Origin: Psychroserpens sp. NJDZ02
GTDB taxonomy: Bacteria; Bacteroidota; Bacteroidia; Flavobacteriales; Flavobacteriaceae
DNA length: 64,000 nt
Direction of reading: 5' to 3'
Assembly (NCBI RefSeq): GCF_004843725.1
Contig: NZ_CP039451.1
Coordinates: 370,501 to 434,500, forward strand
In this document: one piece after another, positions 1 to 64,000 of the stretch
How the letters are laid out: every line of letters starts with the position of its first letter
Position numbering within the stretch: the stretch's first letter is position 1
The notes under the pieces: generated by a model
Databases searched by the model: none
The model's input: only the letters and a program-made list of their open reading frames with translations
What the model was told of the DNA's origin: nothing
Translations under genes and position numbers: made by a program

Positions 1-280
1 CAGGGTTTTCTGTCCCTGGATTAAAAATCACGCGTTTAGGATGTAAACCGATTATATAATTGTAATATTCTTTTTGTCGTGTTGGATTTAAATATAGTGT
101 AACCGTATCTATATCTTGATATTGCTGTAATTCTTTAGCAATAGTAACACCAACGACTTCTCCTGCTTTCATCCCGAAAGCAACCGTATCATGGCCATAA
201 TTCACCAATTTACGTAGTGCAATATTACTATATCTATCTAATTTTAGTGATGCCCCAAGGACTAACGTTTTCTTGCTCAT
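1..280 (-). CDS. CoA-binding domain protein (partial, C-terminus off window)
   Basis: Reading the complementary strand from an ATG at 278-280 gives MSKKTLVLGASLKLDRYSNI, then KLVNYGHDTVAFGMKAGEVV, continuing to the window edge without a stop. The opening beta-strand with a Gly-rich turn (LVLGASL), a second strand (TVAFG) and the later IGLHPKRVIFNPGTENP segment match the Rossmann-like CoA-binding family (CoA_binding_2, YccU type; about 120 residues). 93 codons are present, so roughly a quarter is missing. It is probably cytosolic and nucleotide- or CoA-binding; the physiological role of the family is poorly defined. It is divergent to the TonB receptor, with 120 bp between the two starts. Confidence 0.75.
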   Translation of the reverse strand, partial: MSKKTLVLGASLKLDRYSNIALRKLVNYGHDTVAFGMKAGEVVGVTIAKELQQYQDIDTVTLYLNPTRQKEYYNYIIGLHPKRVIFNPGTENP

Positions 281-371
281 AAATGTTAAAATTTAAAAAT
301 AATATAAATATACAGTAACAGTTTCTAAAATAAGACGTCTTTATAATAGAAGTAAAATACATCAATCAAAT

Positions 372-2845
<2,474 letters not shown>

Positions 2846-2925
2846 TAGTATAAACAATACCATCTAGAGGTTATTTAGTAGCTAACAAACAGTTAATGGT
2901 TAGTGTTTAAGTTAGTTGCTAGATA

Positions 2926-2958
2926 AAAACCCCAAAGCCTGATCAGCTTTGGGGTTTT
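2926..2958 (+). terminator. Rho-independent terminator after the TonB receptor
   Basis: The 9-bp stem CCCCAAAGC / GCTTTGGGG (2930-2938 with 2946-2954), extended by AAAA/TTTT, is followed by a T-rich run. A degenerate copy lies in the duplicated segment at about 3545-3575. Confidence 0.85.
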
Positions 2959-3158
2959 GTTTTTTAACACCATTTTTTGTTTAAGACCTTCACAATGTTA
3001 AATACACGTTAAATACTAATAATCAATGTAATAAAAACCACTTTTGTGCGTCTTAATAGTAACAAGACCGTAAATCAGTTTTATTATTTTTATTTGAATT
3101 AGTCTTCACAACAAAAAACAAGAGAGAGATTTATATAGTTAAGTTTAAGTAGTTAGTT

Positions 3159-3197
3159 AAAAGGCCAGAAACATAAAATATGTTTCTGGCCTTTTTT
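3159..3197. terminator. Strong hairpin terminator, copy 1
   Basis: The stem AAGGCCAGAAACATA pairs with TATGTTTCTGGCCTT around a 3-base loop, with T7 after it. The A-run upstream would let it act in both directions, serving genes that converge on it. Confidence 0.85.
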
Positions 3198-3284
3198 TAG
3201 GTTTACATCTTTATGAAGACTTATCTATAGTAATAATAGTTATTTTATTTTTTAAGAGTCTTGCTTGCGCCAGAATCACCATCC

Positions 3285-3450
3285 CTTTATATAATAACAC
3301 GCCCCAGTAAATCCAATCGCAAACGCAGCTCACACAACAATATGGCCTTTATTTATTTTACCTTCTTCCCAGACTTCGCATAATGCTATTCATACAAAAG
3401 CAGCGCTTATATTATCCTATTTTATAATATTATTGAATCCATACATCCAT
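3285..3450 (-). pseudogene. Decayed 3' fragment of fabH
   Basis: This stretch aligns base by base with the 3' end of intact fabH at about 3890-4045 (shared AATAACAC, CCCAGTAAATCC and TTTATTTTACCTTCTTCCCAG-type blocks). It carries many substitutions and small indels and no open frame. It is the distal half of the tandem duplication and is not expected to make protein. Confidence 0.8.
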
Positions 3451-3787
3451 ACGAGGATTTATGTAATAGTATAAACAATATCATCTAGAGGTTATTTAGT
3501 AGCCAACAAGCAGTTAGTATTTAACTTAGTTGTTAGATAAAAAAAAACCAAAGCTTGATCAGCTTAGGAATTTTATTTTTTAACACCATTTTTTGTTTAA
3601 GACCTCAACTCTGTTAAATACGCGTTAAATACTAATAGTCAGTGTAATAAAAAACACTTTTAGGCGTCTTAATAGTAACAAGACAGTAAATCGGTTTTAT
3701 TATTTTTATTTGAATTAGTCTTCACAACAAAAAACAAGAAAGAGATTTATATAGTTAAGTTTAAGTAAGTAGTTAGTTAGTTAATTG

Positions 3788-3826
3788 AAAAAGCCAGAAA
3801 CATAAAATACGTTTCTGGCTTTTTTT
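3788..3826. terminator. Strong hairpin terminator, copy 2 (fabH side)
   Basis: AAAGCCAGAAAC (3790-3801) pairs with GTTTCTGGCTTT (3811-3822), flanked by A-rich and T-rich runs. It is the duplicate of the hairpin at 3159 and lies 60 bp beyond the fabH stop, so it likely ends fabH transcription from the other strand. Confidence 0.8.
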
Positions 3827-3888
3827 CTTGATAGTATCAAAGACACTAACAACTATTTAATAAGAGTTGCTCAATACACAGGTATAAA

Positions 3889-4899
3889 TTACCATTTAAT
3901 AATAACACTACCCCAAGTAAATCCACTACCAAACGCCGCTAACACAACATTATCGCCTTCTTTTATTTTACCTTCTTCCCAGGCTTCACATAAAGCTATT
4001 GGTATAGAGGCAGCGGTTGTATTACCATATTTCATAATATTATTAAATACTTGGTCATCACTTAAACCAAAACGCTTTTGAATAAATTGTGCAATACGTA
4101 AATTAGCTTGATGCGGAATCAACATATCAATGTTTTCCTTTTCTAAATTATTTTTTGCTAAACCTTCCATAATCACTTCACTAAAACGAACAACTGCATT
4201 TTTAAATACAAACTGCCCATTCATGTGCGGGAAATAACTTTCGTCATTAGGATCATTATCTGCAAGAATATCACTTACCCAACGTTTACCCATTCCTGGT
4301 GCTACTAACACTAACTCTTCAGCATGTTCTCCTTGACTATGTAAATGCGTTGATAAAATCCCTTTACTATTATCTTCTTCTCGTGTTAATACTGCTGCTC
4401 CTGCTCCGTCTCCAAAAATAACAGTCACTCCACGACCTCTCGTTGTTTTATCTAAACCTCCAGAATGCAGCTCACTACCAATAACCAATATGTTTTTATA
4501 CATACCTGTTTTTATAAAATTATCGGCAACAGATAACGCATATACAAAACCAGAACATTGGTTACGCACATCCAAAGCACCTACTGTTTTAATATCTAAA
4601 GCATGTTGCACTTGCACACCTGGACCAGGAAAATACATATCAGGACTTAAGGTTGCAAAAATAATAAAATCTATATCATCTTTATCTATTCCAGAACGTT
4701 CTATCGCTTGTTTAGCTGCTTTAACTCCCATTGTAGCAGTTGTATCACCAGAGTCTTTCTCTACCCAACGTCTTTCTTTTATCCCAGTACGTTCTGTAAT
4801 CCACTCATCGTTAGTATCCATCATTTTAGATAAATCCTCATTTGTGACCACGTTGTCAGGTAGATATTTACCTAAACCAATAATTTTCGAATTGTACAT
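3889..4899 (-). CDS. fabH: 3-oxoacyl-ACP synthase III (KAS III)
   Basis: Starts type II fatty-acid synthesis by condensing an acyl-CoA with malonyl-ACP in the cytosol. The 336 residues show the full thiolase-fold signature: the nucleophile Cys115 in NQCSGF, His263 in PHQAN, Asn293 in YGNTTAASIP, and the glycine-rich C-terminal GSGFTWGS. Length is typical, with an insertion around 200-225 (PGMGKRWVSDILADNDPNDE) as found in some Bacteroidota paralogues. These organisms often carry more than one KAS III, so a role in branched-chain or specialised acyl starter use is possible. The gene is alone, with no fab or plsX neighbour. Its 3' end was duplicated (fragment at 3285-3450). Confidence 0.93.
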   Translation of the reverse strand: MYNSKIIGLGKYLPDNVVTNEDLSKMMDTNDEWITERTGIKERRWVEKDSGDTTATMGVKAAKQAIERSGIDKDDIDFIIFATLSPDMYFPGPGVQVQHALDIKTVGALDVRNQCSGFVYALSVADNFIKTGMYKNILVIGSELHSGGLDKTTRGRGVTVIFGDGAGAAVLTREEDNSKGILSTHLHSQGEHAEELVLVAPGMGKRWVSDILADNDPNDESYFPHMNGQFVFKNAVVRFSEVIMEGLAKNNLEKENIDMLIPHQANLRIAQFIQKRFGLSDDQVFNNIMKYGNTTAASIPIALCEAWEEGKIKEGDNVVLAAFGSGFTWGSVIIKW

Positions 4900-5044
4900 T
4901 AAATTATATTTTTATTAGATCTATCGATTCTTTTCAATTAAAAAAAATAGTACGGCAATTTAATGCTTTCAATAATAAAGATTTCACAATTATATTTTAT
5001 TCGTTATGCGTGCATAATACTTTAAAACAATTCTCAAGTGCCAT

Positions 5045-5074
5045 CTTGTCATATTTAAGCAATTGGCATTTTTG
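5045..5074 (+). promoter_or_regulatory. Putative Bacteroidota promoter for htpG
   Basis: A CTTG at 5045-5048 is followed, after 18 bases, by CATTTTTG at 5067-5074, one mismatch from the TAnnTTTG -7 box. It lies about 70 bp before htpG. The short palindrome CGCTTAAGCG at 5112-5121 sits between it and the start. Confidence 0.4.
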
Positions 5075-5144
5075 TTGACTATTAACTATTCAGAAATTAA
5101 TAAGAGATTTTCGCTTAAGCGGAATTTAAAAAATAAATAACATC

Positions 5145-7061
5145 ATGGCAAAAGGAAGTATTAATGTTTCAGTAGAAAACATTTTCCCATTAATTAAAAA
5201 ATTCTTGTACAGTGATCACGAAATATTTTTACGTGAACTTATAAGTAATGGTACAGATGCAACATTAAAATTAAAGCATTTAACGACTATTGGCGAATCT
5301 AAAGCCGAATACGGAAACCCAGTAATCGAGGTTAAAATTGATAAAGAAGGTAAAAAACTTCATATAATCGATCAAGGTTTAGGGATGACGGCGGACGAGG
5401 TTGAAAAGTATATCAATCAAGTGGCTTTTTCTGGAGCTGAAGAGTTTTTAGACAAGTACAAAGACAGCGCTAAAGATTCTGGAATTATCGGACACTTTGG
5501 TTTAGGGTTTTACTCTGCTTTTATGGTTGCAGAAAAAGTAGAAATTATTACTAAATCTCATAAAGAAGGAACAACTGGTGCACACTGGACTTGTGATGGT
5601 TCTCCAGAATTCACTTTAGAAGACGCTGATAAAACGGACAGAGGAACGGAGATTATCTTACACATCGCAGAAGATTCTCTTGAGTTTTTAGAAGAAGCAC
5701 GTATTAGCAGCTTATTGTATAAGTATAACAAGTTTATGCCTATTCCGATCAAATTTGGAACTAAAGAAATAAACGATCCTGAGCATACTCCAGCAACGAC
5801 AAAAGATGCTGAAGGTAAAGAAACTACTGAACCTCAGAAAAAAATTACTGTAGATAATATTATTAATAATCCTACTCCAGCTTGGACTAAACAACCAGCA
5901 GATTTAACGGATGAGGATTACACTAGCTTTTACAGAGAGTTATACCCTGCACAACACGAAGATCCATTATTCCACATTCACTTAAATGTAGACTATCCAT
6001 TTAATCTTACAGGTATTTTATACTTCCCTAAGATGTCTCAGGATATGGCAATGCAAAAGGACAAAATTCAATTGTACCAAAACCAAGTATACGTTACAGA
6101 TAATGTAGAAGGGATTGTACCAGAATTTTTAACGATGTTACGTGGTGTGATTGACAGTCCAGATATCCCATTAAACGTATCTCGTAGTTATTTACAAGCA
6201 GATGGTGCTGTTAAAAAAATATCATCTTACATCTCTCGTAAAGTTGCAGACAAATTAAAATCGTTATTTAACAATAACCGTGAAGAGTTTGAAGCAAAAT
6301 GGAATGACATTAAAATTGTTATCGAATATGGTATGTTATCTGAAGACAAATTCTTCGATAAAGCAGATGCCTTTGCATTATACCCAACAGTAGATAATAA
6401 ATACTACACTTACGAAGAGTTATTAAACGCGATCAAAGCAAAACAAACCGATAAGGATGGTAAGTTAGTAATCCTATATACAAGTAACCAAGAAGCGCAA
6501 CACAGTTATGTGGAAGCTGCAAAAGATAAAGGTTATGAAGTATTATTATTAGATAGTCCTATTATTTCGCACTTGATGCAAAAATTAGAATCGACTAAAG
6601 AAAACATCACTTTTTCTCGTGTAGATGCAGATTCTATTGACAAGTTAATTGCTAAGGACGAAACTACAATTTCTAAATTAGACGAAGCGCAAACAAAAAC
6701 GTTAGACGAGTTATTGAAAGCAGTGGTGCCTTCTGATAAATTCATGGTCCAATTAGAAGCTATGGACAGTAACGCGACACCATTTATGATTACACAACCA
6801 GAATTTATGCGTCGTATGAAAGAGATGCAAGCGTCTGGTGGTGGCGGTGGTATGCAAATGTTTGGTAACATGCCAGAAATGTATAACCTTGTGGTTAATA
6901 CAAACTCTGAGCTTGTTAACGAGATTTTAAATACTGAAGCTAAAGACAAACAAGCCGATTTAATTACGCAAAGTTTAGATTTAGCCCGTTTATCTCAAGG
7001 TCTTTTAAAAGGAAAAGAATTATCAGATTTTGTTAAACGTAGTTATGCTTTACTAAAGTAA
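5145..7061 (+). CDS. htpG: Hsp90-family chaperone HtpG
   Basis: ATP-dependent cytosolic chaperone of 638 residues. The N-terminal GHKL ATPase domain is clear: NIFPLIKKFLYSDHEIFLRE near residue 9, the ELISNGTDA helix with the Mg-binding Asn, DQGLGMT, and GHFGLGFYSAFMV. The middle domain includes LNVSRSYLQ, with the ATP-contacting Arg. The C-terminal dimerisation domain ends without a eukaryotic MEEVD tail, as expected in bacteria. A Gly/Met-rich loop (ASGGGGGMQMFGNMPEM, about 565-580) is the lid-like segment before the C-terminal helices. The residue after Asn in ELISNGTDA is Gly where Ala is commoner; otherwise it is canonical. Monocistronic, with a terminator at 7155. Confidence 0.96.
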   Translation: MAKGSINVSVENIFPLIKKFLYSDHEIFLRELISNGTDATLKLKHLTTIGESKAEYGNPVIEVKIDKEGKKLHIIDQGLGMTADEVEKYINQVAFSGAEEFLDKYKDSAKDSGIIGHFGLGFYSAFMVAEKVEIITKSHKEGTTGAHWTCDGSPEFTLEDADKTDRGTEIILHIAEDSLEFLEEARISSLLYKYNKFMPIPIKFGTKEINDPEHTPATTKDAEGKETTEPQKKITVDNIINNPTPAWTKQPADLTDEDYTSFYRELYPAQHEDPLFHIHLNVDYPFNLTGILYFPKMSQDMAMQKDKIQLYQNQVYVTDNVEGIVPEFLTMLRGVIDSPDIPLNVSRSYLQADGAVKKISSYISRKVADKLKSLFNNNREEFEAKWNDIKIVIEYGMLSEDKFFDKADAFALYPTVDNKYYTYEELLNAIKAKQTDKDGKLVILYTSNQEAQHSYVEAAKDKGYEVLLLDSPIISHLMQKLESTKENITFSRVDADSIDKLIAKDETTISKLDEAQTKTLDELLKAVVPSDKFMVQLEAMDSNATPFMITQPEFMRRMKEMQASGGGGGMQMFGNMPEMYNLVVNTNSELVNEILNTEAKDKQADLITQSLDLARLSQGLLKGKELSDFVKRSYALLK

Positions 7062-7154
7062 TCTATATTTAAAGTCGTTTTAATATTATAAGCAACGCGA
7101 AGCATATTAAAACAAACCGCTTTAAATAGTACTATACCGCTTTCGCGGAAATTA

Positions 7155-7183
7155 AAAAACCACCTTTCGAGGTGGTTTTTTTG
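7155..7183 (+). terminator. Terminator after htpG (TTCG tetraloop)
   Basis: AAAAACCACCT-TTCG-AGGTGGTTTTT is a perfect stem capped by a stable tetraloop and followed by more T. Just upstream, CCGCTTTCGCGG at 7137-7148 is a second small palindrome of a family also seen at 5112 and 14998. Confidence 0.9.
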
Positions 7184-7244
7184 TTTAATACAAGTCAATA
7201 GATTAAAAAAAAAACATAGCGTACTAATTATTAAAAGCTTTTAT

Positions 7245-7252
7245 TATTTTTG
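7245..7252 (+). promoter_or_regulatory. Putative -7 box upstream of the hybrid kinase
   Basis: TATTTTTG matches TAnnTTTG exactly, 33 bp before the ATG. No good -33 element is seen at the usual spacing, so confidence is modest. Confidence 0.35.
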
Positions 7253-7284
7253 TTAAATTCACATAATAAACCTACTTTTAGTAA

Positions 7285-9507
7285 ATGCCTGATACGCCTC
7301 CTCAAAACATAGAAAAAGCTAATGTGTTACTTACAAAAGCTTATGCGCAGCGTTCATTAGATTTACAAGAGAGTATCTTACTTGCCAAAGCCGCCTTACA
7401 AATTAGTAGAGACCTTGACAACAAATACGTAATAGCGCGTAGCTTAAATCAACTAGGTTTGTATTCCATGATAAATAGTGACTATAACGACGCTATTAAA
7501 TACACCAAAGAAGCACTATTTATTTATAAAACCATAGGCGACCAAAATGGTGTGGCAGACTCCAAATACACCATGGGTAGCATACATTACAAAACTGATA
7601 ATTACCACCAAGGCTTAATTTGCCTGATTGAAGCGATGCGTATTTACAAAAAGCGTAACGATTATCGGAATCAGTCCAAAGTTGGTAAAGCAATTGGTAC
7701 TGCTTACGAGTATATTGGTGATCAATCCAATGCGTTTACATCTTACAAAGACGCTATAAAAAATGCTAAAAAAGTAGGTTGTATAAATCTAGAATCCAAT
7801 GTCTACAATAACCTATCTGGGTTATTACTAAAAAAGAATAAAACTAGATATGCCTTACGCATGATAGAGCACTCTATTGCTTTAAAAAAGCAATCCGGAG
7901 ATACTAGAGGATATGGTTTTGCACTGTACGGACGTGGTAAAATACATTTTGCTTTAGGTGATTATAAAAACGCCGAAATAGATTTTTTAAAAGCCATTGC
8001 GACTTATAACAAAGTAATCGAAATAGTGGGAGCCTGTATGGCCTATAATAAATTAGGCAAACTACACTATAAAGTAGGCGACCTCAAAAAAGCAGAACTA
8101 ACAATAATTAAAGGCTTAAACCTCTCTATTACTTACAATATTTCGATAACAAAAATAAAAGGATACCATCAATTATATCTTATTTACAAAAAAGGAAATA
8201 AAATCACTAAAGCCTTTAAATATCTAGAGTTATACCTAGGAGAAAAGGAAGTCATGATGAATACCCAAACACAACAAGTTATGGAAAACTATAACTTGAT
8301 TAATAAAACTAACGAATTAGAAAACGAGGCCTTGCTTCAAAAGGAGAAACAAAAAAGCATTGATAAAAAAAATAATGACGACTTAAAAGCGGTTAAATTA
8401 CAGCAAGAGTTTCTATCGGTTATGAGCCATGAGATACGGACTCCATTAAATGCCATGACCACTATTGTCTCCATTTTGGAAGACCAAGTCTTCGGAGAAA
8501 ACAAAAGACTATTAAACAGTCTTGAATTTGCCTCTAACAACCTAATAAGTATTGTCAATGACGTTTTAGACTTCTCTAAACTAGACTCAAAAAAAACAGC
8601 ATTGGAGCTTGATAATACACATTTTGACACTTTTTGCAATAACATAACAAATCTACATAGCACTTTAGCACACTCTAAAGGGTTAAAATTGACCTTAAAT
8701 AATAATATTCCAACAACTCAAAATTACCTTATAGATCAGACTAAGTTAACCCAGATCATTAGTAATCTTATTGGAAACGCCATTAAATTTACTCAAAAAG
8801 GACACATCTCCTTTAATATAACATTAGAACAAGAAACTCCAAAGCACGATACCATTTTAATTAGTATTGCAGACACTGGAGATGGTATCTCTAAAAAAGA
8901 TTTAGCCGAAATATTTAATAGTTTCGCTCAAATAAAACCAGTCATGACCAGAAAACAAGGTGGTACTGGTTTAGGATTAGCAATTGTTAAAAAATTAGTC
9001 CAATTACATAATAGCGAAATTCAAGTAAAAAGCAAAGTACACGAAGGTTCTGAGTTTTATTTCCAGATACAACTAGAAAAAGCAGCTCCGATTATTAGTA
9101 AAATCAAACCTGAATTACACTTGTTAAAAGATAAGGTTATACTATTAGTCGAAGACACCTTGATGAATGCTATTCTTATTACAAAAGTATTATCTAAATG
9201 GGGTGTCAAAACAGAACATGCCATTAATGGTAAAGTTGCGGTAGAGTACTCAAAAAAAACAAAGTATGATTTTATTTTAATGGACTTACATATGCCAGAA
9301 ATGAATGGTATTGACGCTACCCAATTAATTGCAAAAAAAGACAATTTAAATAGCACCACGCCAATATTTGCGATCACAGCAGATGTTATGACCACTAAAA
9401 ACAACAAAACGCATTCTGATTTATTTGCTGACGTCCTTTGGAAACCTATCGAATTTGAGAAGTTATACCTAGCTTTATCCAATGTCCACCAGACACGGTT
9501 GCAGTAA
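7285..9507 (+). CDS. Soluble hybrid histidine kinase: TPR sensor, HisKA, HATPase, receiver
   Basis: 740 residues with no signal peptide or membrane segment, so a cytosolic sensor. About 50-300 is a row of TPR-like repeats (for example NQLGLYSMINSDYNDAIKYT and KYTMGSIHYKTDNYHQGL). A coiled-coil linker (about 330-375) leads to the H-box MSHEIRTPLN with phospho-accepting His382. The ATPase follows with an N-box (NLIGNAIKFT, about 494), G1 (DTGDGI, about 531) and G2 (GGTGLGLAIV, about 560). A C-terminal receiver carries the acceptor Asp667 in LMDLHMPEM and a conserved Lys in LWKPI. The chain therefore autophosphorylates and passes phosphate to its own receiver; the output partner (an HPt or response regulator) is not nearby. 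TPR-type kinases are common in Bacteroidota, but the signal cannot be read from sequence. Confidence 0.9.
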   Translation: MPDTPPQNIEKANVLLTKAYAQRSLDLQESILLAKAALQISRDLDNKYVIARSLNQLGLYSMINSDYNDAIKYTKEALFIYKTIGDQNGVADSKYTMGSIHYKTDNYHQGLICLIEAMRIYKKRNDYRNQSKVGKAIGTAYEYIGDQSNAFTSYKDAIKNAKKVGCINLESNVYNNLSGLLLKKNKTRYALRMIEHSIALKKQSGDTRGYGFALYGRGKIHFALGDYKNAEIDFLKAIATYNKVIEIVGACMAYNKLGKLHYKVGDLKKAELTIIKGLNLSITYNISITKIKGYHQLYLIYKKGNKITKAFKYLELYLGEKEVMMNTQTQQVMENYNLINKTNELENEALLQKEKQKSIDKKNNDDLKAVKLQQEFLSVMSHEIRTPLNAMTTIVSILEDQVFGENKRLLNSLEFASNNLISIVNDVLDFSKLDSKKTALELDNTHFDTFCNNITNLHSTLAHSKGLKLTLNNNIPTTQNYLIDQTKLTQIISNLIGNAIKFTQKGHISFNITLEQETPKHDTILISIADTGDGISKKDLAEIFNSFAQIKPVMTRKQGGTGLGLAIVKKLVQLHNSEIQVKSKVHEGSEFYFQIQLEKAAPIISKIKPELHLLKDKVILLVEDTLMNAILITKVLSKWGVKTEHAINGKVAVEYSKKTKYDFILMDLHMPEMNGIDATQLIAKKDNLNSTTPIFAITADVMTTKNNKTHSDLFADVLWKPIEFEKLYLALSNVHQTRLQ

Positions 9508-9943
9508 GTCTACTCTTAGTACTTTGGCTATAATAGCTTTCAACTAGCAACTTTAGTAAGACCGACGAATAAGCATATAACAATCTTATTTTATTAGAAG
9601 GACAACACCAATCAGAAGATAAACTCACATTCTGAATAAAAAAATGTATCTGAGCCGCAATAGTTGCCGTTTATAACCTTTGATCAAAAAAATACTATGC
9701 ATGCATTGTATTTTACACAAATAAAAATTACCTTATACCCTGTAGCCTAAAAAATAGGACTTTACTTAATTTTTAAGAGCATCATATAGGCATTAAAAAG
9801 AGAGACATTACCTTTTTAACTTTACTACATTTTTCAATTTAGACTCAGTAACACTATCCTTTTAAATAGTTTTCACAAAAGTCTGACAAAATCGTAAAAT
9901 AGCTTTGACATAAAACAACACACACTAAAACACACACTAAAAA
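9508..9943. other. Gene-less intergenic stretch (436 bp) before pyc
   Basis: No supported open frame on either strand. The only recognised element is the -7 box at 9900. No RNA gene or repeat is recognised. Confidence 0.7.
9900..9907 (+). promoter_or_regulatory. Bacteroidota -7 box for pyc
   Basis: TAGCTTTG fits TAnnTTTG exactly, 36 bp before the pyc ATG. TTTTCAC at 9869-9875, 24 bp upstream, is a weak -33 candidate. Confidence 0.5.
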
Positions 9944-12900
9944 ATGAAAATCAAAAAAATCCTTGTTGCTAATAGAGGTGAAATAGCTATTAGAGTACTA
10001 CGTGCTTGTACGGAATTAAACATTGCTACAGTCGCCATTTACACTTACGAAGACCGTTACTCCCAACACCGAAATAAAGCTGATGAGTCCTATCAAATTG
10101 GAGACGACAATCAACCCTTAAAACCATATTTAGATATGGATGGCATTATAGATTTAGCAAAATCTAAAAATGTAGATGCCATACATCCTGGTTACGGTTT
10201 TTTATCTGAAAACTCCGAGTTTGCAAGACGTTGTGCTCAAAACAATATCGTTTTTATTGGACCAGATCCAGAAGTTATGGATGCTTTGGGTGATAAGATT
10301 ACGGCAAAAAAAATAGCAGCACAATGTCAAGTCCCTATTATAGAAAGTAATACAAAAGAACTCACCTCTTTAAAAATCGCCATTTCGCAAGCCGAGAGTA
10401 TTGGGTATCCTTTAATGCTCAAAGCGGCTTCTGGCGGTGGTGGACGCGGCATGCGTATTATTAGATCTGCTGAGGATTTAGAAACTAACTTTGACTCGGC
10501 TCGTAACGAATCTTTAAACGCCTTTGGTGATGACACCATGTTTTTAGAAAAATATGTCGAAAACCCAAAACATATTGAAGTACAGATTGTAGCCGATAGA
10601 CATGGTAATATTCGTCATTTATTTGAAAGAGATTGCTCTGTACAACGTCGTCATCAAAAAGTAGTAGAAATTGCCCCTTCTTTTAATGTCTCCACTACCG
10701 TAAAAGAAAACCTATACAAATACGCAGTTGCTATAGCGACCAAGGTAAGCTATAATAATATTGGTACAGTCGAGTTTTTGGTAGATCCAGAAGACAATAT
10801 TTACTTTATTGAAGTCAACCCAAGAATACAAGTAGAACATACGGTTACCGAAATGGTAACAGGGATAGACCTTGTAAAAACCCAAATATTTATTGCTGGA
10901 GGTTATAAATTATCTGACGAGCAAATTAAAATTTACGGACAAGACACATTAGCAACCTACGGATTTGCATTACAATGTCGATTAACCACAGAAGACCCAG
11001 AAAATAACTTTACTCCAGACTATGGTAATGTAACAACCTATAGAAGTGCGTCAGGAATGGGTATTCGTTTAGATGCTGGAAGTATCTACCAAGGGTATCA
11101 AGTCAGTCCATTTTTTGACTCTATGTTAGTCAAAGTCTCCTCTCATGGAAGAACTTTAGATGGTGCCACCCGCAAAATGGTCCGTGCTTTAAAAGAATTT
11201 AGAATTAGAGGCGTTAAAACCAACATTCATTTTTTACAAAATGTTATTCAGCATCCCACCTTTAAAGACGGAAAAGTAACGGTAAACTTTATTCAAAACA
11301 CCCCTGCCCTTTTCGACATAAAACTACCACAAGACAGAACCTCTAAAGTCGTTCAGTTTTTAGCAGAAGTTATAGTTAACGGTAATCCTGATGTCAAAAA
11401 CATCGAAGAAAACAAAGTCTTTAGAAACCCTAAAGTCCCTAAATTTAATTTATCAGATCCCTATCCAAAAGGAACTAAAGATATGTTGACCGAGCTAGGT
11501 CCAGAACAATTCTGCGCTTGGCTAAAAGACGAGAAAAAAATTCATTTTACAGACACCACCATGCGTGATGCGCATCAATCGTTATTAGCGACTAGAATGC
11601 GAACCTTTGATATGCTTAAAGTTGCAGAAAGTTTTGCAAAAAACCATCCAAACACGTTTAGTATGGAAGTTTGGGGCGGTGCCACCTTTGATGTTTGCTT
11701 ACGTTTCTTGCACGAAAGTCCTTGGACCCGTTTAAGAGAATTACGTAAAGCCGTACCAAACATATTATTCCAAATGCTTTTACGTGGCTCTAACGGCGTG
11801 GGATACAAAGCATATCCAGATAATTTGATCGAGAAATTTGTTGAAAAATCTTGGGAGAATGGTGTTGATATTTTCAGAATATTCGATTCTTTAAACTGGG
11901 TTAAAGCAATGGAACCAAGTATTAGTTATGTCCGTAATAAAACAGGCGGAATTGCAGAAGCGGCGTTAAGTTATACAGGGGATATTTTAGATGTCAATGA
12001 AACTAAATACAATCTAAAATACTACACGCAACTAGCCAAAGATTTAGAAAATGCTGGGGCGCATATGATTGCCATAAAAGATATGGCCGGTTTATTAAAA
12101 CCATATGCAGCCACAGAGCTGGTCGCTGCTTTAAAAGACACCGTAAACGTCCCAATACATTTACATACACACGATACCTCATCATTGCAAACCGCCACCT
12201 ATTTAAAAGCTATCGAAGCAGGCGTTGATGTGGTTGATGTCGCCTTAAGCGGTTTATCTGGATTAACCTCGCAACCAAACTTTAATGCCACGGTAGAGAT
12301 GATGAAAGGCCAACCAAGAGCACATGCGTTTGATATGCCTAAATTAAATCAGTTTTCTAACTTTTGGGAAGACACGCGTGAGTTATATTACCCGTTTGAA
12401 TCAGGATTAAAAGCAGGAACTGCTGAGGTTTTTGAACACGAAATCCCTGGTGGACAATACAGTAACTTACGTCCGCAAGCTACTGCTCTAGGATTAGCAG
12501 ATCGTTTTGATGAGGTTAAAAAAATGTATGCCGAAGTTAATAAGCTATTTGGCAATTTAATTAAAGTCACACCAAGCTCTAAAGTGGTCGGAGATATGGC
12601 TATTTTTATGGTAACCAACAATCTAACCACAGCGGATGTTATGGAACGTGGCGAAGAGATTTCGTTCCCAGATTCTGTAATAAGTTTCTTTGTTGGAGAT
12701 TTAGGGCAGCCCACAGGTGGATTTCCTAAAAAACTTCAAAAAATAATTCTAAAAAATCGTAAACCGTATACCAACAGGCCAAATGCACATTTAAAGCCCA
12801 TCGATTTTGATTTAGAATACAAAGCTTTCAAAAAGAAATTTCAAAAAGGCTTCACACGTCCTATCGAAATGGAAGACTTTTTATCCTATACCTTATATCC

Positions 12901-13396
12901 AAAAGTATTTGAACAAGCACATGAAAACTATAAAAGCTATGGTAATTTAGCTTTAGTACCTACTAAAAACTTTTTTTACGGGATGAAACTTCGTGAAGAA
13001 ACATTAATCGAGTTAGAACCAGGAAAAACAGTAATCATTAAATTACTATCCATAGGTATTCCTAATGAAGAAGGGATGCGAACCGTCTTTTTTAAGGTTA
13101 ACGGAGAAAATAGGTTTGTCGAGATATTAGATACTTCATTAAATATAAAAGTCGAAACCAATACCAAAATAGATCCAGCAGATGACAACCAAATTGGTGC
13201 TCCATTACAAGGATCCTTATACAAGGTTTTAGTTAAAAAAGGACAAGAAGTACAAGAAAACGATCCCCTATTTATAATTGAAGCTATGAAAATGGAGACG
13301 ACTGTTGTTGCTTTTAAATCTGGAAAAATAAAAACGGTCACTTTAAAAGAAGGTCAAATGGTAAAACAAAATGATTTGGTTGTGACTATTGAATAA
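9944..13396 (+). CDS. pyc: Pyruvate carboxylase (single-chain, biotin-dependent)
   Basis: Carboxylates pyruvate to oxaloacetate with ATP and bicarbonate (anaplerosis), in the cytosol. At 1150 residues it has the complete single-chain layout. Biotin carboxylase occupies 1-450 (KILVANRGEIAIRV, the ATP-grasp loop KAASGGGGRGMR, EVNPRIQVEHTVTE). Carboxyltransferase spans about 530-810 (TDTTMRDAHQSLLATRMRT, IKDMAGLLKP with the metal-site Lys, HLHTHDT with the metal His pair). The conserved PYC/OADA region follows, then a C-terminal biotinyl domain with EAMKMET, biotin attached to Lys1116. No key residue is missing. Monocistronic with its own -7 box and terminator. Confidence 0.96.
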   Translation: MKIKKILVANRGEIAIRVLRACTELNIATVAIYTYEDRYSQHRNKADESYQIGDDNQPLKPYLDMDGIIDLAKSKNVDAIHPGYGFLSENSEFARRCAQNNIVFIGPDPEVMDALGDKITAKKIAAQCQVPIIESNTKELTSLKIAISQAESIGYPLMLKAASGGGGRGMRIIRSAEDLETNFDSARNESLNAFGDDTMFLEKYVENPKHIEVQIVADRHGNIRHLFERDCSVQRRHQKVVEIAPSFNVSTTVKENLYKYAVAIATKVSYNNIGTVEFLVDPEDNIYFIEVNPRIQVEHTVTEMVTGIDLVKTQIFIAGGYKLSDEQIKIYGQDTLATYGFALQCRLTTEDPENNFTPDYGNVTTYRSASGMGIRLDAGSIYQGYQVSPFFDSMLVKVSSHGRTLDGATRKMVRALKEFRIRGVKTNIHFLQNVIQHPTFKDGKVTVNFIQNTPALFDIKLPQDRTSKVVQFLAEVIVNGNPDVKNIEENKVFRNPKVPKFNLSDPYPKGTKDMLTELGPEQFCAWLKDEKKIHFTDTTMRDAHQSLLATRMRTFDMLKVAESFAKNHPNTFSMEVWGGATFDVCLRFLHESPWTRLRELRKAVPNILFQMLLRGSNGVGYKAYPDNLIEKFVEKSWENGVDIFRIFDSLNWVKAMEPSISYVRNKTGGIAEAALSYTGDILDVNETKYNLKYYTQLAKDLENAGAHMIAIKDMAGLLKPYAATELVAALKDTVNVPIHLHTHDTSSLQTATYLKAIEAGVDVVDVALSGLSGLTSQPNFNATVEMMKGQPRAHAFDMPKLNQFSNFWEDTRELYYPFESGLKAGTAEVFEHEIPGGQYSNLRPQATALGLADRFDEVKKMYAEVNKLFGNLIKVTPSSKVVGDMAIFMVTNNLTTADVMERGEEISFPDSVISFFVGDLGQPTGGFPKKLQKIILKNRKPYTNRPNAHLKPIDFDLEYKAFKKKFQKGFTRPIEMEDFLSYTLYPKVFEQAHENYKSYGNLALVPTKNFFYGMKLREETLIELEPGKTVIIKLLSIGIPNEEGMRTVFFKVNGENRFVEILDTSLNIKVETNTKIDPADDNQIGAPLQGSLYKVLVKKGQEVQENDPLFIIEAMKMETTVVAFKSGKIKTVTLKEGQMVKQNDLVVTIE

Positions 13397-13420
13397 AAAC
13401 ACCTGCTTTTATTTTAATCT

Positions 13421-13450
13421 AAAACCATCTATTTATAGATGGTTTTTTAG
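13421..13450 (+). terminator. Terminator after pyc
   Basis: AAAACCATCTA-TTTA-TAGATGGTTTT, an 11-bp perfect stem with a 4-base loop, followed by extra T. Confidence 0.88.
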
Positions 13451-13666
13451 TTTCGCAACTTAAATAACCGCATACAAGACTGTTCTTGAGAAGAATAAAT
13501 AACTATTAAAAAGGGTAGCACTTTCACAAATAAAAACACATCTTTGAAAACATAATAAACCAACCTTAAAACGGTTTTTAGATTTTAACCTTAACCAAAA
13601 TTAACCGATCTTAGAGGTTCATATTTTAAAATTACAACTTAACATTTTACATCACAGCAAATTAAT

Positions 13667-14902
13667 ATGAAAAAAATAGCCTTAATTATTCTATACTTTT
13701 CAATAACGGTCGCACAAAGCCAAACTAATTTCCAAACCCTTTTGGACGACTCTAAAAAAGAATTTAATAACATAAACAGTTTAGACAGGGAAGCGTATGA
13801 CAAAGCAAACTATAACCAAGTCGTTAACTTGCTAGAAAAAGCTGTATTGCTGCAGCCAAACCATCCGGAAGCTAATTACTTTTTAGGCTACACTTACAGT
13901 CGTATTAATGCCAAAGATGGCAGAGGTATTACAGGAATGGATTTAGACTTACTAATTAAAACAAGTGCTCAATTTGAAAAAGTCAACCAGTTATCTCCCC
14001 AATACAAAGGAGAGCTAATAGTCTTAGATCCCTATTCTAAAATAACTGCAGAATGGGGATCAATGGGGTTAAAATATTTGTACGAACAAAAAAAAGATTC
14101 AGCAGTTTGGGCTTTTAAAGAGGGTAAAAAGAGAGGTGGTTTTAGTAAATATAGATTAGAAGTCCTTAAACAAACCTTAATGGCTTGCAATACGGACGCT
14201 ATCCTGTTTGTCTCCGGAGACATGACGCTCTTTCCTATATACTATCTTCAAACAGTAAAAAATTTCAGGAAGGACATCTCCATAGTAGACAGTAGTTTAT
14301 TAAACACAACATGGTATCCTTTGTTCTTGAAAAAAAATCACAATGTAGTATTTGACATACCAGACAGTCAATTAGATAGTTTAGACTTTATAAAACGAGA
14401 AGAAAACCCAATAAAAATTAACCGTTTAACTTGGTCACCTAAAACGACTTACAAAGGATACTTACTAAGAGGAGAACGCTTATTATTAAGTATTTTAAAA
14501 CAAAACAATTTTAATAAAGCGGTTTACTTTTCCAAAGGATTTGATAACTCAAGCAGATTAGGTTTAGAAAATCATAGTACAAAAAATGCTTTAGTAGACA
14601 AACTAGAAGCAACAAATAACCAAGCTCAAGATTTTAACGACTACCTAATACAAATATCAAACGTACTAGAGCTAACCCAATATATTAATCTAAATAGTGT
14701 CGATCAACATAGTTATTTAGAGCTCTACCGATTTAATATATTATATAAAATCAATACCCTTATAATTGATAAAGAAAATAAAAAAGCAGAAACACTAATG
14801 GCTATTCTTAATAAATATGCAAGTATTGAAAACACCCCTTTTCTGTATACAGAATATAATGAGATGTATAACACTATTAAGCAACAGTTAAAAGCGCAAT
14901 AA
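13667..14902 (+). CDS. Exported TPR-containing protein with a DUF2723-tail-like segment
   Basis: 411 residues opening with a signal peptide (MKKIALIILYFSITVAQSQ), so periplasmic or surface-exposed. Residues about 45-90 form a TPR-like unit (VVNLLEKAVLLQPNHPEANY). A central segment (DAILFVSGDMTLFPIYYLQT, then SLLNTTWYP) resembles the conserved region after the membrane part of DUF2723 (protein O-mannosyltransferase-like) proteins of Bacteroidota, but no transmembrane enzyme is attached here. No catalytic motif is recognised. No operon partner; the nearest genes are over 180 bp away. Function unknown. Confidence 0.7.
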   Translation: MKKIALIILYFSITVAQSQTNFQTLLDDSKKEFNNINSLDREAYDKANYNQVVNLLEKAVLLQPNHPEANYFLGYTYSRINAKDGRGITGMDLDLLIKTSAQFEKVNQLSPQYKGELIVLDPYSKITAEWGSMGLKYLYEQKKDSAVWAFKEGKKRGGFSKYRLEVLKQTLMACNTDAILFVSGDMTLFPIYYLQTVKNFRKDISIVDSSLLNTTWYPLFLKKNHNVVFDIPDSQLDSLDFIKREENPIKINRLTWSPKTTYKGYLLRGERLLLSILKQNNFNKAVYFSKGFDNSSRLGLENHSTKNALVDKLEATNNQAQDFNDYLIQISNVLELTQYINLNSVDQHSYLELYRFNILYKINTLIIDKENKKAETLMAILNKYASIENTPFLYTEYNEMYNTIKQQLKAQ

Positions 14903-15142
14903 CAGCTACAAATAGTATCTAAAACACCATGTAATTTACAAGTGTCTATCATTATTTAAGAGGTCACTAAAAACCTAAACAATCGCAATAATTATATCGC
15001 TTATGCGGAAATTAAACAACCATTTGTTTCAGTAATTTTTTTGAAATAATTATCTCTAAAAAAACAATCAAATTACGAGTAAAAAAAAAGGTGTTTACTT
15101 ACAAACAAATAACAAGCCCCTTAGAAATATCAATAAAAACAC

Positions 15143-15167
15143 GCAACCTTTTGTAATCATATGTATC
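15143..15167 (+). promoter_or_regulatory. Possible ECF-sigma-type promoter of the lipocalin-like lipoprotein
   Basis: GCAACC (15143-15148) is followed after 14 bases by GTATC (15163-15167), similar to AAC...GTC-type ECF promoters. It lies 20 bp before the ATG. Pattern match only. Confidence 0.25.
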
Positions 15168-15186
15168 TTCTTAATAAACCAGCATT

Positions 15187-15585
15187 ATGAAAACGATAAC
15201 CTTATTATTAATTGCAGCATTGACCTTGGTTAGTTGCGATAACGACGATGACTCCAACACGCCAACATCAGAAACAACCGTTGTCGGAACATGGCAATTA
15301 ACACATGTTTATATGGACCCAGGAGATGGTAGTGGTGACTTTACATCCGTAACAAGCAGTAAAACGTTAACTTTTGACGCAGACGGAACCGTTAGCAGTA
15401 ATACAGATATGTGTATCGTAGCAAGCCAAACAACAAGTCCAACTTCAGGAACCTACACCACAGATGGTGAAATTAGCGTCGACCAATGTCAAAATATTAC
15501 TTTGGATTTTCAATTGGAACAAAACACCCTTATGGTTTACTTTCCATGCATAGAGGCCTGCGTAGAAAAATATGAGCGTTTATAA
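15187..15585 (+). CDS. Lipocalin-like lipoprotein
   Basis: 132 residues. A lipoprotein signal peptide ends in LVSC (Cys17) followed by DNDDD, the acidic +2 region typical of Bacteroidota surface or outer-membrane lipoproteins. The mature part reads as a small beta-barrel: VVGTWQLTHVY, TLTFDADGTVSSN, SGTYTTDGEISVDQC, as in the lipocalin-like families of this phylum (WxL near the start, repeated strands). Cys pairs (C/I and C/V spacing) near the end could form disulfides. The binding ligand is unknown. Last gene before the cassette array begins. Confidence 0.75.
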   Translation: MKTITLLLIAALTLVSCDNDDDSNTPTSETTVVGTWQLTHVYMDPGDGSGDFTSVTSSKTLTFDADGTVSSNTDMCIVASQTTSPTSGTYTTDGEISVDQCQNITLDFQLEQNTLMVYFPCIEACVEKYERL

Positions 15586-15619
15586 CTACGCTAAAATCAA
15601 ATAGCATTTACTGAGCAAA

Positions 15620-15866
15620 AGTTGCTATAATCTCACTACTAAAACCCCTTTTTTTTTGCCTTTACGGAAAACCGTAAACTAGATTATAGCAACTATTGTA
15701 ACTTGGCTTTGTAAAAAATATACGTAGTTCTACGTATTTCACAACAACAAGAATAGTTGTAGGTTTGTGTAATACCGCGTTGTTAGATATTACGAATAAA
15801 AAGTCACCCTAACCTATCCTATTTGCGGGATATCTGGAATAAAAGTGATTTTATAACGAGTTAGCT
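15620..15866 (+). repeat. Family A promoter-bearing repeat, copy A1
   Basis: First of nine copies. It opens with a perfect 14-bp inverted repeat, AGTTGCTATAATCT (15620-15633) and its complement at 15681-15694, enclosing a T-run and the hairpin TTTACGG-AAAA-CCGTAAA. Next come the palindrome TACGTAGTTCTACGTA, the promoter at 15737-15767, a GGATAT-type dyad, and an ATAACGAGTT end that joins the next unit at G15860. It fills the 313-bp gap before the nuclease-like gene. Confidence 0.85.
15737..15767 (+). promoter_or_regulatory. Promoter inside repeat A1
   Basis: TTTC at 15737-15740, a 19-base spacer, then TAGGTTTG at 15760-15767 (exact TAnnTTTG). The other copies keep TTTC, N19 and TAnnTTTG: 21028-21058, 35941-35971, 44109-44139, 46415-46445, 47989-48019, 48878-48908, 50226-50256 and 51157-51187. 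The spacer sequence differs between copies but its length never does, so function is likely. Confidence 0.75.
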
Positions 15867-15898
15867 GCCATTTAACAAAAATTGCTCCGAATTAATTA

Positions 15899-17458
15899 AT
15901 GAACGATAAAACCCCACACGAAAGAGCTAAAAACAAAATTGAGTTTGAAATATCAAAAAAAATTCAATCAACAATCGAATCCTCAAAAAACGGAGGTATT
16001 GGCGAACTATTTTATTATTTACACTATTTACATGTTATAAGATTAATTCCTCAAACTCAAGACATACCAGACAGTGAATTAAATATGGTATTAATATACA
16101 ATAACCACTTAAATGATGCTTATAAATATTTAATTCAAATTTTTTATGTTAATGCAATTGATGTAGCTACACCAATAAATCTTAAAGATATTAGTATCAA
16201 TTCTGAAATTGTACAATCACTTACTAAACGAACTTTTGAGATTAATTCCAATTATGAAAATTTGACTTTCATTACAATGTCAGAAAATCTTAAAGTTTAT
16301 GGAGAAAGAGACAGATACTTACGAATGGATTTTGGAGAAGTACTCAATAATCCTAGAACAAAAAAATTCTTTGAATATAATCTGCGCATCGACCGAGATA
16401 ATGAATTCCATAAACAAAACTTGCAATTAAAAGATGATTTATTAAAGAATTTTGAAAAGGAATATCAACCTTATTCTGATTTATTTAAAAATGAGCTAAA
16501 TATCGAACTCAAGACATTTATTATGCTAATCGATTTTATAATTAATACAATCACGGAACAAATAAATAGTAATGAGAGCAACTTCGTTAATATTGATGAA
16601 GATAAGATAGATGTAAATGCACTTGGAACTATTGTTAATTTTGCCAATTCACTATTCATTGATAAGAACAAACTCTACTCTAACTTCGGAGATAATATTA
16701 AAAAAATTCTTAACAAATTAACTTTCGATATAAACTTATATAATGCAAATGAATTAAGATATAATCAAGTCGCACGACAACCAATATTTGATTTTGGAGA
16801 TAAGTATTTAATTAGTCCTGAATTATTACTTGACAGTTTATTTATTAACCTTCATTATACATTGCTTGAGGGCTTTGAATCAAAAGAACAATACAAAGAT
16901 AAATATGCATCAACCTTCCTTGATAAAATTGTTGAAGTATCAAAAAAGCATGACTTTAAAGAGGTTGCGAGAGAATTAGACTTATATCAAGGAAAAAACC
17001 AAATAGGAGATATTGATTTAATCATAAAAAATTCAAAAAATGATTTTATACTAATTGAAGCTAAAAACCATTCACTACCTTTAGATGTTTATTTTCACGA
17101 TTATCAACCAACAAGAAAAAGACTATCATATCTTCAAAAGGAATGGGAAAGAAAAGTAGCTAAAAGAAGAAAACATATTTTAATTAATCATTCGAAATAT
17201 GGAATACCTTCAAATTTTAAATATATTATTGTTTCGAAAAATCCAGAAATATTATCTCACTTTTCAGATTATCTAACTTTAAGTTTGGAAGAGTTTGACT
17301 ATTATTTAAATCAAAAAAATCTAGATATGACCTTTCAAGAAATATTTGACGAAATATATAGAATTGATGATGATAGATTTACACCTGAACAACTTGAAAA
17401 ATTGCGAACGGATTTAAGTCCAGGAACTTTTTTAGAAAGGAATAAAAACGGCAGCTAA
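15899..17458 (+). CDS. PD-(D/E)xK nuclease-like cassette protein
   Basis: 519 residues, no signal peptide. The C-terminal third has a restriction-nuclease-like core: GDIDLIIKNSKNDFILIEAK gives Asp373, Glu387-Ala-Lys389, that is a D-X13-E-X-K pattern on predicted beta-strands. The helix with Tyr-x-Lys/Arg (YLQKEWERKVAKRRKHIL) follows. The N-terminal two thirds are helical and unrecognised. Likely a DNA- or RNA-cleaving protein; with its place in an accessory array, a defence role is plausible but unproven. It lacks a modification partner. Expression would come from the promoter in repeat A1. The stop codon TAA is part of the unit's terminal arm (17450-17460). Start ATG at 15899 chosen because the cassette begins only 39 bp upstream. 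Confidence 0.7.
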   Translation: MNDKTPHERAKNKIEFEISKKIQSTIESSKNGGIGELFYYLHYLHVIRLIPQTQDIPDSELNMVLIYNNHLNDAYKYLIQIFYVNAIDVATPINLKDISINSEIVQSLTKRTFEINSNYENLTFITMSENLKVYGERDRYLRMDFGEVLNNPRTKKFFEYNLRIDRDNEFHKQNLQLKDDLLKNFEKEYQPYSDLFKNELNIELKTFIMLIDFIINTITEQINSNESNFVNIDEDKIDVNALGTIVNFANSLFIDKNKLYSNFGDNIKKILNKLTFDINLYNANELRYNQVARQPIFDFGDKYLISPELLLDSLFINLHYTLLEGFESKEQYKDKYASTFLDKIVEVSKKHDFKEVARELDLYQGKNQIGDIDLIIKNSKNDFILIEAKNHSLPLDVYFHDYQPTRKRLSYLQKEWERKVAKRRKHILINHSKYGIPSNFKYIIVSKNPEILSHFSDYLTLSLEEFDYYLNQKNLDMTFQEIFDEIYRIDDDRFTPEQLEKLRTDLSPGTFLERNKNGS

Positions 17459-18048
17459 TCGAGTAGACGGCTTCGACTAAAATAGCCCGAGTGCGCCTCT
17501 CACACCACCGCACGTACGTAACTACGTTGGTCCTTTCGTCTCTATTGCTAATAGCAATACAACTCAGAAACGTATACAGCGGTTCATAAATCATCACACC
17601 AAAGCGCTTTTCACCCAGACACTATCTTCTAATTTAGACATAGGCTACAACTTGTGCTTCAACAGTGATTTTAAAGAATTGAGTCTATGCCGAGCGCAGC
17701 CGAAGTATCAGTCTCGCGTTTTGTAGTGGTATTTGCTCATTAATCAATCACAAATAGCCTTCAGATAAAACGTCACGGTTTTCTACCCTTGCGACTTACT
17801 ACTGTTTCAATACCCCTGTCTTAATCGTAGCCGAAGGGTTACTCCTGCTCATAAGAGACTTGCACCCTCTAGATTAATTATTTATCTTTAGGTAAACTAA
17901 AAGAGGCCCATGTTGGCCACACAGACCTTATAAAATTAATGGCAAGTTTTAGCTTGCTTACGAAAATCTTTGCAGATTTTCTATTCGGTTTGTATTTGCT
18001 AAATTAGGTGCTGAAACACGCCACTAATCATATACAAACACGTTAGCT
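17450..18048 (+). repeat. Family B repeat, copy B1 (attC-like dyad plus 0.5 kb spacer)
   Basis: No gene in this 600-bp gap. The first about 80 bp (17450-17532) form an imperfect dyad ending in ACGTTGG: CTAATCGAGTAGACG near one end faces CGTACGTAACTACGTTGG near the other, with an inner CGGCT/AGCCC stem. Further on are the palindrome ATTGCTAATAGCAAT, a REP-like motif (TGCCGAGCGCAGCCGAAGTA at 17688) and a hairpin AAAATCT-TTGC-AGATTTT. The block ends in the conserved 3' half that closes with ACACGTTAG. Confidence 0.8.
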
Positions 18049-18058
18049 CCAATAAAAA

Positions 18059-18625
18059 ATGACGAAAAAGGAATTCATTAATTTAGATGATTCAATTGAG
18101 AGTTTTGAACTTATCAAAATACTTAGTGAAGAAAAATGGAAAAATATTGAACATTTATCAAGTGAATGTGGAGGAAAACGAATTAAAGGATTAACTAAAC
18201 TTGAGATAATAAGTTTTGAGAATCAACTTGGTTATAAATTTCCTCAAGCTCTCAAAAATTTTTATAAAGTTATGAATGGTTTAGCCATAGTTAATGAAAA
18301 CTTTAGCGAAGATGGAGAATATCCCTTTTATCAAGATTTATATAGGTCTTTTCCGGAAGATATAGAAACTATTAAAAGAAATGCAAATTTAGAATTTGAA
18401 TCTTATAATGTATCTATAGATGATATAAATTCAAAAAAAGCACCTATGATATTTAATTATTGCGGAAATAGATACTTAATATTAGATGATAGTAAACAAG
18501 TTTTATCTATACGAGGAGATTCAATTTTTTTTGGACTGAACTTATCAAAAGGTTTATCGAAAGACATATTTAATAATTTTATGGACACGAAAGTAGAAGA
18601 TTTATTAAAATATAAATGGTGGTAA
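18059..18625 (+). CDS. SMI1/KNR4 (SUKH) family protein, copy 1
   Basis: 188 residues, cytosolic. The SUKH fold signature is visible: LTKLEIISFENQLGYKFPQA (helix before the strand, E..LG..FP..L), LKNFYKVMNGL, and a later strand/turn IFNYCGNRYLIL followed by VLSIRGDSIFFG. SUKH proteins commonly act as immunity proteins against polymorphic or contact-dependent toxins. Here the partner is the lipoprotein gene 56 bp downstream, not an evident toxin. A near-identical copy is at 23660; this copy lacks a six-residue segment (LKWKKG) present there. The ATG lies 17 bp after the cassette start GTTAGCTCC. Confidence 0.78.
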   Translation: MTKKEFINLDDSIESFELIKILSEEKWKNIEHLSSECGGKRIKGLTKLEIISFENQLGYKFPQALKNFYKVMNGLAIVNENFSEDGEYPFYQDLYRSFPEDIETIKRNANLEFESYNVSIDDINSKKAPMIFNYCGNRYLILDDSKQVLSIRGDSIFFGLNLSKGLSKDIFNNFMDTKVEDLLKYKWW

Positions 18626-18681
18626 AAAAGGATTAAGCCAACGTCAAAAATATACTGATGATTTAAAAATAATATTTGATT

Positions 18682-19407
18682 ATGACAATTGTGAAAAAAA
18701 CCAGTAGTACACTATTAGTATTATTTTTTTTAATTATTATAAGTTCTTGTAATAGGCCTAGAAAAAACAAAGAGGAAAGCAGCACTATAGTCATAGATAC
18801 TATTGTCTATGACTATAGTAATATAGAAACAAATAGGCTTAACGAAAGATATAATGGAAGATTAATAAATACACTTCCTGTAAAAAAAAATGATACTGTT
18901 TTGTTTCGTACAGACACCTTAGGTAATAGTAAAATTACAATAGCTAATAAAGCTTCAAAATTTGAAATTGAAACTTTAAATGTTTTAAATTATTATAAAA
19001 CAGGCACCAATAAATTTAGTACATATCCTATTAGTATTAAAAATAAAAAGACAAAAAAGGTATCTACATTATACATTTATAGTAACTTAGGTGAGTCTGA
19101 AAGACCAGCTGGACCTAGTAATATGTCAAGTTTAGTAAACATTAAAAAAATTAATGACACTTTAGCTAAATTTGATGTAGATAATAATAATTTAAAAGAT
19201 TATGATATTTTCTTTAAAATCAATAACAACAATACATTAACTATTAATAAAGTAATTATTAAATATAACTTTAGGAATGAAGAACAAAAATTTTATTGTC
19301 AATTAGATACCTTAATAAATATTAATAATAAGAACAAGTATATTGACATATATAAGCTAAAAAAAGTTACTCAAAAGGAAAAAAATTTTAGAAAAAACAA
19401 TTATTGA
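18682..19407 (+). CDS. Lipoprotein paired with SUKH gene, copy 1
   Basis: 241 residues from ATG at 18682; a TTG six bases upstream is possible, but the ATG gives the cleaner signal. The signal peptide ends in ISSC (lipobox), with a basic +2 region (NRPRKN). The mature chain has no recognised domain; it is rich in Asn, Lys and Ile, with a beta-like middle (SKITIANKASKFEIETLNVL) and a conserved TGTNKFSTYPIS block. It differs from its paralogue at 24301 much more than the adjacent SUKH copies differ from each other, especially in residues about 30-100. Envelope location is inferred; function unknown. Confidence 0.7.
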   Translation: MTIVKKTSSTLLVLFFLIIISSCNRPRKNKEESSTIVIDTIVYDYSNIETNRLNERYNGRLINTLPVKKNDTVLFRTDTLGNSKITIANKASKFEIETLNVLNYYKTGTNKFSTYPISIKNKKTKKVSTLYIYSNLGESERPAGPSNMSSLVNIKKINDTLAKFDVDNNNLKDYDIFFKINNNNTLTINKVIIKYNFRNEEQKFYCQLDTLININNKNKYIDIYKLKKVTQKEKNFRKNNY

Positions 19408-19425
19408 AATCACTAAAAAAGCCCA

Positions 19426-19731
19426 GTTACTAATCGAGTAGACGGCTCCGACTAAAATAGCCGGAGTGCGCCTCTCACACCACCGCACGTAATATAAAAA
19501 CAATTACGGTTTAGTGCTTAGTCAAAGGTCGTTGCGTGTTTGTAACATCTGATTTTCCTTCGGAAAATCCTCGCATACAAACCCGCACTATTCTTATACG
19601 TAACCGTTTTACAGCATTAAAAAGATAACTCCCAGAATACAAGAACTTCAGTCAATAAGTTCAATACTTCATTTTTTTTGTAACGAAACTGTATGATTTG
19701 TCGTCCAACGAACAAATAACATTTAGAAACA
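19426..19731 (+). repeat. Family B start fused to family C hairpin spacer
   Basis: Gene-less gap. GTTACTAATCGAG (19426-19438) and about 60 bp of the family B dyad are followed by a family C block containing GATTTTCC-TTCG-GGAAAATC-type hairpin (about 19550-19569) and the tail CGCACTATTCTTATACG. Family C recurs at 36700, 46140, 48665, 49960 and 50890. An ACGTAACCG junction near 19599 probably starts the next unit. Confidence 0.65.
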
Positions 19732-20808
19732 ATGAAAAAACCAATTTACATAAAGTATCTATTAGCAATAATTACAGTCTTATCTCTTAATTTTCAATCA
19801 ATAGGCTACGCACAAGATTTAACAAAAATTGACAGTTTATTACAGGCAAAATATCCAGACAATGGACCAGGAGCAACATACTTGATTTCCAAAAACGGAA
19901 ATGTTATTTATAAAAAAGCATTTGGTCTTGCAAATCTAGAGTTGAATGTTCCTATGAAAACAGACAATGTTTTCAAAATAGGTTCTATAACAAAACAGTT
20001 TACTGCAATATCCATTTTAATGCTTAAGGAAAAAGGTAAACTGAATTTGGATGACGAAATAACAAAGTATATTCCTGATTATCCTACAAATGGAAATAAA
20101 ATAACAATACATCACTTGTTGAATCATACTTCAGGAATTAAAGATTATACTAAGATCAAAGGTCTAAATGCAATTTCACAAAAAGACCTGACTCCTACAG
20201 AATTAATTGATTTTTCTAAAAACGAGCCTGTCGATTTTGTTCCTGGAGAAAAATTCAAGTATAATAATTCAGGATACGTAATATTAGGCCAAATCATTGA
20301 AAAAATAACTGGACAGTCTTATGGTGAATTTGTTGAGGAACAAATTTTTAAAAAACTAGAAATGAAAGCCTCGCAATATGCAAGTCAGAGAAAGGTAATT
20401 AAAAATAGAGCTTCCGGCTACCAAATGAGCGATAGTTATACTAACAGAATGAATTTTAGTCTTACTTTATCGTATTCTGCAGGTTCATTGATGTCTACAG
20501 TTGATGATATGTTTAAGTGGCAAGAAGCAATAAAAAATCATCTTTTAGTTAGTAAAGAAATAACTGAGAAAGCATTTACGAACTATACATTGAATAACGG
20601 AGAGCATACTAACTATGGTTATGGATGGCATATTAAAAACATAAACAACGATAAAACTTTTGAACACGGAGGTGCGATTTTCGGATTCAAATCAATGGGT
20701 GTTTATTTCCCTGATTTAGATATTTATGTAATTGCGTTATCAAATTGCCTTTGTAATTCGCCAACCAAGATTACAAGAGAAATAGCAGAATTGGCTGCGA
20801 AAAACTAA
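19732..20808 (+). CDS. Secreted serine hydrolase, class C beta-lactamase fold
   Basis: 358 residues with a signal peptide (to about residue 28, GYAQ). All three active-site motifs of the beta-lactamase/D-alanyl-carboxypeptidase (family S12) fold are present: S85-I-T-K88, Y177-N-N179, and H312-G-G314. Proteins of this type hydrolyse esters, amides or D-amino-acid peptides in the periplasm. True beta-lactamase activity cannot be assumed, since HGG replaces KTG in many esterases and peptidases. It is typical in length and undamaged. It sits in the array without a clear complementary end pair. Confidence 0.87.
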   Translation: MKKPIYIKYLLAIITVLSLNFQSIGYAQDLTKIDSLLQAKYPDNGPGATYLISKNGNVIYKKAFGLANLELNVPMKTDNVFKIGSITKQFTAISILMLKEKGKLNLDDEITKYIPDYPTNGNKITIHHLLNHTSGIKDYTKIKGLNAISQKDLTPTELIDFSKNEPVDFVPGEKFKYNNSGYVILGQIIEKITGQSYGEFVEEQIFKKLEMKASQYASQRKVIKNRASGYQMSDSYTNRMNFSLTLSYSAGSLMSTVDDMFKWQEAIKNHLLVSKEITEKAFTNYTLNNGEHTNYGYGWHIKNINNDKTFEHGGAIFGFKSMGVYFPDLDIYVIALSNCLCNSPTKITREIAELAAKN

Positions 20809-20944
20809 ACGGAACAAAAGCCAACTTGGCATTCACCCACATTACCAACAATGCAAAAGTATCAAAAAAAACAAACATCTAATCAAAATCAGCAAATAGC
20901 ACTGCTAGAATAACCCACACTACAATCTCACAATTAAAACTTTT

Positions 20945-21115
20945 TTTTAGCCTTTACTAAACCGTAAACTAGGTTACAGCAACTGTTGTAACTTGGTTGT
21001 TGTAAAAAACATATGTAGTTCTACGTATTTCACAACAACAAGAATAGTTGTAGGTTTGTGTAATACTGCATTACGGGATATTAGGAATAAAAAGTAATTA
21101 TATAACGAGTTAGTG
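20945..21115 (+). repeat. Family A repeat, copy A2
   Basis: Shortened copy lacking the ATATCC half of the 3' dyad, but with the TACGTA palindrome (first half changed to TATGTA) and the promoter at 21028-21058 intact. It ends in ATAACGAGTT at the next unit's GTTAGTGTCC (21109). Confidence 0.8.
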
Positions 21116-21127
21116 TCCATTAGACTT

Positions 21128-23059
21128 ATGATAAAAAAGAAAGTATTAGAAAACATAATTCAAAACAAAGTTCCCTCTATTATATTAACAAAATTAGAAG
21201 AACATGGATTTAAATATTTAAAATCACAAAAAATATTTAAGAAGATCTCAGATGGAATAGAATATCAATTGAGATTATTAACACAGCAATCAACATTAGA
21301 ATATATAGAAGAAAGTGATGAGCCAAGAATATATTTCTCCATAGCAGGTAGCATTAAATATATTGAATATGAAAAGTGGTATAAAAAAAAATTTGATGAA
21401 GAATCAAGAATGAATATTGGAACAAATGGAATCAAAGTTTATATCGTTCCAGATATTAGTGATTTTGATTCATCTTCATACTATGTTCCATCAAAGTCTC
21501 AGGCTTTCAAATCAATGGTTACAAAATCATTGATTACAGGTAAAGAAAAAGCTGAACCTCTCAATATTAACGAATATATTGAATCTATACTTTTTAAACT
21601 ACTTGATGAATTAAATTCTAAATCAAACCCAGAAGTTTTATTTGAAAAACGTGAGTTTCCGCTACAATATACTTTTTTAATGCATTTTTACGGTCACAAT
21701 GAACTTGCAAACAGCCAAATTAGTAAGACACATAAATATTATTTAGATAAAATAGATAAAGAGGAGAATCCCAAGAGAGTTATCCAAATGTTTGAGAAAT
21801 TCCTAAATGATGTAAAGAAACTTAACGGTTTGGAATTAGAAAACCCTTTTAAGCAGGCAATTAAAATCAAATCGAATCTTAATGAGAGTAGATTGAATTT
21901 TCTTCCAAATTCTGGATACTCTGAAAACCTCAGAATTGATATCAGAAATGTTGATTTAAATCAAGTCTTGTTGAATACCAACGGGGAGATTATCTTATAC
22001 ATTAATAATTCAAAGCTCTTTATCCTGAATTCAACTGGTAACCTTAAAAGCGAAATTACTATTCCGATTCAGCAAGGGTTTAATAAACTTAATTGGGAAA
22101 TACCGTTAGGATATGAAAAGAAACACAAAGTTACCTATGCCAACAATTTACTTATTTTCGATAATGGTACAGTTATAGAACTTAAAATTCCAAGACAAAC
22201 AAAAAAAAGTAAACACAAGCAAAGCTCCAATTTTAAGGATGTAAAATTTATAGATAATAATATTTATGTAACTTATCACAAAACACTTATCAAGTATTCA
22301 ATTGAAGGTGAATTTGTTGAGCAAAAAGAGTTTGAATACGTTCTTGAAAAAATGGTTCCATCAAAAAAATGGGTAATTAGTGCCAATCGAATTTTTGATT
22401 TTGACGGCAATTTAAAACATGAATATAAAGTTGGTCATGGAAACAGCCAATGGAAGATATCCAACAGTGAAGACTCAATAACTTTTTACGGCTATTCTAC
22501 AAAATCTCAATATTATGAGTTTGAAGGCAAAAGTAAAACACTTTGGGCTCACCCTACTTTTAAAAAAGGTTATAAGGAAACTTTATATTCTGATACACAT
22601 CATAATTTTGATTTGTCAACTTTGACTTTCTCCCCAGATGACTCGATTATGGTTGGAAGTGGGCATCATGGGAAATATGTAGCATGGAGAAGGAAATCTT
22701 TTGAACGTTTTGAATTAATTCCTCAGGATGAGGTTATAGCATTACTGAAACCATCTTCTATGTCAATAAGAAAAGGAGATGCTATTATTAATGTTGAAAG
22801 TAAGCCAGAAATTGTAGAAATAGACAATGTAAAATATTTAAAAAATAGAAGCAATAGTGCAGGAGAAACATTTTTTATAGAAGAAGGAGAATTCTTCGTT
22901 TTCGATATACCTTCTATAAACTTAATTACAGTATGGAATAAGGATTTTCAAAATATCTTCTACGAAAAGTCAAATGGCAGTATCGAATTTCATGGACAGA
23001 ATCAACTGACTGAAAGGAACAAAGATGAACTAATTGTATATAAAAGAAACGGACACTAA
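21128..23059 (+). CDS. Cassette protein with DUF4304-like N-terminus and beta-propeller-like C-terminus
   Basis: 643 residues from ATG at 21128; an upstream GTG at 21113 is unlikely because it lies inside the cassette-end arm. No signal peptide. The first about 90 residues (KLEEHGFKYLKSQKIFKKIS, then YQLRLL) resemble the DUF4304 group of small alpha/beta proteins. Residues about 290-560 contain repeated strand-turn-strand units (NTNGEIILYINNSKLFILNS, KDVKFIDNNIYVTYHKTLIK, STLTFSPDDSIMVGSGHHGK) suggesting a WD/propeller-like scaffold. No catalytic motif is recognised. The last bases of the gene form the unit's terminal arm GGACACTAAT. Promoter: repeat A2. Confidence 0.6.
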   Translation: MIKKKVLENIIQNKVPSIILTKLEEHGFKYLKSQKIFKKISDGIEYQLRLLTQQSTLEYIEESDEPRIYFSIAGSIKYIEYEKWYKKKFDEESRMNIGTNGIKVYIVPDISDFDSSSYYVPSKSQAFKSMVTKSLITGKEKAEPLNINEYIESILFKLLDELNSKSNPEVLFEKREFPLQYTFLMHFYGHNELANSQISKTHKYYLDKIDKEENPKRVIQMFEKFLNDVKKLNGLELENPFKQAIKIKSNLNESRLNFLPNSGYSENLRIDIRNVDLNQVLLNTNGEIILYINNSKLFILNSTGNLKSEITIPIQQGFNKLNWEIPLGYEKKHKVTYANNLLIFDNGTVIELKIPRQTKKSKHKQSSNFKDVKFIDNNIYVTYHKTLIKYSIEGEFVEQKEFEYVLEKMVPSKKWVISANRIFDFDGNLKHEYKVGHGNSQWKISNSEDSITFYGYSTKSQYYEFEGKSKTLWAHPTFKKGYKETLYSDTHHNFDLSTLTFSPDDSIMVGSGHHGKYVAWRRKSFERFELIPQDEVIALLKPSSMSIRKGDAIINVESKPEIVEIDNVKYLKNRSNSAGETFFIEEGEFFVFDIPSINLITVWNKDFQNIFYEKSNGSIEFHGQNQLTERNKDELIVYKRNGH

Positions 23060-23648
23060 TCGAGTAGACGGCTCCGACTAAAATAGCCGGAGTGCGCCTC
23101 TCACACCACCGTGCTTACATAACTAAGCTGGTCCTTTCGTCTCCATTGCTAATAGCAATATAACTCAGGAACGTATACTGCGGTTCGTAAATCAACACAC
23201 CAAAGGGCTTTTCCCCCTTGGCACTATCTTCATATTTAGGCATAGGCTACAACTTGTGCTTCTATAGTGGTTTTGAATAATTTAGTCTATGCCGAGCGTA
23301 GCCGAAGTATCAGTATCGCGTTTTGTAGTGGTATTTGCTCATCAATCAATTACAAATGGCCTTCAGATACAACCTCACGGTTTTCACCCTTGCGACTTAC
23401 TACTGCTTCAATACCCCTGTCTTGAGCGTAGCCGAAGGGTTACTCCTGCGCACAAGAGACTTGCACCCTCTAGATTAATTATTTACCTTTAGGTAAATTA
23501 AAAGAGGCCCATGTTGGGCACACACACCGTATATAATTAATGGCAAGTTTTAGCTTGCTTACGAAAATCTTTGCAGATTTTCTATTCGGTTTTTATTTGC
23601 TAAATTAGGTGCTGAAACACGCCACTAATCATATACAAACACGTTAGC
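23051..23648 (+). repeat. Family B repeat, copy B3
   Basis: Near-identical to 17450-18048 over its whole length. The core at the end of the dyad has changed from GTTGG to GCTGG (about 23127). It carries two REP-like motifs (TGCCGAGCGTAGCCGAAGTA at 23290 and CTTGAGCGTAGCCGAAGGG at 23421). An open frame at 23289-23492 is judged spurious. Confidence 0.82.
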
Positions 23649-23659
23649 TCCAATAAAAA

Positions 23660-24244
23660 ATGACGAAAAAGGAATTCATTACTTTAGATGATTCAATTGA
23701 GAGTTTTGAACTTATCAAAAAACTTAGTGAAGAAAAATGGAAAAATATTGAACATTTATCAAGTGAATGTGGTGGAAAACGAATTAAAGGATTAAAATGG
23801 AAAAAAGGATTAACTAAACTTGAGATAATAAGTTTTGAGAATCAACTTGGTTATAAATTCCCTCAAGCTCTCAAAAATTTTTATAAAGTTATGAATGGTT
23901 TAGCCATAGTTAATGAAAACTTTAGCGAAGATGAAGAATATCCGTTTTATCAAGATTTATATAGGTCTTTTCCGGAAGATATAGAAACTATTAAAAGAAA
24001 TGCAAATTTAGAATTTGAATCTTATAATGTATCTATAGATGATATAAATTCAAAAAAAGCACCTATAATATTTAATTATTGCGGAAATAGATACTTAATA
24101 TTAGATGAAAGTAAACAAGTTTTATCTATACGAGGAGATTCAATTTTTTTTGGACTGAACTTATCAAAAGGTTTATCGAAAGACATATTTAATAATTTTA
24201 TGGACACGAAAGTAGAAGATTTATTAAAATATAAATGGTGGTAA
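23660..24244 (+). CDS. SMI1/KNR4 (SUKH) family protein, copy 2
   Basis: 194 residues; the paralogue of 18059-18625, differing by an LKWKKG insertion after residue 49 and a few substitutions. The inserted codons begin TTAAAATGGAAA and end GGATTA, flanked by repeated GGATTA, so slippage or a small duplication explains the difference. The same SUKH landmarks are present (FENQLGYKFPQALKNFY, GNRYLILDESKQVLSIRGD). Followed after 56 bp by the second lipoprotein, as in copy 1, so the two-gene unit was duplicated whole. Confidence 0.78.
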   Translation: MTKKEFITLDDSIESFELIKKLSEEKWKNIEHLSSECGGKRIKGLKWKKGLTKLEIISFENQLGYKFPQALKNFYKVMNGLAIVNENFSEDEEYPFYQDLYRSFPEDIETIKRNANLEFESYNVSIDDINSKKAPIIFNYCGNRYLILDESKQVLSIRGDSIFFGLNLSKGLSKDIFNNFMDTKVEDLLKYKWW

Positions 24245-24300
24245 AAAAGGATTAAGCCAACGTCAAAAATATACTGATGATTTAAAAATAATATTTGATT

Positions 24301-25041
24301 ATGACAATTGTAAAAAAAACCAATAGATTACTATTTGTATTATTTTGTTTAATGGTTACAGCTTCATGTAAAAGGACTACAAAAAACACAGAAAGCAAAA
24401 AAAATAACATTGTTATAGATACTATTCTATATGACTATAGTAATATAGAAACCAATAGACGTAATGACGGATATAATGGAAGATTAATACACACACTTCC
24501 TGTAAAAGAAGGTGATACTGTTTTGTTTATTAAGTATGCACAAGAAAAAGGAAGTAAAATTAATATGAATTACAAAACTTCAAGTTTTGTAATTCAATCT
24601 TTCAACGAATTAAGTTATTATAAAACAGGCACCAATAAATTTAGTACCTATCCTATTAGTTTAAAAAAAATAAAAGACAAAAAGGCATCTACATTTTACA
24701 TTTATTGTAATTATGGTAAGTCTGAAAGACCAGACAGCCCTAGTAATATGCCACGCTTAGTAGATATTAAAAAAATTAATAACACTTTAGCTAAATTTGA
24801 TGTGTACAATGATAATTTACAAGATTATGATATTTACTTTAAAATTAATAATAACAATACATTAACTATTAATAAAATAATTATTAAATATAATTTTGGA
24901 ATTGATGAGGAAGAATATTATTACCAACTTGATACCTTAATAACTATTAATAATAAGAATAAATATATTGACCTTTACAAGTTACAAGATGTTACTGAAA
25001 TTAAAAAAAACATTAGAAAATACAATTATTTAAATCACTAA
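24301..25041 (+). CDS. Lipoprotein paired with SUKH gene, copy 2
   Basis: 246 residues from ATG at 24301. Signal peptide ends in TASC; mature start KRTTKN. Shares with copy 1 the DYSNIETNR, YNGRLI, TLPVK and YKTGTNKFSTYPIS blocks. It diverges clearly elsewhere, whereas the upstream SUKH copies and the flanking repeats are almost identical. That uneven divergence suggests either diversifying selection on the exported protein or partial gene conversion of the rest. Function unknown. Confidence 0.7.
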   Translation: MTIVKKTNRLLFVLFCLMVTASCKRTTKNTESKKNNIVIDTILYDYSNIETNRRNDGYNGRLIHTLPVKEGDTVLFIKYAQEKGSKINMNYKTSSFVIQSFNELSYYKTGTNKFSTYPISLKKIKDKKASTFYIYCNYGKSERPDSPSNMPRLVDIKKINNTLAKFDVYNDNLQDYDIYFKINNNNTLTINKIIIKYNFGIDEEEYYYQLDTLITINNKNKYIDLYKLQDVTEIKKNIRKYNYLNH

Positions 25042-25054
25042 AAAGGAAAGCCCA

Positions 25055-25653
25055 GTTGCTAATCGAGTAGACGGCTCCGACTAAAATAGCCGGAGTGCGC
25101 CCCTCACACCAACGTACGTACGTAACTGCGTTGGTCCTTTCGTCTCCATTGCTAATAGCAATACAACTCAGGAACAAATACGGCGGTTCGTAAATCATCA
25201 CACCAAAGCGCTTTTCACCCTTGGCACTATCTTCTAATTTAGGCATAGGCTACAACTAGTGCTTAAATAGTGGTTTTGAATAATTTAGTCTATGCCGAGA
25301 GCAATCGAAGTATCAGTCTCGCGTTTTGTAGTGGTATTTGCTCATTAATCAATCACAAATAGCCTTCAGATAAAACGTCACGGTTTTCTACCCTTGCGAC
25401 TTACTACTGTTTCAATACCCCTGTCTTAATCGTAGCCGAAGGGTTACTCCTGCTCATAAGAGACTTGCACCCTCTAGATTAATTATTTATCTTTAGGTAA
25501 ACTAAAAGAGGCCCATGTTGGGCACACAGACCTTATAAAATTAATTGCTAGTTTCAGCCTATTTACGAAAGGCCTCGCAGACTTTCTATCTGTGATTTAT
25601 TTGCTAACTTTAATGCTTAAATCACGCAACTAATCTTAGACAAGCGCGTTGGT
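25055..25653 (+). repeat. Family B repeat, copy B4
   Basis: Third full copy; it fills the 724-bp gene-less gap with a dyad at 25055-25135 (ending TGCGTTGG), the ATTGCTAATAGCAAT palindrome and decayed REP-like motifs (25292, about 25428). The last 110 bp diverge from copies B1 and B3 but keep the shared ending CAACTAATCTTAGACAA, then GCGCGTTGG at 25645. Confidence 0.8.
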
Positions 25654-25765
25654 AAAAATAGAAACACACTGTAATTCAATTAATTAAAATTTTCATAATT
25701 AAAGAATATTTAACAATTTTAGAATTAACTATATCGTCTTTTGACTTTCAATCAAATTTGTGCTT

Positions 25766-26905
25766 ATGAAAAATATTATCCTCATCATTTTTACAGTCTT
25801 TGGACTCAACTCTATATTTGCTCAAATTGAACAGAATATTTATGAATTGAACTCAATGGAAAACCTTTTAACCGAAGACATTAAGGACATTTTAGATATA
25901 AATTTAATTGATAAAAAAGTTATCTTCTTGGGAGAAGCTGAACATCACATTGGTTCGGATTTTTTAGCTAAAACTGAATTTGTGAAATATTTAGTTTTGG
26001 AAAAAGGATATAAAGACATTGCTTTTGAAGGCGATTTTTTTGGGCTTTATTTTGACCATAATAAAATTAATTTATACTCTTTTTGGTCTCGTTCTGTTCA
26101 ATGCAATGAGCTATTCGAATTTTTAAAAGAACATAATGTAACTATTTGGGGTTTTGATAATCAAATGGGCTCTGGTTATACTTGGAATAATTTCACAAAT
26201 AAACTGACTGAATTTCTACAAAATAATTCCATTAGTTTTGATAAAAAATTTACCGAAACAACTGAAAATTATATAAAAAATAGAAAAAAGGCAACCAAAG
26301 TTATTGGTAAATCAAATTTAGAATACTTAATCACTGAAGTTGATAAACTAATAAAAAACGAAACAGTAATTAAAGATAAACTTTGGTCTCAATTTTTGAA
26401 AAGTTACAGAAGCGACATTATTATAAATTCAACTCATAAAAGCAATAAAAAAGGAATACCCGTTAGAGACAGTCAAATGGCAAAAAACCTAGACTTTTTG
26501 GTTAAGTCAATGCCTGAAAAAAAGTTTATTGTTTGGCTAGCCAATGCACATATGACAAAATATGAATATGATTTTATGAAAGGCCAAACTATGGGAGGTC
26601 AATTTGTAAATATGAATCCTAATATTTCTTATCACATTGCTATTTCATCAATCCATATGCCTTATAGAAAAGAAAAATGGATAGAAAAATCAAGTAAAGA
26701 CTCTGAAAACTTACTTCACTATTTACCTTCAACTGAAAAAAATTATTTTATTGACTCAAAACAAATAATTAACAAAAACCCAGAATATTCGGAAAAAATA
26801 TTTGAGGGAATGTTTAATCTAGAGGAAAACAAAACGAATTGGTTCAAACATTTTGATGCATTAGTTTTTATATCAAAAGGAGAAAAAGTAAAATATCCGA
26901 AATAA
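25766..26905 (+). CDS. Erythromycin-esterase-like secreted protein
   Basis: 379 residues from ATG at 25766; a GTG two codons earlier is less likely. A signal peptide (MKNIILIIFTVFGLNSIFAQ) places it outside the cytoplasm. The pattern of the erythromycin-esterase/EreA-like superfamily is present: VIFLGEAEHHIGSDFLAK, with the GE..H core, then DIAFEGDFFG and the late strand FIVWLANAHMTK with the conserved Asn-Ala-His. EreA itself is cytosolic; exported relatives in Bacteroidota have no assigned substrate, so antibiotic resistance should not be assumed. Ends 6 bp before a truncated family B dyad. Confidence 0.72.
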   Translation: MKNIILIIFTVFGLNSIFAQIEQNIYELNSMENLLTEDIKDILDINLIDKKVIFLGEAEHHIGSDFLAKTEFVKYLVLEKGYKDIAFEGDFFGLYFDHNKINLYSFWSRSVQCNELFEFLKEHNVTIWGFDNQMGSGYTWNNFTNKLTEFLQNNSISFDKKFTETTENYIKNRKKATKVIGKSNLEYLITEVDKLIKNETVIKDKLWSQFLKSYRSDIIINSTHKSNKKGIPVRDSQMAKNLDFLVKSMPEKKFIVWLANAHMTKYEYDFMKGQTMGGQFVNMNPNISYHIAISSIHMPYRKEKWIEKSSKDSENLLHYLPSTEKNYFIDSKQIINKNPEYSEKIFEGMFNLEENKTNWFKHFDALVFISKGEKVKYPK

Positions 26906-26911
26906 AACACT

Positions 26912-27240
26912 GCTGCTAATCGAGTAGATCGCTCCGACTAAAATAGCCGGAGTGCGCCTTTCTAACTAAAAGAAATGATAGTAGCTATTCAATCTAATAC
27001 TTCTCTTTTGATTATGTTTCATAAGATACTTTCATAACTTGCTTTTACCCATAGGGTATTCCCTCATTTTAATAATTAGGTATTTTCCCTAATGCATTGA
27101 TTCTTGAGTTTGCTCTTATATTTTCCACAGTACGACGCTCTGAGTCGTTCCAACATTGAGATTGATATTTGCAAAGCTTGATTCAACAATAAAATCACAA
27201 CACCACAACAAACAACCACTACCCTGTTTCAAAAAAAACA
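26912..27240 (+). other. Truncated family B dyad and gene-less junction to the core island
   Basis: CTGCTAATCGAG and about 40 further bases match family B up to GTGCGCCT, then similarity stops abruptly at about 26960. The remainder up to 27240 shows no gene or recognised repeat. This marks the right edge of the first array part. Confidence 0.6.
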
Positions 27241-27275
27241 GTTAACTTATAACCGCAAAAAACAAATTAGTCTTA
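27241..27275 (+). promoter_or_regulatory. Putative ECF-type promoter of the peptide/MNIO locus
   Basis: GTTAACTTATAACC (27241-27254) followed 15 bases later by GTCTT (27270-27274) resembles an ECF-sigma AACC...GTC promoter, 33 bp before the first peptide. Close relatives of its left part (TAACTTGTAACC and TAACTTGTAGCC) occur upstream of the genes at 29148 and 54060. Confidence 0.35.
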
Positions 27276-27307
27276 AATTAAGTATATTGTAATTAAAACA
27301 CATTACT

Positions 27308-27577
27308 ATGAAACTTTCAAATATAGTATTAGCAAGTCTTATAGCGTCCTCTGTTAGTGGTTGTATGGAAAATAACAAATCACAAACAGAACAACCTATC
27401 GCCCACCAAGACTCGATTAAACATATCGTGGTAACACCAAAGGATAGTGTTACTACAAAACCTAAAACTGAACCTGTTATGGTTTTAAAAGATTCTATTA
27501 CAAGACCATCTATACGTCCAAATGGAGATAAACCAATAAAACGGCTTGGTAAATGCCCTGCATGTGGGATGGGATAA
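27308..27577 (+). CDS. Candidate RiPP precursor 1 (exported, C-terminal CPACGMG)
   Basis: 89 residues. The N-terminus MKLSNIVLASLIASSVSGC is a lipoprotein-type signal (lipobox VSGC, Cys19). A low-complexity Lys/Asp/Pro/Thr linker leads to the C-terminal GKCPACGMG, where two cysteines are spaced C-x-x-C and the chain stops two residues after the second Gly. The next gene encodes a peptide with nearly the same signal (MKLSN, VLAS) and the same CxxCGMG ending, although the linkers are unrelated. Conserved leader plus conserved Cys-containing tail plus an adjacent DUF692 enzyme is how precursors of MNIO-modified peptides look. A heavy-metal-binding lipoprotein without modification is the alternative. 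Confidence 0.75.
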   Translation: MKLSNIVLASLIASSVSGCMENNKSQTEQPIAHQDSIKHIVVTPKDSVTTKPKTEPVMVLKDSITRPSIRPNGDKPIKRLGKCPACGMG

Positions 27578-27618
27578 TCCTAAATTCAAATTAACTATTT
27601 TTCAAAAAAACAACATAA

Positions 27619-27903
27619 ATGAAACTTTCAAACCTTGTACTAGCAAGTATTATAACCACATCGCTTAGTGTTTCTGCGCAAGTAGACAGCACAAAAACAG
27701 CTAGTGTTACTGTAAAAACAAATAATGAAACATCATCTAACGCAATACAGACCGTAGTCGCTAAAGACTCTACCAAACAACAAAAAAAAGAAGCAAAAAA
27801 ACAAAAAAAAGAGATTAAACGATTAACAAAACAAAAGGAACGACAACTAAAGAAACGAAATAAAAGTGAAGCGTTTATTTGTCGCGCATGCGGTATGGGA
27901 TAA
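27619..27903 (+). CDS. Candidate RiPP precursor 2 (exported, C-terminal CRACGMG)
   Basis: 94 residues. The signal peptide MKLSNLVLASIITTSLSVSA ends in an A-Q cleavage site instead of a lipobox, so the product would be soluble in the periplasm. The middle is very basic (KKEAKKQKKEIKRLTKQKER), probably helical. The C-terminus is FICRACGMG, matching precursor 1 in C-x-A-C-G-M-G. It starts 41 bp after precursor 1 and its stop TAA overlaps the ATG of the DUF692 gene (TAATG), implying translational coupling. The two cysteines and following Gly are the likely modified site. Confidence 0.75.
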   Translation: MKLSNLVLASIITTSLSVSAQVDSTKTASVTVKTNNETSSNAIQTVVAKDSTKQQKKEAKKQKKEIKRLTKQKERQLKKRNKSEAFICRACGMG

Positions 27904-28967
27904 TGAAAAATAACAAACCTAAATTAGGCTTATCTCTAATGCCTAACCCAGAATTTATAGCAGCCGTACTCCCTTTATTTGAAGCTGCTCAAGTAGAAGT
28001 TATCGAGTGGTCTTTTGATACTATACTAGACAAAACGTATCAACCAGAATGGCTTCCGCTAGTATTAAAAGAATACGGAGATAATAATAGACTCCTTGGT
28101 CATGGTGTGTATTACTCCCTTTTGGATGCCAATTGGAGCGCCAATCAAGACAACTGGTTAAAAAAAGCAAAACAAGAGACACTAACTTATAATTACACTC
28201 ATATCTCTGAACATTTTGGACTAATGAGTGCTACAAATGCACATAATGGTTTTCCGCTTCCTTTTGATTTATCTGATACGATTCTTAATATTGGTATAGA
28301 TCGCTTAAAAAAACTACAAAACACAGTACAACTAGATGTTGGTATCGAAAACTTAGCGTTAGCCTCCAATGCATCAGATATATTAAAACAAGGCGAATTC
28401 CTAAATAAACTTGTAACACCGGTTAATGGGTTTATTATTTTAGACTTGCATAATATCTATTGTCAATCAGAAAATTTTGATATAGATATGCTGACCATCA
28501 TTACTTCATATCCGCTAGATTTAGTTAAAGAAATTCATATTTCTGGAGGAAGTTGGGACCAGGATACCAGCTTAACCAAACCTATTAGAAGAGACACGCA
28601 TGATGGTTGTATCCCAGAAGCTATACTTAATATACTGCCAGAAGTACTACAACGCTGTCCTGTGTTAGAATTTATAATTTTTGAACGAATTGGCGACGCC
28701 TTTAAAGACCAAAAGGACGGTATCGACTTTAGAGCTGATTTTAACAAAATAAAAGCCATTATAGACCACACCAATTTTAGTACAACACCAAGACATTGGT
28801 CATTAAACAAACATAATCTAGACCAACCTTTAATAGATTTAGAACTAGTAAATCAACAAAATACGTTACGCCAAAACATACAATTAGACCAACCTAACGC
28901 ACATCCAGAATGGGATACTGACTTATGGAAAACAGCCACTAAGCTTTATAAAAAATGGAATAAGTAA
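27903..28967 (+). CDS. DUF692 family multinuclear iron-dependent oxidative enzyme (MNIO)
   Basis: 354 residues from ATG at 27903. Family knowledge: DUF692 enzymes (MbnB, TglH, ChrH and the bufferin enzymes) are TIM barrels that bind two or three irons and oxidatively rearrange cysteine or other residues of ribosomal peptides. Likely metal ligands are all present: His67 (GHGVYYS), His100/Glu103/His104 (HISEHFG), Glu149 (GIENLAL), Asp181/His183 (LDLHNIY), His212 (HISGG), Asp231/His233 (RDTHDG) and Glu261 (IFERIG). The first about 285 residues cover the usual domain; a tail of about 65 residues (RHWSLNKHNLDQPLIDLELV and on) is extra. No separate MbnC/TglI-like partner gene is recognised nearby. 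An upstream in-frame start at 27879 would lie inside the peptide gene and is rejected. Confidence 0.87.
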   Translation: MKNNKPKLGLSLMPNPEFIAAVLPLFEAAQVEVIEWSFDTILDKTYQPEWLPLVLKEYGDNNRLLGHGVYYSLLDANWSANQDNWLKKAKQETLTYNYTHISEHFGLMSATNAHNGFPLPFDLSDTILNIGIDRLKKLQNTVQLDVGIENLALASNASDILKQGEFLNKLVTPVNGFIILDLHNIYCQSENFDIDMLTIITSYPLDLVKEIHISGGSWDQDTSLTKPIRRDTHDGCIPEAILNILPEVLQRCPVLEFIIFERIGDAFKDQKDGIDFRADFNKIKAIIDHTNFSTTPRHWSLNKHNLDQPLIDLELVNQQNTLRQNIQLDQPNAHPEWDTDLWKTATKLYKKWNK

Positions 28968-29066
28968 TAACATCTCACTCTTTGTGGTTAATATTTAAAT
29001 TACACCTCCAAAACCAAGTTACGCTTTCTTGATTACAACTACCCTTTTCATTTTTCAAAAAAAGAA

Positions 29067-29100
29067 TTAACTTGTAACCTAAAAACAGAACAAGGTGTTA
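29067..29100 (+). promoter_or_regulatory. Putative regulatory motif TTAACTTGTAACC
   Basis: TTAACTTGTAACC (29067-29079) repeats the left half of the motif at 27241, followed by A-rich sequence and a TGTTATT near the -10 position. It is 48 bp before the next gene. Could mark shared control by an ECF sigma factor. Confidence 0.3.
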
Positions 29101-29147
29101 TTAATACAGCAAACTAAACAACATCGTTTTGCTTATAATCAAACCAA

Positions 29148-29627
29148 TTGAATACGCGCATTATCTATGCATTTTATACCTCACCCCAATTAATGGAAAT
29201 AAAACTAAAAACAGGACTCGCCACTAAGTCATATTTAAAAAATTTCACGTTTTTTGAGTTTGACAACTTGGTTCACTTTTTATTCGAATTCTTTAGCGTT
29301 AACACCATTTCAAACAAAGACATAGAGGATACCATTTACAAAAGGATACTCAATTTAGGATATGATAATGTAAATCAAATTCCATCTAAGATTAAACTAA
29401 AACTAGAGACAAAATATACTAACCTACTTAATCAATCGCAAATTGATTTTGATATAGAAAAACACACCTATCTTTTTATAGCCAAAGTAATTAGCAAAGA
29501 TGTTTTAATTACTATTGACAATACATTGATTAAAAACTTGGAGAGTAAAATACACCTAAAACCAGATAGCACAATTAGCTTTACTGAGGTGCAAAAAATG
29601 GACAACATACAATTTACAACATTATAG
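29148..29627 (+). CDS. Unknown protein upstream of DUF4132 gene
   Basis: 159 residues, no signal peptide or membrane segment. Mixed alpha/beta with a long polar middle (FDNLVHFLFEFFSVNTISNK) and a C-terminal strand-rich part (IAKVISKDVLITIDNTLIKN). No family recognised. It ends 4 bp before the DUF4132 gene, so the two are almost certainly co-transcribed and may work together. Confidence 0.55.
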   Translation: MNTRIIYAFYTSPQLMEIKLKTGLATKSYLKNFTFFEFDNLVHFLFEFFSVNTISNKDIEDTIYKRILNLGYDNVNQIPSKIKLKLETKYTNLLNQSQIDFDIEKHTYLFIAKVISKDVLITIDNTLIKNLESKIHLKPDSTISFTEVQKMDNIQFTTL

Positions 29628-29631
29628 AATT

Positions 29632-32600
29632 ATGGGATTATTTGATAATTTTTTTAACAACAAAAAAAACGTAACTGACAACCAAAACAAATCTGATGTA
29701 GAAATATTAATGATCGATTGGTTTAGTGAAGCCAAATTGAGTTACGATGAATATAACACCAGTTTTTATCCACAAGTGTTTGAGATTTTTAAAAACACCT
29801 CTTACATCGCTGATATAATAAGCGAATCCGAAGATGAAAAACATAATTTAGAATTAAATATTGCATTTATATATTTAATCTATCATTTTCCTGACAAGGA
29901 TTTGATTAAAAGATTAAAAGCTATTTTTTATAATAACACCAATCAAAATACACCTAACAGTTATTTTACAACCTCTTTTTCGAAACAACAGTGTGCATCA
30001 TATCCGGAATACGAGTTCTTCCAAAAAACCGTAAATTTAATATTCCACACCTATCTACACATCTCCGGTAACAGGAATCCATATGATGATTCCCACAAAT
30101 ATAAATCACTTAAATTTTCCTTCCCTGAAGGGTTTATCCGTGTAATGGATTTTGCAAAAGACATAAAAACAGAAAACAAACTTTATGTTTTTTTAGGTTT
30201 TTATTGTTACAAACAAAATGATTACTCAACCAGTCAGTATATGTCTGCAACAGACAAGGTACAGAACCATTTAAAAGATATTGTTCTTAAGGAGATAAAC
30301 ACATTAAATAAAAGCACTTATATTCAACTAGATTTAGAGCTGTTTCAAGAATTTTTCGATTTGTATTATTATAAAAAAGGATTTAAAAAATGGACCAATA
30401 CTAAACCTAATCAAAGACAAGATTTAGGGATTTTGGACTTTCCTGATTTTGTCAATTTCATAGCTACAAATGACACCAATCTATTAGTTAAATATTTATT
30501 ATTATCCTTAAATTTAAAGAGCTTCTACACTGATGACTTTTTAATAAAAACGGTTATTTATTTAGAAAATCAACTAAAACCAGATGAAGATATATTTTTA
30601 GATTTTTTGACTATTTACCCTGTTTATAATGAGGTCATTATTGACAATCTATACATACCGTTAGCAAAAAAAATTGGAATACAGTACCATAGTGAAATAA
30701 GAAAAAAACTGGAAAACATTATTTTAAATCAATCCACTAAAGCCAAACACCTCACATTTTTTAACGCGCTAACCAATACCATCCAAGATAAGATAGAGAA
30801 AGAAATCGCACAAGCAAAATACACAGGATCAGTTGCGATTATTGATACTGCACATGGTTGGACTGCCTTTTTGGAGGGAGATAAAAACAAATCTATTAAA
30901 AGCAACTTTAAGGAAGTCACAAAGATTATTGATCTATCGCTTGTAAAAATTAAATCAGGCTACTACGATGATGCTTATCAAACCGTTATAGAAATAAATC
31001 TAAATGGAGAGACCCAAAAAATTAAGCATGAACATATTAACGCCATTTTATTTAATGAAAATATAGGATATCAATTAATACCTGTCCCATTTAAGATAAT
31101 GGAAGTTATAAATGACAAATACTATAAAGGGACCAAATATTTTTGTGGCTTACAATTTTTAAACCAAGAGCAATATAATTACCTGATTTCAACTTATTTA
31201 ATTGGAGATTTTCTAGACATAAATATCGAAAAAAATTACTCAAACTATAATTTTGCCAATAACAATCCGCTAACATTTAAAGCATTTACTTTAGAAAAAA
31301 CTAAAAATGTGTCTACCAATGCCTTTTTGGCTGACAATAACTGGAAATGGTTTAAGGAAAAATATGTAGACCAGCTACCCTCTGCAAAACAATGGTATGA
31401 CTTAATGGAGATAATAATCAGTTTTTCAGGAAGTAAAAAGCCGACAAAAAAATGGAATACTGAAATAGCTACTGCAATAAAAAAACATGGTGAATCTTTG
31501 TTTTACAAAGAATTAAGAACATTAATTGACAGCTCGATAAAAGAAGATTTTTGGTATTTTGATTCTAATAGAAATGCTCTAAAAGCAATAGCATGGACTT
31601 GCAGCTTATCAAATGATGCGGTGTCATTGATTATTTTGAAACAAATTATTTCTAATTCATATACAAAAGTACCTAATGTAGGTCCAAGATCTGGAGCAAT
31701 TGGTAATTCTGCTTTAGAAGCTCTTATTGTGCATCCAAACCCGGATAGTTTTGGGATATTAAATCTATTAAGAAATCAAACTAAATATGCCCGTTTTGCA
31801 AATGTATTAGACAAATACATAGATAAATATATTGATCATTCTGATGAAGATGAGCAACAATTAGCAGATAAAGCTATTCCTGATTTCGATTTTAACAACG
31901 GAGAAAAAATTGTGCAATATTCTGGCTTTGCTGTAAAATATGTAATCAAAAACAAAAAACTAAGTAAAAAATGGATCGTAGATGCAAAAGAAACAACGAC
32001 TACACCAGCTTTTATAAAGGAAGAAAATGCAAAAATACTAAAAGAAGTCTCTTCAGAATTTAAATCAATAAACACCTTTTTTAAATTAACCAAATCCCGA
32101 GTTAAAACCTATTGGCTTAACAATAGACAATGGGATTATAAACAGTGGAATACCAATTTAAACCATAACGAAATGTTAAGTCCATGGCTTAATGGATTAC
32201 TATGGAAAAATAAAACTCAAGAGTCTACTTTTATGCTATTGGATAACAAAGTCATAAATAGCGCTAAAAAAGAAATTAAAATAGCAGATAGCGACATTAT
32301 CGCCTTATGGCATCCTGTAATGTCTACAAGTAATGAAATAATAGATTGGCAAAAATTTGTATTAAAAAATAAAATTGACCAATCGGAAAGACAAGTATTT
32401 AGAGAGTTTTATCCTTTTTCTGATTCAGAATTAAAATTAGATGACACCTCAAGGTTTAATCATCACTTCTTAACTGTAAAAAAACTAATGGCTATTGCCA
32501 ATTCCGCAGGTTGGATTTTTACCTACGTACATGAAGATGTCAATTGGCCTAGAGTCTATATAAAAGCACTTGATATTACGGCACATCTTAAATGCGAATA

Positions 32601-33186
32601 TAACCGCAACGATTTTGCAATCCCCACGAAAGGCTTTTATTTTACTAAAAATGACACACGAAAAATTTCTTATAATGATAAGGTTGAAAAAATTATGTTT
32701 GATAAAATACCAGAAACAACACGTTCTGAAATATGTAGAGATATAGACTTATTTATCGCTACAACAAGTGTCGCCCATAATATTGAATTATCAGAACAAA
32801 CAGAATTACTAAAACAATACAGAGAAGATTTCTCTTTTGGTAAATTTTCTGACAATGCACAAGCCAAAATAAGAAAACAAATAATAACCCTAATTGGAGA
32901 ACAAATAGGATTAAAAAAAATCAACTTTGAAAAAAACTACTTATTAATTGATGGCGAATTAAATAAATACACAATTAATTTAGGTAGTGGTTTTGCACAA
33001 CTAAAAGAGACAAAAAGACACATTCCAATTATACCTAATACAAACGTTATTAAAAAGAAGATTAATAAATATGGAGCTATCACAGGTGATGACACATTAT
33101 ATATCATATTAGCTAAAGCATTATTTCTGCAAAATGACGCCGACATTACAGATCAAAAAATACTGCAAATAATAAAAAATAAATAA
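29632..33186 (+). CDS. Large DUF4132-domain protein
   Basis: 1184 residues, cytosolic. The C-terminal third holds the DUF4132 signature: RQVFREFYPFSDSELKLDD (about 918), then SRFNHHFLTVKKLMAIANSAGW, PRVYIKALDITAHLKCEY and a final IIPNTNVIKKKINKYGAITG. DUF4132 proteins (sometimes called MolR-like) have no proven biochemical activity. The N-terminal 800 residues contain alpha-helical repeat-like stretches (HEAT-like around 660-750, ALKAIAWTCSLSNDAVSLII) and an inserted beta-rich domain around 395-520. It overlaps the next gene by one base (TAATG), forming an operon of three or four genes. Confidence 0.75.
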   Translation: MGLFDNFFNNKKNVTDNQNKSDVEILMIDWFSEAKLSYDEYNTSFYPQVFEIFKNTSYIADIISESEDEKHNLELNIAFIYLIYHFPDKDLIKRLKAIFYNNTNQNTPNSYFTTSFSKQQCASYPEYEFFQKTVNLIFHTYLHISGNRNPYDDSHKYKSLKFSFPEGFIRVMDFAKDIKTENKLYVFLGFYCYKQNDYSTSQYMSATDKVQNHLKDIVLKEINTLNKSTYIQLDLELFQEFFDLYYYKKGFKKWTNTKPNQRQDLGILDFPDFVNFIATNDTNLLVKYLLLSLNLKSFYTDDFLIKTVIYLENQLKPDEDIFLDFLTIYPVYNEVIIDNLYIPLAKKIGIQYHSEIRKKLENIILNQSTKAKHLTFFNALTNTIQDKIEKEIAQAKYTGSVAIIDTAHGWTAFLEGDKNKSIKSNFKEVTKIIDLSLVKIKSGYYDDAYQTVIEINLNGETQKIKHEHINAILFNENIGYQLIPVPFKIMEVINDKYYKGTKYFCGLQFLNQEQYNYLISTYLIGDFLDINIEKNYSNYNFANNNPLTFKAFTLEKTKNVSTNAFLADNNWKWFKEKYVDQLPSAKQWYDLMEIIISFSGSKKPTKKWNTEIATAIKKHGESLFYKELRTLIDSSIKEDFWYFDSNRNALKAIAWTCSLSNDAVSLIILKQIISNSYTKVPNVGPRSGAIGNSALEALIVHPNPDSFGILNLLRNQTKYARFANVLDKYIDKYIDHSDEDEQQLADKAIPDFDFNNGEKIVQYSGFAVKYVIKNKKLSKKWIVDAKETTTTPAFIKEENAKILKEVSSEFKSINTFFKLTKSRVKTYWLNNRQWDYKQWNTNLNHNEMLSPWLNGLLWKNKTQESTFMLLDNKVINSAKKEIKIADSDIIALWHPVMSTSNEIIDWQKFVLKNKIDQSERQVFREFYPFSDSELKLDDTSRFNHHFLTVKKLMAIANSAGWIFTYVHEDVNWPRVYIKALDITAHLKCEYNRNDFAIPTKGFYFTKNDTRKISYNDKVEKIMFDKIPETTRSEICRDIDLFIATTSVAHNIELSEQTELLKQYREDFSFGKFSDNAQAKIRKQIITLIGEQIGLKKINFEKNYLLIDGELNKYTINLGSGFAQLKETKRHIPIIPNTNVIKKKINKYGAITGDDTLYIILAKALFLQNDADITDQKILQIIKNK

Positions 33187-34199
33187 TGAAAAACATCTAT
33201 ATCCTATGCTTAATAGTGTTTATGAGTTGTCAAGACAAGACGGCAACTAAATTACCTAGATTTGACTTTAGTAAGACAAAATACTTCTTAGCAGAAAGAG
33301 ATTGTTGCAGTAATATGGGTGATTATATGCTATTTGAGTTTAAAGATAAAAAGGACTCATTAAAAGGAATAGCAACCCACATTAGTTTTTTTAAAGACAG
33401 TCCAACTGTTATTAAAGGCACACTCAAAGACTCTATTATTAAATTCACTTATAAAGAGAGCGGAAGAAAAGACTCTACAGCTTATGGAATAATTGGAAAG
33501 GATCAAATTAAACTTCAATTAAATGGTCATAACAACCTTACTTTAAAAGAGATTGATTCTATAACCTATTACACAAAGTATTTAGAAGCACATCCTAAAT
33601 TATTAACGTTACAAAAAGATACAATTATAGGGGATTATCTTTTCGAGCTGAAAATAAAAAATTGGAATTCGAGAACTAAACATGGTGTATCCACAATAAC
33701 GATTAAAGACAAAACATCTAAAGCGGACATTCAGCAAATTACATCAGAAGCATTTTATTTTTATAATAAAGATAAATTGTATTTTAATTATTACGAAGAT
33801 TATAATTTTGATAATATTACGGATTTATCTTTTTATACTGGAACCAATGGACCGTATGCCTCAAATAGCTTTAATTATTATATTTATGACAAAGCAGAGA
33901 AAAAATTTATTAGAAGTATTGCTTATGAAACCATAGCAAACGCAGTTTCGTTTGAAGTCGATACCGTTGATAACAGGATGCTTAGTTATAACAAAGGAAG
34001 TTGTTGCATGCATTATGCAGATGCTTACAAATGGGTAAATGATACACTACAGTTAGTTAAAAGTCTTTCCGTAGATAACCAATACAAACATAGGGTTATT
34101 TTAAAACAAAGAATTGATGGACAATTAAAAACAATACTAGATAAACCAGATTCCCATTTTACAGAACAGGACATGACTAAAATCTACGATAGTTTTTAA
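33186..34199 (+). CDS. Lipoprotein of unknown function
   Basis: 337 residues. Signal MKNIYILCLIVFMSC with a lipobox (FMSC), mature start QDKTATK. The C-terminal half is beta-rich with Tyr-rich strands (FYNKDKLYFNYYEDYNFDNI, then TDLSFYTGTNGPYASNSFNY) resembling FG-GAP/VCBS-like readouts of the sort found in Bacteroidota lipoproteins (XAC2610-like), but no calcium motif is certain. Two Cys-Cys pairs (RDCCSNM near residue 40 and KGSCCMHY near 275) are unusual and may form disulfides. Translationally coupled to the DUF4132 gene. Confidence 0.65.
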   Translation: MKNIYILCLIVFMSCQDKTATKLPRFDFSKTKYFLAERDCCSNMGDYMLFEFKDKKDSLKGIATHISFFKDSPTVIKGTLKDSIIKFTYKESGRKDSTAYGIIGKDQIKLQLNGHNNLTLKEIDSITYYTKYLEAHPKLLTLQKDTIIGDYLFELKIKNWNSRTKHGVSTITIKDKTSKADIQQITSEAFYFYNKDKLYFNYYEDYNFDNITDLSFYTGTNGPYASNSFNYYIYDKAEKKFIRSIAYETIANAVSFEVDTVDNRMLSYNKGSCCMHYADAYKWVNDTLQLVKSLSVDNQYKHRVILKQRIDGQLKTILDKPDSHFTEQDMTKIYDSF

Positions 34200-34293
34200 A
34201 ACAGACTAAAAAAAATCTTAAAAAAACTAACATCATTTACTTATATTACTAACCTAACATAAGTAAACACCCCATTATAGACTACATATTACT

Positions 34294-35694
34294 ATGACGA
34301 CACCTTTAAAAACACTACTTGTTATTTGCACAACCTTATTTTGCACGCTTTGTTTTGCACAACGCCATTATACGGTTAAAGCAAAAAACGGACTAATTAT
34401 AAGAGAAAACCCAACCGTTACTAGTGAGCGGCTTGGTAAGCTACTTTACGACTATCAATTTGAAGTAGATCAAAAAGAGGTTAACAAATTAGATACCATT
34501 AGCGACATCGTTGGACGCTGGATTCTAGTTAAAAAGGACACCATAAAAGGCTATGTATTTGATGGCTTTATGCAAAGAGCATATAATACAAACGCTTATA
34601 GATTATACGGTCTGGTTAAATCTGTAAAAACGCACTCCTATTATACCAGTAATACAGAAAAAATAAAACAAGGGAAGCATATTAAATTTAACAAACAGGG
34701 CAAAAAAACGCAAGTCTATGAGTATGATGACCAATGGGTATTAGATGAAGAGTACGTTTACAACAAAAAAGACCAATTGATATCCAAATATAAATACGAC
34801 GTCATTACCCAGTATAAATACGACAAGAAAGGTAATGAAACAGAGCAACTTCGTTTTGATAATAACAAAACGCCTAAGACTAAGTTTTTAACTACTTACG
34901 ATAGTCAAGGTAATACGATGTCTTCTGAGTATTATGACTATAAAGAAGAGAATAGCACGAAGTCGATTTACACCTATAACCATGCTAATAAACAGACTAA
35001 AGCGACGCATTATAATGCGGATGGAAAATTAAACAGCACCTATTTATACGACTATTTAAAGGATACTATTTTAGTGAAAAAATATAAAATTGATTCTGAA
35101 AACAATAAAAGAGTCGTCGCTGAAAGACTACTAAATGATTCTTTAGGTTTTATAACCGAAAAATATGTAGAATACTTTCCAAAAGAAACCGAGTATAACA
35201 AAGGTAAATTATACACCTATAACCAAAAAGTGTATGATAAACAACATCAATTAATAGAAACAACGACCTACGAGGCGGCTGAAAGTCAGTTTCCAAACAT
35301 TGGGTTTTCTGGTGGCGGTGGTAATTATGACGAACGGTTCGTTAAACAGTATCACAATGGAGAAATCACCTCTTTTAAAAACTACAGAAAACTATATTAC
35401 AAACAAAAAGACCAAGAAGTATTAATAGAAGCGATCAATTACAAGCATAATTATTCTGATGAGCTATATCACAGCTATTATAGTGATTTTAAGGAATCCT
35501 ATAGAAATGAATATTACTACGACTATAACAATACGCTAATAAAACATATTGAATATGGAGACGATCTAAAAACAATAAGAACCACCAAAGATTATGCTTA
35601 CGTTTTTGACAACAATGGTAATTGGACCGTAAAAAAGATATTTGAAAATGGTAAATTGTACCAAGTGTATAAACAAGAATTGGAATACTATTAA
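34294..35694 (+). CDS. Secreted SH3-domain protein with YD-like repeats
   Basis: 466 residues with a signal peptide (to CFAQ, about residue 22). Residues about 23-95 are a bacterial SH3-like domain (YTVKAKNGLIIRENPTVTSE, LGKLLYDYQFEV). From about 120 the chain has imperfect YD/RHS-like repeats (YDKKGNETEQLRFDNN, TYDSQGNTMSSEYYD, YNHANKQTKATHYNADGK), each a short beta-hairpin of the wall-associated repeat type. It lacks an RHS core cleavage motif or a toxin tip, so it reads as a surface scaffold or binding protein. 94 bp after the lipoprotein gene. Confidence 0.65.
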   Translation: MTTPLKTLLVICTTLFCTLCFAQRHYTVKAKNGLIIRENPTVTSERLGKLLYDYQFEVDQKEVNKLDTISDIVGRWILVKKDTIKGYVFDGFMQRAYNTNAYRLYGLVKSVKTHSYYTSNTEKIKQGKHIKFNKQGKKTQVYEYDDQWVLDEEYVYNKKDQLISKYKYDVITQYKYDKKGNETEQLRFDNNKTPKTKFLTTYDSQGNTMSSEYYDYKEENSTKSIYTYNHANKQTKATHYNADGKLNSTYLYDYLKDTILVKKYKIDSENNKRVVAERLLNDSLGFITEKYVEYFPKETEYNKGKLYTYNQKVYDKQHQLIETTTYEAAESQFPNIGFSGGGGNYDERFVKQYHNGEITSFKNYRKLYYKQKDQEVLIEAINYKHNYSDELYHSYYSDFKESYRNEYYYDYNNTLIKHIEYGDDLKTIRTTKDYAYVFDNNGNWTVKKIFENGKLYQVYKQELEYY

Positions 35695-35828
35695 TACACA
35701 CTAACTCCTGTTTTTTATTAAACAAACGTCACAGCAATACTTATTACAACACATAATATAAACTTAGCAATTAAAATTAAGCTATCAATTAAACCTCAAC
35801 CGCCATTCAAAATACAGCGCAAACTATC

Positions 35829-35857
35829 AAAACCACCTAATTGGGTGGTTTTTTTTT
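35829..35857 (+). terminator. Terminator at the left edge of array part 2
   Basis: AACCACC (35831-35837) pairs with GGTGGTT (35844-35850) around TAATTG, followed by nine T. It ends the 27.3-35.7 kb transcription block and directly abuts a family A repeat. Confidence 0.85.
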
Positions 35858-35858
35858 A

Positions 35859-36030
35859 TGCCTTTACGGAAACCCGTAACGCATACTTATGGCAGTGTTG
35901 TAAATTACACCTGTCCAATAAATATACGTAGTTCTACGTATTTCATAGGAATTAGATTAGTTGTAGGTTTGTGTGACCTAGACTCACAGGTTATTAGTGC
36001 TTAAGAGGTATTTATATAATTAGTTATCGG
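35859..36030 (+). repeat. Family A repeat, copy A3
   Basis: Divergent copy: the hairpin ACGG-AAA-CCCGT, the TACGTAGTTCTACGTA palindrome and promoter (TTTC 35941-35944, TAGGTTTG 35964-35971) are kept, while the spacer reads ATAGGAATTAG instead of ACACGTATAAG, still 19 bases. Ends at GTTATCGG (36023). Confidence 0.8.
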
Positions 36031-36074
36031 ATATTAAGTAATTAGGTAACTACTTAACGAAAATTAAAAACTAT

Positions 36075-36683
36075 ATGCAAAAAAAAGAAATAATTAGAGA
36101 TACAATAGTAAAAGTTATTCAACCGATTTCTGACAATTCAGAAATATATAAGGAGATTATTAATTCCCAAAGCCAAACATATAATATACTAATAGTTGTT
36201 TTTTTAGGCATAATTGCCCTATTCGCAGGAGCAACTTGGCTTTATAACAAAAAGATTGTCAAAACGGAAATAATTAAGGAGACCGATAAAATATTTCAAG
36301 AAGAAAAGGAAAAATTAATAAAGCAGTTTAAAACAGAATTTGAAGGTGAATTGAATTTCGTCAAAGGAGAAAGTGCCAGATTATTTGCTAATAGTATTAA
36401 AGGGGGAAAACCTGGAGACAATTCAAATAAGTTTTATTGGTGGATGCAATGTATCAAATATTACAAAGCAATTGATAAGGGAAAAGCCGTACGAATATCT
36501 ACAGAAAAGGCATTGTATGCCTTAAATAAATGTATTGAAACCAAAGAAAAATCAAAAAACTATATTTTAGAAGCATATCCTGAATTAACTTCTAATTTTT
36601 ATGACATAATAGAAATTATTCCTGATGCATTGGATAAAGAGAAATCTGAAATAAAAAAATTGACCGATGAATTACTAAAATAA
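36075..36683 (+). CDS. Cassette membrane protein with cytosolic tail
   Basis: 202 residues. One transmembrane helix (about 40-58, ILIVVFLGIIALFAGATWLY) separates a short N-terminus from a charged helical region (EETDKIFQEEKEKLIKQFK-like coiled coil) and a C-terminal helical domain (FYWWMQCIKYYKAIDKGKAV, LYALNKCIETKEKS) reminiscent of a TPR pair. No family recognised. Promoter from repeat A3. Confidence 0.6.
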   Translation: MQKKEIIRDTIVKVIQPISDNSEIYKEIINSQSQTYNILIVVFLGIIALFAGATWLYNKKIVKTEIIKETDKIFQEEKEKLIKQFKTEFEGELNFVKGESARLFANSIKGGKPGDNSNKFYWWMQCIKYYKAIDKGKAVRISTEKALYALNKCIETKEKSKNYILEAYPELTSNFYDIIEIIPDALDKEKSEIKKLTDELLK

Positions 36684-36837
36684 CTTTTATTAAAACCGCA
36701 TAAAAAGAATTGTGTTTTGATACTTAATCAAAAGTCATTTCGTGTTTATAATGTCTAATTCCCCTTCGAAAAACCCTCACAAACATATCCACAACTAACC
36801 ATATAATAATACGTTGGCAGAAATAAAAAGAACCTAA
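36684..36837 (+). repeat. Family C attC-like spacer
   Basis: AACCGCATAAAAAG at about 36693 through ACGTTGGCAG at 36811 spans about 125 bp. It contains a CCTTCG hairpin remnant and the conserved tail ACAACTAACCATATAATAAT before the core. This is the most compact inter-gene spacer and within the size range of classical attC sites. Confidence 0.55.
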
Positions 36838-37782
36838 ATGAAACATATTGAAACACTTTTAACTGAAATGACAATAGAACAGAAAGCACCTATTGTAAAA
36901 ATTTTAGGATTAAAAAGTAATAACAATAAATTAATTAATGAAAAGTTAAGTAAAATTTTACTTCCTGTTGGCGGTTTTTTACAAACACCTTTAAATTATA
37001 ATCAATTCGTTGAAAAAATAGCAACTGCTAATAATGAAAAAATTGATTTCTCATTAGGAATTGCAAGTGCAGAAAAAGAGTTATACTTAAAACTATTTCA
37101 ACAAGAATTTGAAAAATTAACAGAAGAAGAAAAAGATAATATTAATAAAGAATTAGAAAAAGCTGGATTGGATAAAACCCAAATAAAATCTTTGAGCGGA
37201 ATATCTGCACTTGGAGCAGCACAACTTTCAGGTTTTGGAATTTATCTTTTAGCTTCATCTACTTTAGGAGCAATAACTTCAATTATAGGAATCACCTTAC
37301 CTTTTGCTTTTTATACAGGAATGTCTTCAGTTATTTCATTTGTGATAGGTCCTGTAGGTTTTTTAGTAATGGGTGTTTTAGTTTATAGAAGTTTCAAAAA
37401 TGTTAAAAGTTGGGATGAAGCTTTTGACCTACTTAAAGCTTCTTGGAATGGAATAAAAACTTTTGCTATTGGAGACACAGCTCGAAGTGCTTTAGTTTTT
37501 AAATATTTTGCAGCAACAAGAATTGTTCTGACAGAAAATTTACGAAATCAAATAAAGGAAAACTCTTCTCTAATAAAGATTAAGAAAGTTAATATTTCAA
37601 AAATTGAAATAGAAATTAATCATAATGAAAATGAAATTGATCTGTTAAAAGTCAAAATAGATAATTTTAAAAATAGGATTAAAGAAAAAATTAATGATAA
37701 AAAATTAATAGCAAATGATATTTTAAACTCTGAGAATGCATCAAAATTAAAATTATCTAAAATTGAGAAATTAAACAAATGA
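36838..37782 (+). CDS. Cassette protein with hydrophobic centre (YaaW-like, tentative)
   Basis: 314 residues. Helical N-terminus; residues about 127-185 are two or three hydrophobic segments rich in Gly/Ala/Ser (GISALGAAQLSGFGIYLLAS, IGITLPFAFYTGMSSVISFV, GPVGFLVMGVLVY); then a long charged coiled coil to the end. The helix-glycine-rich hydrophobic layout recalls YaaW/DUF3944-related proteins and some pore-forming or membrane-tethered defence proteins, but no family is certain. The unit starts at GTTGGCAG (36813). Confidence 0.5.
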   Translation: MKHIETLLTEMTIEQKAPIVKILGLKSNNNKLINEKLSKILLPVGGFLQTPLNYNQFVEKIATANNEKIDFSLGIASAEKELYLKLFQQEFEKLTEEEKDNINKELEKAGLDKTQIKSLSGISALGAAQLSGFGIYLLASSTLGAITSIIGITLPFAFYTGMSSVISFVIGPVGFLVMGVLVYRSFKNVKSWDEAFDLLKASWNGIKTFAIGDTARSALVFKYFAATRIVLTENLRNQIKENSSLIKIKKVNISKIEIEINHNENEIDLLKVKIDNFKNRIKEKINDKKLIANDILNSENASKLKLSKIEKLNK

Positions 37783-37940
37783 ATAAGTCCTTCTATTAGC
37801 ACAGTGTTTAATTAATTGATGCTTTTTGTCTACTTACAAGCATTCCTTCGGAATATTCTATCTGTAATTTATTTGCTAACTTTAGTACATAAAACATGTA
37901 ACTATTTTACATAAAACCGTACCAATTAAACTCAAAATGA

Positions 37941-38462
37941 ATGACTGAAAGAGAAATTATTAATCATATTGATTTATTATTTAAAAAAATAACAGACTTT
38001 AATGCGTTTTCGATTAATAACATTCTGTTTGAAGAATTAAAACCTGATGAAAAAAATAAAGATAACGTCAAAACATTCCAAATCATTATAAAAGAAACAA
38101 AATTATTTGGATTGAATAATAACTTGTTTAAACTATATAATGACAATGAATGGTATTCTTTAACTGAAAAAGGAAAAGAATTAAAACTATCTAAAAAAGA
38201 TTTTATAAAATTCTCTAATGGCATTAATAAAACGAAATGGTATAATGATAATTGGATTGGATACGTTATTGCTTTAATAGTTTTATTTTTTAGTGTTTAT
38301 CAACATTTTGAAAAAAGAACATTATCAAGTAAAGTTGATTCTTTAAAAAAAGAACGAGACTCTTTGAATAACCAAATAGAATTTCATAAAATTGCTAATT
38401 ACAACTTGAAACTAAAATTAGAAAAAAAAAAAAAAATAACACAACCTGTTTCTTTAAAATAA
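37941..38462 (+). CDS. Cassette protein: winged-helix-like domain, membrane helix, coiled coil
   Basis: 173 residues. Residues 1-95 look like a small helix-turn-helix or winged-helix fold ending in WYSLTEKGKELKLSKKDF (the ...LTEKG... turn is typical of wing regions). A transmembrane helix (about 110-126, IGYVIALIVLFFSVYQHF) and a Lys/Glu coiled coil follow. Similar three-part small proteins are common in Bacteroidota accessory regions and have no assigned role. The start at 37941 follows a degenerate core (ACCGTACC). Confidence 0.55.
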   Translation: MTEREIINHIDLLFKKITDFNAFSINNILFEELKPDEKNKDNVKTFQIIIKETKLFGLNNNLFKLYNDNEWYSLTEKGKELKLSKKDFIKFSNGINKTKWYNDNWIGYVIALIVLFFSVYQHFEKRTLSSKVDSLKKERDSLNNQIEFHKIANYNLKLKLEKKKKITQPVSLK

Positions 38463-39066
38463 TATATGTGTAAAATATCCAGAAAACATAAATTTTTACC
38501 TAAAGACACTTAATATTGTTTCAGATAACGATGAACAATTAAATTCAGAAAAAAACAATAAGAACTCCTTACAATCAACCTAACAACTCTTTCCATAATT
38601 AAAAGCCCTCTGCTCACACCACCATACGTAATCTAATTCTTTAAGAGGACTATTATTTCCACCAATATAGCCCTCAGAAACACATAAAACAATCCACAAA
38701 TCATCACTTCAAAGAGTTTTACACCTTAAACACTATCCTCAAGTTTAAATACAAGCTTCAACTTGTGTACATATCCAAATTTCAAAAAGAAAGGCGCTCA
38801 GCCCTTCCTTACTTCAGACACCAATAGCGTTTGCTTAGCCGGGTAAACAGACCTTTGTTTATGATTCCTGAGAGCTCTGCATTCTCTAAATTAATTATTC
38901 CCCTTTCGGTACATAAAAAAATGTACATGATAGACATATACAGCCTTTATCATTAATTGCTATTTTAAGGCTAGTTACGAACATTCCTGCGGAATATTCT
39001 ATCTGTGATTTATTTGTTAACTTAGTTGCTTAAACCGCCCAAACTAATCTTATACAATCACGTTTA
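38463..39066 (+). repeat. Decayed family B-like block with attC-like 3' half
   Basis: No gene in this 621-bp gap. The text from about 38605 (CTCTGCTCACACCACC) to 38900 follows family B in order but is heavily mutated. The last 110 bp (from about 38955) keep the CATTCCT-GCGG-AATATTC hairpin and the tail AAACTAATCTTATACAATCA before CGTTTAGGG (39061). Confidence 0.6.
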
Positions 39067-39083
39067 GGGCATAAAAAAATAAG

Positions 39084-40067
39084 ATGAAACAAAGAACTTA
39101 TCTATTGGCTATAGCTTTTATCTTTTTATATTTCTTTATTTGTACGGCACAAAATATAAATAAAACCGAACACAACAAGACGACCTATTCAAGTAAAAAC
39201 AGAGGATGTGAACCTATAGCATATCAATATGGAGACCATTGGACTAACTTCTCTCCAGGCACTTTTAATGCCACTACATTAGTATATGAATCAACGGAAT
39301 TAAATGCTAAAACAATTGATACTTTACCCTTTAATACATCGGTTAATATACTTGCCGAATATCCTGATTATTTTCTTATCTGTACTCAAAACAGAGAAAG
39401 TGGTTATGTCAATAAAAAAGAGATATACCTCCAGTCCATTTTTTGGGGACTTAAAATGCGCACCTACTTATTTGGTATAAGCGCGTATGGCACCAATGAT
39501 GAAACTAGTTGTGACAACAGTAAATTACAAGTGATTAAAATAAATGATAAGAAAGAAATATTAAATGTATATCAAGATAGTATTTATGGCAAGGATTATA
39601 GTATCAATCAAATACATAATTCAGCGTTAAAAAATTCAGAAGCATTATTTCATCTTAGTTATCACTGTTATTCGGGAATAGGAGTTGAAGTAAATAATTT
39701 TATTGTTGACAATGGAGAACAATTGTCTCGTTTAGTTTTAACAAGTGGCTCAGGAGACGGTGGTATTTTCGATCAAAGTATTGTTTATTTGCCATTAACA
39801 TTAACAAATGGAAAAAAGATAATTCTTGCAAAAAATGGTGTTCTAAGTATTAATCAAATAACCGCAGAACCAGAAATTTTTCCTTATCCAAAAGATTTAA
39901 AAATACCTATAGAAGAATTAATAGTTGTACAAGATATATCTGAAGAATACATAGATGGATATAAAACGGACGGAACAATGGCACGAGATATCGTAACTCA
40001 TGCAACAACATTTTACCAATGGAACGGCACTACATTACTTAAAATAAAAACTTTAAAAGGACACTAA
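39084..40067 (+). CDS. Secreted cassette protein with SH3-like domain
   Basis: 327 residues with a signal peptide (to about residue 22, ICTAQ). Residues about 60-115 look like a bacterial SH3 domain (STELNAKTIDTLPFNTSVNI, YFLICTQNRESGYVNKKEIY). The rest is beta-rich with no recognised catalytic motif. Ends without a clear complementary arm, although CACCCTATATAATAAAC at about 40088 loosely mirrors its start GTTTAGGGC. Confidence 0.6.
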   Translation: MKQRTYLLAIAFIFLYFFICTAQNINKTEHNKTTYSSKNRGCEPIAYQYGDHWTNFSPGTFNATTLVYESTELNAKTIDTLPFNTSVNILAEYPDYFLICTQNRESGYVNKKEIYLQSIFWGLKMRTYLFGISAYGTNDETSCDNSKLQVIKINDKKEILNVYQDSIYGKDYSINQIHNSALKNSEALFHLSYHCYSGIGVEVNNFIVDNGEQLSRLVLTSGSGDGGIFDQSIVYLPLTLTNGKKIILAKNGVLSINQITAEPEIFPYPKDLKIPIEELIVVQDISEEYIDGYKTDGTMARDIVTHATTFYQWNGTTLLKIKTLKGH

Positions 40068-40307
40068 GAAAATGAACAAGAAAGAAAACACCCTATATAA
40101 TAAACAGGAGTAATTAGCAGTTAACTTGAAGATAATCAACCTTTTTTATGGTCCTCAAATCTTTTAATTTGCTATACTGGCATTGAATTTTTAGTAATTA
40201 CTATCCAAAACAGATTTTTTCAATTTATGTTTTATTTACTAAATTGGGTGTTTAAACCTCGAAACATATCAAATACGTTATATGCCAACTAAAAAATCAA
40301 CCTTTAA
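40068..40307 (+). repeat. attC-like spacer of type D
   Basis: From about 40188 the block CAAAACAGATTTTTTCAATT, a hairpin with the later ATGTTTTATT, leads into TTTACTAAATTGGGTGTTTA and the core ATACGTTATATG. A second copy of the same type starts at about 41868. It aligns with the 3' half of family B, so both are one site family. Confidence 0.6.
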
Positions 40308-41093
40308 ATGAAATATTTAAAAATACTTATGCTTATGGGATTTTTATCAAGCCTATTTGGTTGCAGTCAAAAAAACAAAAAAGCAGAAAAAGAATCTGAT
40401 ATTACGACACTACCAATTACCAAACCCGTTGAAAATATCACAGCAACTATTGACCAAAAAGAAAGAAGAATCAAATCTGAAAAAATTTGTAAATCTAAAG
40501 GTATTCCCATTTATAAAAACCCTAATTCACTTTTTGTCGAATCTGAGAAAAATGTAGTATTAAGAACTAAAGACCAAGTTGTAGACAGAGCATTAGCATT
40601 ATTATATTTAGGTTTAAAAAGTGAAGGATTAGAAAAAATTCATTTAGATAAAATGGATAAAGATTTTGAAATTTCATCAAAACTAACTCCAACCGAAAAA
40701 GAATACGCGTCCGCAATACATCCAACAGAACAACAAAATACAAATGCAAATTGGAGATATGAAAGTTTACACGTGCTACTTTGGTCACTTGGTTATATTG
40801 ACACGTTAGTTTACCCAAACCAAATGTGCAATGTTTCGGATGATGTAAAAATTGTATATCAATTAGGTCCAAAAAAATTTAGAGAACAATCTAAATTAAG
40901 AAGTAAAAAAGAAATTCTTGACCAAGCAGATTTAATTTTAAGATTTGATTGGGCTTGCGTAAATGCTAGAGTAAAACAAGAAGAAGCTCCAGGAGGTTTA
41001 AATACAAGTGTCGTTTATGAAAGACATTATGCTTTAAATTGGTTGATTAAGTTTATGAATCTACATTGGGATAATGTAACAACAGATACCTAA
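40308..41093 (+). CDS. DUF4272-domain lipoprotein
   Basis: 261 residues. Signal MKYLKILMLMGFLSSLFGC with a lipobox (LFGC). The DUF4272 signature is clear: a helix KICKSKGIPIYKNPNSLF, LRTKDQVVDRALALLYLGLK, LTPTEKEYASAI, then WRYESLHVLLWSLGYIDTL and the Pro-rich end, finishing with YERHYALNWLI. DUF4272 is a widespread bacterial domain with no proven function and is often encoded near polymorphic-toxin immunity genes; being a lipoprotein is unusual. The unit has well-matched complementary ends (40277 and 41100). Confidence 0.78.
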   Translation: MKYLKILMLMGFLSSLFGCSQKNKKAEKESDITTLPITKPVENITATIDQKERRIKSEKICKSKGIPIYKNPNSLFVESEKNVVLRTKDQVVDRALALLYLGLKSEGLEKIHLDKMDKDFEISSKLTPTEKEYASAIHPTEQQNTNANWRYESLHVLLWSLGYIDTLVYPNQMCNVSDDVKIVYQLGPKKFREQSKLRSKKEILDQADLILRFDWACVNARVKQEEAPGGLNTSVVYERHYALNWLIKFMNLHWDNVTTDT

Positions 41094-41261
41094 AAAAATG
41101 GCATACAACACGCTGAAAAACAATACGGGTTTTATACTCAAACCAAAAGCAATACCACTTAATAAAGGATACCAAATTTAAATATTTAAGAAGTAATACA
41201 CCCGTAATGTAATGTTCATCCTCTACCCTACTTTTTTTTATACACCCCCGATAACAACCAT

Positions 41262-41879
41262 ATGAGAGCAACAGTTTTAATAACGTTTATCTTATTCAAT
41301 TTAAGTTTTCAGAATAAAAACGTCAAATTAATTAGTCCAAATAAAAGTTTTGGAGCAATTACAGCATCTGTTTCTGAAAAGGAATTAATTGAAATTTATG
41401 GACAAAAAAACGTCATAAAAGATTCAATTGGTATAGGAGAAGGACAGTTTGAATTTGGCACAAAATTATTCCCTAATTCTATTGATGAAGTTACTATAAC
41501 TTGGAAAAATAAAAAAGACAGAGTAAATCCAAAATTAGTTAAAATCAAAGGAGAGAAAACAAATTGGAAAACTAAAGAAGGCATTACACTTGGAACAGAT
41601 TTAAAAACATTAGAAAAACTAAATAAAAACTCTTTTAATTTACTAGGTTTTGGATGGGATTATCAAGGGACCATAACAAACTGGAATAATGGTAATCTAA
41701 ATAAAACCGTTGCGCTTAAAAATGGTTTTTATATTCGTTTAGAAAATTCTAATTTCAAAGGGACATTGACAACTAAAGAGTCTCAAGAAATTTATGGAGA
41801 CAAAGTCATTAGAAGTTCTAATAAAACAATGCAGAAAATAAATCCAAAAGTTGCTATAATAGCATTGATTTTTCAGTAA
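41262..41879 (+). CDS. Secreted protein of unknown function
   Basis: 205 residues with a short signal peptide (MRATVLITFILFNLSFQ). Beta-rich with repeated Gly-Asn turns (ITLGTDLKTLEKLNKNSFNL, LGFGWDYQGTITNWNNG). The GFGWDYxG motif and the preceding EFGTKLFPNSIDEVTITW are the most distinctive parts; no named family is assigned. The 168 bp upstream carries only the end of the previous unit. Confidence 0.55.
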   Translation: MRATVLITFILFNLSFQNKNVKLISPNKSFGAITASVSEKELIEIYGQKNVIKDSIGIGEGQFEFGTKLFPNSIDEVTITWKNKKDRVNPKLVKIKGEKTNWKTKEGITLGTDLKTLEKLNKNSFNLLGFGWDYQGTITNWNNGNLNKTVALKNGFYIRLENSNFKGTLTTKESQEIYGDKVIRSSNKTMQKINPKVAIIALIFQ

Positions 41880-42095
41880 TTACTTTCCAAAACAGATTTT
41901 TTCAATTTCTGTTTTATTGACTACATTAGATGTTTAAATCACGTAACAACACCTTTACGCATAACCTTCGCATTACTACTCCAACAGCAATAACAAATAA
42001 AAATTATTCGATTAAAAATAAGGGTGGTAATATAAATTTAAGAAACTGTAATAAAAATCTAACACAACAAAATACGACGCTACAATAAAATCTAT
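41880..42095 (+). other. Type D attC-like site and junction
   Basis: Contains the second type D block (41868-41955) ending in AAATCACGTAACAACACC, where a CGTAAC replaces the usual CGTTA core. The remaining about 130 bp to the next gene match none of the repeat families, so the array may pause here. Confidence 0.5.
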
Positions 42096-42809
42096 ATGAG
42101 CATATCTTCTTATCATTTGGTCAAAATTCCATTTTCATTAGCGATAAAAGGAATGGTATCAAACCTAATTAATAAAAACACTAAAGGCCTTATCTATTCG
42201 GAATACATGACCGCAATGACATTAGGCGCCCCTATCCTATCTCCGTCTCGTTTTTTAATAAGGGAGATTGCCTTTTTTGCACAATGGGAAAACGAAGAAG
42301 CTCTTGAAAACTACTTAAAAGAGGATGCGTTTGGTAAGGTTTTGGCCAAAGGTTGGCACGTCAGACTAGCATTTATAAGAGAATGGGGCGGTATTACTGG
42401 CTACAAAATACCAAAAGAAAAAGCTAAACTGGAACAACCATCCGCTCCTGTAGTTGCTGTAACAATCGCAAGAATGAAACCTTTAGCACTCCCACGGTTT
42501 TTACATTGGGGAAGACCGGTTGAAAAATTAGTACGTGATCACGCCGGAACGTTATTATCATTAGCTTCATTTAAGTTTCCAAATACAGTGTCTACCTTTT
42601 CGGTTTGGAAAACGGAACAAGATATGTCTAGTATGGTTCATGGTCATAGCGCAATGTCTAAACCAAAAAGACATGCGGATGCAATGAAAGAAAGAGAACG
42701 AAAAAACTTCCATTTTGAATTCGCAACTTTACGATTTAAACCACTCTCAGAATTTGGAACTTGGAAAGGAAAAGGCAATTATATCCCTAACCTAAAAGCA
42801 ACAAAATAA
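42096..42809 (+). CDS. CrtA-like (spheroidene monooxygenase family) protein
   Basis: 237 residues, no signal peptide. The ferredoxin-like CrtA pattern is present: two related halves (AFFAQWENEEALENYLKEDA and STFSVWKTEQDMSSMVHGHS), the ALPRFLHWGRPVEKLV block, and the end RFKPLSEFGTWKGKG matching the family's SGTW-G motif. CrtA adds a keto group to carotenoids in purple bacteria; relatives outside phototrophs have unknown substrates. No carotenoid gene is adjacent, though a terpene synthase lies 1.5 kb downstream. Stop and next start are contiguous (TAA-ATG), so it is co-translated with the following gene. Confidence 0.65.
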   Translation: MSISSYHLVKIPFSLAIKGMVSNLINKNTKGLIYSEYMTAMTLGAPILSPSRFLIREIAFFAQWENEEALENYLKEDAFGKVLAKGWHVRLAFIREWGGITGYKIPKEKAKLEQPSAPVVAVTIARMKPLALPRFLHWGRPVEKLVRDHAGTLLSLASFKFPNTVSTFSVWKTEQDMSSMVHGHSAMSKPKRHADAMKERERKNFHFEFATLRFKPLSEFGTWKGKGNYIPNLKATK

Positions 42810-43715
42810 ATGGCCATTGCTTTATTAAAACAAAATTTTCAAGATTGGATAACTCAACAATGGGTCATCCTATTTGGTGAAAAAATTATTGCTAGTAACA
42901 ACCAATGGTTATTAGGGCCTTTTGGTAAAACGGAAGGCATTGGCGTAAAATTTATAACGCAATTAGCAAAAAACGAACAATTAATAATAGACAAAAAACA
43001 AGTTAATAAAGGGCTATTACATTCTATTAACCTATTAAACTTACCAGCAAAAGAACGTAACAAATTATCTAAGGATGTCATTGATTTTTACGAAAACACC
43101 AGTAATTATAATTTTGATTTAAAAGTAAAATGGAATCCAGTATTTAAAGTCTTTGGAATTTTATTAAAGATATTATTTAGCAATCGTATTGAGCAGTTAA
43201 ATATACCGTTAAGCAACAGTAAAGAATCCACAACTTTAAAAAGTGAAATAATTTATTTAATAGACAAAAAAACCAAAAAAGTTAAACGAACGATATGGTT
43301 AAGGACTTTCCAAAAATCTAAGCAAGTTGTTTATTCCGGAATTTATGAAACGTGTAAAATTCCAAACGGAAAAAGTTGTTTAAAAGCTATTTTCCCTTTA
43401 CCCAACGGAAGCGCAACCGTTATCTTAGAACCAACAGTAGGTCCAAATGGAGCACTCATTTTAAATTCGTCTGGAAGAAAGATAGGTGATAGTGGTTTTT
43501 ACTTTCTATTAAAAGACTCTAAAGGTAATTTATGGACTAAATTTATTAGGTCATTTAAAGACCAGCTGATTGTCAGTTCTGAAAATGAAAAAATAACAGC
43601 AATACAGACTTTGACTTTGTGGAATTTAAGAGTGTTACAGTTTAAGTATAACATAGAAAAACAACATAAAATACCTGCAAGCGCTATACAAACTGATATT
43701 ACTCCAATAGATTAA
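42810..43715 (+). CDS. Unknown protein coupled to the CrtA-like gene
   Basis: 301 residues, starting directly after the CrtA-like stop codon. No signal peptide; one amphipathic/hydrophobic stretch (FKVFGILLKILFSNRI, about 110-125). The second half is beta-rich (IIYLIDKKTKKVKRTIWLRT, SATVILEPTVGPNGALILNS) and reads like a lipid- or small-molecule-binding barrel, but no family is recognised. The tight coupling suggests action on the same substrate as the CrtA-like protein. Confidence 0.55.
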   Translation: MAIALLKQNFQDWITQQWVILFGEKIIASNNQWLLGPFGKTEGIGVKFITQLAKNEQLIIDKKQVNKGLLHSINLLNLPAKERNKLSKDVIDFYENTSNYNFDLKVKWNPVFKVFGILLKILFSNRIEQLNIPLSNSKESTTLKSEIIYLIDKKTKKVKRTIWLRTFQKSKQVVYSGIYETCKIPNGKSCLKAIFPLPNGSATVILEPTVGPNGALILNSSGRKIGDSGFYFLLKDSKGNLWTKFIRSFKDQLIVSSENEKITAIQTLTLWNLRVLQFKYNIEKQHKIPASAIQTDITPID

Positions 43716-44190
43716 GCTAATTAACACATTTGATTGTATTATTTATTAAGATTGAATGCTATTTTAACACGTTTAAATGGATGGCTATACTCTTTTGAAG
43801 CATTATTCTTTTTAGAAATAACCCCTAGTAGTTAAGCTTTCCTTTTTTCTCTCTTTTGTACAAATAGTACATACGTTTAAGATTATAAACCAGATGTTAG
43901 TCGCTCTGCATCCTCAAACATTCCCAACACTGAAACTTAAAACAGTATAGATTCCAGTTGTCAAATTTCACTTGACATTCAGTCAGCAGCGAAGCATCTA
44001 AAAGCCATCCAATCTCGTGATGTATTTTTCGCCTTTGTAAAAAATAGCTCCTAATCAAGCCTCTATTCTAACTTGTTGCTATCCAATAAATATACGTAGT
44101 TCTACGTATTTCATAAGTATAGTAATAGTTGTAGGTTTGTGTAACATCGTTTTTATAAGATCTCAACAATAATTATATAACAGGTTACTC
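43716..44190 (+). repeat. Gene-less spacer with REP-like tail and family A copy A4
   Basis: 43716-43960 holds nothing recognised. From 43973 a REP-like piece (CAGCAGCGAAGCATCTAAAA) leads into a family A copy whose hairpin is decayed but whose TACGTAGTTCTACGTA palindrome and promoter (44109-44139) are intact. It ends in ATAACAGGTT at 44186. Confidence 0.7.
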
Positions 44191-44335
44191 CACATTACGC
44201 GACGCACTTAAAAACACAAAATATAATGTTAGAAAATAAAAGTGGGGTGATCCAATAATCCGAAAAGCAATTGTTTTTATAAACTATTTGATAAATAAAA
44301 AACCGTTAGATACAAGTTTAAATAAAATAAAAAAA

Positions 44336-45310
44336 ATGAATTTCAACTCAACGCTTTTAACAATATCTAATACCCAATTATATATTCACAAAGATGCAGA
44401 TACTATTTCACAAAAAGCAAAATTAAGATCTGAACAGTTAGGAGTCATTGATGATAACTTATATTCTGGTCATTCTACAATGACAAATTACATCTACATT
44501 GATAGTCCCATAGATAAAATGGTAAATGTTCTTGTCACTTACGACGTTTTGTACTTTTTGGATGACTTTTTTGGAGAAGACACCAATACTGGACAATTAC
44601 CTGAAATAGATAAAATATTAGAAATATGGAAAGGTAAAAAAACACATCATTCTGAAAATAATAAAATCAATAAATTATATACAGCTATTAACTACATAAG
44701 CACTACGCTAAGAGCAGATAGCCCTGAAGATTTCTATACTAAATACACGGCGTCTGTCATTGAGCATTTATCGGCTTCATTGACAACAAAAACATTCACG
44801 ACTGTCAACGAATATATCTCTATAAGATTAATTACGGGTGGCATGTATCTTCTTATTGATTTAATCGAATACGTACATTCTATTTACATCACCCCTGCAC
44901 TCATTGGCAATAAAAACCTATATATAAAAGACCTATGTACACAATGTGCGCTAATAGGCGCGTTATCCAATGATCTGTTCTCCTATGCTAAAGAAAAACA
45001 TAGTGATTATAACCTAATCAATGCCTATTTAGTAACCAAGGAAGCCTCAGACTACAATCAGGCTGTAATTAAATCGATAGACAAAGTAAATCAAATACAT
45101 GCCGATTTTAAAACAACGATGATAAAAGCTAGACAAACGCCTTTACCTTTAAAAGATAAATTAACGGTAGACAAATATTTTCGTGCATTAGAAATTATTG
45201 TAGCTTCCTCATACCATTGGCAAAAAAGAACTAACCGCTATTACCATTCAGAAAATGTCTTTGAAGATATGAAAACCTCTACAACCGCTATTAAAAACAT
45301 GTGTCTATAA
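44336..45310 (+). CDS. Class I terpene synthase (cyclase)
   Basis: 324 residues from ATG at 44336; an upstream TTG at 44288 would add 16 poorly coded residues. Ionises a prenyl diphosphate and cyclises it in the cytosol. All landmarks of bacterial class I cyclases are visible: the Asp-rich metal motif DDFFGED (76-82), the second metal motif N212-D-L-F-S-Y-A-K-E220 (perfect NDxxSxxxE), an upstream Arg at 164 consistent with the diphosphate sensor, and a C-terminal R301-Y302 pair. Length fits mono-/sesqui-/diterpene cyclases; product cannot be predicted. No prenyltransferase or P450 is adjacent. The family A promoter at 44109 would drive it. Confidence 0.85.
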   Translation: MNFNSTLLTISNTQLYIHKDADTISQKAKLRSEQLGVIDDNLYSGHSTMTNYIYIDSPIDKMVNVLVTYDVLYFLDDFFGEDTNTGQLPEIDKILEIWKGKKTHHSENNKINKLYTAINYISTTLRADSPEDFYTKYTASVIEHLSASLTTKTFTTVNEYISIRLITGGMYLLIDLIEYVHSIYITPALIGNKNLYIKDLCTQCALIGALSNDLFSYAKEKHSDYNLINAYLVTKEASDYNQAVIKSIDKVNQIHADFKTTMIKARQTPLPLKDKLTVDKYFRALEIIVASSYHWQKRTNRYYHSENVFEDMKTSTTAIKNMCL

Positions 45311-45505
45311 GGAAATAATCTAACGAGCACTCTTACTAAAATCAGATAAATCGATCGACGTCTTTCTTGCTTAAAAGCATCAAAATCATTGTAGTTTTGT
45401 ATCACATAGCTTTACAAGATATCAGTACTTAAAAGGTACTATATCTTGTTATATTTGAGAGATATTAGTAATAATTATATAATCACGTTATATCTAATTT
45501 AAGAG
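45311..45505 (+). repeat. Partial family A repeat, copy A10
   Basis: Only the 3' half remains: a TAGTTTTG -7 box at 45392-45399, the ATATCTTG/AGATAT-type dyad and ATATAATCACGTTATATC at the join to the next unit (core at 45487). The TACGTA palindrome and terminator hairpin are lost. Confidence 0.6.
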
Positions 45506-46120
45506 ATGAATCAAAAAAAGATAATATTTAGTGGAATAATAGTATTTCTAATCGCTATTGGATTGTGGTACTATGGTTTTTTTAACCAATTTAATTACTT
45601 AACTGCAAAATCTGATATTAAAAACAATACACCTCACAAAGTATTAGTAGGCGAAGCAATCATTTCACCAATAGAAATGAATAAAGTAAGTCAGAAATAC
45701 GGATTTAAAAACGTTGGATTTGGATGCTTAGTCAGCGGAAGTGAGCTAAACGGAATTGAGAGCTACAACTCTGAAATCGACAAATATCTAAACAAAAAAA
45801 ATGGACCTAATTGGAAATTTAAATATAAAAAAGACATTGATTCTATTATTAAATTAAGTAAAATTCCTAAAACAGCATTTTGGGTAGAAAACAACCAAAA
45901 AGGACACTGGTTTAATTTAGATTCGATCCATAGCCATAAAAACAATGCAATGATTTCGATTTATGATAAATCAGGAAACTTAGTAATTAAAAATAAGTTT
46001 TTTAAAATATGTCCCATGGATCAACCTAAGCTTATTGATGATCTAAAGATGGAAATTGATTTTTATGACGGAAAAGACATTCAATTAAAAGACAATTGTT
46101 ATTTATTACAAAAAAACTAG
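45506..46120 (+). CDS. Membrane-anchored cassette protein of unknown function
   Basis: 204 residues. An N-terminal transmembrane anchor (about 7-24, FSGIIVFLIAIGLWYYGF) precedes an exported domain with two parts: residues about 45-95 (ISPIEMNKVSQKYGFKNVGF) and a C-terminal part (FWVENNQKGHWFNLDSIHSH, MISIYDKSGNLVIKNKFF). The 3' 290 bases are repeated nearly exactly at 49643-49931, fused behind another gene. No family recognised. Confidence 0.62.
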   Translation: MNQKKIIFSGIIVFLIAIGLWYYGFFNQFNYLTAKSDIKNNTPHKVLVGEAIISPIEMNKVSQKYGFKNVGFGCLVSGSELNGIESYNSEIDKYLNKKNGPNWKFKYKKDIDSIIKLSKIPKTAFWVENNQKGHWFNLDSIHSHKNNAMISIYDKSGNLVIKNKFFKICPMDQPKLIDDLKMEIDFYDGKDIQLKDNCYLLQKN

Positions 46121-46550
46121 TAAACAACACCGTATAAAACAATAACTGTTTTAGACTTAATAAAAGGTCATTCCGATTTTATTACTTCCCATTTCACTTC
46201 GGAAAATCCTCGCATACAAAACCACAACTTTCCATAGTCCTAACCGACAATCCAAACGTAACATTCCATCCTCAGCTGTCATTCAAAGCGCAGCAAAACA
46301 TCTAAAAACACACAATCTCGTGTTTTTTTGTCTGCCTTTACGGAAAACCATAACCATTACTAATCAAGCTGTTGTAACTTGCTGGTATTATACAAATACA
46401 CGAAGTTATACAACTTTCAAACGTATAAGAATAGTTTTAAGTTTGTGTAACCGAGCTTTACAATATATCAGCATTAAAAAAGCGTTATATCCTGCTATAT
46501 TTACGGGATATGAATAATAAAAGTAATTATATACCGAGTTGTACTTAATG
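46121..46550 (+). repeat. Family C spacer, REP-like piece and family A copy A5
   Basis: Order: family C hairpin CTTCGGAAAATCC (about 46198), REP-like CAAAGCGCAGCAAAACATCT, T-run and ACGG-AAAA-CCAT, then promoter TTTC 46415-46418 with TAAGTTTG at 46438-46445. The TACGTA palindrome is decayed here. Ends ATACCGAGTT at 46540. An open frame at 46320-46517 lies wholly in this repeat and is not called. Confidence 0.75.
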
Positions 46551-46629
46551 CGAGACAAAAAGTCGCACATCGAATTTAATTGAACCTTTTTTCGTATTTT
46601 TGGTACATATATAATTCACAAGAGATAAA

Positions 46630-47703
46630 ATGTCCCAAATCAATAAACTTGCAAAACTTCCACCAAAAAGAGAAAAAGTAGAAACTATTGAAATTCTTCG
46701 TCAATTGAGCAAATCCTCAAATTCACTAGGAGAATTAAAAGGAATTGCTAAAACTATTCCTAATCAAGAAATGTTGATAAATGCTGTTGTCTTACAAGAA
46801 GCTAAGGATAGTTCGGAAATAGAAAATATTATTACAACACAAGATGAATTATATAAAGCTTTAGCTACAAACATAAAACAACCAACTCAAGTTAAAGAAG
46901 TTATAAATTACAGAAGTGCTATTTTTTCTGGTTTTGAATTAATTCAGAAACAAGGATTTTTAAAGCTAAAAGATATCGAAACTATTCAAAAAACCATTAT
47001 CGAAAATAATGCTGGAATTCGCTCAATGACTGGAACTGTGCTAAAAAACGATAAAACTGGAGAAATTGTCTATACACCTCCACAAGAAAAAGATGAAATT
47101 TTAGATTTATTAGGAAACTTCTTAGAACATTTTAATGTCATACATAACGATTTAAATCCACTAATTAATTTAGCTATTTTACATTATCAATTTGAAAGTA
47201 TTCACCCTTTTTATGATGGAAACGGAAGAGCAGGAAGAATACTAAATATTTTATACTTAATTACAAACGACCTTTTAGATATTCCTATTTTATATTTAAG
47301 CTCATATATCAACGAAAATAAAGCAGATTATTACCGTTTACTAAATACCGTTAACAATAAAGACGAATGGTCTGAATATATAATTTATATGCTAAAAGCT
47401 GTTGAAGTAACATCAAACAGAACTATTGAGAAAATAAATTCAATTAAAGTATTATTGGATAAAACTATAATATTTGCTCAAGAAAAAGAACCTAAAATTT
47501 ATAGAAAAGAATTAATTGAATTACTCTTTGAGCAACCTTATTCTAAAATAGAATTTGTTGTAGAAAAATTAAACGTAGAAAGAAAAGCGGCTTCACGATA
47601 TTTAAAAAAAATGGAAGATATTGGAATATTAACTTCTCAAAAAATTGGAAGAGAAAGTGTTTACGTAAATACAAAATTAATAGAAATATTAAAAAAGCAC
47701 TAA
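46630..47703 (+). CDS. Fic-domain protein (AMPylator family) with inhibitory motif and winged helix
   Basis: 357 residues, cytosolic. The catalytic loop HPFYDGNGRAGR starts at His192, matching HPFx(D/E)GNGRxxR, so it should transfer AMP or another nucleotide monophosphate to a target hydroxyl. The autoinhibitory motif S61-S-E-I-E65-N66 fits (S/T)xxxE(G/N) in the N-terminal part, making it a self-inhibited (class II) Fic. The C-terminal 80 residues (KEPKIYRKELIELLFEQPYS, LNVERKAASRYLKKMEDIG) form a winged helix, the usual architecture of single-gene Fic proteins; no separate antitoxin is needed. Besides the A5 promoter, TATTTTTG at 46595-46602 may give it a promoter of its own. The unit ends match over 12 of 14 bases. 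Confidence 0.92.
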   Translation: MSQINKLAKLPPKREKVETIEILRQLSKSSNSLGELKGIAKTIPNQEMLINAVVLQEAKDSSEIENIITTQDELYKALATNIKQPTQVKEVINYRSAIFSGFELIQKQGFLKLKDIETIQKTIIENNAGIRSMTGTVLKNDKTGEIVYTPPQEKDEILDLLGNFLEHFNVIHNDLNPLINLAILHYQFESIHPFYDGNGRAGRILNILYLITNDLLDIPILYLSSYINENKADYYRLLNTVNNKDEWSEYIIYMLKAVEVTSNRTIEKINSIKVLLDKTIIFAQEKEPKIYRKELIELLFEQPYSKIEFVVEKLNVERKAASRYLKKMEDIGILTSQKIGRESVYVNTKLIEILKKH

Positions 47704-48117
47704 GTACAATGAAGTAGACAACTCCGACTAAAATAATCCAAGTGCGTCTCTCACACCAGCGTAATTACGGCGGTTAGTAAATCCTCACACACAAAACCAC
47801 AACTTTACATAGTCCTAACCACCCAACCAAACCTAGAACTCCAACCTCAGCTATTATTCAAAACAAAGCGAAACATCTAAAAACACCCAATCTCGTGTTT
47901 TTTTTATGCCTTTACGGAAAACTGTAACCATTACTAATCAAGCTGTTGCAACTTACTGGTATTAAATAAATATACGTAGTTCTACGTATTTCACACGTAT
48001 AAGAATAGTCGTAGGTTTGTGTAACACAACTTTACAAGATATCAGTACTAAAAAGGCGCTATATCCTTTTGTATTTACGCGATATGAGTAATAAAAGCGA
48101 TTATATAACGAGTTCTA
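47697..48117 (+). repeat. Family B dyad (short), family C, REP-like piece and family A copy A6
   Basis: The family B dyad 47697-47777 is only about 80 bp and ends in CGGTTAG. It is followed by a family C tail (CACAACTTTACATAGTCCTAA), REP-like ACAAAGCGAAACATCT, and A6 with promoter 47989-48019. Ends ATAACGAGTT at 48114. No gene. Confidence 0.8.
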
Positions 48118-48131
48118 CGCAAGCTAAAAAA

Positions 48132-48572
48132 ATGAAAAAACTACCTTTATTAATTCTAATCTCATTTTTAATTCTGAGTTGCTGAGAAATTAGTCGGACT
48201 GAAAATTTACTTGTCAAAGTCGATAGTTTAAAAATTGAAAATGATTCTCTAATCAAGGTTTTGGGCAAGGAAAAGCTTAAATCAAATTATTGGTTTGACG
48301 CAGAATATGACGGAATAAAACTAATTGAAAGTGGAATTTCTAACCCGGAAGAATTAATTGAAAACACAATCCGAGAAAAAACAGAACTAATACCTATTGA
48401 AGCAGTATTAGGTGGAAAGATGCATTTCGGGAATATTCAGGTTTTAAGTAGTGAGTGGTTGATTGCCGAATTTGACGATGGACATGTTCAGGGAAGAGGA
48501 ATTTATGAATACACGATGAATAATAATGGTGAATTGGAATTTAAATTACTGAATTCAATAGTCCCTGAATAA
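48132..48572 (+). pseudogene. Lipoprotein gene interrupted by TGA after the lipobox cysteine
   Basis: ATG at 48132 opens a clean lipoprotein signal (MKKLPLLILISFLILSC) but codon 18 is TGA (48183-48185), immediately after the lipobox Cys. The frame then stays open for 128 codons (EISRTENLLVKVDSLKIEND and on) to the stop at 48570. The downstream half could only be made from an internal TTG at 48261 (103 residues, no signal), which is unlikely to be natural. One base change (TGA to CGA, GGA or TGG) would restore a 146-residue lipoprotein with a heptad-like Leu/Ile region then a compact beta domain (GNIQVLSSEWLIAEFDDGHV). Sequencing error is the main alternative. Confidence 0.7.
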
Positions 48573-48578
48573 GTAAAA

Positions 48579-49003
48579 GCCAGCATACAATCGAGTAGAC
48601 GGCTCCGACTAAAATAGCCGGAGTGCGCCTCTCACACCACCGTACGTAAGCAACTACGTTGGCTCGAAAATCCCCGCATACAAAACCACAACGTTCCATA
48701 GCCCTAACCAGCAATCCAAACTTAACATTCCAACCTCAGCTGTTATTCAAAGCGCAGCGAAACATCTAAAAACACTCAATCTCGTGTTTTTTTTATGCCT
48801 TTACGGAAAACCGTAACCATTACTAATCAAGCTGTTGTAACTTAGCGGTATTAAATAAATATACGTAGTTCTACGTATTTCACACGTATAAGAATAGTTG
48901 TAGGTTTGTGTAACAGAACTTTACAATATATCAGTACTAAAAAGGCGCTATATCCTTTTGTATTTACGGGATATGAGTAATAAAAGTGATTATATAACGA
49001 GTT
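48579..49003 (+). repeat. Family B dyad, family C, REP-like piece and family A copy A7
   Basis: Dyad 48580-48662 ends in CTACGTTGG, followed directly by a family C tail (CTCGAAAATCC, CACAACGTTCCATAGCCCTA), REP-like CAAAGCGCAGCGAAACATCT at about 48756 and A7 with promoter 48878-48908. This is the clearest example of the full B-C-REP-A composite. Confidence 0.82.
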
Positions 49004-49040
49004 GCCATTCATTAAAAAAAACGCAAGAAAAATAGAATAT

Positions 49041-49352
49041 ATGAAAACAAAATTAACAACATCTCTACTCGCTCTTTTATTTGTATTCTCATCGAATACT
49101 TATGCTGCCGAATATAATGGAAGAAATATTGACGGAATTGAATTCGACTGCTCAGCATATTCTTATGATACAGGTAATTGGTATTATGTGACTGTCGAGT
49201 TTTCTGGTGACGAAGCCACTATTACTTTTAGTCACGGTGGCTACATAACATTAACTTTAGATGATGAAGAGATTGATGCCCCAGGTTCAATTGATGCATA
49301 TGATTATGATAAAGGCATATATTGGGAACTTGAAGTTGATGGAATAGATTAA
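49041..49352 (+). CDS. Small secreted cassette protein
   Basis: 103 residues from ATG at 49041; a longer frame from 49002 would start inside the core site and lacks a signal. Signal peptide MKTKLTTSLLALLFVFSSNTYA, then an acidic beta-sandwich-like domain (GNWYYVTVEFSGDEATITFS, GGYITLTLDDEEIDAPGSID). No family recognised. It is separated from the next secreted gene by two bases, so the two are one transcription unit. Confidence 0.6.
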   Translation: MKTKLTTSLLALLFVFSSNTYAAEYNGRNIDGIEFDCSAYSYDTGNWYYVTVEFSGDEATITFSHGGYITLTLDDEEIDAPGSIDAYDYDKGIYWELEVDGID

Positions 49353-49354
49353 TT

Positions 49355-49642
49355 ATGAAAAATTTATTAATATTTTTTGGTTTAGTTTTCTCTTTAAGTT
49401 TAAGTTCTAAATCGCACACTTTCATAAAGTCGGAAACAGTTAATTCTCTTTCGAATATAACTTTAAACAAAACCTTAACTTCTAATAGAGTTTATATTTG
49501 TGGTGGTAATTATGCGAAAAAATTTCATAGTAGAAATAATTGTCGTGGACTAAATAATTGTAGAAGTAAAATATATTATTATGATTCTCAACAAGAAGCA
49601 ATAGACAATGGTTACAAGTATTGTTTAATTTGTTGGAAATAA
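49355..49642 (+). CDS. Small secreted Cys-rich protein
   Basis: 95 residues. Signal peptide MKNLLIFFGLVFSLSLSSKS, then YICGGNYAKKFHSRNNCRGL, NNCRSKIYYYDSQQEAIDNG and YKYCLICWK. The pattern (K/Y)xFHxxxxCRGLxxCxxxI...EAxxxGxxxCxxC is the Cys/His motif seen in Ada-like zinc-binding segments and at the end of some secreted nucleases. Four Cys plus His suggest a zinc knuckle or disulfides. It may be truncated: its stop lies exactly at a junction with foreign sequence (49643). Confidence 0.6.
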   Translation: MKNLLIFFGLVFSLSLSSKSHTFIKSETVNSLSNITLNKTLTSNRVYICGGNYAKKFHSRNNCRGLNNCRSKIYYYDSQQEAIDNGYKYCLICWK

Positions 49643-49931
49643 AGACATTGATTCTATTATTAAATTAAGTAAAATTCCTAAAACAGCATTTTGGGTAGAA
49701 AACAATCAAAAAGGACACTGGTTTAATTTAGATTCGATCCATAGCCATAAAAACAATGCAATGATTTCGATTTATGATAAATCAGGAAACTTAGTAATTA
49801 AAAATAAGTTTTTCAAAATATGTCCCATAGATCATCCTAAGCTTATTGATGATCTAAAGATGGAAATTGATTTTTATGACGGAAAAGACATTCAATTAAA
49901 AGACAATTGTTATTTATTACAAAAAAACTAG
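49643..49931 (+). pseudogene. Headless 3' copy of the 45506 gene
   Basis: From AAAGACATTGATTC (49643) onwards the sequence nearly matches 45832-46120, frame included (96 codons, ending at TAG 49929-49931), but it has no start codon and abuts the previous gene's stop. The similarity continues into the following spacer (to about 50060), so the cassette tail and site moved together. Few substitutions are visible, which implies a recent event. Confidence 0.85.
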
Positions 49932-50352
49932 TAAACAACACCGTATAAAACAATAGCTGTTTTAGGCTTAATAAAAGGGCATTCCTATTTTATTACTTCC
50001 GATTTCACTTCGGAAAATCCTCGCATACATAACCACAAGTTTCCATAGCCCTAACCGGCAGTACAAACTTAACATTCCAACCTCAGCTGTCATTAAAAGC
50101 AAAGCGAAACATCTAAAAACACCCAATCAAGTGTTTTTTTTTATGCCTTTACGGAAAACCGTAATCATTACTGATCAAGCTGTTGTAACTTGCTGGTATT
50201 ACATAAATATACGTAGTTATGCGTATTTCACACGTATAAGAATAGTTGTAGGTTTGTGTTATATCATTTTACTAGAATATCAATAATAAAAAGACATCAT
50301 ATACAGTTATATTTGAGGGATATTAGTAATAAAAGTGATTATATAACAAGTT
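49932..50352 (+). repeat. Family C, REP-like piece and family A copy A8
   Basis: Copy of the spacer at 46121 (AACACCGTATAAAACAATA), with CTTCGGAAAATCC hairpin, REP-like AAGCAAAGCGAAACATCT and A8. In A8 the palindrome is changed to TACGTAGTTATGCGTA while the promoter (50226-50256) is intact. Ends ATAACAAGTT at 50352. Confidence 0.78.
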
Positions 50353-50362
50353 AGCACCAATT

Positions 50363-50845
50363 ATGAACAGAACCAAAGCCATGCCTATTCTATTTTTTGC
50401 TTTAATTCTGTTAATGGCATTTGATTTATCACCCGAGAAACAATTTGATAAAAACGAACAAATACTGGTTTCATTTGAGGTGAAAGACAAAGGACAAATA
50501 GATATTTGCAACAATTTTACAATAAACTTTGTTTCTGACAGTAAAGTATATAAAAGTCAGGTTAAAGATTGTATTCTTTTAATTCCGAAGTTTCCCAAAA
50601 AACTAAAAACCATAATTATTGAATTTAGATTTGAAAATTATATTTTAAAATTTGATGATATCAAAACGGATTGGCTAAATCTAAATCAAAAGATGAATTG
50701 GAATTTCAAAATTGATTTTCCGCCTTTTGATGAAGAATTGAATAACGAAACTCTGAATAAAGAAGACTTAAAAATGATTTATTATTTTCAATTTAACCCA
50801 CTGGAAAGAGGAGAAGGTATTGAGATTATAAATCCGATTTATTAA
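50363..50845 (+). CDS. Exported cassette protein of unknown function
   Basis: 160 residues. An N-terminal hydrophobic segment (MPILFFALILLMAFDLSPEK) acts as a signal or anchor. The rest reads as an immunoglobulin-like beta-sandwich (EQILVSFEVKDKGQIDICNN, VYKSQVKDCILLIPKFPKKL) with two cysteines that may pair. No family recognised. The unit's ends GTTAGCACC and GGTGCTAAA are complementary in 8 of 9 bases; the ATG is 11 bp inside the unit. Confidence 0.6.
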   Translation: MNRTKAMPILFFALILLMAFDLSPEKQFDKNEQILVSFEVKDKGQIDICNNFTINFVSDSKVYKSQVKDCILLIPKFPKKLKTIIIEFRFENYILKFDDIKTDWLNLNQKMNWNFKIDFPPFDEELNNETLNKEDLKMIYYFQFNPLERGEGIEIINPIY

Positions 50846-51282
50846 ATTATTGACAAATTAACAGGTGCTAAAACCGTATAAAAAATTGCTAGTTTTAGGG
50901 TAACCAAAGTCAGTTGTTCGTTTGCTAGCTTCTAATTCTCCTTCGTAAATCCTCGCATACAAAACCACAACGTTCCATAGCCCTAACCGGCAATCCAAAC
51001 GTAACATTCCAACCTCAGCTGTCATTCAAAGCGCAGCGAAACATCTAGAAACACCCATTCACGTGTTTTTTTTACGCCTTTACGGAAAACCATAAAAATT
51101 ACTAATCAAGCTGTTGTAACTTGTTGGTATTAAATAAATATACGTAGTTCTACGTATTTCACACGTATAAGAATAGTCGTAGCTTTGTGTAATAGAGCCT
51201 TACAATGTATCAGTAATAAAAAAGCCTTATATCCTTTTGTATTTGCGGGATATGAGTAATAAAAGTAATTATATAACGAGTT
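50846..51282 (+). repeat. Family C, REP-like piece and family A copy A9
   Basis: Begins with the arm GGTGCTAAAACCG (50864). Family C tail at about 50950-50995, REP-like CAAAGCGCAGCGAAACATCT (about 51027), then A9 whose -7 box reads TAGCTTTG (51180-51187). Ends ATAACGAGTT at 51282. Confidence 0.78.
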
Positions 51283-51310
51283 GTAGTGCATTACCAAAAA
51301 AAATAAAAAA

Positions 51311-52657
51311 ATGTTTGACGGAAAAAGTTCTAAAAAAATTGAATACTTAGAAGAAGAAAGAATAAAGATTTGGGAAAGACTTTCTGTACTTGAAAAACAA
51401 GTTTCTGAAAAACCGTCAGATATTGAAAGAGAAGCTAAACAAGCGTCAAGAAAAGCAGCTGAATATAGAAACAAAGCAGAAACTAGACTAGACGAAGCGA
51501 ACGAAATACATTCAAAATTAGTTCATATAGAATCTGAAATTGATATTAAATTAAGTGATATAAATTCAAGTCACAGAAAATCAATCGAAATCAACAACGA
51601 TTTACTTGAAAATAGCACAAAGTTATCCAATCTTGTAACTAGAATAAGTGAAGTTTTAGAAGAGCATCCAGAAATCGAACAAGAAATTGATAAATTAGAT
51701 GAATTAATATTAAAAATTGAGGAGAATTCTAGTAAAGCGAATACTACATATAAAGGAATTTTAACCAAAAAAACAGAAATAGATGAACTTCATAGAGAAA
51801 TACTAGGTTATGAAGATGAAGACGAAAATGGGGAATTAATTAATGTAGAAGGTTTACAAAAAGAACTTGAAACATCTTACAATCAATTAACGGAAAAATC
51901 TGAAAATTTAGAAGAAAATCTTGAAAATTTAAATCAGACAAGTAAAGGAAACTACAACGATTTTATTAAAACAAATCAAAAAGATATTGATGATCTAAAA
52001 TCAAATTCAAAAAAAGAATACGATAAAATTAATAAGCAAATCGAATCATTACTTCCAAATGCTCTAACAGCAGGTTTAAGTTCTGCTTTTGTAACAAAAA
52101 AAGGTGAAGAAGAAGAATTATATAAAGAATATAAAAAGAGTTTTAATTATGGGATTTTATACATTTCACTATCAGCCTTATTACCGATTACAATAAGTGT
52201 TGTTTATCTTTTATCTGGAGCAACTTTAACCGATACAATAGAAAGAGCACCAAAAATAATGTTAGCTTTTCTTCCACTTTATATTCCATTAGTTTGGACA
52301 ACTATTTCAGCTAATAAAAAGGTCAACTTATCAAAACGATTGATAGAAGAATACTCACACAAACAAGTGTTAAGTATGACAATTGAAGGACTTTCTAAAC
52401 AAATAGAAAACATTGAAGATGCAGATATGTCAGAAGAATTAAGAATAAAACTTCTGAATAGTTTCTTAAATGTAACAAGTGAAAATCCTGGGAAATTGAT
52501 TTTAAACTATCAAAAATCTGACAATCCATTAATAAACTATTTTGACCGAGATAAGAAAAAGGATAAAACAATAGTTGAAACATTAAAAGATAATACAAAA
52601 AGCATTATTGAAAAAGCAACAGACGAAATCGAAGATGGAATTATGAATAAAGGATAA
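51311..52657 (+). CDS. Coiled-coil protein with two C-terminal membrane helices
   Basis: 448 residues. Residues about 8-245 are an almost unbroken coiled coil (YLEEERIKIWERLSVLEKQV; NELDELHREI-type heptads; LEENLENLNQTSKGNYNDFI). Two transmembrane helices follow (about 278-300, ILYISLSALLPITISVVYLL; and 312-330, LAFLPLYIPLVWTTISANKK), then a cytosolic helical tail. The layout resembles membrane-anchored coiled-coil components of several prokaryotic conflict systems, but no effector domain is seen. The ends GTTGTAGTGC and GTACTACAAT define the unit. Confidence 0.62.
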   Translation: MFDGKSSKKIEYLEEERIKIWERLSVLEKQVSEKPSDIEREAKQASRKAAEYRNKAETRLDEANEIHSKLVHIESEIDIKLSDINSSHRKSIEINNDLLENSTKLSNLVTRISEVLEEHPEIEQEIDKLDELILKIEENSSKANTTYKGILTKKTEIDELHREILGYEDEDENGELINVEGLQKELETSYNQLTEKSENLEENLENLNQTSKGNYNDFIKTNQKDIDDLKSNSKKEYDKINKQIESLLPNALTAGLSSAFVTKKGEEEELYKEYKKSFNYGILYISLSALLPITISVVYLLSGATLTDTIERAPKIMLAFLPLYIPLVWTTISANKKVNLSKRLIEEYSHKQVLSMTIEGLSKQIENIEDADMSEELRIKLLNSFLNVTSENPGKLILNYQKSDNPLINYFDRDKKKDKTIVETLKDNTKSIIEKATDEIEDGIMNKG

Positions 52658-52660
52658 AGA

Positions 52661-52845
52661 ATTACGTACTACAATCGAGTAGACAGTTCCAACTAAAATA
52701 ATCGAAGTAAGCCTCTCACACCACCGCACGTAAGCAATAACGTTGGTCCTTTCGTCTCTATTACTACTAGCAATAGAACTTACGAACGTATACGGCCATT
52801 CGTAAATCATCACACACAATCCCGCAACCATCATTAAACACAACG
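52661..52845 (+). repeat. Family B dyad (divergent) and short spacer
   Basis: ATTACGTACTACAATCGAG (52661) through ATAACGTTGG (52746) is the attC-like dyad. The next about 100 bp keep part of the B body and end with CATTAAACACAACGTTATC. At 185 bp this is the shortest complete spacer with a family B dyad. Confidence 0.72.
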
Positions 52846-52862
52846 TTATCAATTATTTATAA

Positions 52863-53585
52863 ATGAAAATTAAAAAGTTTTTAAAGAAAAATAAAATTTA
52901 TTTTAATGTACTAACAACTTTATTATTAGGCTTGATGGCAATAATTGTTTCGTATAATTCAAATGTAATAGCCAATGAACAAAAACAGATGAGCTATTAT
53001 GAGAACACGCCAGATTTTAATTTATCACAAGAAATCAAAAGAGATTCGACCGGTTACATTAGAGAAATAGCAGTTAAAGTATCTAAGTTTGGAGGTAAAG
53101 CAAAAAACATTTCCATAAGAATCAAAAGTTATGCTCACTTCGAAATTATTGATCAACAGAATAATAAATTGAATAAATATATTCACTTAACGGGATGTTT
53201 TAATGAGAGCTATAGAACTGGAGAAAACAAGGGAGATATTAGATTACTAAAAGGTTTTGATAACAATATAAAATTTGATGAATTTACAAGAGTAATGAGC
53301 ACAGAATTAATAAAAAACGGATATACTCCATTGCTTATTAACCCTTTATTTATCATAAGAATCAATTATACAGATTTTCTTAATAATAAGAAAGAAGAAT
53401 ATTATGATGTCAGTTTTGTTGACGGTGTCTTAATTGAAAAAAGTGATTTCAAAGTTGAGTTATTTGAAAATAAAAAACTCTCATCCCAATCTATTCCGAT
53501 TACAAATTTAGATGCGTTTAAACTTGAAAGCTATTTAAAAATTATAGTAAATAAAAATAATGACGCTAACAACCTAGATATTTAA
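52863..53585 (+). CDS. Membrane-anchored cassette protein
   Basis: 240 residues with one N-terminal transmembrane helix (about 12-32, YFNVLTTLLLGLMAIIVSYN); the rest is exported or cytosolic beta-rich (EIAVKVSKFGGKAKNISIRI, FIIRINYTDFLNNKKEEYYD). No family recognised. Last gene of the array; downstream a REP-like AAAGCGAAACATCC (about 53625) remains but no family A or B copy. Confidence 0.58.
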   Translation: MKIKKFLKKNKIYFNVLTTLLLGLMAIIVSYNSNVIANEQKQMSYYENTPDFNLSQEIKRDSTGYIREIAVKVSKFGGKAKNISIRIKSYAHFEIIDQQNNKLNKYIHLTGCFNESYRTGENKGDIRLLKGFDNNIKFDEFTRVMSTELIKNGYTPLLINPLFIIRINYTDFLNNKKEEYYDVSFVDGVLIEKSDFKVELFENKKLSSQSIPITNLDAFKLESYLKIIVNKNNDANNLDI

Positions 53586-53691
53586 CAAAACTTAAGATTC
53601 AAACCTAAACCCTGTCATTAAGTGCAAAGCGAAACATCCATAAAGGGAATATGCTCGTGATATTTGATTTACATAAAATTATAAAACAACT

Positions 53692-53934
53692 ATGAAAAAA
53701 ATTTTAGAGGTAATCGTAATTGTAATTTGTGTTCTGTTTTCATATGGGGTACTTCGTGGCATTTATGATGTCCATATAAATTCTAAATCAAGCATCTTGA
53801 CAATTGGATTGACTGCCAATGGAATGAATCCTATCAGTGCTTTTGGATATAGATTAGGAATACATACTAACCCCGAAATACAAGAAAGAATTGATGGTTT
53901 AAAAAGCAACCTAAATTCATTGAATGATTTTTAA
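53692..53934 (+). CDS. Small membrane protein
   Basis: 80 residues. An N-terminal hydrophobic helix (LEVIVIVICVLFSYGVLRGI) followed by a short polar tail (GLTANGMNPISAFGYRLGIH). No family recognised. Its ATG at 53692 has an A-rich leader. Between the array and the S15 peptidase; whether it belongs to either is unclear. Confidence 0.5.
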   Translation: MKKILEVIVIVICVLFSYGVLRGIYDVHINSKSSILTIGLTANGMNPISAFGYRLGIHTNPEIQERIDGLKSNLNSLNDF

Positions 53935-54023
53935 TCTAAAATTTAATGTAAAACATAACACTAAAAAAAAACATTTATAATTACCTTAACAACCCGCGGT
54001 AATTTCTACTCATAAAAAATAAC

Positions 54024-54055
54024 TAACTTGTAGCCCACAAACATGACAAGTTAAT
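54024..54055 (+). promoter_or_regulatory. Putative regulatory motif TAACTTGTAGCC
   Basis: TAACTTGTAGCC (54024-54035), then ACAAACATGACAAG, is the third relative of the motifs at 27241 and 29067. It lies 24 bp before the peptidase ATG. Confidence 0.3.
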
Positions 54056-54059
54056 TATT

Positions 54060-55892
54060 ATGATAAAAAAGTATATAAAAGCTTCTGCTCTAGCCTTAAT
54101 ATTTTCGGCAGCTACCATAAGTTTCGCGCAAGAAAAAACAGTGCCTGTTTTTGAAAACGGAGAAGCGCAAAAAGTAGAAGGCTTTAGCAATTATAAAGAT
54201 TATATAAGACATGACCTTTGGGTAGAAACAACCTTTAATACCGATGGAGACGACACTTTAGATCGTGTTCACGTGTCTGTAACTAGGCCAAAACAAACGG
54301 ACACAGAAGGTTTAAAACTACCAATAGTTTACGTTACCAGCCCTTATTTTGCTGGTGTGGCTCCAGATGTCCCAGGTATTATGTGGGATGTAGAGCATGA
54401 GTTAGGCGAACCTGCCAAAACCGAACGTGTCCATCCAGAAGTTACCCGTTTAGGAGAACGTCCAATTATATCAAATTCGCATATCGCATCATGGGTACCT
54501 CGCGGTTATATTGTGGTTCACTCCTCTTCCCCAGGAACAGGTTTATCACAAGGTAGTCCAACTGTTGGTGGTCCAAACGAAGCCTTAGCACCAAAAGCAG
54601 TCATCGACTGGCTAAATGGTCGCGCTAAAGGTTACACCACACCTGATGGTGACGAAGAAGTGGAAGCCTTTTGGTCTACCGGAAAAGTCGGTATGACAGG
54701 AACCTCATACAACGGAACCTTACCACTAGCAGCCGCAACAACAGGTGTAGACGGTTTGGAAGCCATTATCCCAATCGCACCAAATACCTCATCATATCAC
54801 TATTACAGATCTAATGGTTTAGTACGTTCGCCAGGGGGTTATCTAGGAGAAGATATTGATGTATTATATGATTTTATACATAGTGGCGACGAGAGTAAGC
54901 GTCCGTACAATAACAAAACCGTTAGAGATACAGAAATGGCTAACGGCATGGACAGAGAAACTGGAGATTTAAACGATTTCTGGAACGACCGCGATTACCT
55001 CAACCAAATGGATGGTATGAAAGCTGCATTATTAATGTCTCATGGTTTTAACGACTGGAATGTTATGCCAGAACACAGTAATCGTATTTACCAAAAAGCC
55101 AAAGCAATGGGCTTACCAACACAACTATATTATCATCAAAACGGACACGGTGGACCACCACCAATGACGATGATGAACCGTTGGTTTACACACTATTTAC
55201 ACGGTATTGATAATGGGGTGGAAAATGACCCACAAGTCAAAATTGTTAGAGAAAATGACAAACCCAACAATCCGACGTCGTATACAGCCTATCCAAATCC
55301 AGAGGCTGAAAATGTGACATTATATTTAAATAAAGGCGGTAACGAGGTTGGTCCTTTAACAACCCTACGAAGCAAAAAGCAAAAAACAGAAACGCTAGAG
55401 GATGATTTTAATATATCTGGAAAGCAACATGCGCAAGCCGAAAAAAGTAAACACCGTTTATTATATGCTACTAAGACTTTAAAACAAGATGTTCATATCT
55501 CTGGAGAAAGCACAATTACAATTAGCTTATCTAGTAGTAAAGCTGCTGCCAATTTATCAGTGATGTTAGTGTCGTTACCGTATACTGATGATCCAGAAGT
55601 GATCACAGATAATATTATTACACGTGGTTGGGCGGATCCGCAAAACTATAAATCGTTAACAGAAAGTGAACCGCTTGAAAAAGGAACCTTTTACGATATG
55701 ACCTTCAATTTACAACCAGATGATCAAATTATCAAAGCAGGACAACAAATTGGTTTGATTATTTTTTCTAGTGATAAAGAGTTTACTATTCATCCTAAAC
55801 CAGGAACAAAATTAAAAGTTGATTTAGACAAAACAAGTATCACATTACCTGTCGTTGGTGGTTTAGACGTATTAAAAAAGGCTCTTGAGTAA
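54060..55892 (+). CDS. Secreted Xaa-Pro dipeptidyl-peptidase-type S15 peptidase
   Basis: 610 residues with a signal peptide (to FAQ, about residue 23). Cleaves N-terminal dipeptides from proline-containing peptides, or is an acylase-like relative, outside the cytoplasm. The alpha/beta-hydrolase triad is visible: Ser216 in GMTGTSYNG, Asp332 in SHGFNDWNV, His363 in NGHGGPP. A C-terminal jelly-roll (about 420-605) with VHISGESTITISLSSSKAAA and TFYDMTFNLQPDDQIIKAGQ is the X-Pro dipeptidase C-terminal domain. Length and order match the family. Followed after two bases by the L7/L12-like gene. Confidence 0.88.
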   Translation: MIKKYIKASALALIFSAATISFAQEKTVPVFENGEAQKVEGFSNYKDYIRHDLWVETTFNTDGDDTLDRVHVSVTRPKQTDTEGLKLPIVYVTSPYFAGVAPDVPGIMWDVEHELGEPAKTERVHPEVTRLGERPIISNSHIASWVPRGYIVVHSSSPGTGLSQGSPTVGGPNEALAPKAVIDWLNGRAKGYTTPDGDEEVEAFWSTGKVGMTGTSYNGTLPLAAATTGVDGLEAIIPIAPNTSSYHYYRSNGLVRSPGGYLGEDIDVLYDFIHSGDESKRPYNNKTVRDTEMANGMDRETGDLNDFWNDRDYLNQMDGMKAALLMSHGFNDWNVMPEHSNRIYQKAKAMGLPTQLYYHQNGHGGPPPMTMMNRWFTHYLHGIDNGVENDPQVKIVRENDKPNNPTSYTAYPNPEAENVTLYLNKGGNEVGPLTTLRSKKQKTETLEDDFNISGKQHAQAEKSKHRLLYATKTLKQDVHISGESTITISLSSSKAAANLSVMLVSLPYTDDPEVITDNIITRGWADPQNYKSLTESEPLEKGTFYDMTFNLQPDDQIIKAGQQIGLIIFSSDKEFTIHPKPGTKLKVDLDKTSITLPVVGGLDVLKKALE

Positions 55893-55894
55893 TT

Positions 55895-56239
55895 ATGAAA
55901 ATTGTTATAAATAACATAACATTAGATAAGGAGATTATTCTGGAGTTAATTGACGCTGGTCAACTGGCGGCAATAAAATATGTCCGTGCGCAGACTAACT
56001 TAGGTTTAAAGGAAAGCAAAACTATTGTCGAGAATTTGATAGCTAATCCCGAATATTATGATGGTAAATCGCATACCATAGCTGTGGTTTCCCCAGACAT
56101 GGATAAAAACATCGAAACGTTAGAAAAAAAATCTAGCAATGGGATGTTGTACAGCAAACCTAATCAAGTTAAAAAATACGTGCTTATTATTTTAGCCATT
56201 TGTTTGGTCGCTGCTCTATATCTAGTTTTAAACCGATAA
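55895..56239 (+). CDS. L7/L12 C-terminal-like domain protein with membrane tail
   Basis: 114 residues. Residues about 10-50 (LIDAGQLAAIKYVRAQTNLG, then LKESKTIVENL) follow the helix-turn-helix of the ribosomal protein L7/L12 C-terminal domain (...KI.VIK.VR..T.LGLKEAK..V...). It is not the ribosomal gene: no L10 neighbour, and a C-terminal transmembrane helix (YVLIILAICLVAALYLVL) anchors it. Likely co-transcribed with the peptidase. Function of such membrane-tethered versions is unknown. Confidence 0.75.
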   Translation: MKIVINNITLDKEIILELIDAGQLAAIKYVRAQTNLGLKESKTIVENLIANPEYYDGKSHTIAVVSPDMDKNIETLEKKSSNGMLYSKPNQVKKYVLIILAICLVAALYLVLNR

Positions 56240-56377
56240 CGGGGATGGACTGAAGTCTTATTTTAATCTATTGAAAGTCACAGTTCAATAAATCATACGT
56301 TTAAAAGTGCTTGTATTATCAGTAATTTACAATCAGTAGATTACTGATAATAAATCAAGCAACACAAACTTTTAAAA

Positions 56378-56971
56378 ATGAAAAATATAACCTTTGGTAT
56401 ACTCGCACTTTTAGCTATCACCCTTTTTAATTGCGATAACGACGACGACTGTGCCTTGACAACGCCTACTTGCGAAAATGAGTATGCAGCCAATTATATG
56501 ACGACTATTTTCAATATGGCTGATGGTTATGAGGATTTTGCCGAATGGATGGATTTAGAGGTGCATGAGTATGACATACAAATTAATCAGTCTGGAGAGA
56601 TCTGCAGTATCGGTTATCAAAACCCAAGCACATATACTGGAAGTTATACCATGGCGGTTATTAATAATACCAGTGGTTTAAGTTATTCTGGTCTTCATAC
56701 GTTTTCTCAAGCCGGTTTAGATTATCAAAATATTACCGCAGTAACAGTAACTTCTGGAGATGTTATTACGGTAAGACGTACCATAACGCCTGGCTACACA
56801 CCATACGACGCTGTTATAGGTCGGGTGTTACGTCAATCGGACTTTTCTGATGTCCCTTACCCATTAGCCTCCAACCAAGTTGTATTTTTAAGTTCCAAAT
56901 TTAGCGAAAGCACTACAGTTATTAACAACAACTCACACCCCTATATCGCCTTTGGTTTTAAAGCCTATTAG
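56378..56971 (+). CDS. Lipoprotein of unknown function
   Basis: 197 residues. Signal ends LFNC (lipobox), then DNDDDCALTTP, an acidic start like that of the lipoprotein at 15187. The mature part is a beta-sandwich-like domain (YTGSYTMAVINNTSGLSYSG, ITAVTVTSGDVITVRRTITP) typical of small Bacteroidota surface proteins. The spacer upstream contains ATCAGTAATTTAC and its complement GTAGATTACTGAT (about 56318-56349), a small inverted repeat. No family recognised. Confidence 0.65.
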   Translation: MKNITFGILALLAITLFNCDNDDDCALTTPTCENEYAANYMTTIFNMADGYEDFAEWMDLEVHEYDIQINQSGEICSIGYQNPSTYTGSYTMAVINNTSGLSYSGLHTFSQAGLDYQNITAVTVTSGDVITVRRTITPGYTPYDAVIGRVLRQSDFSDVPYPLASNQVVFLSSKFSESTTVINNNSHPYIAFGFKAY

Positions 56972-57076
56972 ACGCTAACCTTTCTAATTTAAGGCATGGT
57001 GTAATGCCGCTCTTTTTTTATAAACACAATAAACACAGCATACGGTAAATATATAGCGTACCTTCAAAAAAAAGTA

Positions 57077-57688
57077 ATGTCTATAGAGCGAAGAGTACGA
57101 ATGGTGGAAGTGTTATTTGATACGTTAGATACGGAGATTTCAACCTTTCAACATAAAACAACATTACATTGCGCAACGGGTTGCGGTAAGTGCTGTACTA
57201 ACCCCACAATGGAAGCCTCTCCTTTAGAGTTTTTACCTTTTGCGTTTCATCTTTTTTTAAACGGTCAAGCCGAAACCACGCTAAAAACACTTAATACCAA
57301 AGCAAAACACTCCATTTGCCATATTTATAGCCCCTTAAGTCTCGTAGACAGCGCACTAGGACGTTGTAGTAATTATAAATATCGCGGTTTAGTCTGTCGC
57401 CTTTTTGGCTATGCAGCTTCTAATGATAAGTATGGACAAAAACGCATGGTGACTTGCAAAATTATAAAAGAAAACCAAAAAGAAGTACTTAAAGAAACTA
57501 CAGAGGCCATAAACAAAGACCTAAATATCCCAATGTTTACAGCGTATTACATGCAACTGTCGCAGATAGATTTTACAATGGGTAATGTTATTGTCCCAAT
57601 AAACAGGGCGCTAAAATTAGCCATTGAAGAAGTCCTACAATACTATGCCTATAGACCGTTTCCAAGTGGTTTAGCAAATAGTGCGTAA
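57077..57688 (+). CDS. YkgJ-type cysteine-cluster protein
   Basis: 203 residues, cytosolic. A Cys cluster at the start (Cys32, Cys36, Cys39, Cys40 in HCATGCGKCC), later CHIYSP, LGRCSNY and LVCRLFGY. This spacing matches the YkgJ (zinc/iron-chelating) family, whose members bind Zn or an iron-sulfur cluster; some oxidatively modify neighbouring peptides or proteins. All four N-terminal Cys are intact. It is 52 bp from dus; the partner is unknown. Confidence 0.78.
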   Translation: MSIERRVRMVEVLFDTLDTEISTFQHKTTLHCATGCGKCCTNPTMEASPLEFLPFAFHLFLNGQAETTLKTLNTKAKHSICHIYSPLSLVDSALGRCSNYKYRGLVCRLFGYAASNDKYGQKRMVTCKIIKENQKEVLKETTEAINKDLNIPMFTAYYMQLSQIDFTMGNVIVPINRALKLAIEEVLQYYAYRPFPSGLANSA

Positions 57689-57705
57689 TTGTAATATTTT
57701 GAAAC

Positions 57706-57713
57706 TATATTTG
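57706..57713 (+). promoter_or_regulatory. -7 box upstream of dus
   Basis: TATATTTG, an exact TAnnTTTG match, 27 bp before the ATG. A TTG at 57689-57691 is 14 bases upstream, short of the usual spacing. Confidence 0.4.
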
Positions 57714-57740
57714 CGCAACTAATATTACTGTATATTTTAG

Positions 57741-58688
57741 ATGTCAACCACTTTACTATCTTCCCCTTTACAAGGCTTCACGGATTTTAGATTCCGTAAT
57801 GCATTTCATCATTATTTTGGTGGCATAGATACGTTTTACGCGCCTTACATTAGGCTAAACGGAAAGCTAAAAATTAAGCAATCGTACCAATTAGATTTAC
57901 AACCAGAAAATAACACGACGTTAGAGGTGATTCCGCAAGTGATGACCAATGATCCTGACGAGTTTATGTTTGTGGTTAAATACGTGCAAAGTTTAGGATA
58001 TAAAGAGTTAAACTGGAATTTAGGTTGTCCCTATCCAATGGTCACTAAATCCGGAATGGGTTCTGGTTTGATTTGTAATCCTGCTAAAATTAACGACGTC
58101 TTAAAAAAAGCACACGACGAAAGTGATATTACGGTCTCTATGAAAATGAGAATGGGGTATGACCATGCGGAAGAAATTTTAGACACCTTCCCTATCCTAG
58201 ACAGTTACCCCCTTAAAAATATTGCGATTCATGCCCGAATTGGAAAACAACTATACAAAGGTCCTGTAGATTTAGAGGCTTTTGAGCGTTGTATTACTAG
58301 TACAAAGCACAAATTATATTATAATGGTGATATCACTAGCGTTGCTGCCTTTAAAAAGATAGAGGCACGTTTTCCGAGTATTGATCATTTTATGATTGGT
58401 CGTGGTTTAATTGCAGATCCGTTTTTACCCAGCATGATTAAAAATAACACCACAGACTATCCTAAAGACCGTTGGGAGATTTTTAGTCAATTTCATGATA
58501 CGATTTACCAACAGTACGACGAGTATCTGTCTGGACCAACGCCAATAAAAATGAAAATGTTAGGGTTTTGGGAATTTTTCTCGCAGTCGTTTTCTAATCC
58601 TCAAAAAACATATAAAGCCATAAAAAAAGCTGGAAATCCTGTAAAATACAAGCAAGCAGTCGCTAGTATTTTGAGTAATGAAAAGTAA
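57741..58688 (+). CDS. dus: tRNA-dihydrouridine synthase
   Basis: 315 residues. Reduces uridine to dihydrouridine in tRNA with FMN and NADPH. The TIM-barrel Dus pattern is complete: SPLQGFTDFRFR at the start, the catalytic Cys96 in NWNLGCPYP, KSGMGSGL, MKMRMGY, the AIHARIGKQLYKG block with His, and the FMN-phosphate loop MIGRGLIADPF. It is closest in layout to the DusC-like group; the exact uridine position cannot be assigned. Own -7 box at 57706. Confidence 0.92.
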   Translation: MSTTLLSSPLQGFTDFRFRNAFHHYFGGIDTFYAPYIRLNGKLKIKQSYQLDLQPENNTTLEVIPQVMTNDPDEFMFVVKYVQSLGYKELNWNLGCPYPMVTKSGMGSGLICNPAKINDVLKKAHDESDITVSMKMRMGYDHAEEILDTFPILDSYPLKNIAIHARIGKQLYKGPVDLEAFERCITSTKHKLYYNGDITSVAAFKKIEARFPSIDHFMIGRGLIADPFLPSMIKNNTTDYPKDRWEIFSQFHDTIYQQYDEYLSGPTPIKMKMLGFWEFFSQSFSNPQKTYKAIKKAGNPVKYKQAVASILSNEK

Positions 58689-58735
58689 TTTTCAATATTT
58701 ACTCTATATTTACAGAAACCAACCAGAGTAAACCC

Positions 58736-60064
58736 ATGCAAAATAATTATAGATCCAAAGCCTTTAAAGCTTGGTTAGATAAACTACAACAAGAAAGTTG
58801 GCAGTTAGAATTAATTATCTCTGGGTTTGCAATTTATGGATTAACGCAAGTATTTGGACCTTTAGAATTATATCAGTCTATTGCTCAAAACGAAAACAAT
58901 CAATTTTATTTAATTACACTAACAATAGTTTTAATGTCGTGTTGGATTTTAATTACGACCCTATTACTACATGTTATCCTCAGAGGTTTATGGATTGGCG
59001 CTTTAGGGTTGCGCTATGTCTCAGGTGATATTGATTATAAAAAATTAAATTACAGACCTAAATTTGACCGCTACTTACGTAAAAAGACAGGCTCTTTTGA
59101 TAAGTATATTGCCTCCTTAGAAGATTATTGCAGTATTTTATTCGCTGTCTCCTTTTTATTGATATTTTATATTCTTTCCATATTTTTAACCATTGCAGCC
59201 ATTACACTTATCGCCTATTTTTTTATCAATGATCACAAAGAAAATCCTGTTATCTTATATGTTATTGGAATAGCGCTATTACTATTTATTATCTTTGGAA
59301 TGCTCTTAACTTTTATTGATTTTTTGACTCAAGGGTATTTGAAAAAAAACAAATGGTTGGCCAAAATTTACTTTCCGTTTTATTGGGTGTTTAGCTTTAT
59401 TACACTCTCGTTCCTATATCGACCATTAGTACATAATTTTTTAGACAACAAATTTGGAAAACGTTTAAGCTTTGCATTAATCCCTATTTATTTTTTAATT
59501 ATAATGGCATCCTCCTACTCGTATAACAGATCTAACTATTTTACAGCAACGGATAATTCGAACGCATTTATAGCAAACAATAACAATTATGACGAAAGTA
59601 TTTCTGATAAAAACTTGTTTATAAAAAAGGCTTCCATTCCTTCTAAAATTATAAACACAGCGTATTTGCCTGTTTTTATTGATTACCAAAAAGGAGTTGA
59701 AGATGCTGTTTTTAACTTTAATCCATCATTAAAACCTGAAGAAGACATCCGTGGTCTTAAATCGGCTATATTCATGGGTATACATGATGCTTCATCTCAA
59801 AAAAGCAATGACAGCTTAAAACTAGAATACATAAAAACAATAACACGTATTTACAGCTTTAAAATAGATAGTTTAGAGTATACTAATCCTGATTTTATAT
59901 TTGCCAGACATAATAACAACCAAAATGGTTTTGAAACAGTGCTATCTCTTAAAAACATAAAAGAAGGTAAGCACGACTTAAGTGTTTACAGGTTATCAAA
60001 AACAGACAGTACACAAACACAAGACACCATAATAACCATCCCTTTTTGGTACTATAAAAACTAA
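58736..60064 (+). CDS. Multi-pass membrane protein of unknown function
   Basis: 442 residues with about six transmembrane helices within 20-260: ELIISGFAIYGLTQVFGPLE, LITLTIVLMSCWILITTLLL, FAVSFLLIFYILSIFLTIAA, VILYVIGIALLLFIIFGMLL, WLAKIYFPFYWVFSFITLSF and FALIPIYFLIIMASSYSY. A polar domain of about 180 residues follows the last helix. No transporter signature is seen. It starts 47 bp after dus and ends 9 bp before the MOSC gene, so the three probably form an operon. Confidence 0.7.
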   Translation: MQNNYRSKAFKAWLDKLQQESWQLELIISGFAIYGLTQVFGPLELYQSIAQNENNQFYLITLTIVLMSCWILITTLLLHVILRGLWIGALGLRYVSGDIDYKKLNYRPKFDRYLRKKTGSFDKYIASLEDYCSILFAVSFLLIFYILSIFLTIAAITLIAYFFINDHKENPVILYVIGIALLLFIIFGMLLTFIDFLTQGYLKKNKWLAKIYFPFYWVFSFITLSFLYRPLVHNFLDNKFGKRLSFALIPIYFLIIMASSYSYNRSNYFTATDNSNAFIANNNNYDESISDKNLFIKKASIPSKIINTAYLPVFIDYQKGVEDAVFNFNPSLKPEEDIRGLKSAIFMGIHDASSQKSNDSLKLEYIKTITRIYSFKIDSLEYTNPDFIFARHNNNQNGFETVLSLKNIKEGKHDLSVYRLSKTDSTQTQDTIITIPFWYYKN

Positions 60065-60073
60065 GTTTCAATC

Positions 60074-60712
60074 ATGCAAATCGTTTCTACCAACATCGCC
60101 AAACCAACAACCATTGAATGGAATGGCAAAACGCAAACCACGGGCATGTACAAAAACCCAACGGATGCAGGTATTTACCTTGAGAAAGAAGACGTGAAAG
60201 GTGACGAAGTCTCAGACAGAAAGCATCATGGCGGTATTTTTAAAGCCTGTTACTTATTTTCGGAAGACCATTATGACTATTGGAAAAACTTATATCCCGA
60301 CATAGACTTTAATTATGGCGTTTTTGGCGAAAACCTAACCGTAAAAGGATTAGACGAAACTAAAATTAAGGTTGGCGATATTTACAAAATAGGAACTGCC
60401 CTAGTCCAAGTGACGCAACCAAGAGAACCTTGTTTTAAACTCGGTATACGGTTTGGCACACAGACCATTCTTAAACAATTTATCAGTCATGCACGTCCAG
60501 GAACCTATATCCGTATTTTAGAAGAAGGGCTTGTAAAACCCGGAGATAAAATGACACTGATACAAGCTGCAAAAAACAGTCTGTCGACTACACAATTATT
60601 CACGTTACTTTTTGCCAAACAAAAAGACCAATCACAATTAGCTTTAATTATAGACAATGACGCCATCCCAATTAAAAAGCGTCAAAAATTAGCGGCTTTC
60701 ATAAAAAACTAA
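60074..60712 (+). CDS. MOSC-domain protein (YiiM-like)
   Basis: 212 residues, cytosolic. The MOSC/YiiM pattern is clear: SDRKHHGG (48-55), DFNYGVFGENLTVKGLDE, KVGDIYKIGTALVQVTQPRE and the reactive Cys120 in PREPCFKL, which in MOSC proteins carries sulfur for, or binds, the molybdenum cofactor. The C-terminal extension (AAKNSLSTTQLFTLLFAKQK) is the 3-alpha domain usual in YiiM. YiiM reduces 6-N-hydroxylaminopurine; the same function here is inferred. Confidence 0.87.
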   Translation: MQIVSTNIAKPTTIEWNGKTQTTGMYKNPTDAGIYLEKEDVKGDEVSDRKHHGGIFKACYLFSEDHYDYWKNLYPDIDFNYGVFGENLTVKGLDETKIKVGDIYKIGTALVQVTQPREPCFKLGIRFGTQTILKQFISHARPGTYIRILEEGLVKPGDKMTLIQAAKNSLSTTQLFTLLFAKQKDQSQLALIIDNDAIPIKKRQKLAAFIKN

Positions 60713-60744
60713 ATAGAACACAAAACCGATAAGTTTCATTAACT

Positions 60745-60752
60745 TATCTTTG
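60745..60752 (+). promoter_or_regulatory. -7 box that decides the start of the radical SAM gene
   Basis: TATCTTTG, exact TAnnTTTG. It overlaps the first possible start (TTG at 60750), which would then be inside the promoter, so translation must begin downstream. Confidence 0.55.
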
Positions 60753-60779
60753 CCGCAATCTATTTTTAAAGCCAAATTC

Positions 60780-63332
60780 TTGAAAGATCTTTTACTAATA
60801 ACGCCACCTTTTACCCAATTAAATACGCCCTATCCTGCAACTGCCTATTTAAAAGGATTTTTAAATACTATTGGGGTTTCTGCCTTTCAGATGGATTTAG
60901 GGATTGAGGTGATTTTAGAATTATTCAGTAAAAAAACCTTTGAAAAACTTTTTGAATTAGCTATAGAAAACGACTCCATTTCGACAGAAAACGGGCAACG
61001 TATTTACACGCTAAAAGATGATTATTTACAGCCTTTAGATGCTATTATTTTATTTCTACAAGGTAAAAATCAAACATTAGCACGACAAATATGCACGACA
61101 AACTTCCTACCACAAGCCTCTAGATTTGAACAACTAGAAGATATGGACTGGGCTTTTGGAGAAATGGGAATGCAAGATAAAGCCAAGCATTTAGCGACCT
61201 TATATCTTGAGGATTTATCAGATTTTATTATTGAATGTATCGATCCTAATTTTGGATTTAGTAGATATGCCGAGCGTTTGGGACAAAGTGCCAATGCGTT
61301 TGACGAGCTTTATGATAGTCTAAAAAACACACCAACGTTTATTGATCAGTTAACCTTGGGTATTTTAGAAGACCGATTAAAAACCGTGCAACCAAAACTA
61401 ATCTGTTTTTCGGTTCCCTTTCCAGGGAATTTATACAGCGCGTTTAGATGTGCACAATTTATAAAAGCGAATTATCCAGAAATTAAACTTGCGATTGGTG
61501 GTGGTTTTCCAAACACCGAATTACGCCAAGTGACAGACACACGTGTTTTTGACTTTTTCGACTTTATTACGCTAGACGATGGCGAGCTACCCATTGAGTT
61601 ATTATACCAAAACGTTTGTCAGTCTAATAACAACCAAAGTACTTCCGAAACTGACTTAGAAAACACTCTAGAAAACATCCTAGAAAACGATGACACAAAT
61701 AGCAATAACACAGGTCATGCTGAGCGCAGTCGAAGCACTACAATAAGCAAAGACACAAATAGCAATAGTCACGCTGATCGCAATCAAAGCACTTCAATAA
61801 CCGTTGATCACAATAGCAACAACACCAGTCATGCTGAGCGCAGTCGAAGCACTACAATAACCAAAGACACAAATAGCAATAGTCACACTGATCGCAATCA
61901 AAGCACTACAATAACCATTGACCAAAATAGCAACAACACCAGTCATGCTGAGCGCAGTCGAAGCACTTCTCTAAACAATAATCACAATAGCAAAGAAAAA
62001 CAATACAAACGCACCTTCCTTTTAGAAGATGGGAAAGTCGTTTATAAAAACAACACTACAAGACCAGAATACAAACAACTGCAAGTAGGCACACCAGACT
62101 ACTCAGATTTATTGTTAGAGGATTACATTTCGGTTATAGAAATTGCTAACCCGATGCACAGTTTATGGAGTGATGGACGTTGGAATAAATTAACCATGGC
62201 ACACGGCTGTTATTGGGGAAAATGTACGTTTTGCGACATTTCTTTAGATTACATCAAAATTTACGAACCCATTGCAGCTGCCCTTTTAGTGGATCGCATG
62301 GAGCAATTAATTACGCAAACCGGAGAAAACGGGTTTCATTTTGTGGATGAAGCAGCACCGCCTGCATTAATGAAAGCGTTAGCCTTAGAAATTATAAAAC
62401 GAAAACTTACCGTTACATGGTGGACTAACATCAGATTTGAAAAAAACTTTACTCAAGATTTATGTTACTTATTAAAAGCCTCAGGTTGCATTGCCGTCTC
62501 TGGAGGTTTAGAAGTGGCATCAGATAGACTATTAAAACTCATTGATAAAGGTGTCACTGTGGAGCAAGTGGCGCAAGTGACGCGTAATTTTACGCAAGCC
62601 AACATTATGGTACACTCCTACTTAATGTATGGTTATCCAACACAAACGGAACAAGAAACGGTTGATAGTTTAGAGATGGTCCGACAGTTATTTGAATTAG
62701 GCATTATTCAGTCTGGGTTCTGGCATCAATTTGCATTAACAGCCCACAGTCCGATTGGTTTAAACCCTACCGAATATGGGATTACACCCAATTACAAATC
62801 CATTACATTTGCCAATAATGATATTGATTTTACGGATAGCACAGGTATTAATCATAGCCAATTCAGTTTCGGTTTAAAAAAGTCGTTATTCAATTTTATG
62901 CACGGGATTGGTTTTGATATGGATTTACAAGAATGGTTTGATTTTGGGATTCCGCAGACCTCAATTGCCCCTTTTTATATTGAAGATTGTTTAAATACCG
63001 AAACAGCATTAACCACCAAACCAACCGCAAAAATTGTGTGGCTTGGACATTTACCTTTAGTTGCGGAGCGTACAAAAACTAAAAAAGGGTTTACAAATGA
63101 ATTATTAGACCTGACGTTTCACGATAAAACGGAGCGTCTTCAAATGACATTAAATAAGCCTGAAGGCGAATGGTTGCTTGACACACTAGAAACCTTAAAA
63201 CCAACAAGTGGCAAAAGTGTTTCTTTTTCAGCATTAAAAAAAGACTTCGAAACTCAGTTAGACGATTTTGAGTTATTCTGGTTTTCTAAACCCATGCAAA
63301 AACTGAAAGACTTTGGATTGCTGCAGTTATAA
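60780..63332 (+). CDS. B12-binding-type radical SAM protein with in-frame REP repeat
   Basis: 850 residues from TTG at 60780 (MKDLLLITPPF); a TTG at 60750 is excluded by the promoter overlap. N-terminal about 280 residues look like a cobalamin-binding-type Rossmann domain (LNTPYPATAYLKGFLNTIGV, PKLICFSVPFPGNLYSAFRC, AIGGGFPNTEL, TLDDGE). The radical SAM barrel starts with HGCYWGKCTFC, a C-x4-C-x2-C cluster motif (longer than the usual C-x3-C-x2-C), then FVDEAAPPALMKAL, GGLEVASDRLLKLIDKG and HSYLMYGYPTQTEQE. Between them is a low-complexity insert of about 130 residues built from repeats (see 61718). Substrate unknown; cobalamin-type enzymes often methylate or rearrange unactivated carbons. 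Confidence 0.82.
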   Translation: MKDLLLITPPFTQLNTPYPATAYLKGFLNTIGVSAFQMDLGIEVILELFSKKTFEKLFELAIENDSISTENGQRIYTLKDDYLQPLDAIILFLQGKNQTLARQICTTNFLPQASRFEQLEDMDWAFGEMGMQDKAKHLATLYLEDLSDFIIECIDPNFGFSRYAERLGQSANAFDELYDSLKNTPTFIDQLTLGILEDRLKTVQPKLICFSVPFPGNLYSAFRCAQFIKANYPEIKLAIGGGFPNTELRQVTDTRVFDFFDFITLDDGELPIELLYQNVCQSNNNQSTSETDLENTLENILENDDTNSNNTGHAERSRSTTISKDTNSNSHADRNQSTSITVDHNSNNTSHAERSRSTTITKDTNSNSHTDRNQSTTITIDQNSNNTSHAERSRSTSLNNNHNSKEKQYKRTFLLEDGKVVYKNNTTRPEYKQLQVGTPDYSDLLLEDYISVIEIANPMHSLWSDGRWNKLTMAHGCYWGKCTFCDISLDYIKIYEPIAAALLVDRMEQLITQTGENGFHFVDEAAPPALMKALALEIIKRKLTVTWWTNIRFEKNFTQDLCYLLKASGCIAVSGGLEVASDRLLKLIDKGVTVEQVAQVTRNFTQANIMVHSYLMYGYPTQTEQETVDSLEMVRQLFELGIIQSGFWHQFALTAHSPIGLNPTEYGITPNYKSITFANNDIDFTDSTGINHSQFSFGLKKSLFNFMHGIGFDMDLQEWFDFGIPQTSIAPFYIEDCLNTETALTTKPTAKIVWLGHLPLVAERTKTKKGFTNELLDLTFHDKTERLQMTLNKPEGEWLLDTLETLKPTSGKSVSFSALKKDFETQLDDFELFWFSKPMQKLKDFGLLQL
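61718..62000 (+). repeat. In-frame 114-bp tandem repeat derived from a REP-like element
   Basis: TGCTGAGCGCAGTCGAAGCA occurs at 61718, 61832 and 61946, exactly 114 bases (38 codons) apart, with a weaker relative (CGCTGATCGCAATCAAAGCA) at 61772 and 61886. It translates as HAERSRSTT / HADRNQSTS repeats. The DNA motif matches the intergenic REP-like sequences of the array (17688, 23290). Confidence 0.85.
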
Positions 63333-63370
63333 TTAACACAACATTAATTTCGCCGAAAGGCATTAAAAGT

Positions 63371-63378
63371 TACCTTTG
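63371..63378 (+). promoter_or_regulatory. -7 box very close to the FUSC gene start
   Basis: TACCTTTG, exact TAnnTTTG, only 5 bases before the ATG. Transcription starting at the usual distance would give a leader of 0-2 bases (leaderless). Confidence 0.45.
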
Positions 63379-63383
63379 TTTTA

Positions 63384-64000
63384 ATGCGAAATAAGATAAA
63401 GACCAATTTAAAAACCATCGAGTTATTTCTTAAAGGTTCAGGCTTTTATAGAGGAGTAGTTTTAACCGTTGCTATTGTTTTACCATTAGCTATTTTTAAT
63501 GTTTTAGACCTGTTTGCTTACGCGCCCGCCATTGCACTAGGTACTTTTTTAAATGCCCCAAGTGATGTCCCAGGAAGCTTAAGACGTAAAATAAACGGCA
63601 TCTTAATTAGTATTATACTAACGATGTTAGTAACGTTTATAATCTTGTTAACCAAACCCGTTTTTGTTATTCTGCTTATCGCCATTGCGGTTATAAGTTT
63701 TGCGGTTAGTTTGATTTCTGCTTATGGTTTCAGAGCCTCTTTAATATCGTTTTCAGGATTATTAGCGATTGTATTAGGTTTAGCGGTTAACAAACCTGAT
63801 TTTCAATCTATTATTTTACACGTCGGCTTAATTGGTGTCGGTGGCTTATGGTATTTAGTAGTGTCTTTATTGTCTAATTGGGTGTTTCCAAGAAAAGACG
63901 ATGACCAATTATTATCAGATACATTATCGCTTACTGGCCAATACTTAAAAATAAGAGCCAAGCTATTAACCAAGCCTAATAAACGGGAGAAGTATGCTAA
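63384..64000 (+). CDS. FUSC-family membrane protein (partial, N-terminal part)
   Basis: Reading from ATG at 63384 gives MRNKIKTNLKTIELFLKGSG and stays open to the window edge (205 codons). Six hydrophobic helices are visible, including GVVLTVAIVLPLAIFNVLDL, INGILISIILTMLVTFIILL and FVILLIAIAVISFAVSLISA, with PSDVPGSLRRKINGI between the second and third, as in the YccS/FUSC (fusaric-acid-resistance-like) membrane domain. These proteins are thought to be exporters or envelope-stress factors; the substrate is unknown and the C-terminal half is outside the window. Confidence 0.8.
   Translation, partial: MRNKIKTNLKTIELFLKGSGFYRGVVLTVAIVLPLAIFNVLDLFAYAPAIALGTFLNAPSDVPGSLRRKINGILISIILTMLVTFIILLTKPVFVILLIAIAVISFAVSLISAYGFRASLISFSGLLAIVLGLAVNKPDFQSIILHVGLIGVGGLWYLVVSLLSNWVFPRKDDDQLLSDTLSLTGQYLKIRAKLLTKPNKREKYA

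Follow-up and report, generated by a model that had tools for sequence, protein, structure and literature searches.

A partly decayed gene-cassette array of Psychroserpens sp. NJDZ02, a probable orphan part of an integron-type system of Flavobacteriaceae

RESULTS

The window carries an integrase-less cassette array

The window, i.e. the whole 64,000-nucleotide stretch of the Psychroserpens sp. NJDZ02 chromosome analysed here, contains the following features (+, cassette strand; −, bottom strand).

15828..53585, +: orphan CALIN-like cassette array, 18 unit starts listed, own end matched in six
15860..17459, +: cassette, R′ GTTAGCTGCC, R″ GGCAGCTAAT at 17450
15899-17458, +: ORF in this cassette, 519 aa, no Pfam family
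17458..17922, −: RT-less group II intron at R″, relative of this genome's other IIC introns
17923..18044, −: attC-like site, 114 bits
18042..19432, +: cassette with SUKH-1 gene, own start and end mismatched
19433..19608, −: intron 3′ tail, then attC-like site at 19487-19608 (74.6 bits)
19606..20808, +: cassette gene, PF00144 serine hydrolase family; a matching end was looked for and not found
21079..21111, +: attI-like stretch TATATAACGA preceding a cassette start
21109..23060, +: cassette, R′ GTTAGTGTCC, R″ GGACACTAAT at 23051, ORF of 648 aa
23059..23523, −: RT-less group II intron at R″
23524..23645, −: attC-like site, 127.2 bits
23643..25061, +: second copy of the SUKH cassette, own start and end mismatched
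25062..25527, −: RT-less group II intron at R″
25528..25650, −: attC-like site, 101.2 bits
25648..26918, +: cassette, erythromycin-esterase-like protein (PF05139), intron tail next, at 26919
36693..36815, −: attC-like site, 50.9 bits
36838..37782, +: cassette gene, weak JukA-like defence match (46 bits)
37799..37921, −: attC-like site, 45.5 bits
38940..39064, −: attC-like site, 69.2 bits
40208-40279: weak attC match ahead of the next cassette, E 0.011
40277..41109, +: cassette with DUF4272 gene, R′ GTTATATGCC, R″ GGCATACAAC at 41100
46127..46248, −: attC-like site, 41.7 bits
46538..47710, +: cassette, SoFic-type Fic protein (PADLOC, 358 bits), R″ at 47697, intron tail at 47709
48590..48664, −: intron 3′ tail behind an R″-like end
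49938..50059, −: attC-like site, 38 bits
50350..50872, +: cassette, R′ GTTAGCACC, R″ GGTGCTAAA at 50864
50871..50991, −: attC-like site, 45 bits
51280..52675, +: cassette, R′ GTTGTAGTGC, R″ GTACTACAAT at 52666, intron tail at 52674

The six start/end pairs claimed by the initial annotation are all present where it had placed them, the start agreeing with the reverse-complemented end at 9/10 bases in 15860/17450, 21109/23051 and 40277/41100, 12/14 in 46538/47697, 8/9 in 50350/50864 and 8/10 in 51280/52666. Only these 6 of the 18 listed starts have their own complementary end in the spacer, while for the other 12 the exact runs, of 4–7 bases, lay elsewhere than at unit ends; the window array is therefore partly decayed. 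By our own attC model, 10 strong and 2 weak attC-like sites were found on the bottom strand. No integrase family was found among the window proteins scanned, and the PADLOC scan of ten of them yielded SoFic as the sole strong match, the others being weaker; the 19606..20808 gene scored far under the cut-off of every named class C beta-lactamase model. The window is a partly decayed, integrase-less, CALIN-like piece of a chromosomal multi-array cassette system.

Unit starts complement their own ends in this genome and in its relatives

Unit starts, set by the conserved spacer 3′-end, were compared with unit ends in ten clusters (63 units) of this genome. An exact 8-base match between own start and own end was found in 34 units (2.05 expected with starts swapped) and a 7-base match in 13 (6.35 expected), and the mean own-end match was 7.0 versus 5.23 (top of 10,000 permutations: 5.78), in a set that is somewhat biased because its start profile came from 34 seeds picked via complementarity. 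The set from relatives is free of this bias because the attC profile holds neither variable box; there, 169 of 214 cassettes matched over at least 7 bases (9.8 expected) and 45 over fewer than 7, with a mean match of 6.88 versus 3.27 (top of 10,000 permutations: 3.65). The initial annotation had proposed that unit starts complement their own ends, and had held that lack of complementarity in other copies would speak against it; the permutations place the matches far over chance in this genome, and the relatives' copies carry them as well. After a perfect 8-base match in the relatives, the next pair was invariably R′ A versus R″ C (133/133), equal to a G·T wobble on the bottom strand, and the two bases past it paired again in 131 of these 133. 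Only 12 of 318 R′ boxes fit the consensus GTTRRRY.

The attC-like sites, ∼123 nt long, folded more stably as the bottom strand in 24/24 cases, compared with 45% of 300 control windows, so the single-strand folding suggested for the spacers favoured the bottom strand. In a covariation test, the 16-bp L stem was paired in 96.5% of cells, 32 cells were doubly changed (mean after shuffling, 10.0), and two L-stem wobbles were constant (23/23 and 22/23 sites). By computation, these sites possess the complementary R″/R′ and L″/L′ arms and the bottom-strand folding of attC, and the R′/R″-type arms first suggested by the own-end matches are upheld by this structure. The bottom strand presumably serves as the recombination substrate, and strand identity is probably set by the conserved G·T wobbles, present only on that strand.

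A tyrosine recombinase without the IntI-specific domain adjoins attI-like sites and arrays

The lack of an integrase noted at first holds for the window but not for the genome: a search of the same chromosome found a tyrosine recombinase of 393 aa 0.78 Mb downstream of the window, with a cassette array next to it whose first cassette begins 33 bp after the gene. The attI-like motif TATAAY-N-N-GTT lies at most 170 nt 3′ of the integrase gene at 59 of 76 named loci, compared with 6 of 1520 random windows, and is followed by 52 distinct first starts; these loci have an attI-like site beside the integrase gene and cassettes next, as integrons do. It is missing at the other 17, and by eye no attI-like end was evident after the weaker homologs L072, L078, L081, L082, L085 and L086. 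Around 80 integrases, 132 attC sites lie downstream on the array strand, one downstream on the other strand and one upstream, with contigs ending within 3 kb downstream at 44/80 and upstream at 2/80; attC sites follow the integrase at 26 of the 36 loci with enough sequence.

Catalytic residues are invariant in 22 homologs of the integrase. The IntI-specific additional domain (∼40 columns) is present in 10/10 IntI and absent from 23/23 integrases of this kind and relatives (L079 and L082 left out for want of a suitable ORF); the integrase of this genome lacks it. TIGR02249 matched in two stretches with positions 179–237 missing (195.6 bits, cut-off 265), and structure 2a3v aligned with a gap as in TIGR02249. 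The best-scoring NCBIfam was NF040815 (archaeal XerA; 203 bits, cut-off 220). An AlphaFold2 model (mean pLDDT 78, pTM 0.46) had XerA, IntI4, XerH and lambda-type recombinases as structural neighbours; the N-terminal extra region of ∼95 aa has no Pfam family, and the structure search with the model gave no lead on it. In a tree of 36 recombinases with 13 of 33 inner branches open, IntI formed one clade and the flavobacterial integrases were not resolved as one, so the tree does not establish an independent origin.

Among 199 Flavobacteriaceae genomes (nearly one per genus), 167 contain attC-type sites and 123 strong integrase matches. Seven of the 123 have no attC match by a model tuned to this genome; in G029 and G037 the integrase is matched but attC is not, and G008 has 32 attC matches and no integrase match at 1e-30. 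Integrase and attC co-occurred (Fisher p 1e-5 for 40 genomes and 7e-7 for 199, counts confounded by shared ancestry).

Could these be canonical integrons or CALINs, with cassettes moved by an ordinary IntI from elsewhere? The R″/R′ arms, the bottom-strand folding and the introns at R″ are all as in known integrons, and 105 of the 395 phylum genomes have a TIGR02249 match above cut-off. However, no IntI over the cut-off was found in this genome, only G075 is of the same class among the over-cut-off phylum matches listed, few R′ boxes fit GTTRRRY, and the local integrase lacks the IntI insertion yet has the attI-like sites and attC arrays beside it, making this explanation improbable. Slightly less probable still is that housekeeping Xer or another recombinase moves the cassettes and this integrase family merely adjoins arrays. 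We infer catalysis by the integrase, and the attC matches of G008 would suit such a bystander role, but the gene–attI–array order recurs, the catalytic residues are invariant and the co-occurrence is statistically supported.

Group IIC introns at R″ lengthen the spacers

The spacers are over-long, as the initial annotation had it, and the cause lies in the attC-like sites, which hold group IIC introns or the tails of such introns. In the longest spacers an intron of this group interrupts the site at R″, and attI-like stretches preceding many unit starts add to the length. The spacer introns are mostly RT-less and lie on the strand opposite to the cassettes. Among 68 intron tails in the stretches fetched, most are RT-less where the length is known, and the domain V tip is extended in 39. 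Five RT-bearing copies occur in the genome, their RT being nearest to the IIC enzyme GsI-IIC (307 bits versus 122 for LtrA). Cassettes found both with and without the intron place the insertion point at bottom-strand GGTGT^T. With a IIC-class RT, an Rfam ribozyme and insertion into bottom-strand R″, these are probably group IIC-attC introns. Rfam gave no match in the window at gathering, nor in 13000-56000 at E ≤ 1, because the window introns are too short or divergent for its models, as group-II-D1D4-3 matches an RT-bearing intron outside the window (131 bits). The ends of the intron at 17458..17922 were set by motif (3′) and by comparison with RT-bearing copies (5′). A 74-nt tail was considered as a fixed truncated unit and rejected, since the copies mostly exceed that length and a truncated query had produced the short matches.

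Introns or insertion sequences, rather than cassettes, are very unlikely to have produced the repeats and complementary ends. A complementary start does lie within 4.5 kb upstream of 35 of the 68 tails; however, the relatives' intron-free sites, with the box directly next to the attC core, are equally complementary, the filled and empty copies reveal introns occupying pre-existing sites, and an intron touching R″ alone cannot make the matching R′, which lies hundreds to thousands of bases from it.

Cassettes recur in different contexts with boundaries at GTT

A 695-bp stretch that is 99.9% identical in two species begins exactly at GTT with unrelated upstream DNA, and one cassette occurs in two arrays of this genome with its boundary at GTT. 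Neighbours were kept in 2 of 12 cross-genome homologous cassette pairs (about four cassette families) and upstream neighbours in 2 of 20 within-genome pairs. Of 437 HSPs between genomes, only 4 begin no more than 3 nt from a known GTT in both partners, in part because the alignments run on into similar attC sites. From this comparative evidence, cassettes move as units, and the comparison of unit order proposed at the outset came out in favour of mobile units, with neighbours rarely kept and shared boundaries at GTT; a circle would be the recombination intermediate. An immobile gene row with repeated terminators, to which the folding spacers and the T-runs in some might point, can practically be set aside, as neighbours are seldom kept, the near-identical stretch sits in another context and species, and the complementarity is start-specific.

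DISCUSSION

We read the window, with a probability of about 0.88, as an orphan section of a chromosomal integron-type system widespread in Flavobacteriaceae. As far as sequence comparison reaches, this reading is carried by the site structure with its covariation, the integrase–attI–array linkage, GTT-bounded cassettes across contexts, and filled and empty sites. The system is integron-like in its working but not a canonical integron, because the integrase lacks the IntI-specific domain and the R′ boxes mostly depart from GTTRRRY; its recombinase is of a separate kind, as are its recombination sites, and the suspicion of a variant system in Bacteroidota is borne out.

In the proposed mechanism, the tyrosine recombinase gene adjoins the attI-like site and is transcribed toward the cassettes. 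Circular cassettes would bear a folded single-strand site with R″ at the gene end, R′ at the start and the 16-bp L stem, and each start complements its own end because R″ and R′ form one site. Recombination at GTT would put cassettes in or take them out, with bottom-strand G·T wobbles setting strand identity. Dispersed arrays, including that of the window, may also gather cassettes, and action in trans is assumed since, of the arrays found in this chromosome, nearly all are remote from the integrase. Group IIC introns target the same bottom-strand sites and lengthen the spacers.

Like the Vibrio-type sedentary chromosomal integrons and CALINs, the system has an integrase gene with an adjacent primary site, long one-direction arrays, R″/R′ arms matching within a cassette, bottom-strand folding and orphan arrays. 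Unlike them, it has an integrase with the N-terminal extra region and no IntI-specific domain, R′ boxes mostly other than GTTRRRY, constant G·T wobbles, several dispersed arrays per chromosome, and attI-like stretches repeated within arrays. Archaeal XerA resembles the integrase most by NCBIfam score and provides its first solved-structure neighbours, but the NF040815 score stays under the cut-off, and we know of no attI or cassette context for XerA. In Treponema integrons, the integrase gene is transcribed toward attI and in cassette direction (PMC3607928), as here, whereas those are described there as intI systems and the integrase here has no IntI insertion. For IIC-attC introns, the literature gives insertion at bottom-strand R″, opposite to the cassettes, at TGT/T (PMC7923331); the introns here share the IIC RT and this placement, but are mostly RT-less, often have an extended domain V tip and reside in host sites of a new type.

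Integron arrays were said at first to be seldom described in Bacteroidota, and few are indeed on record: a passage on IntegronFinder 2.0 names for Bacteroidetes nothing beyond In0 elements and a single complete integron, that of Salinibacter ruber (PMC9024848), and a CALIN of a Polaribacter phage was predicted with HattCI and Infernal (PMC9892861). Among open-licence PMC papers, no report of this flavobacterial cassette system was found. The IntI-specific domain is said to be essential for integron function (PMC8138268). We lean towards regarding the present system as a second integron platform beside IntI, in which a tyrosine recombinase lineage with another N-terminal domain and without the reportedly essential one would act on bottom-strand hairpins, with strand identity from invariant G·T wobbles (C·A mismatches on the top strand), as the main gene-capture device of Flavobacteriaceae with plasmid-borne forms in neighbouring families. 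This raises the question of how integron recombination proceeds without the IntI domain, and allows a structural comparison of two integrase solutions to a single folded-DNA problem. In many marine and host communities, Bacteroidota are dominant. Given attC-type sites in most of the family genomes, a large pool of cassette genes seems uncounted so far, including Fic-type defence and restriction-modification genes; the cassette directly behind the integrase carries BanI-type restriction-modification genes.

An integron-like system outside the IntI family

Judged from its sequences, the flavobacterial cassette system appears to work like an integron, as had been read from the window, but by the two features tested, the integrase domain and the consensus of R′ (the box at the cassette start, R″ being that at its end), it falls outside the IntI family. 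IntI-based integrons have an integrase insertion of ~40 residues and a GTTRRRY R′; all 10 IntI examined from the phylum had the insertion, which was absent from the NJDZ02 integrase and from all 23 aligned integrases of its kind. Of 318 starts, 98% had an R′ of GTT followed by a purine, and 12 fitted GTTRRRY. An origin independent of IntI integrons is possible, the recombinase tree not settling where the integrase came from. No report of the cassette system was found in open-licence PMC papers, and on that literature we regard it as apparently new, a variant beside IntI integrons.

The initial annotation described an array without an integrase, which holds for the window (bases 370501-434500) but not for the genome (a single contig of 4,319,537 bases), since a whole-genome search found a tyrosine recombinase:

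1,217,661-1,218,839, integrase gene, 393-aa tyrosine recombinase

Its closest named relative is from Olleya namhaensis (91% identity). R231, K256, H320, R323, H346 and Y355, which we take to be the catalytic residues, were invariant among 22 aligned homologs, and residues 1-95 are predicted to form a separate alpha/beta part, without a Pfam family. A cassette starts 33 bp after the gene; it carries genes for a BanI-type restriction enzyme and a DNA methylase besides one for a helix-turn-helix protein, and has an own-end match of 7 bases.

Arrays follow the integrase gene

Among 80 named integrase loci (the best 80 of >580), contigs ended <3 kb from the integrase downstream in 44 and upstream in 2, a concentration expected if repeats come after the gene. 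Around these 80 integrases, the downstream side had 132 attC sites on the array strand and a single one on the opposite strand, and the upstream side had 1, although its sequence was >2-fold as long; sites were found in 26 of the 36 loci having at least 3 kb downstream. Of the 76 loci with enough sequence (the other 4 had too little), 59 had an attI-like motif within 170 nt after the integrase, versus 6 of 1520 random windows, and first cassettes differed between loci, with 52 distinct starts. The integrase was followed by 43 sites over ~54 kb in one genome (G023; largest gap at most 3.9 kb) and by 60 sites across 86 kb in another (G001; one 23.7-kb gap). Stretches like attI (TATATAACGAGTT and kin) also stood before many cassettes distant from the integrase (window 15828-51280, clusters at 4240 and 3490 kb), as if copied along with the cassettes.

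Complementary ends and a folded attC-like site

All six start/end pairs noted in the window were recovered at their coordinates, and the main ORFs of the array lie on the + strand, in line with its one-strand description; the own-start/own-end match itself held for 6 of the 18 window starts, the other 12 being without a matching end. All six pairs share one setting, in which a spacer with two conserved ends is flanked directly by the variable boxes. Exact 8-base own-end matches were found in 34 of 63 units from ten NJDZ02 clusters (2.05 expected with swapped starts), a set whose starts came from a profile partly seeded by the complementarity itself. In six related genomes, where sites were found with a profile that left out the variable boxes, the match reached at least 7 bases in 169 of 214 units (expected 9.8) and fell below this in 45. 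Complementarity, whose lack in other copies had been named as evidence against cassettes, is present in other clusters and relatives. In the 133 perfect 8-base units of the relatives, R′ had A and R″ had C at the next position without exception (133/133), a C·A mismatch that becomes a G·T wobble on the bottom strand, and the two bases past it paired again in 131.

The attC-like spacer core is ~123 nt long. In 23 aligned sites out of 24, a 16-bp stem had 96.5% of cells paired, against 28-55% when the partner was shifted by 1-3 columns. Seven pairs were altered on both sides, comprising 32 cells against a mean of 10.0 after shuffling. Constancy of two wobble pairs was seen in 23/23 and 22/23 sites. 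Two weaker measures stood out less: the number of pairs with double change was equalled by 15 of 500 shuffles, and that of further pair types by 90 of 500. Single-strand folding with DNA parameters, a check proposed at the outset, gave a more stable bottom than top strand in 24/24 sites (mean difference: 1.9 kcal/mol), compared with 45% of 300 control windows. In the window, the site model yielded 10 strong and 2 weak bottom-strand matches, and one weak opposite-strand match overlapping a strong one.

Group II introns lengthen the spacers

The spacers that seemed too long for classical attC sites are explained by group II introns or their tails sitting after R″: the conserved sequence past many R″ ends is an intron 3′ end in reverse complement. 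The NJDZ02 genome encodes six RTs of 436 aa; the intron RT is closest to the IIC enzyme GsI-IIC (307 bits versus 122 for LtrA). Five RT-bearing copies examined each start with GTGTGCCC and end with CTACTCGAT, with an attC-like sequence as 5′ exon and R″ as 3′ exon. For one copy, the RNA matches Rfam group-II-D1D4-3. Fetched stretches of the genome held 68 intron tails, 35 with a complementary unit start within 4.5 kb upstream and 39 with a recognisable intron 5′ end within 2.2 kb, 5 of these 39 with an RT. Domain V is the catalytic domain and of near-fixed length, an extended tip being unusual; its tip was extended by roughly 50 nt in 39 of the 68 copies, normal in 21 and neither in 8. The empty site, read from an intron-free copy of the same cassette in a relative, is GGGCA^ACACCG on the top strand. 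Both the R″ target and the orientation opposite to the cassettes agree with group IIC-attC introns, whose described insertion point is the bottom-strand R″, at TTGT/T, in the direction opposite to the cassettes (PMC7923331). This agreement independently supports attC-like behaviour of the sites.

Distribution

Among 40 relatives, 24 genomes had integrase (E ≤ 1e-30) and attC sites, 2 integrase alone, 3 attC alone and 11 neither. Of 199 family genomes (198 genera), 167 had attC sites and 123 matched the integrase strongly (E ≤ 1e-60); a manual tally gave both in 116, integrase only in 7, attC only in 51 and neither in 25. Per-genome attC counts are minimum values, being capped at 89 scored candidates for the relatives and 17 for the family sample. 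A class-wide draw gave matches in 15 of 198 genomes, two being NJDZ02 and another Flavobacteriaceae. One genome of the same class (G075) had a canonical IntI over the cut-off among the matches listed for the phylum sample. The Chryseobacterium (Weeksellaceae) plasmid NZ_CP041688.1 (L218) bears a version of the system: an integrase relative (38.6%) followed by three attC matches, single-gene cassettes, of which three have ends that by visual inspection match over 7 bases, an IS110 transposase, and, inserted at R″, a group II intron sharing its 3′ end with the NJDZ02 introns.

Cassette mobility and content

In the comparisons made, homologous cassettes rarely kept their neighbours, and some shared cassettes had boundaries at GTT. 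A 695-bp stretch common to two species (99.9% identity) begins exactly at GTT with unrelated upstream DNA, and one cassette present in two NJDZ02 arrays (93.9% identity) is homologous from GTT onward. With families of >8 members excluded, neighbours were known for 12 homologous pairs between genomes, deriving from about four cassette families, and 2 of these pairs shared one; the upstream neighbour was shared by 2 of 20 within-genome pairs. Counting against mobility, no more than 4 of 437 HSPs between genomes had both of their starts at most 3 nt from a known GTT, partly because similar attC sites lengthen alignments.

Among 73 own cassettes and 214 from relatives, the longest ORF shared the strand of the array in 61 and 131 and lay opposite to it in 9 and 12, and no ORF of 50 aa was found in 3 and 71, respectively. 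A ~355-bp cassette starting GTT(A/G)CCTACAAT gave 40 pattern matches (G001 25, G003 3, G009 12; loci L094, L105-L110, L122-L124), had no ORF >25 aa in two copies checked, and is possibly a promoter or RNA cassette. A presumably IS1182-like element with a 528-aa transposase-like ORF adjoins R″ within attC sites, its copies being ~93-96% identical:

NJDZ02 clusters at 950, 1205, 3240 and 3490 kb, and genome G005, ~1.8-kb transposase-like element

Within the window, an MbnB/TglH/ChrH-like RiPP modification gene stands behind two short similar ORFs (27308-28967) that could be precursors, making a RiPP locus inside the array span possible. A terpene synthase-like gene lies amid array genes at 44288-45310, and a tandem repeat of 54-114-base units at 61690-61993, inside the span of an 860-aa ORF.
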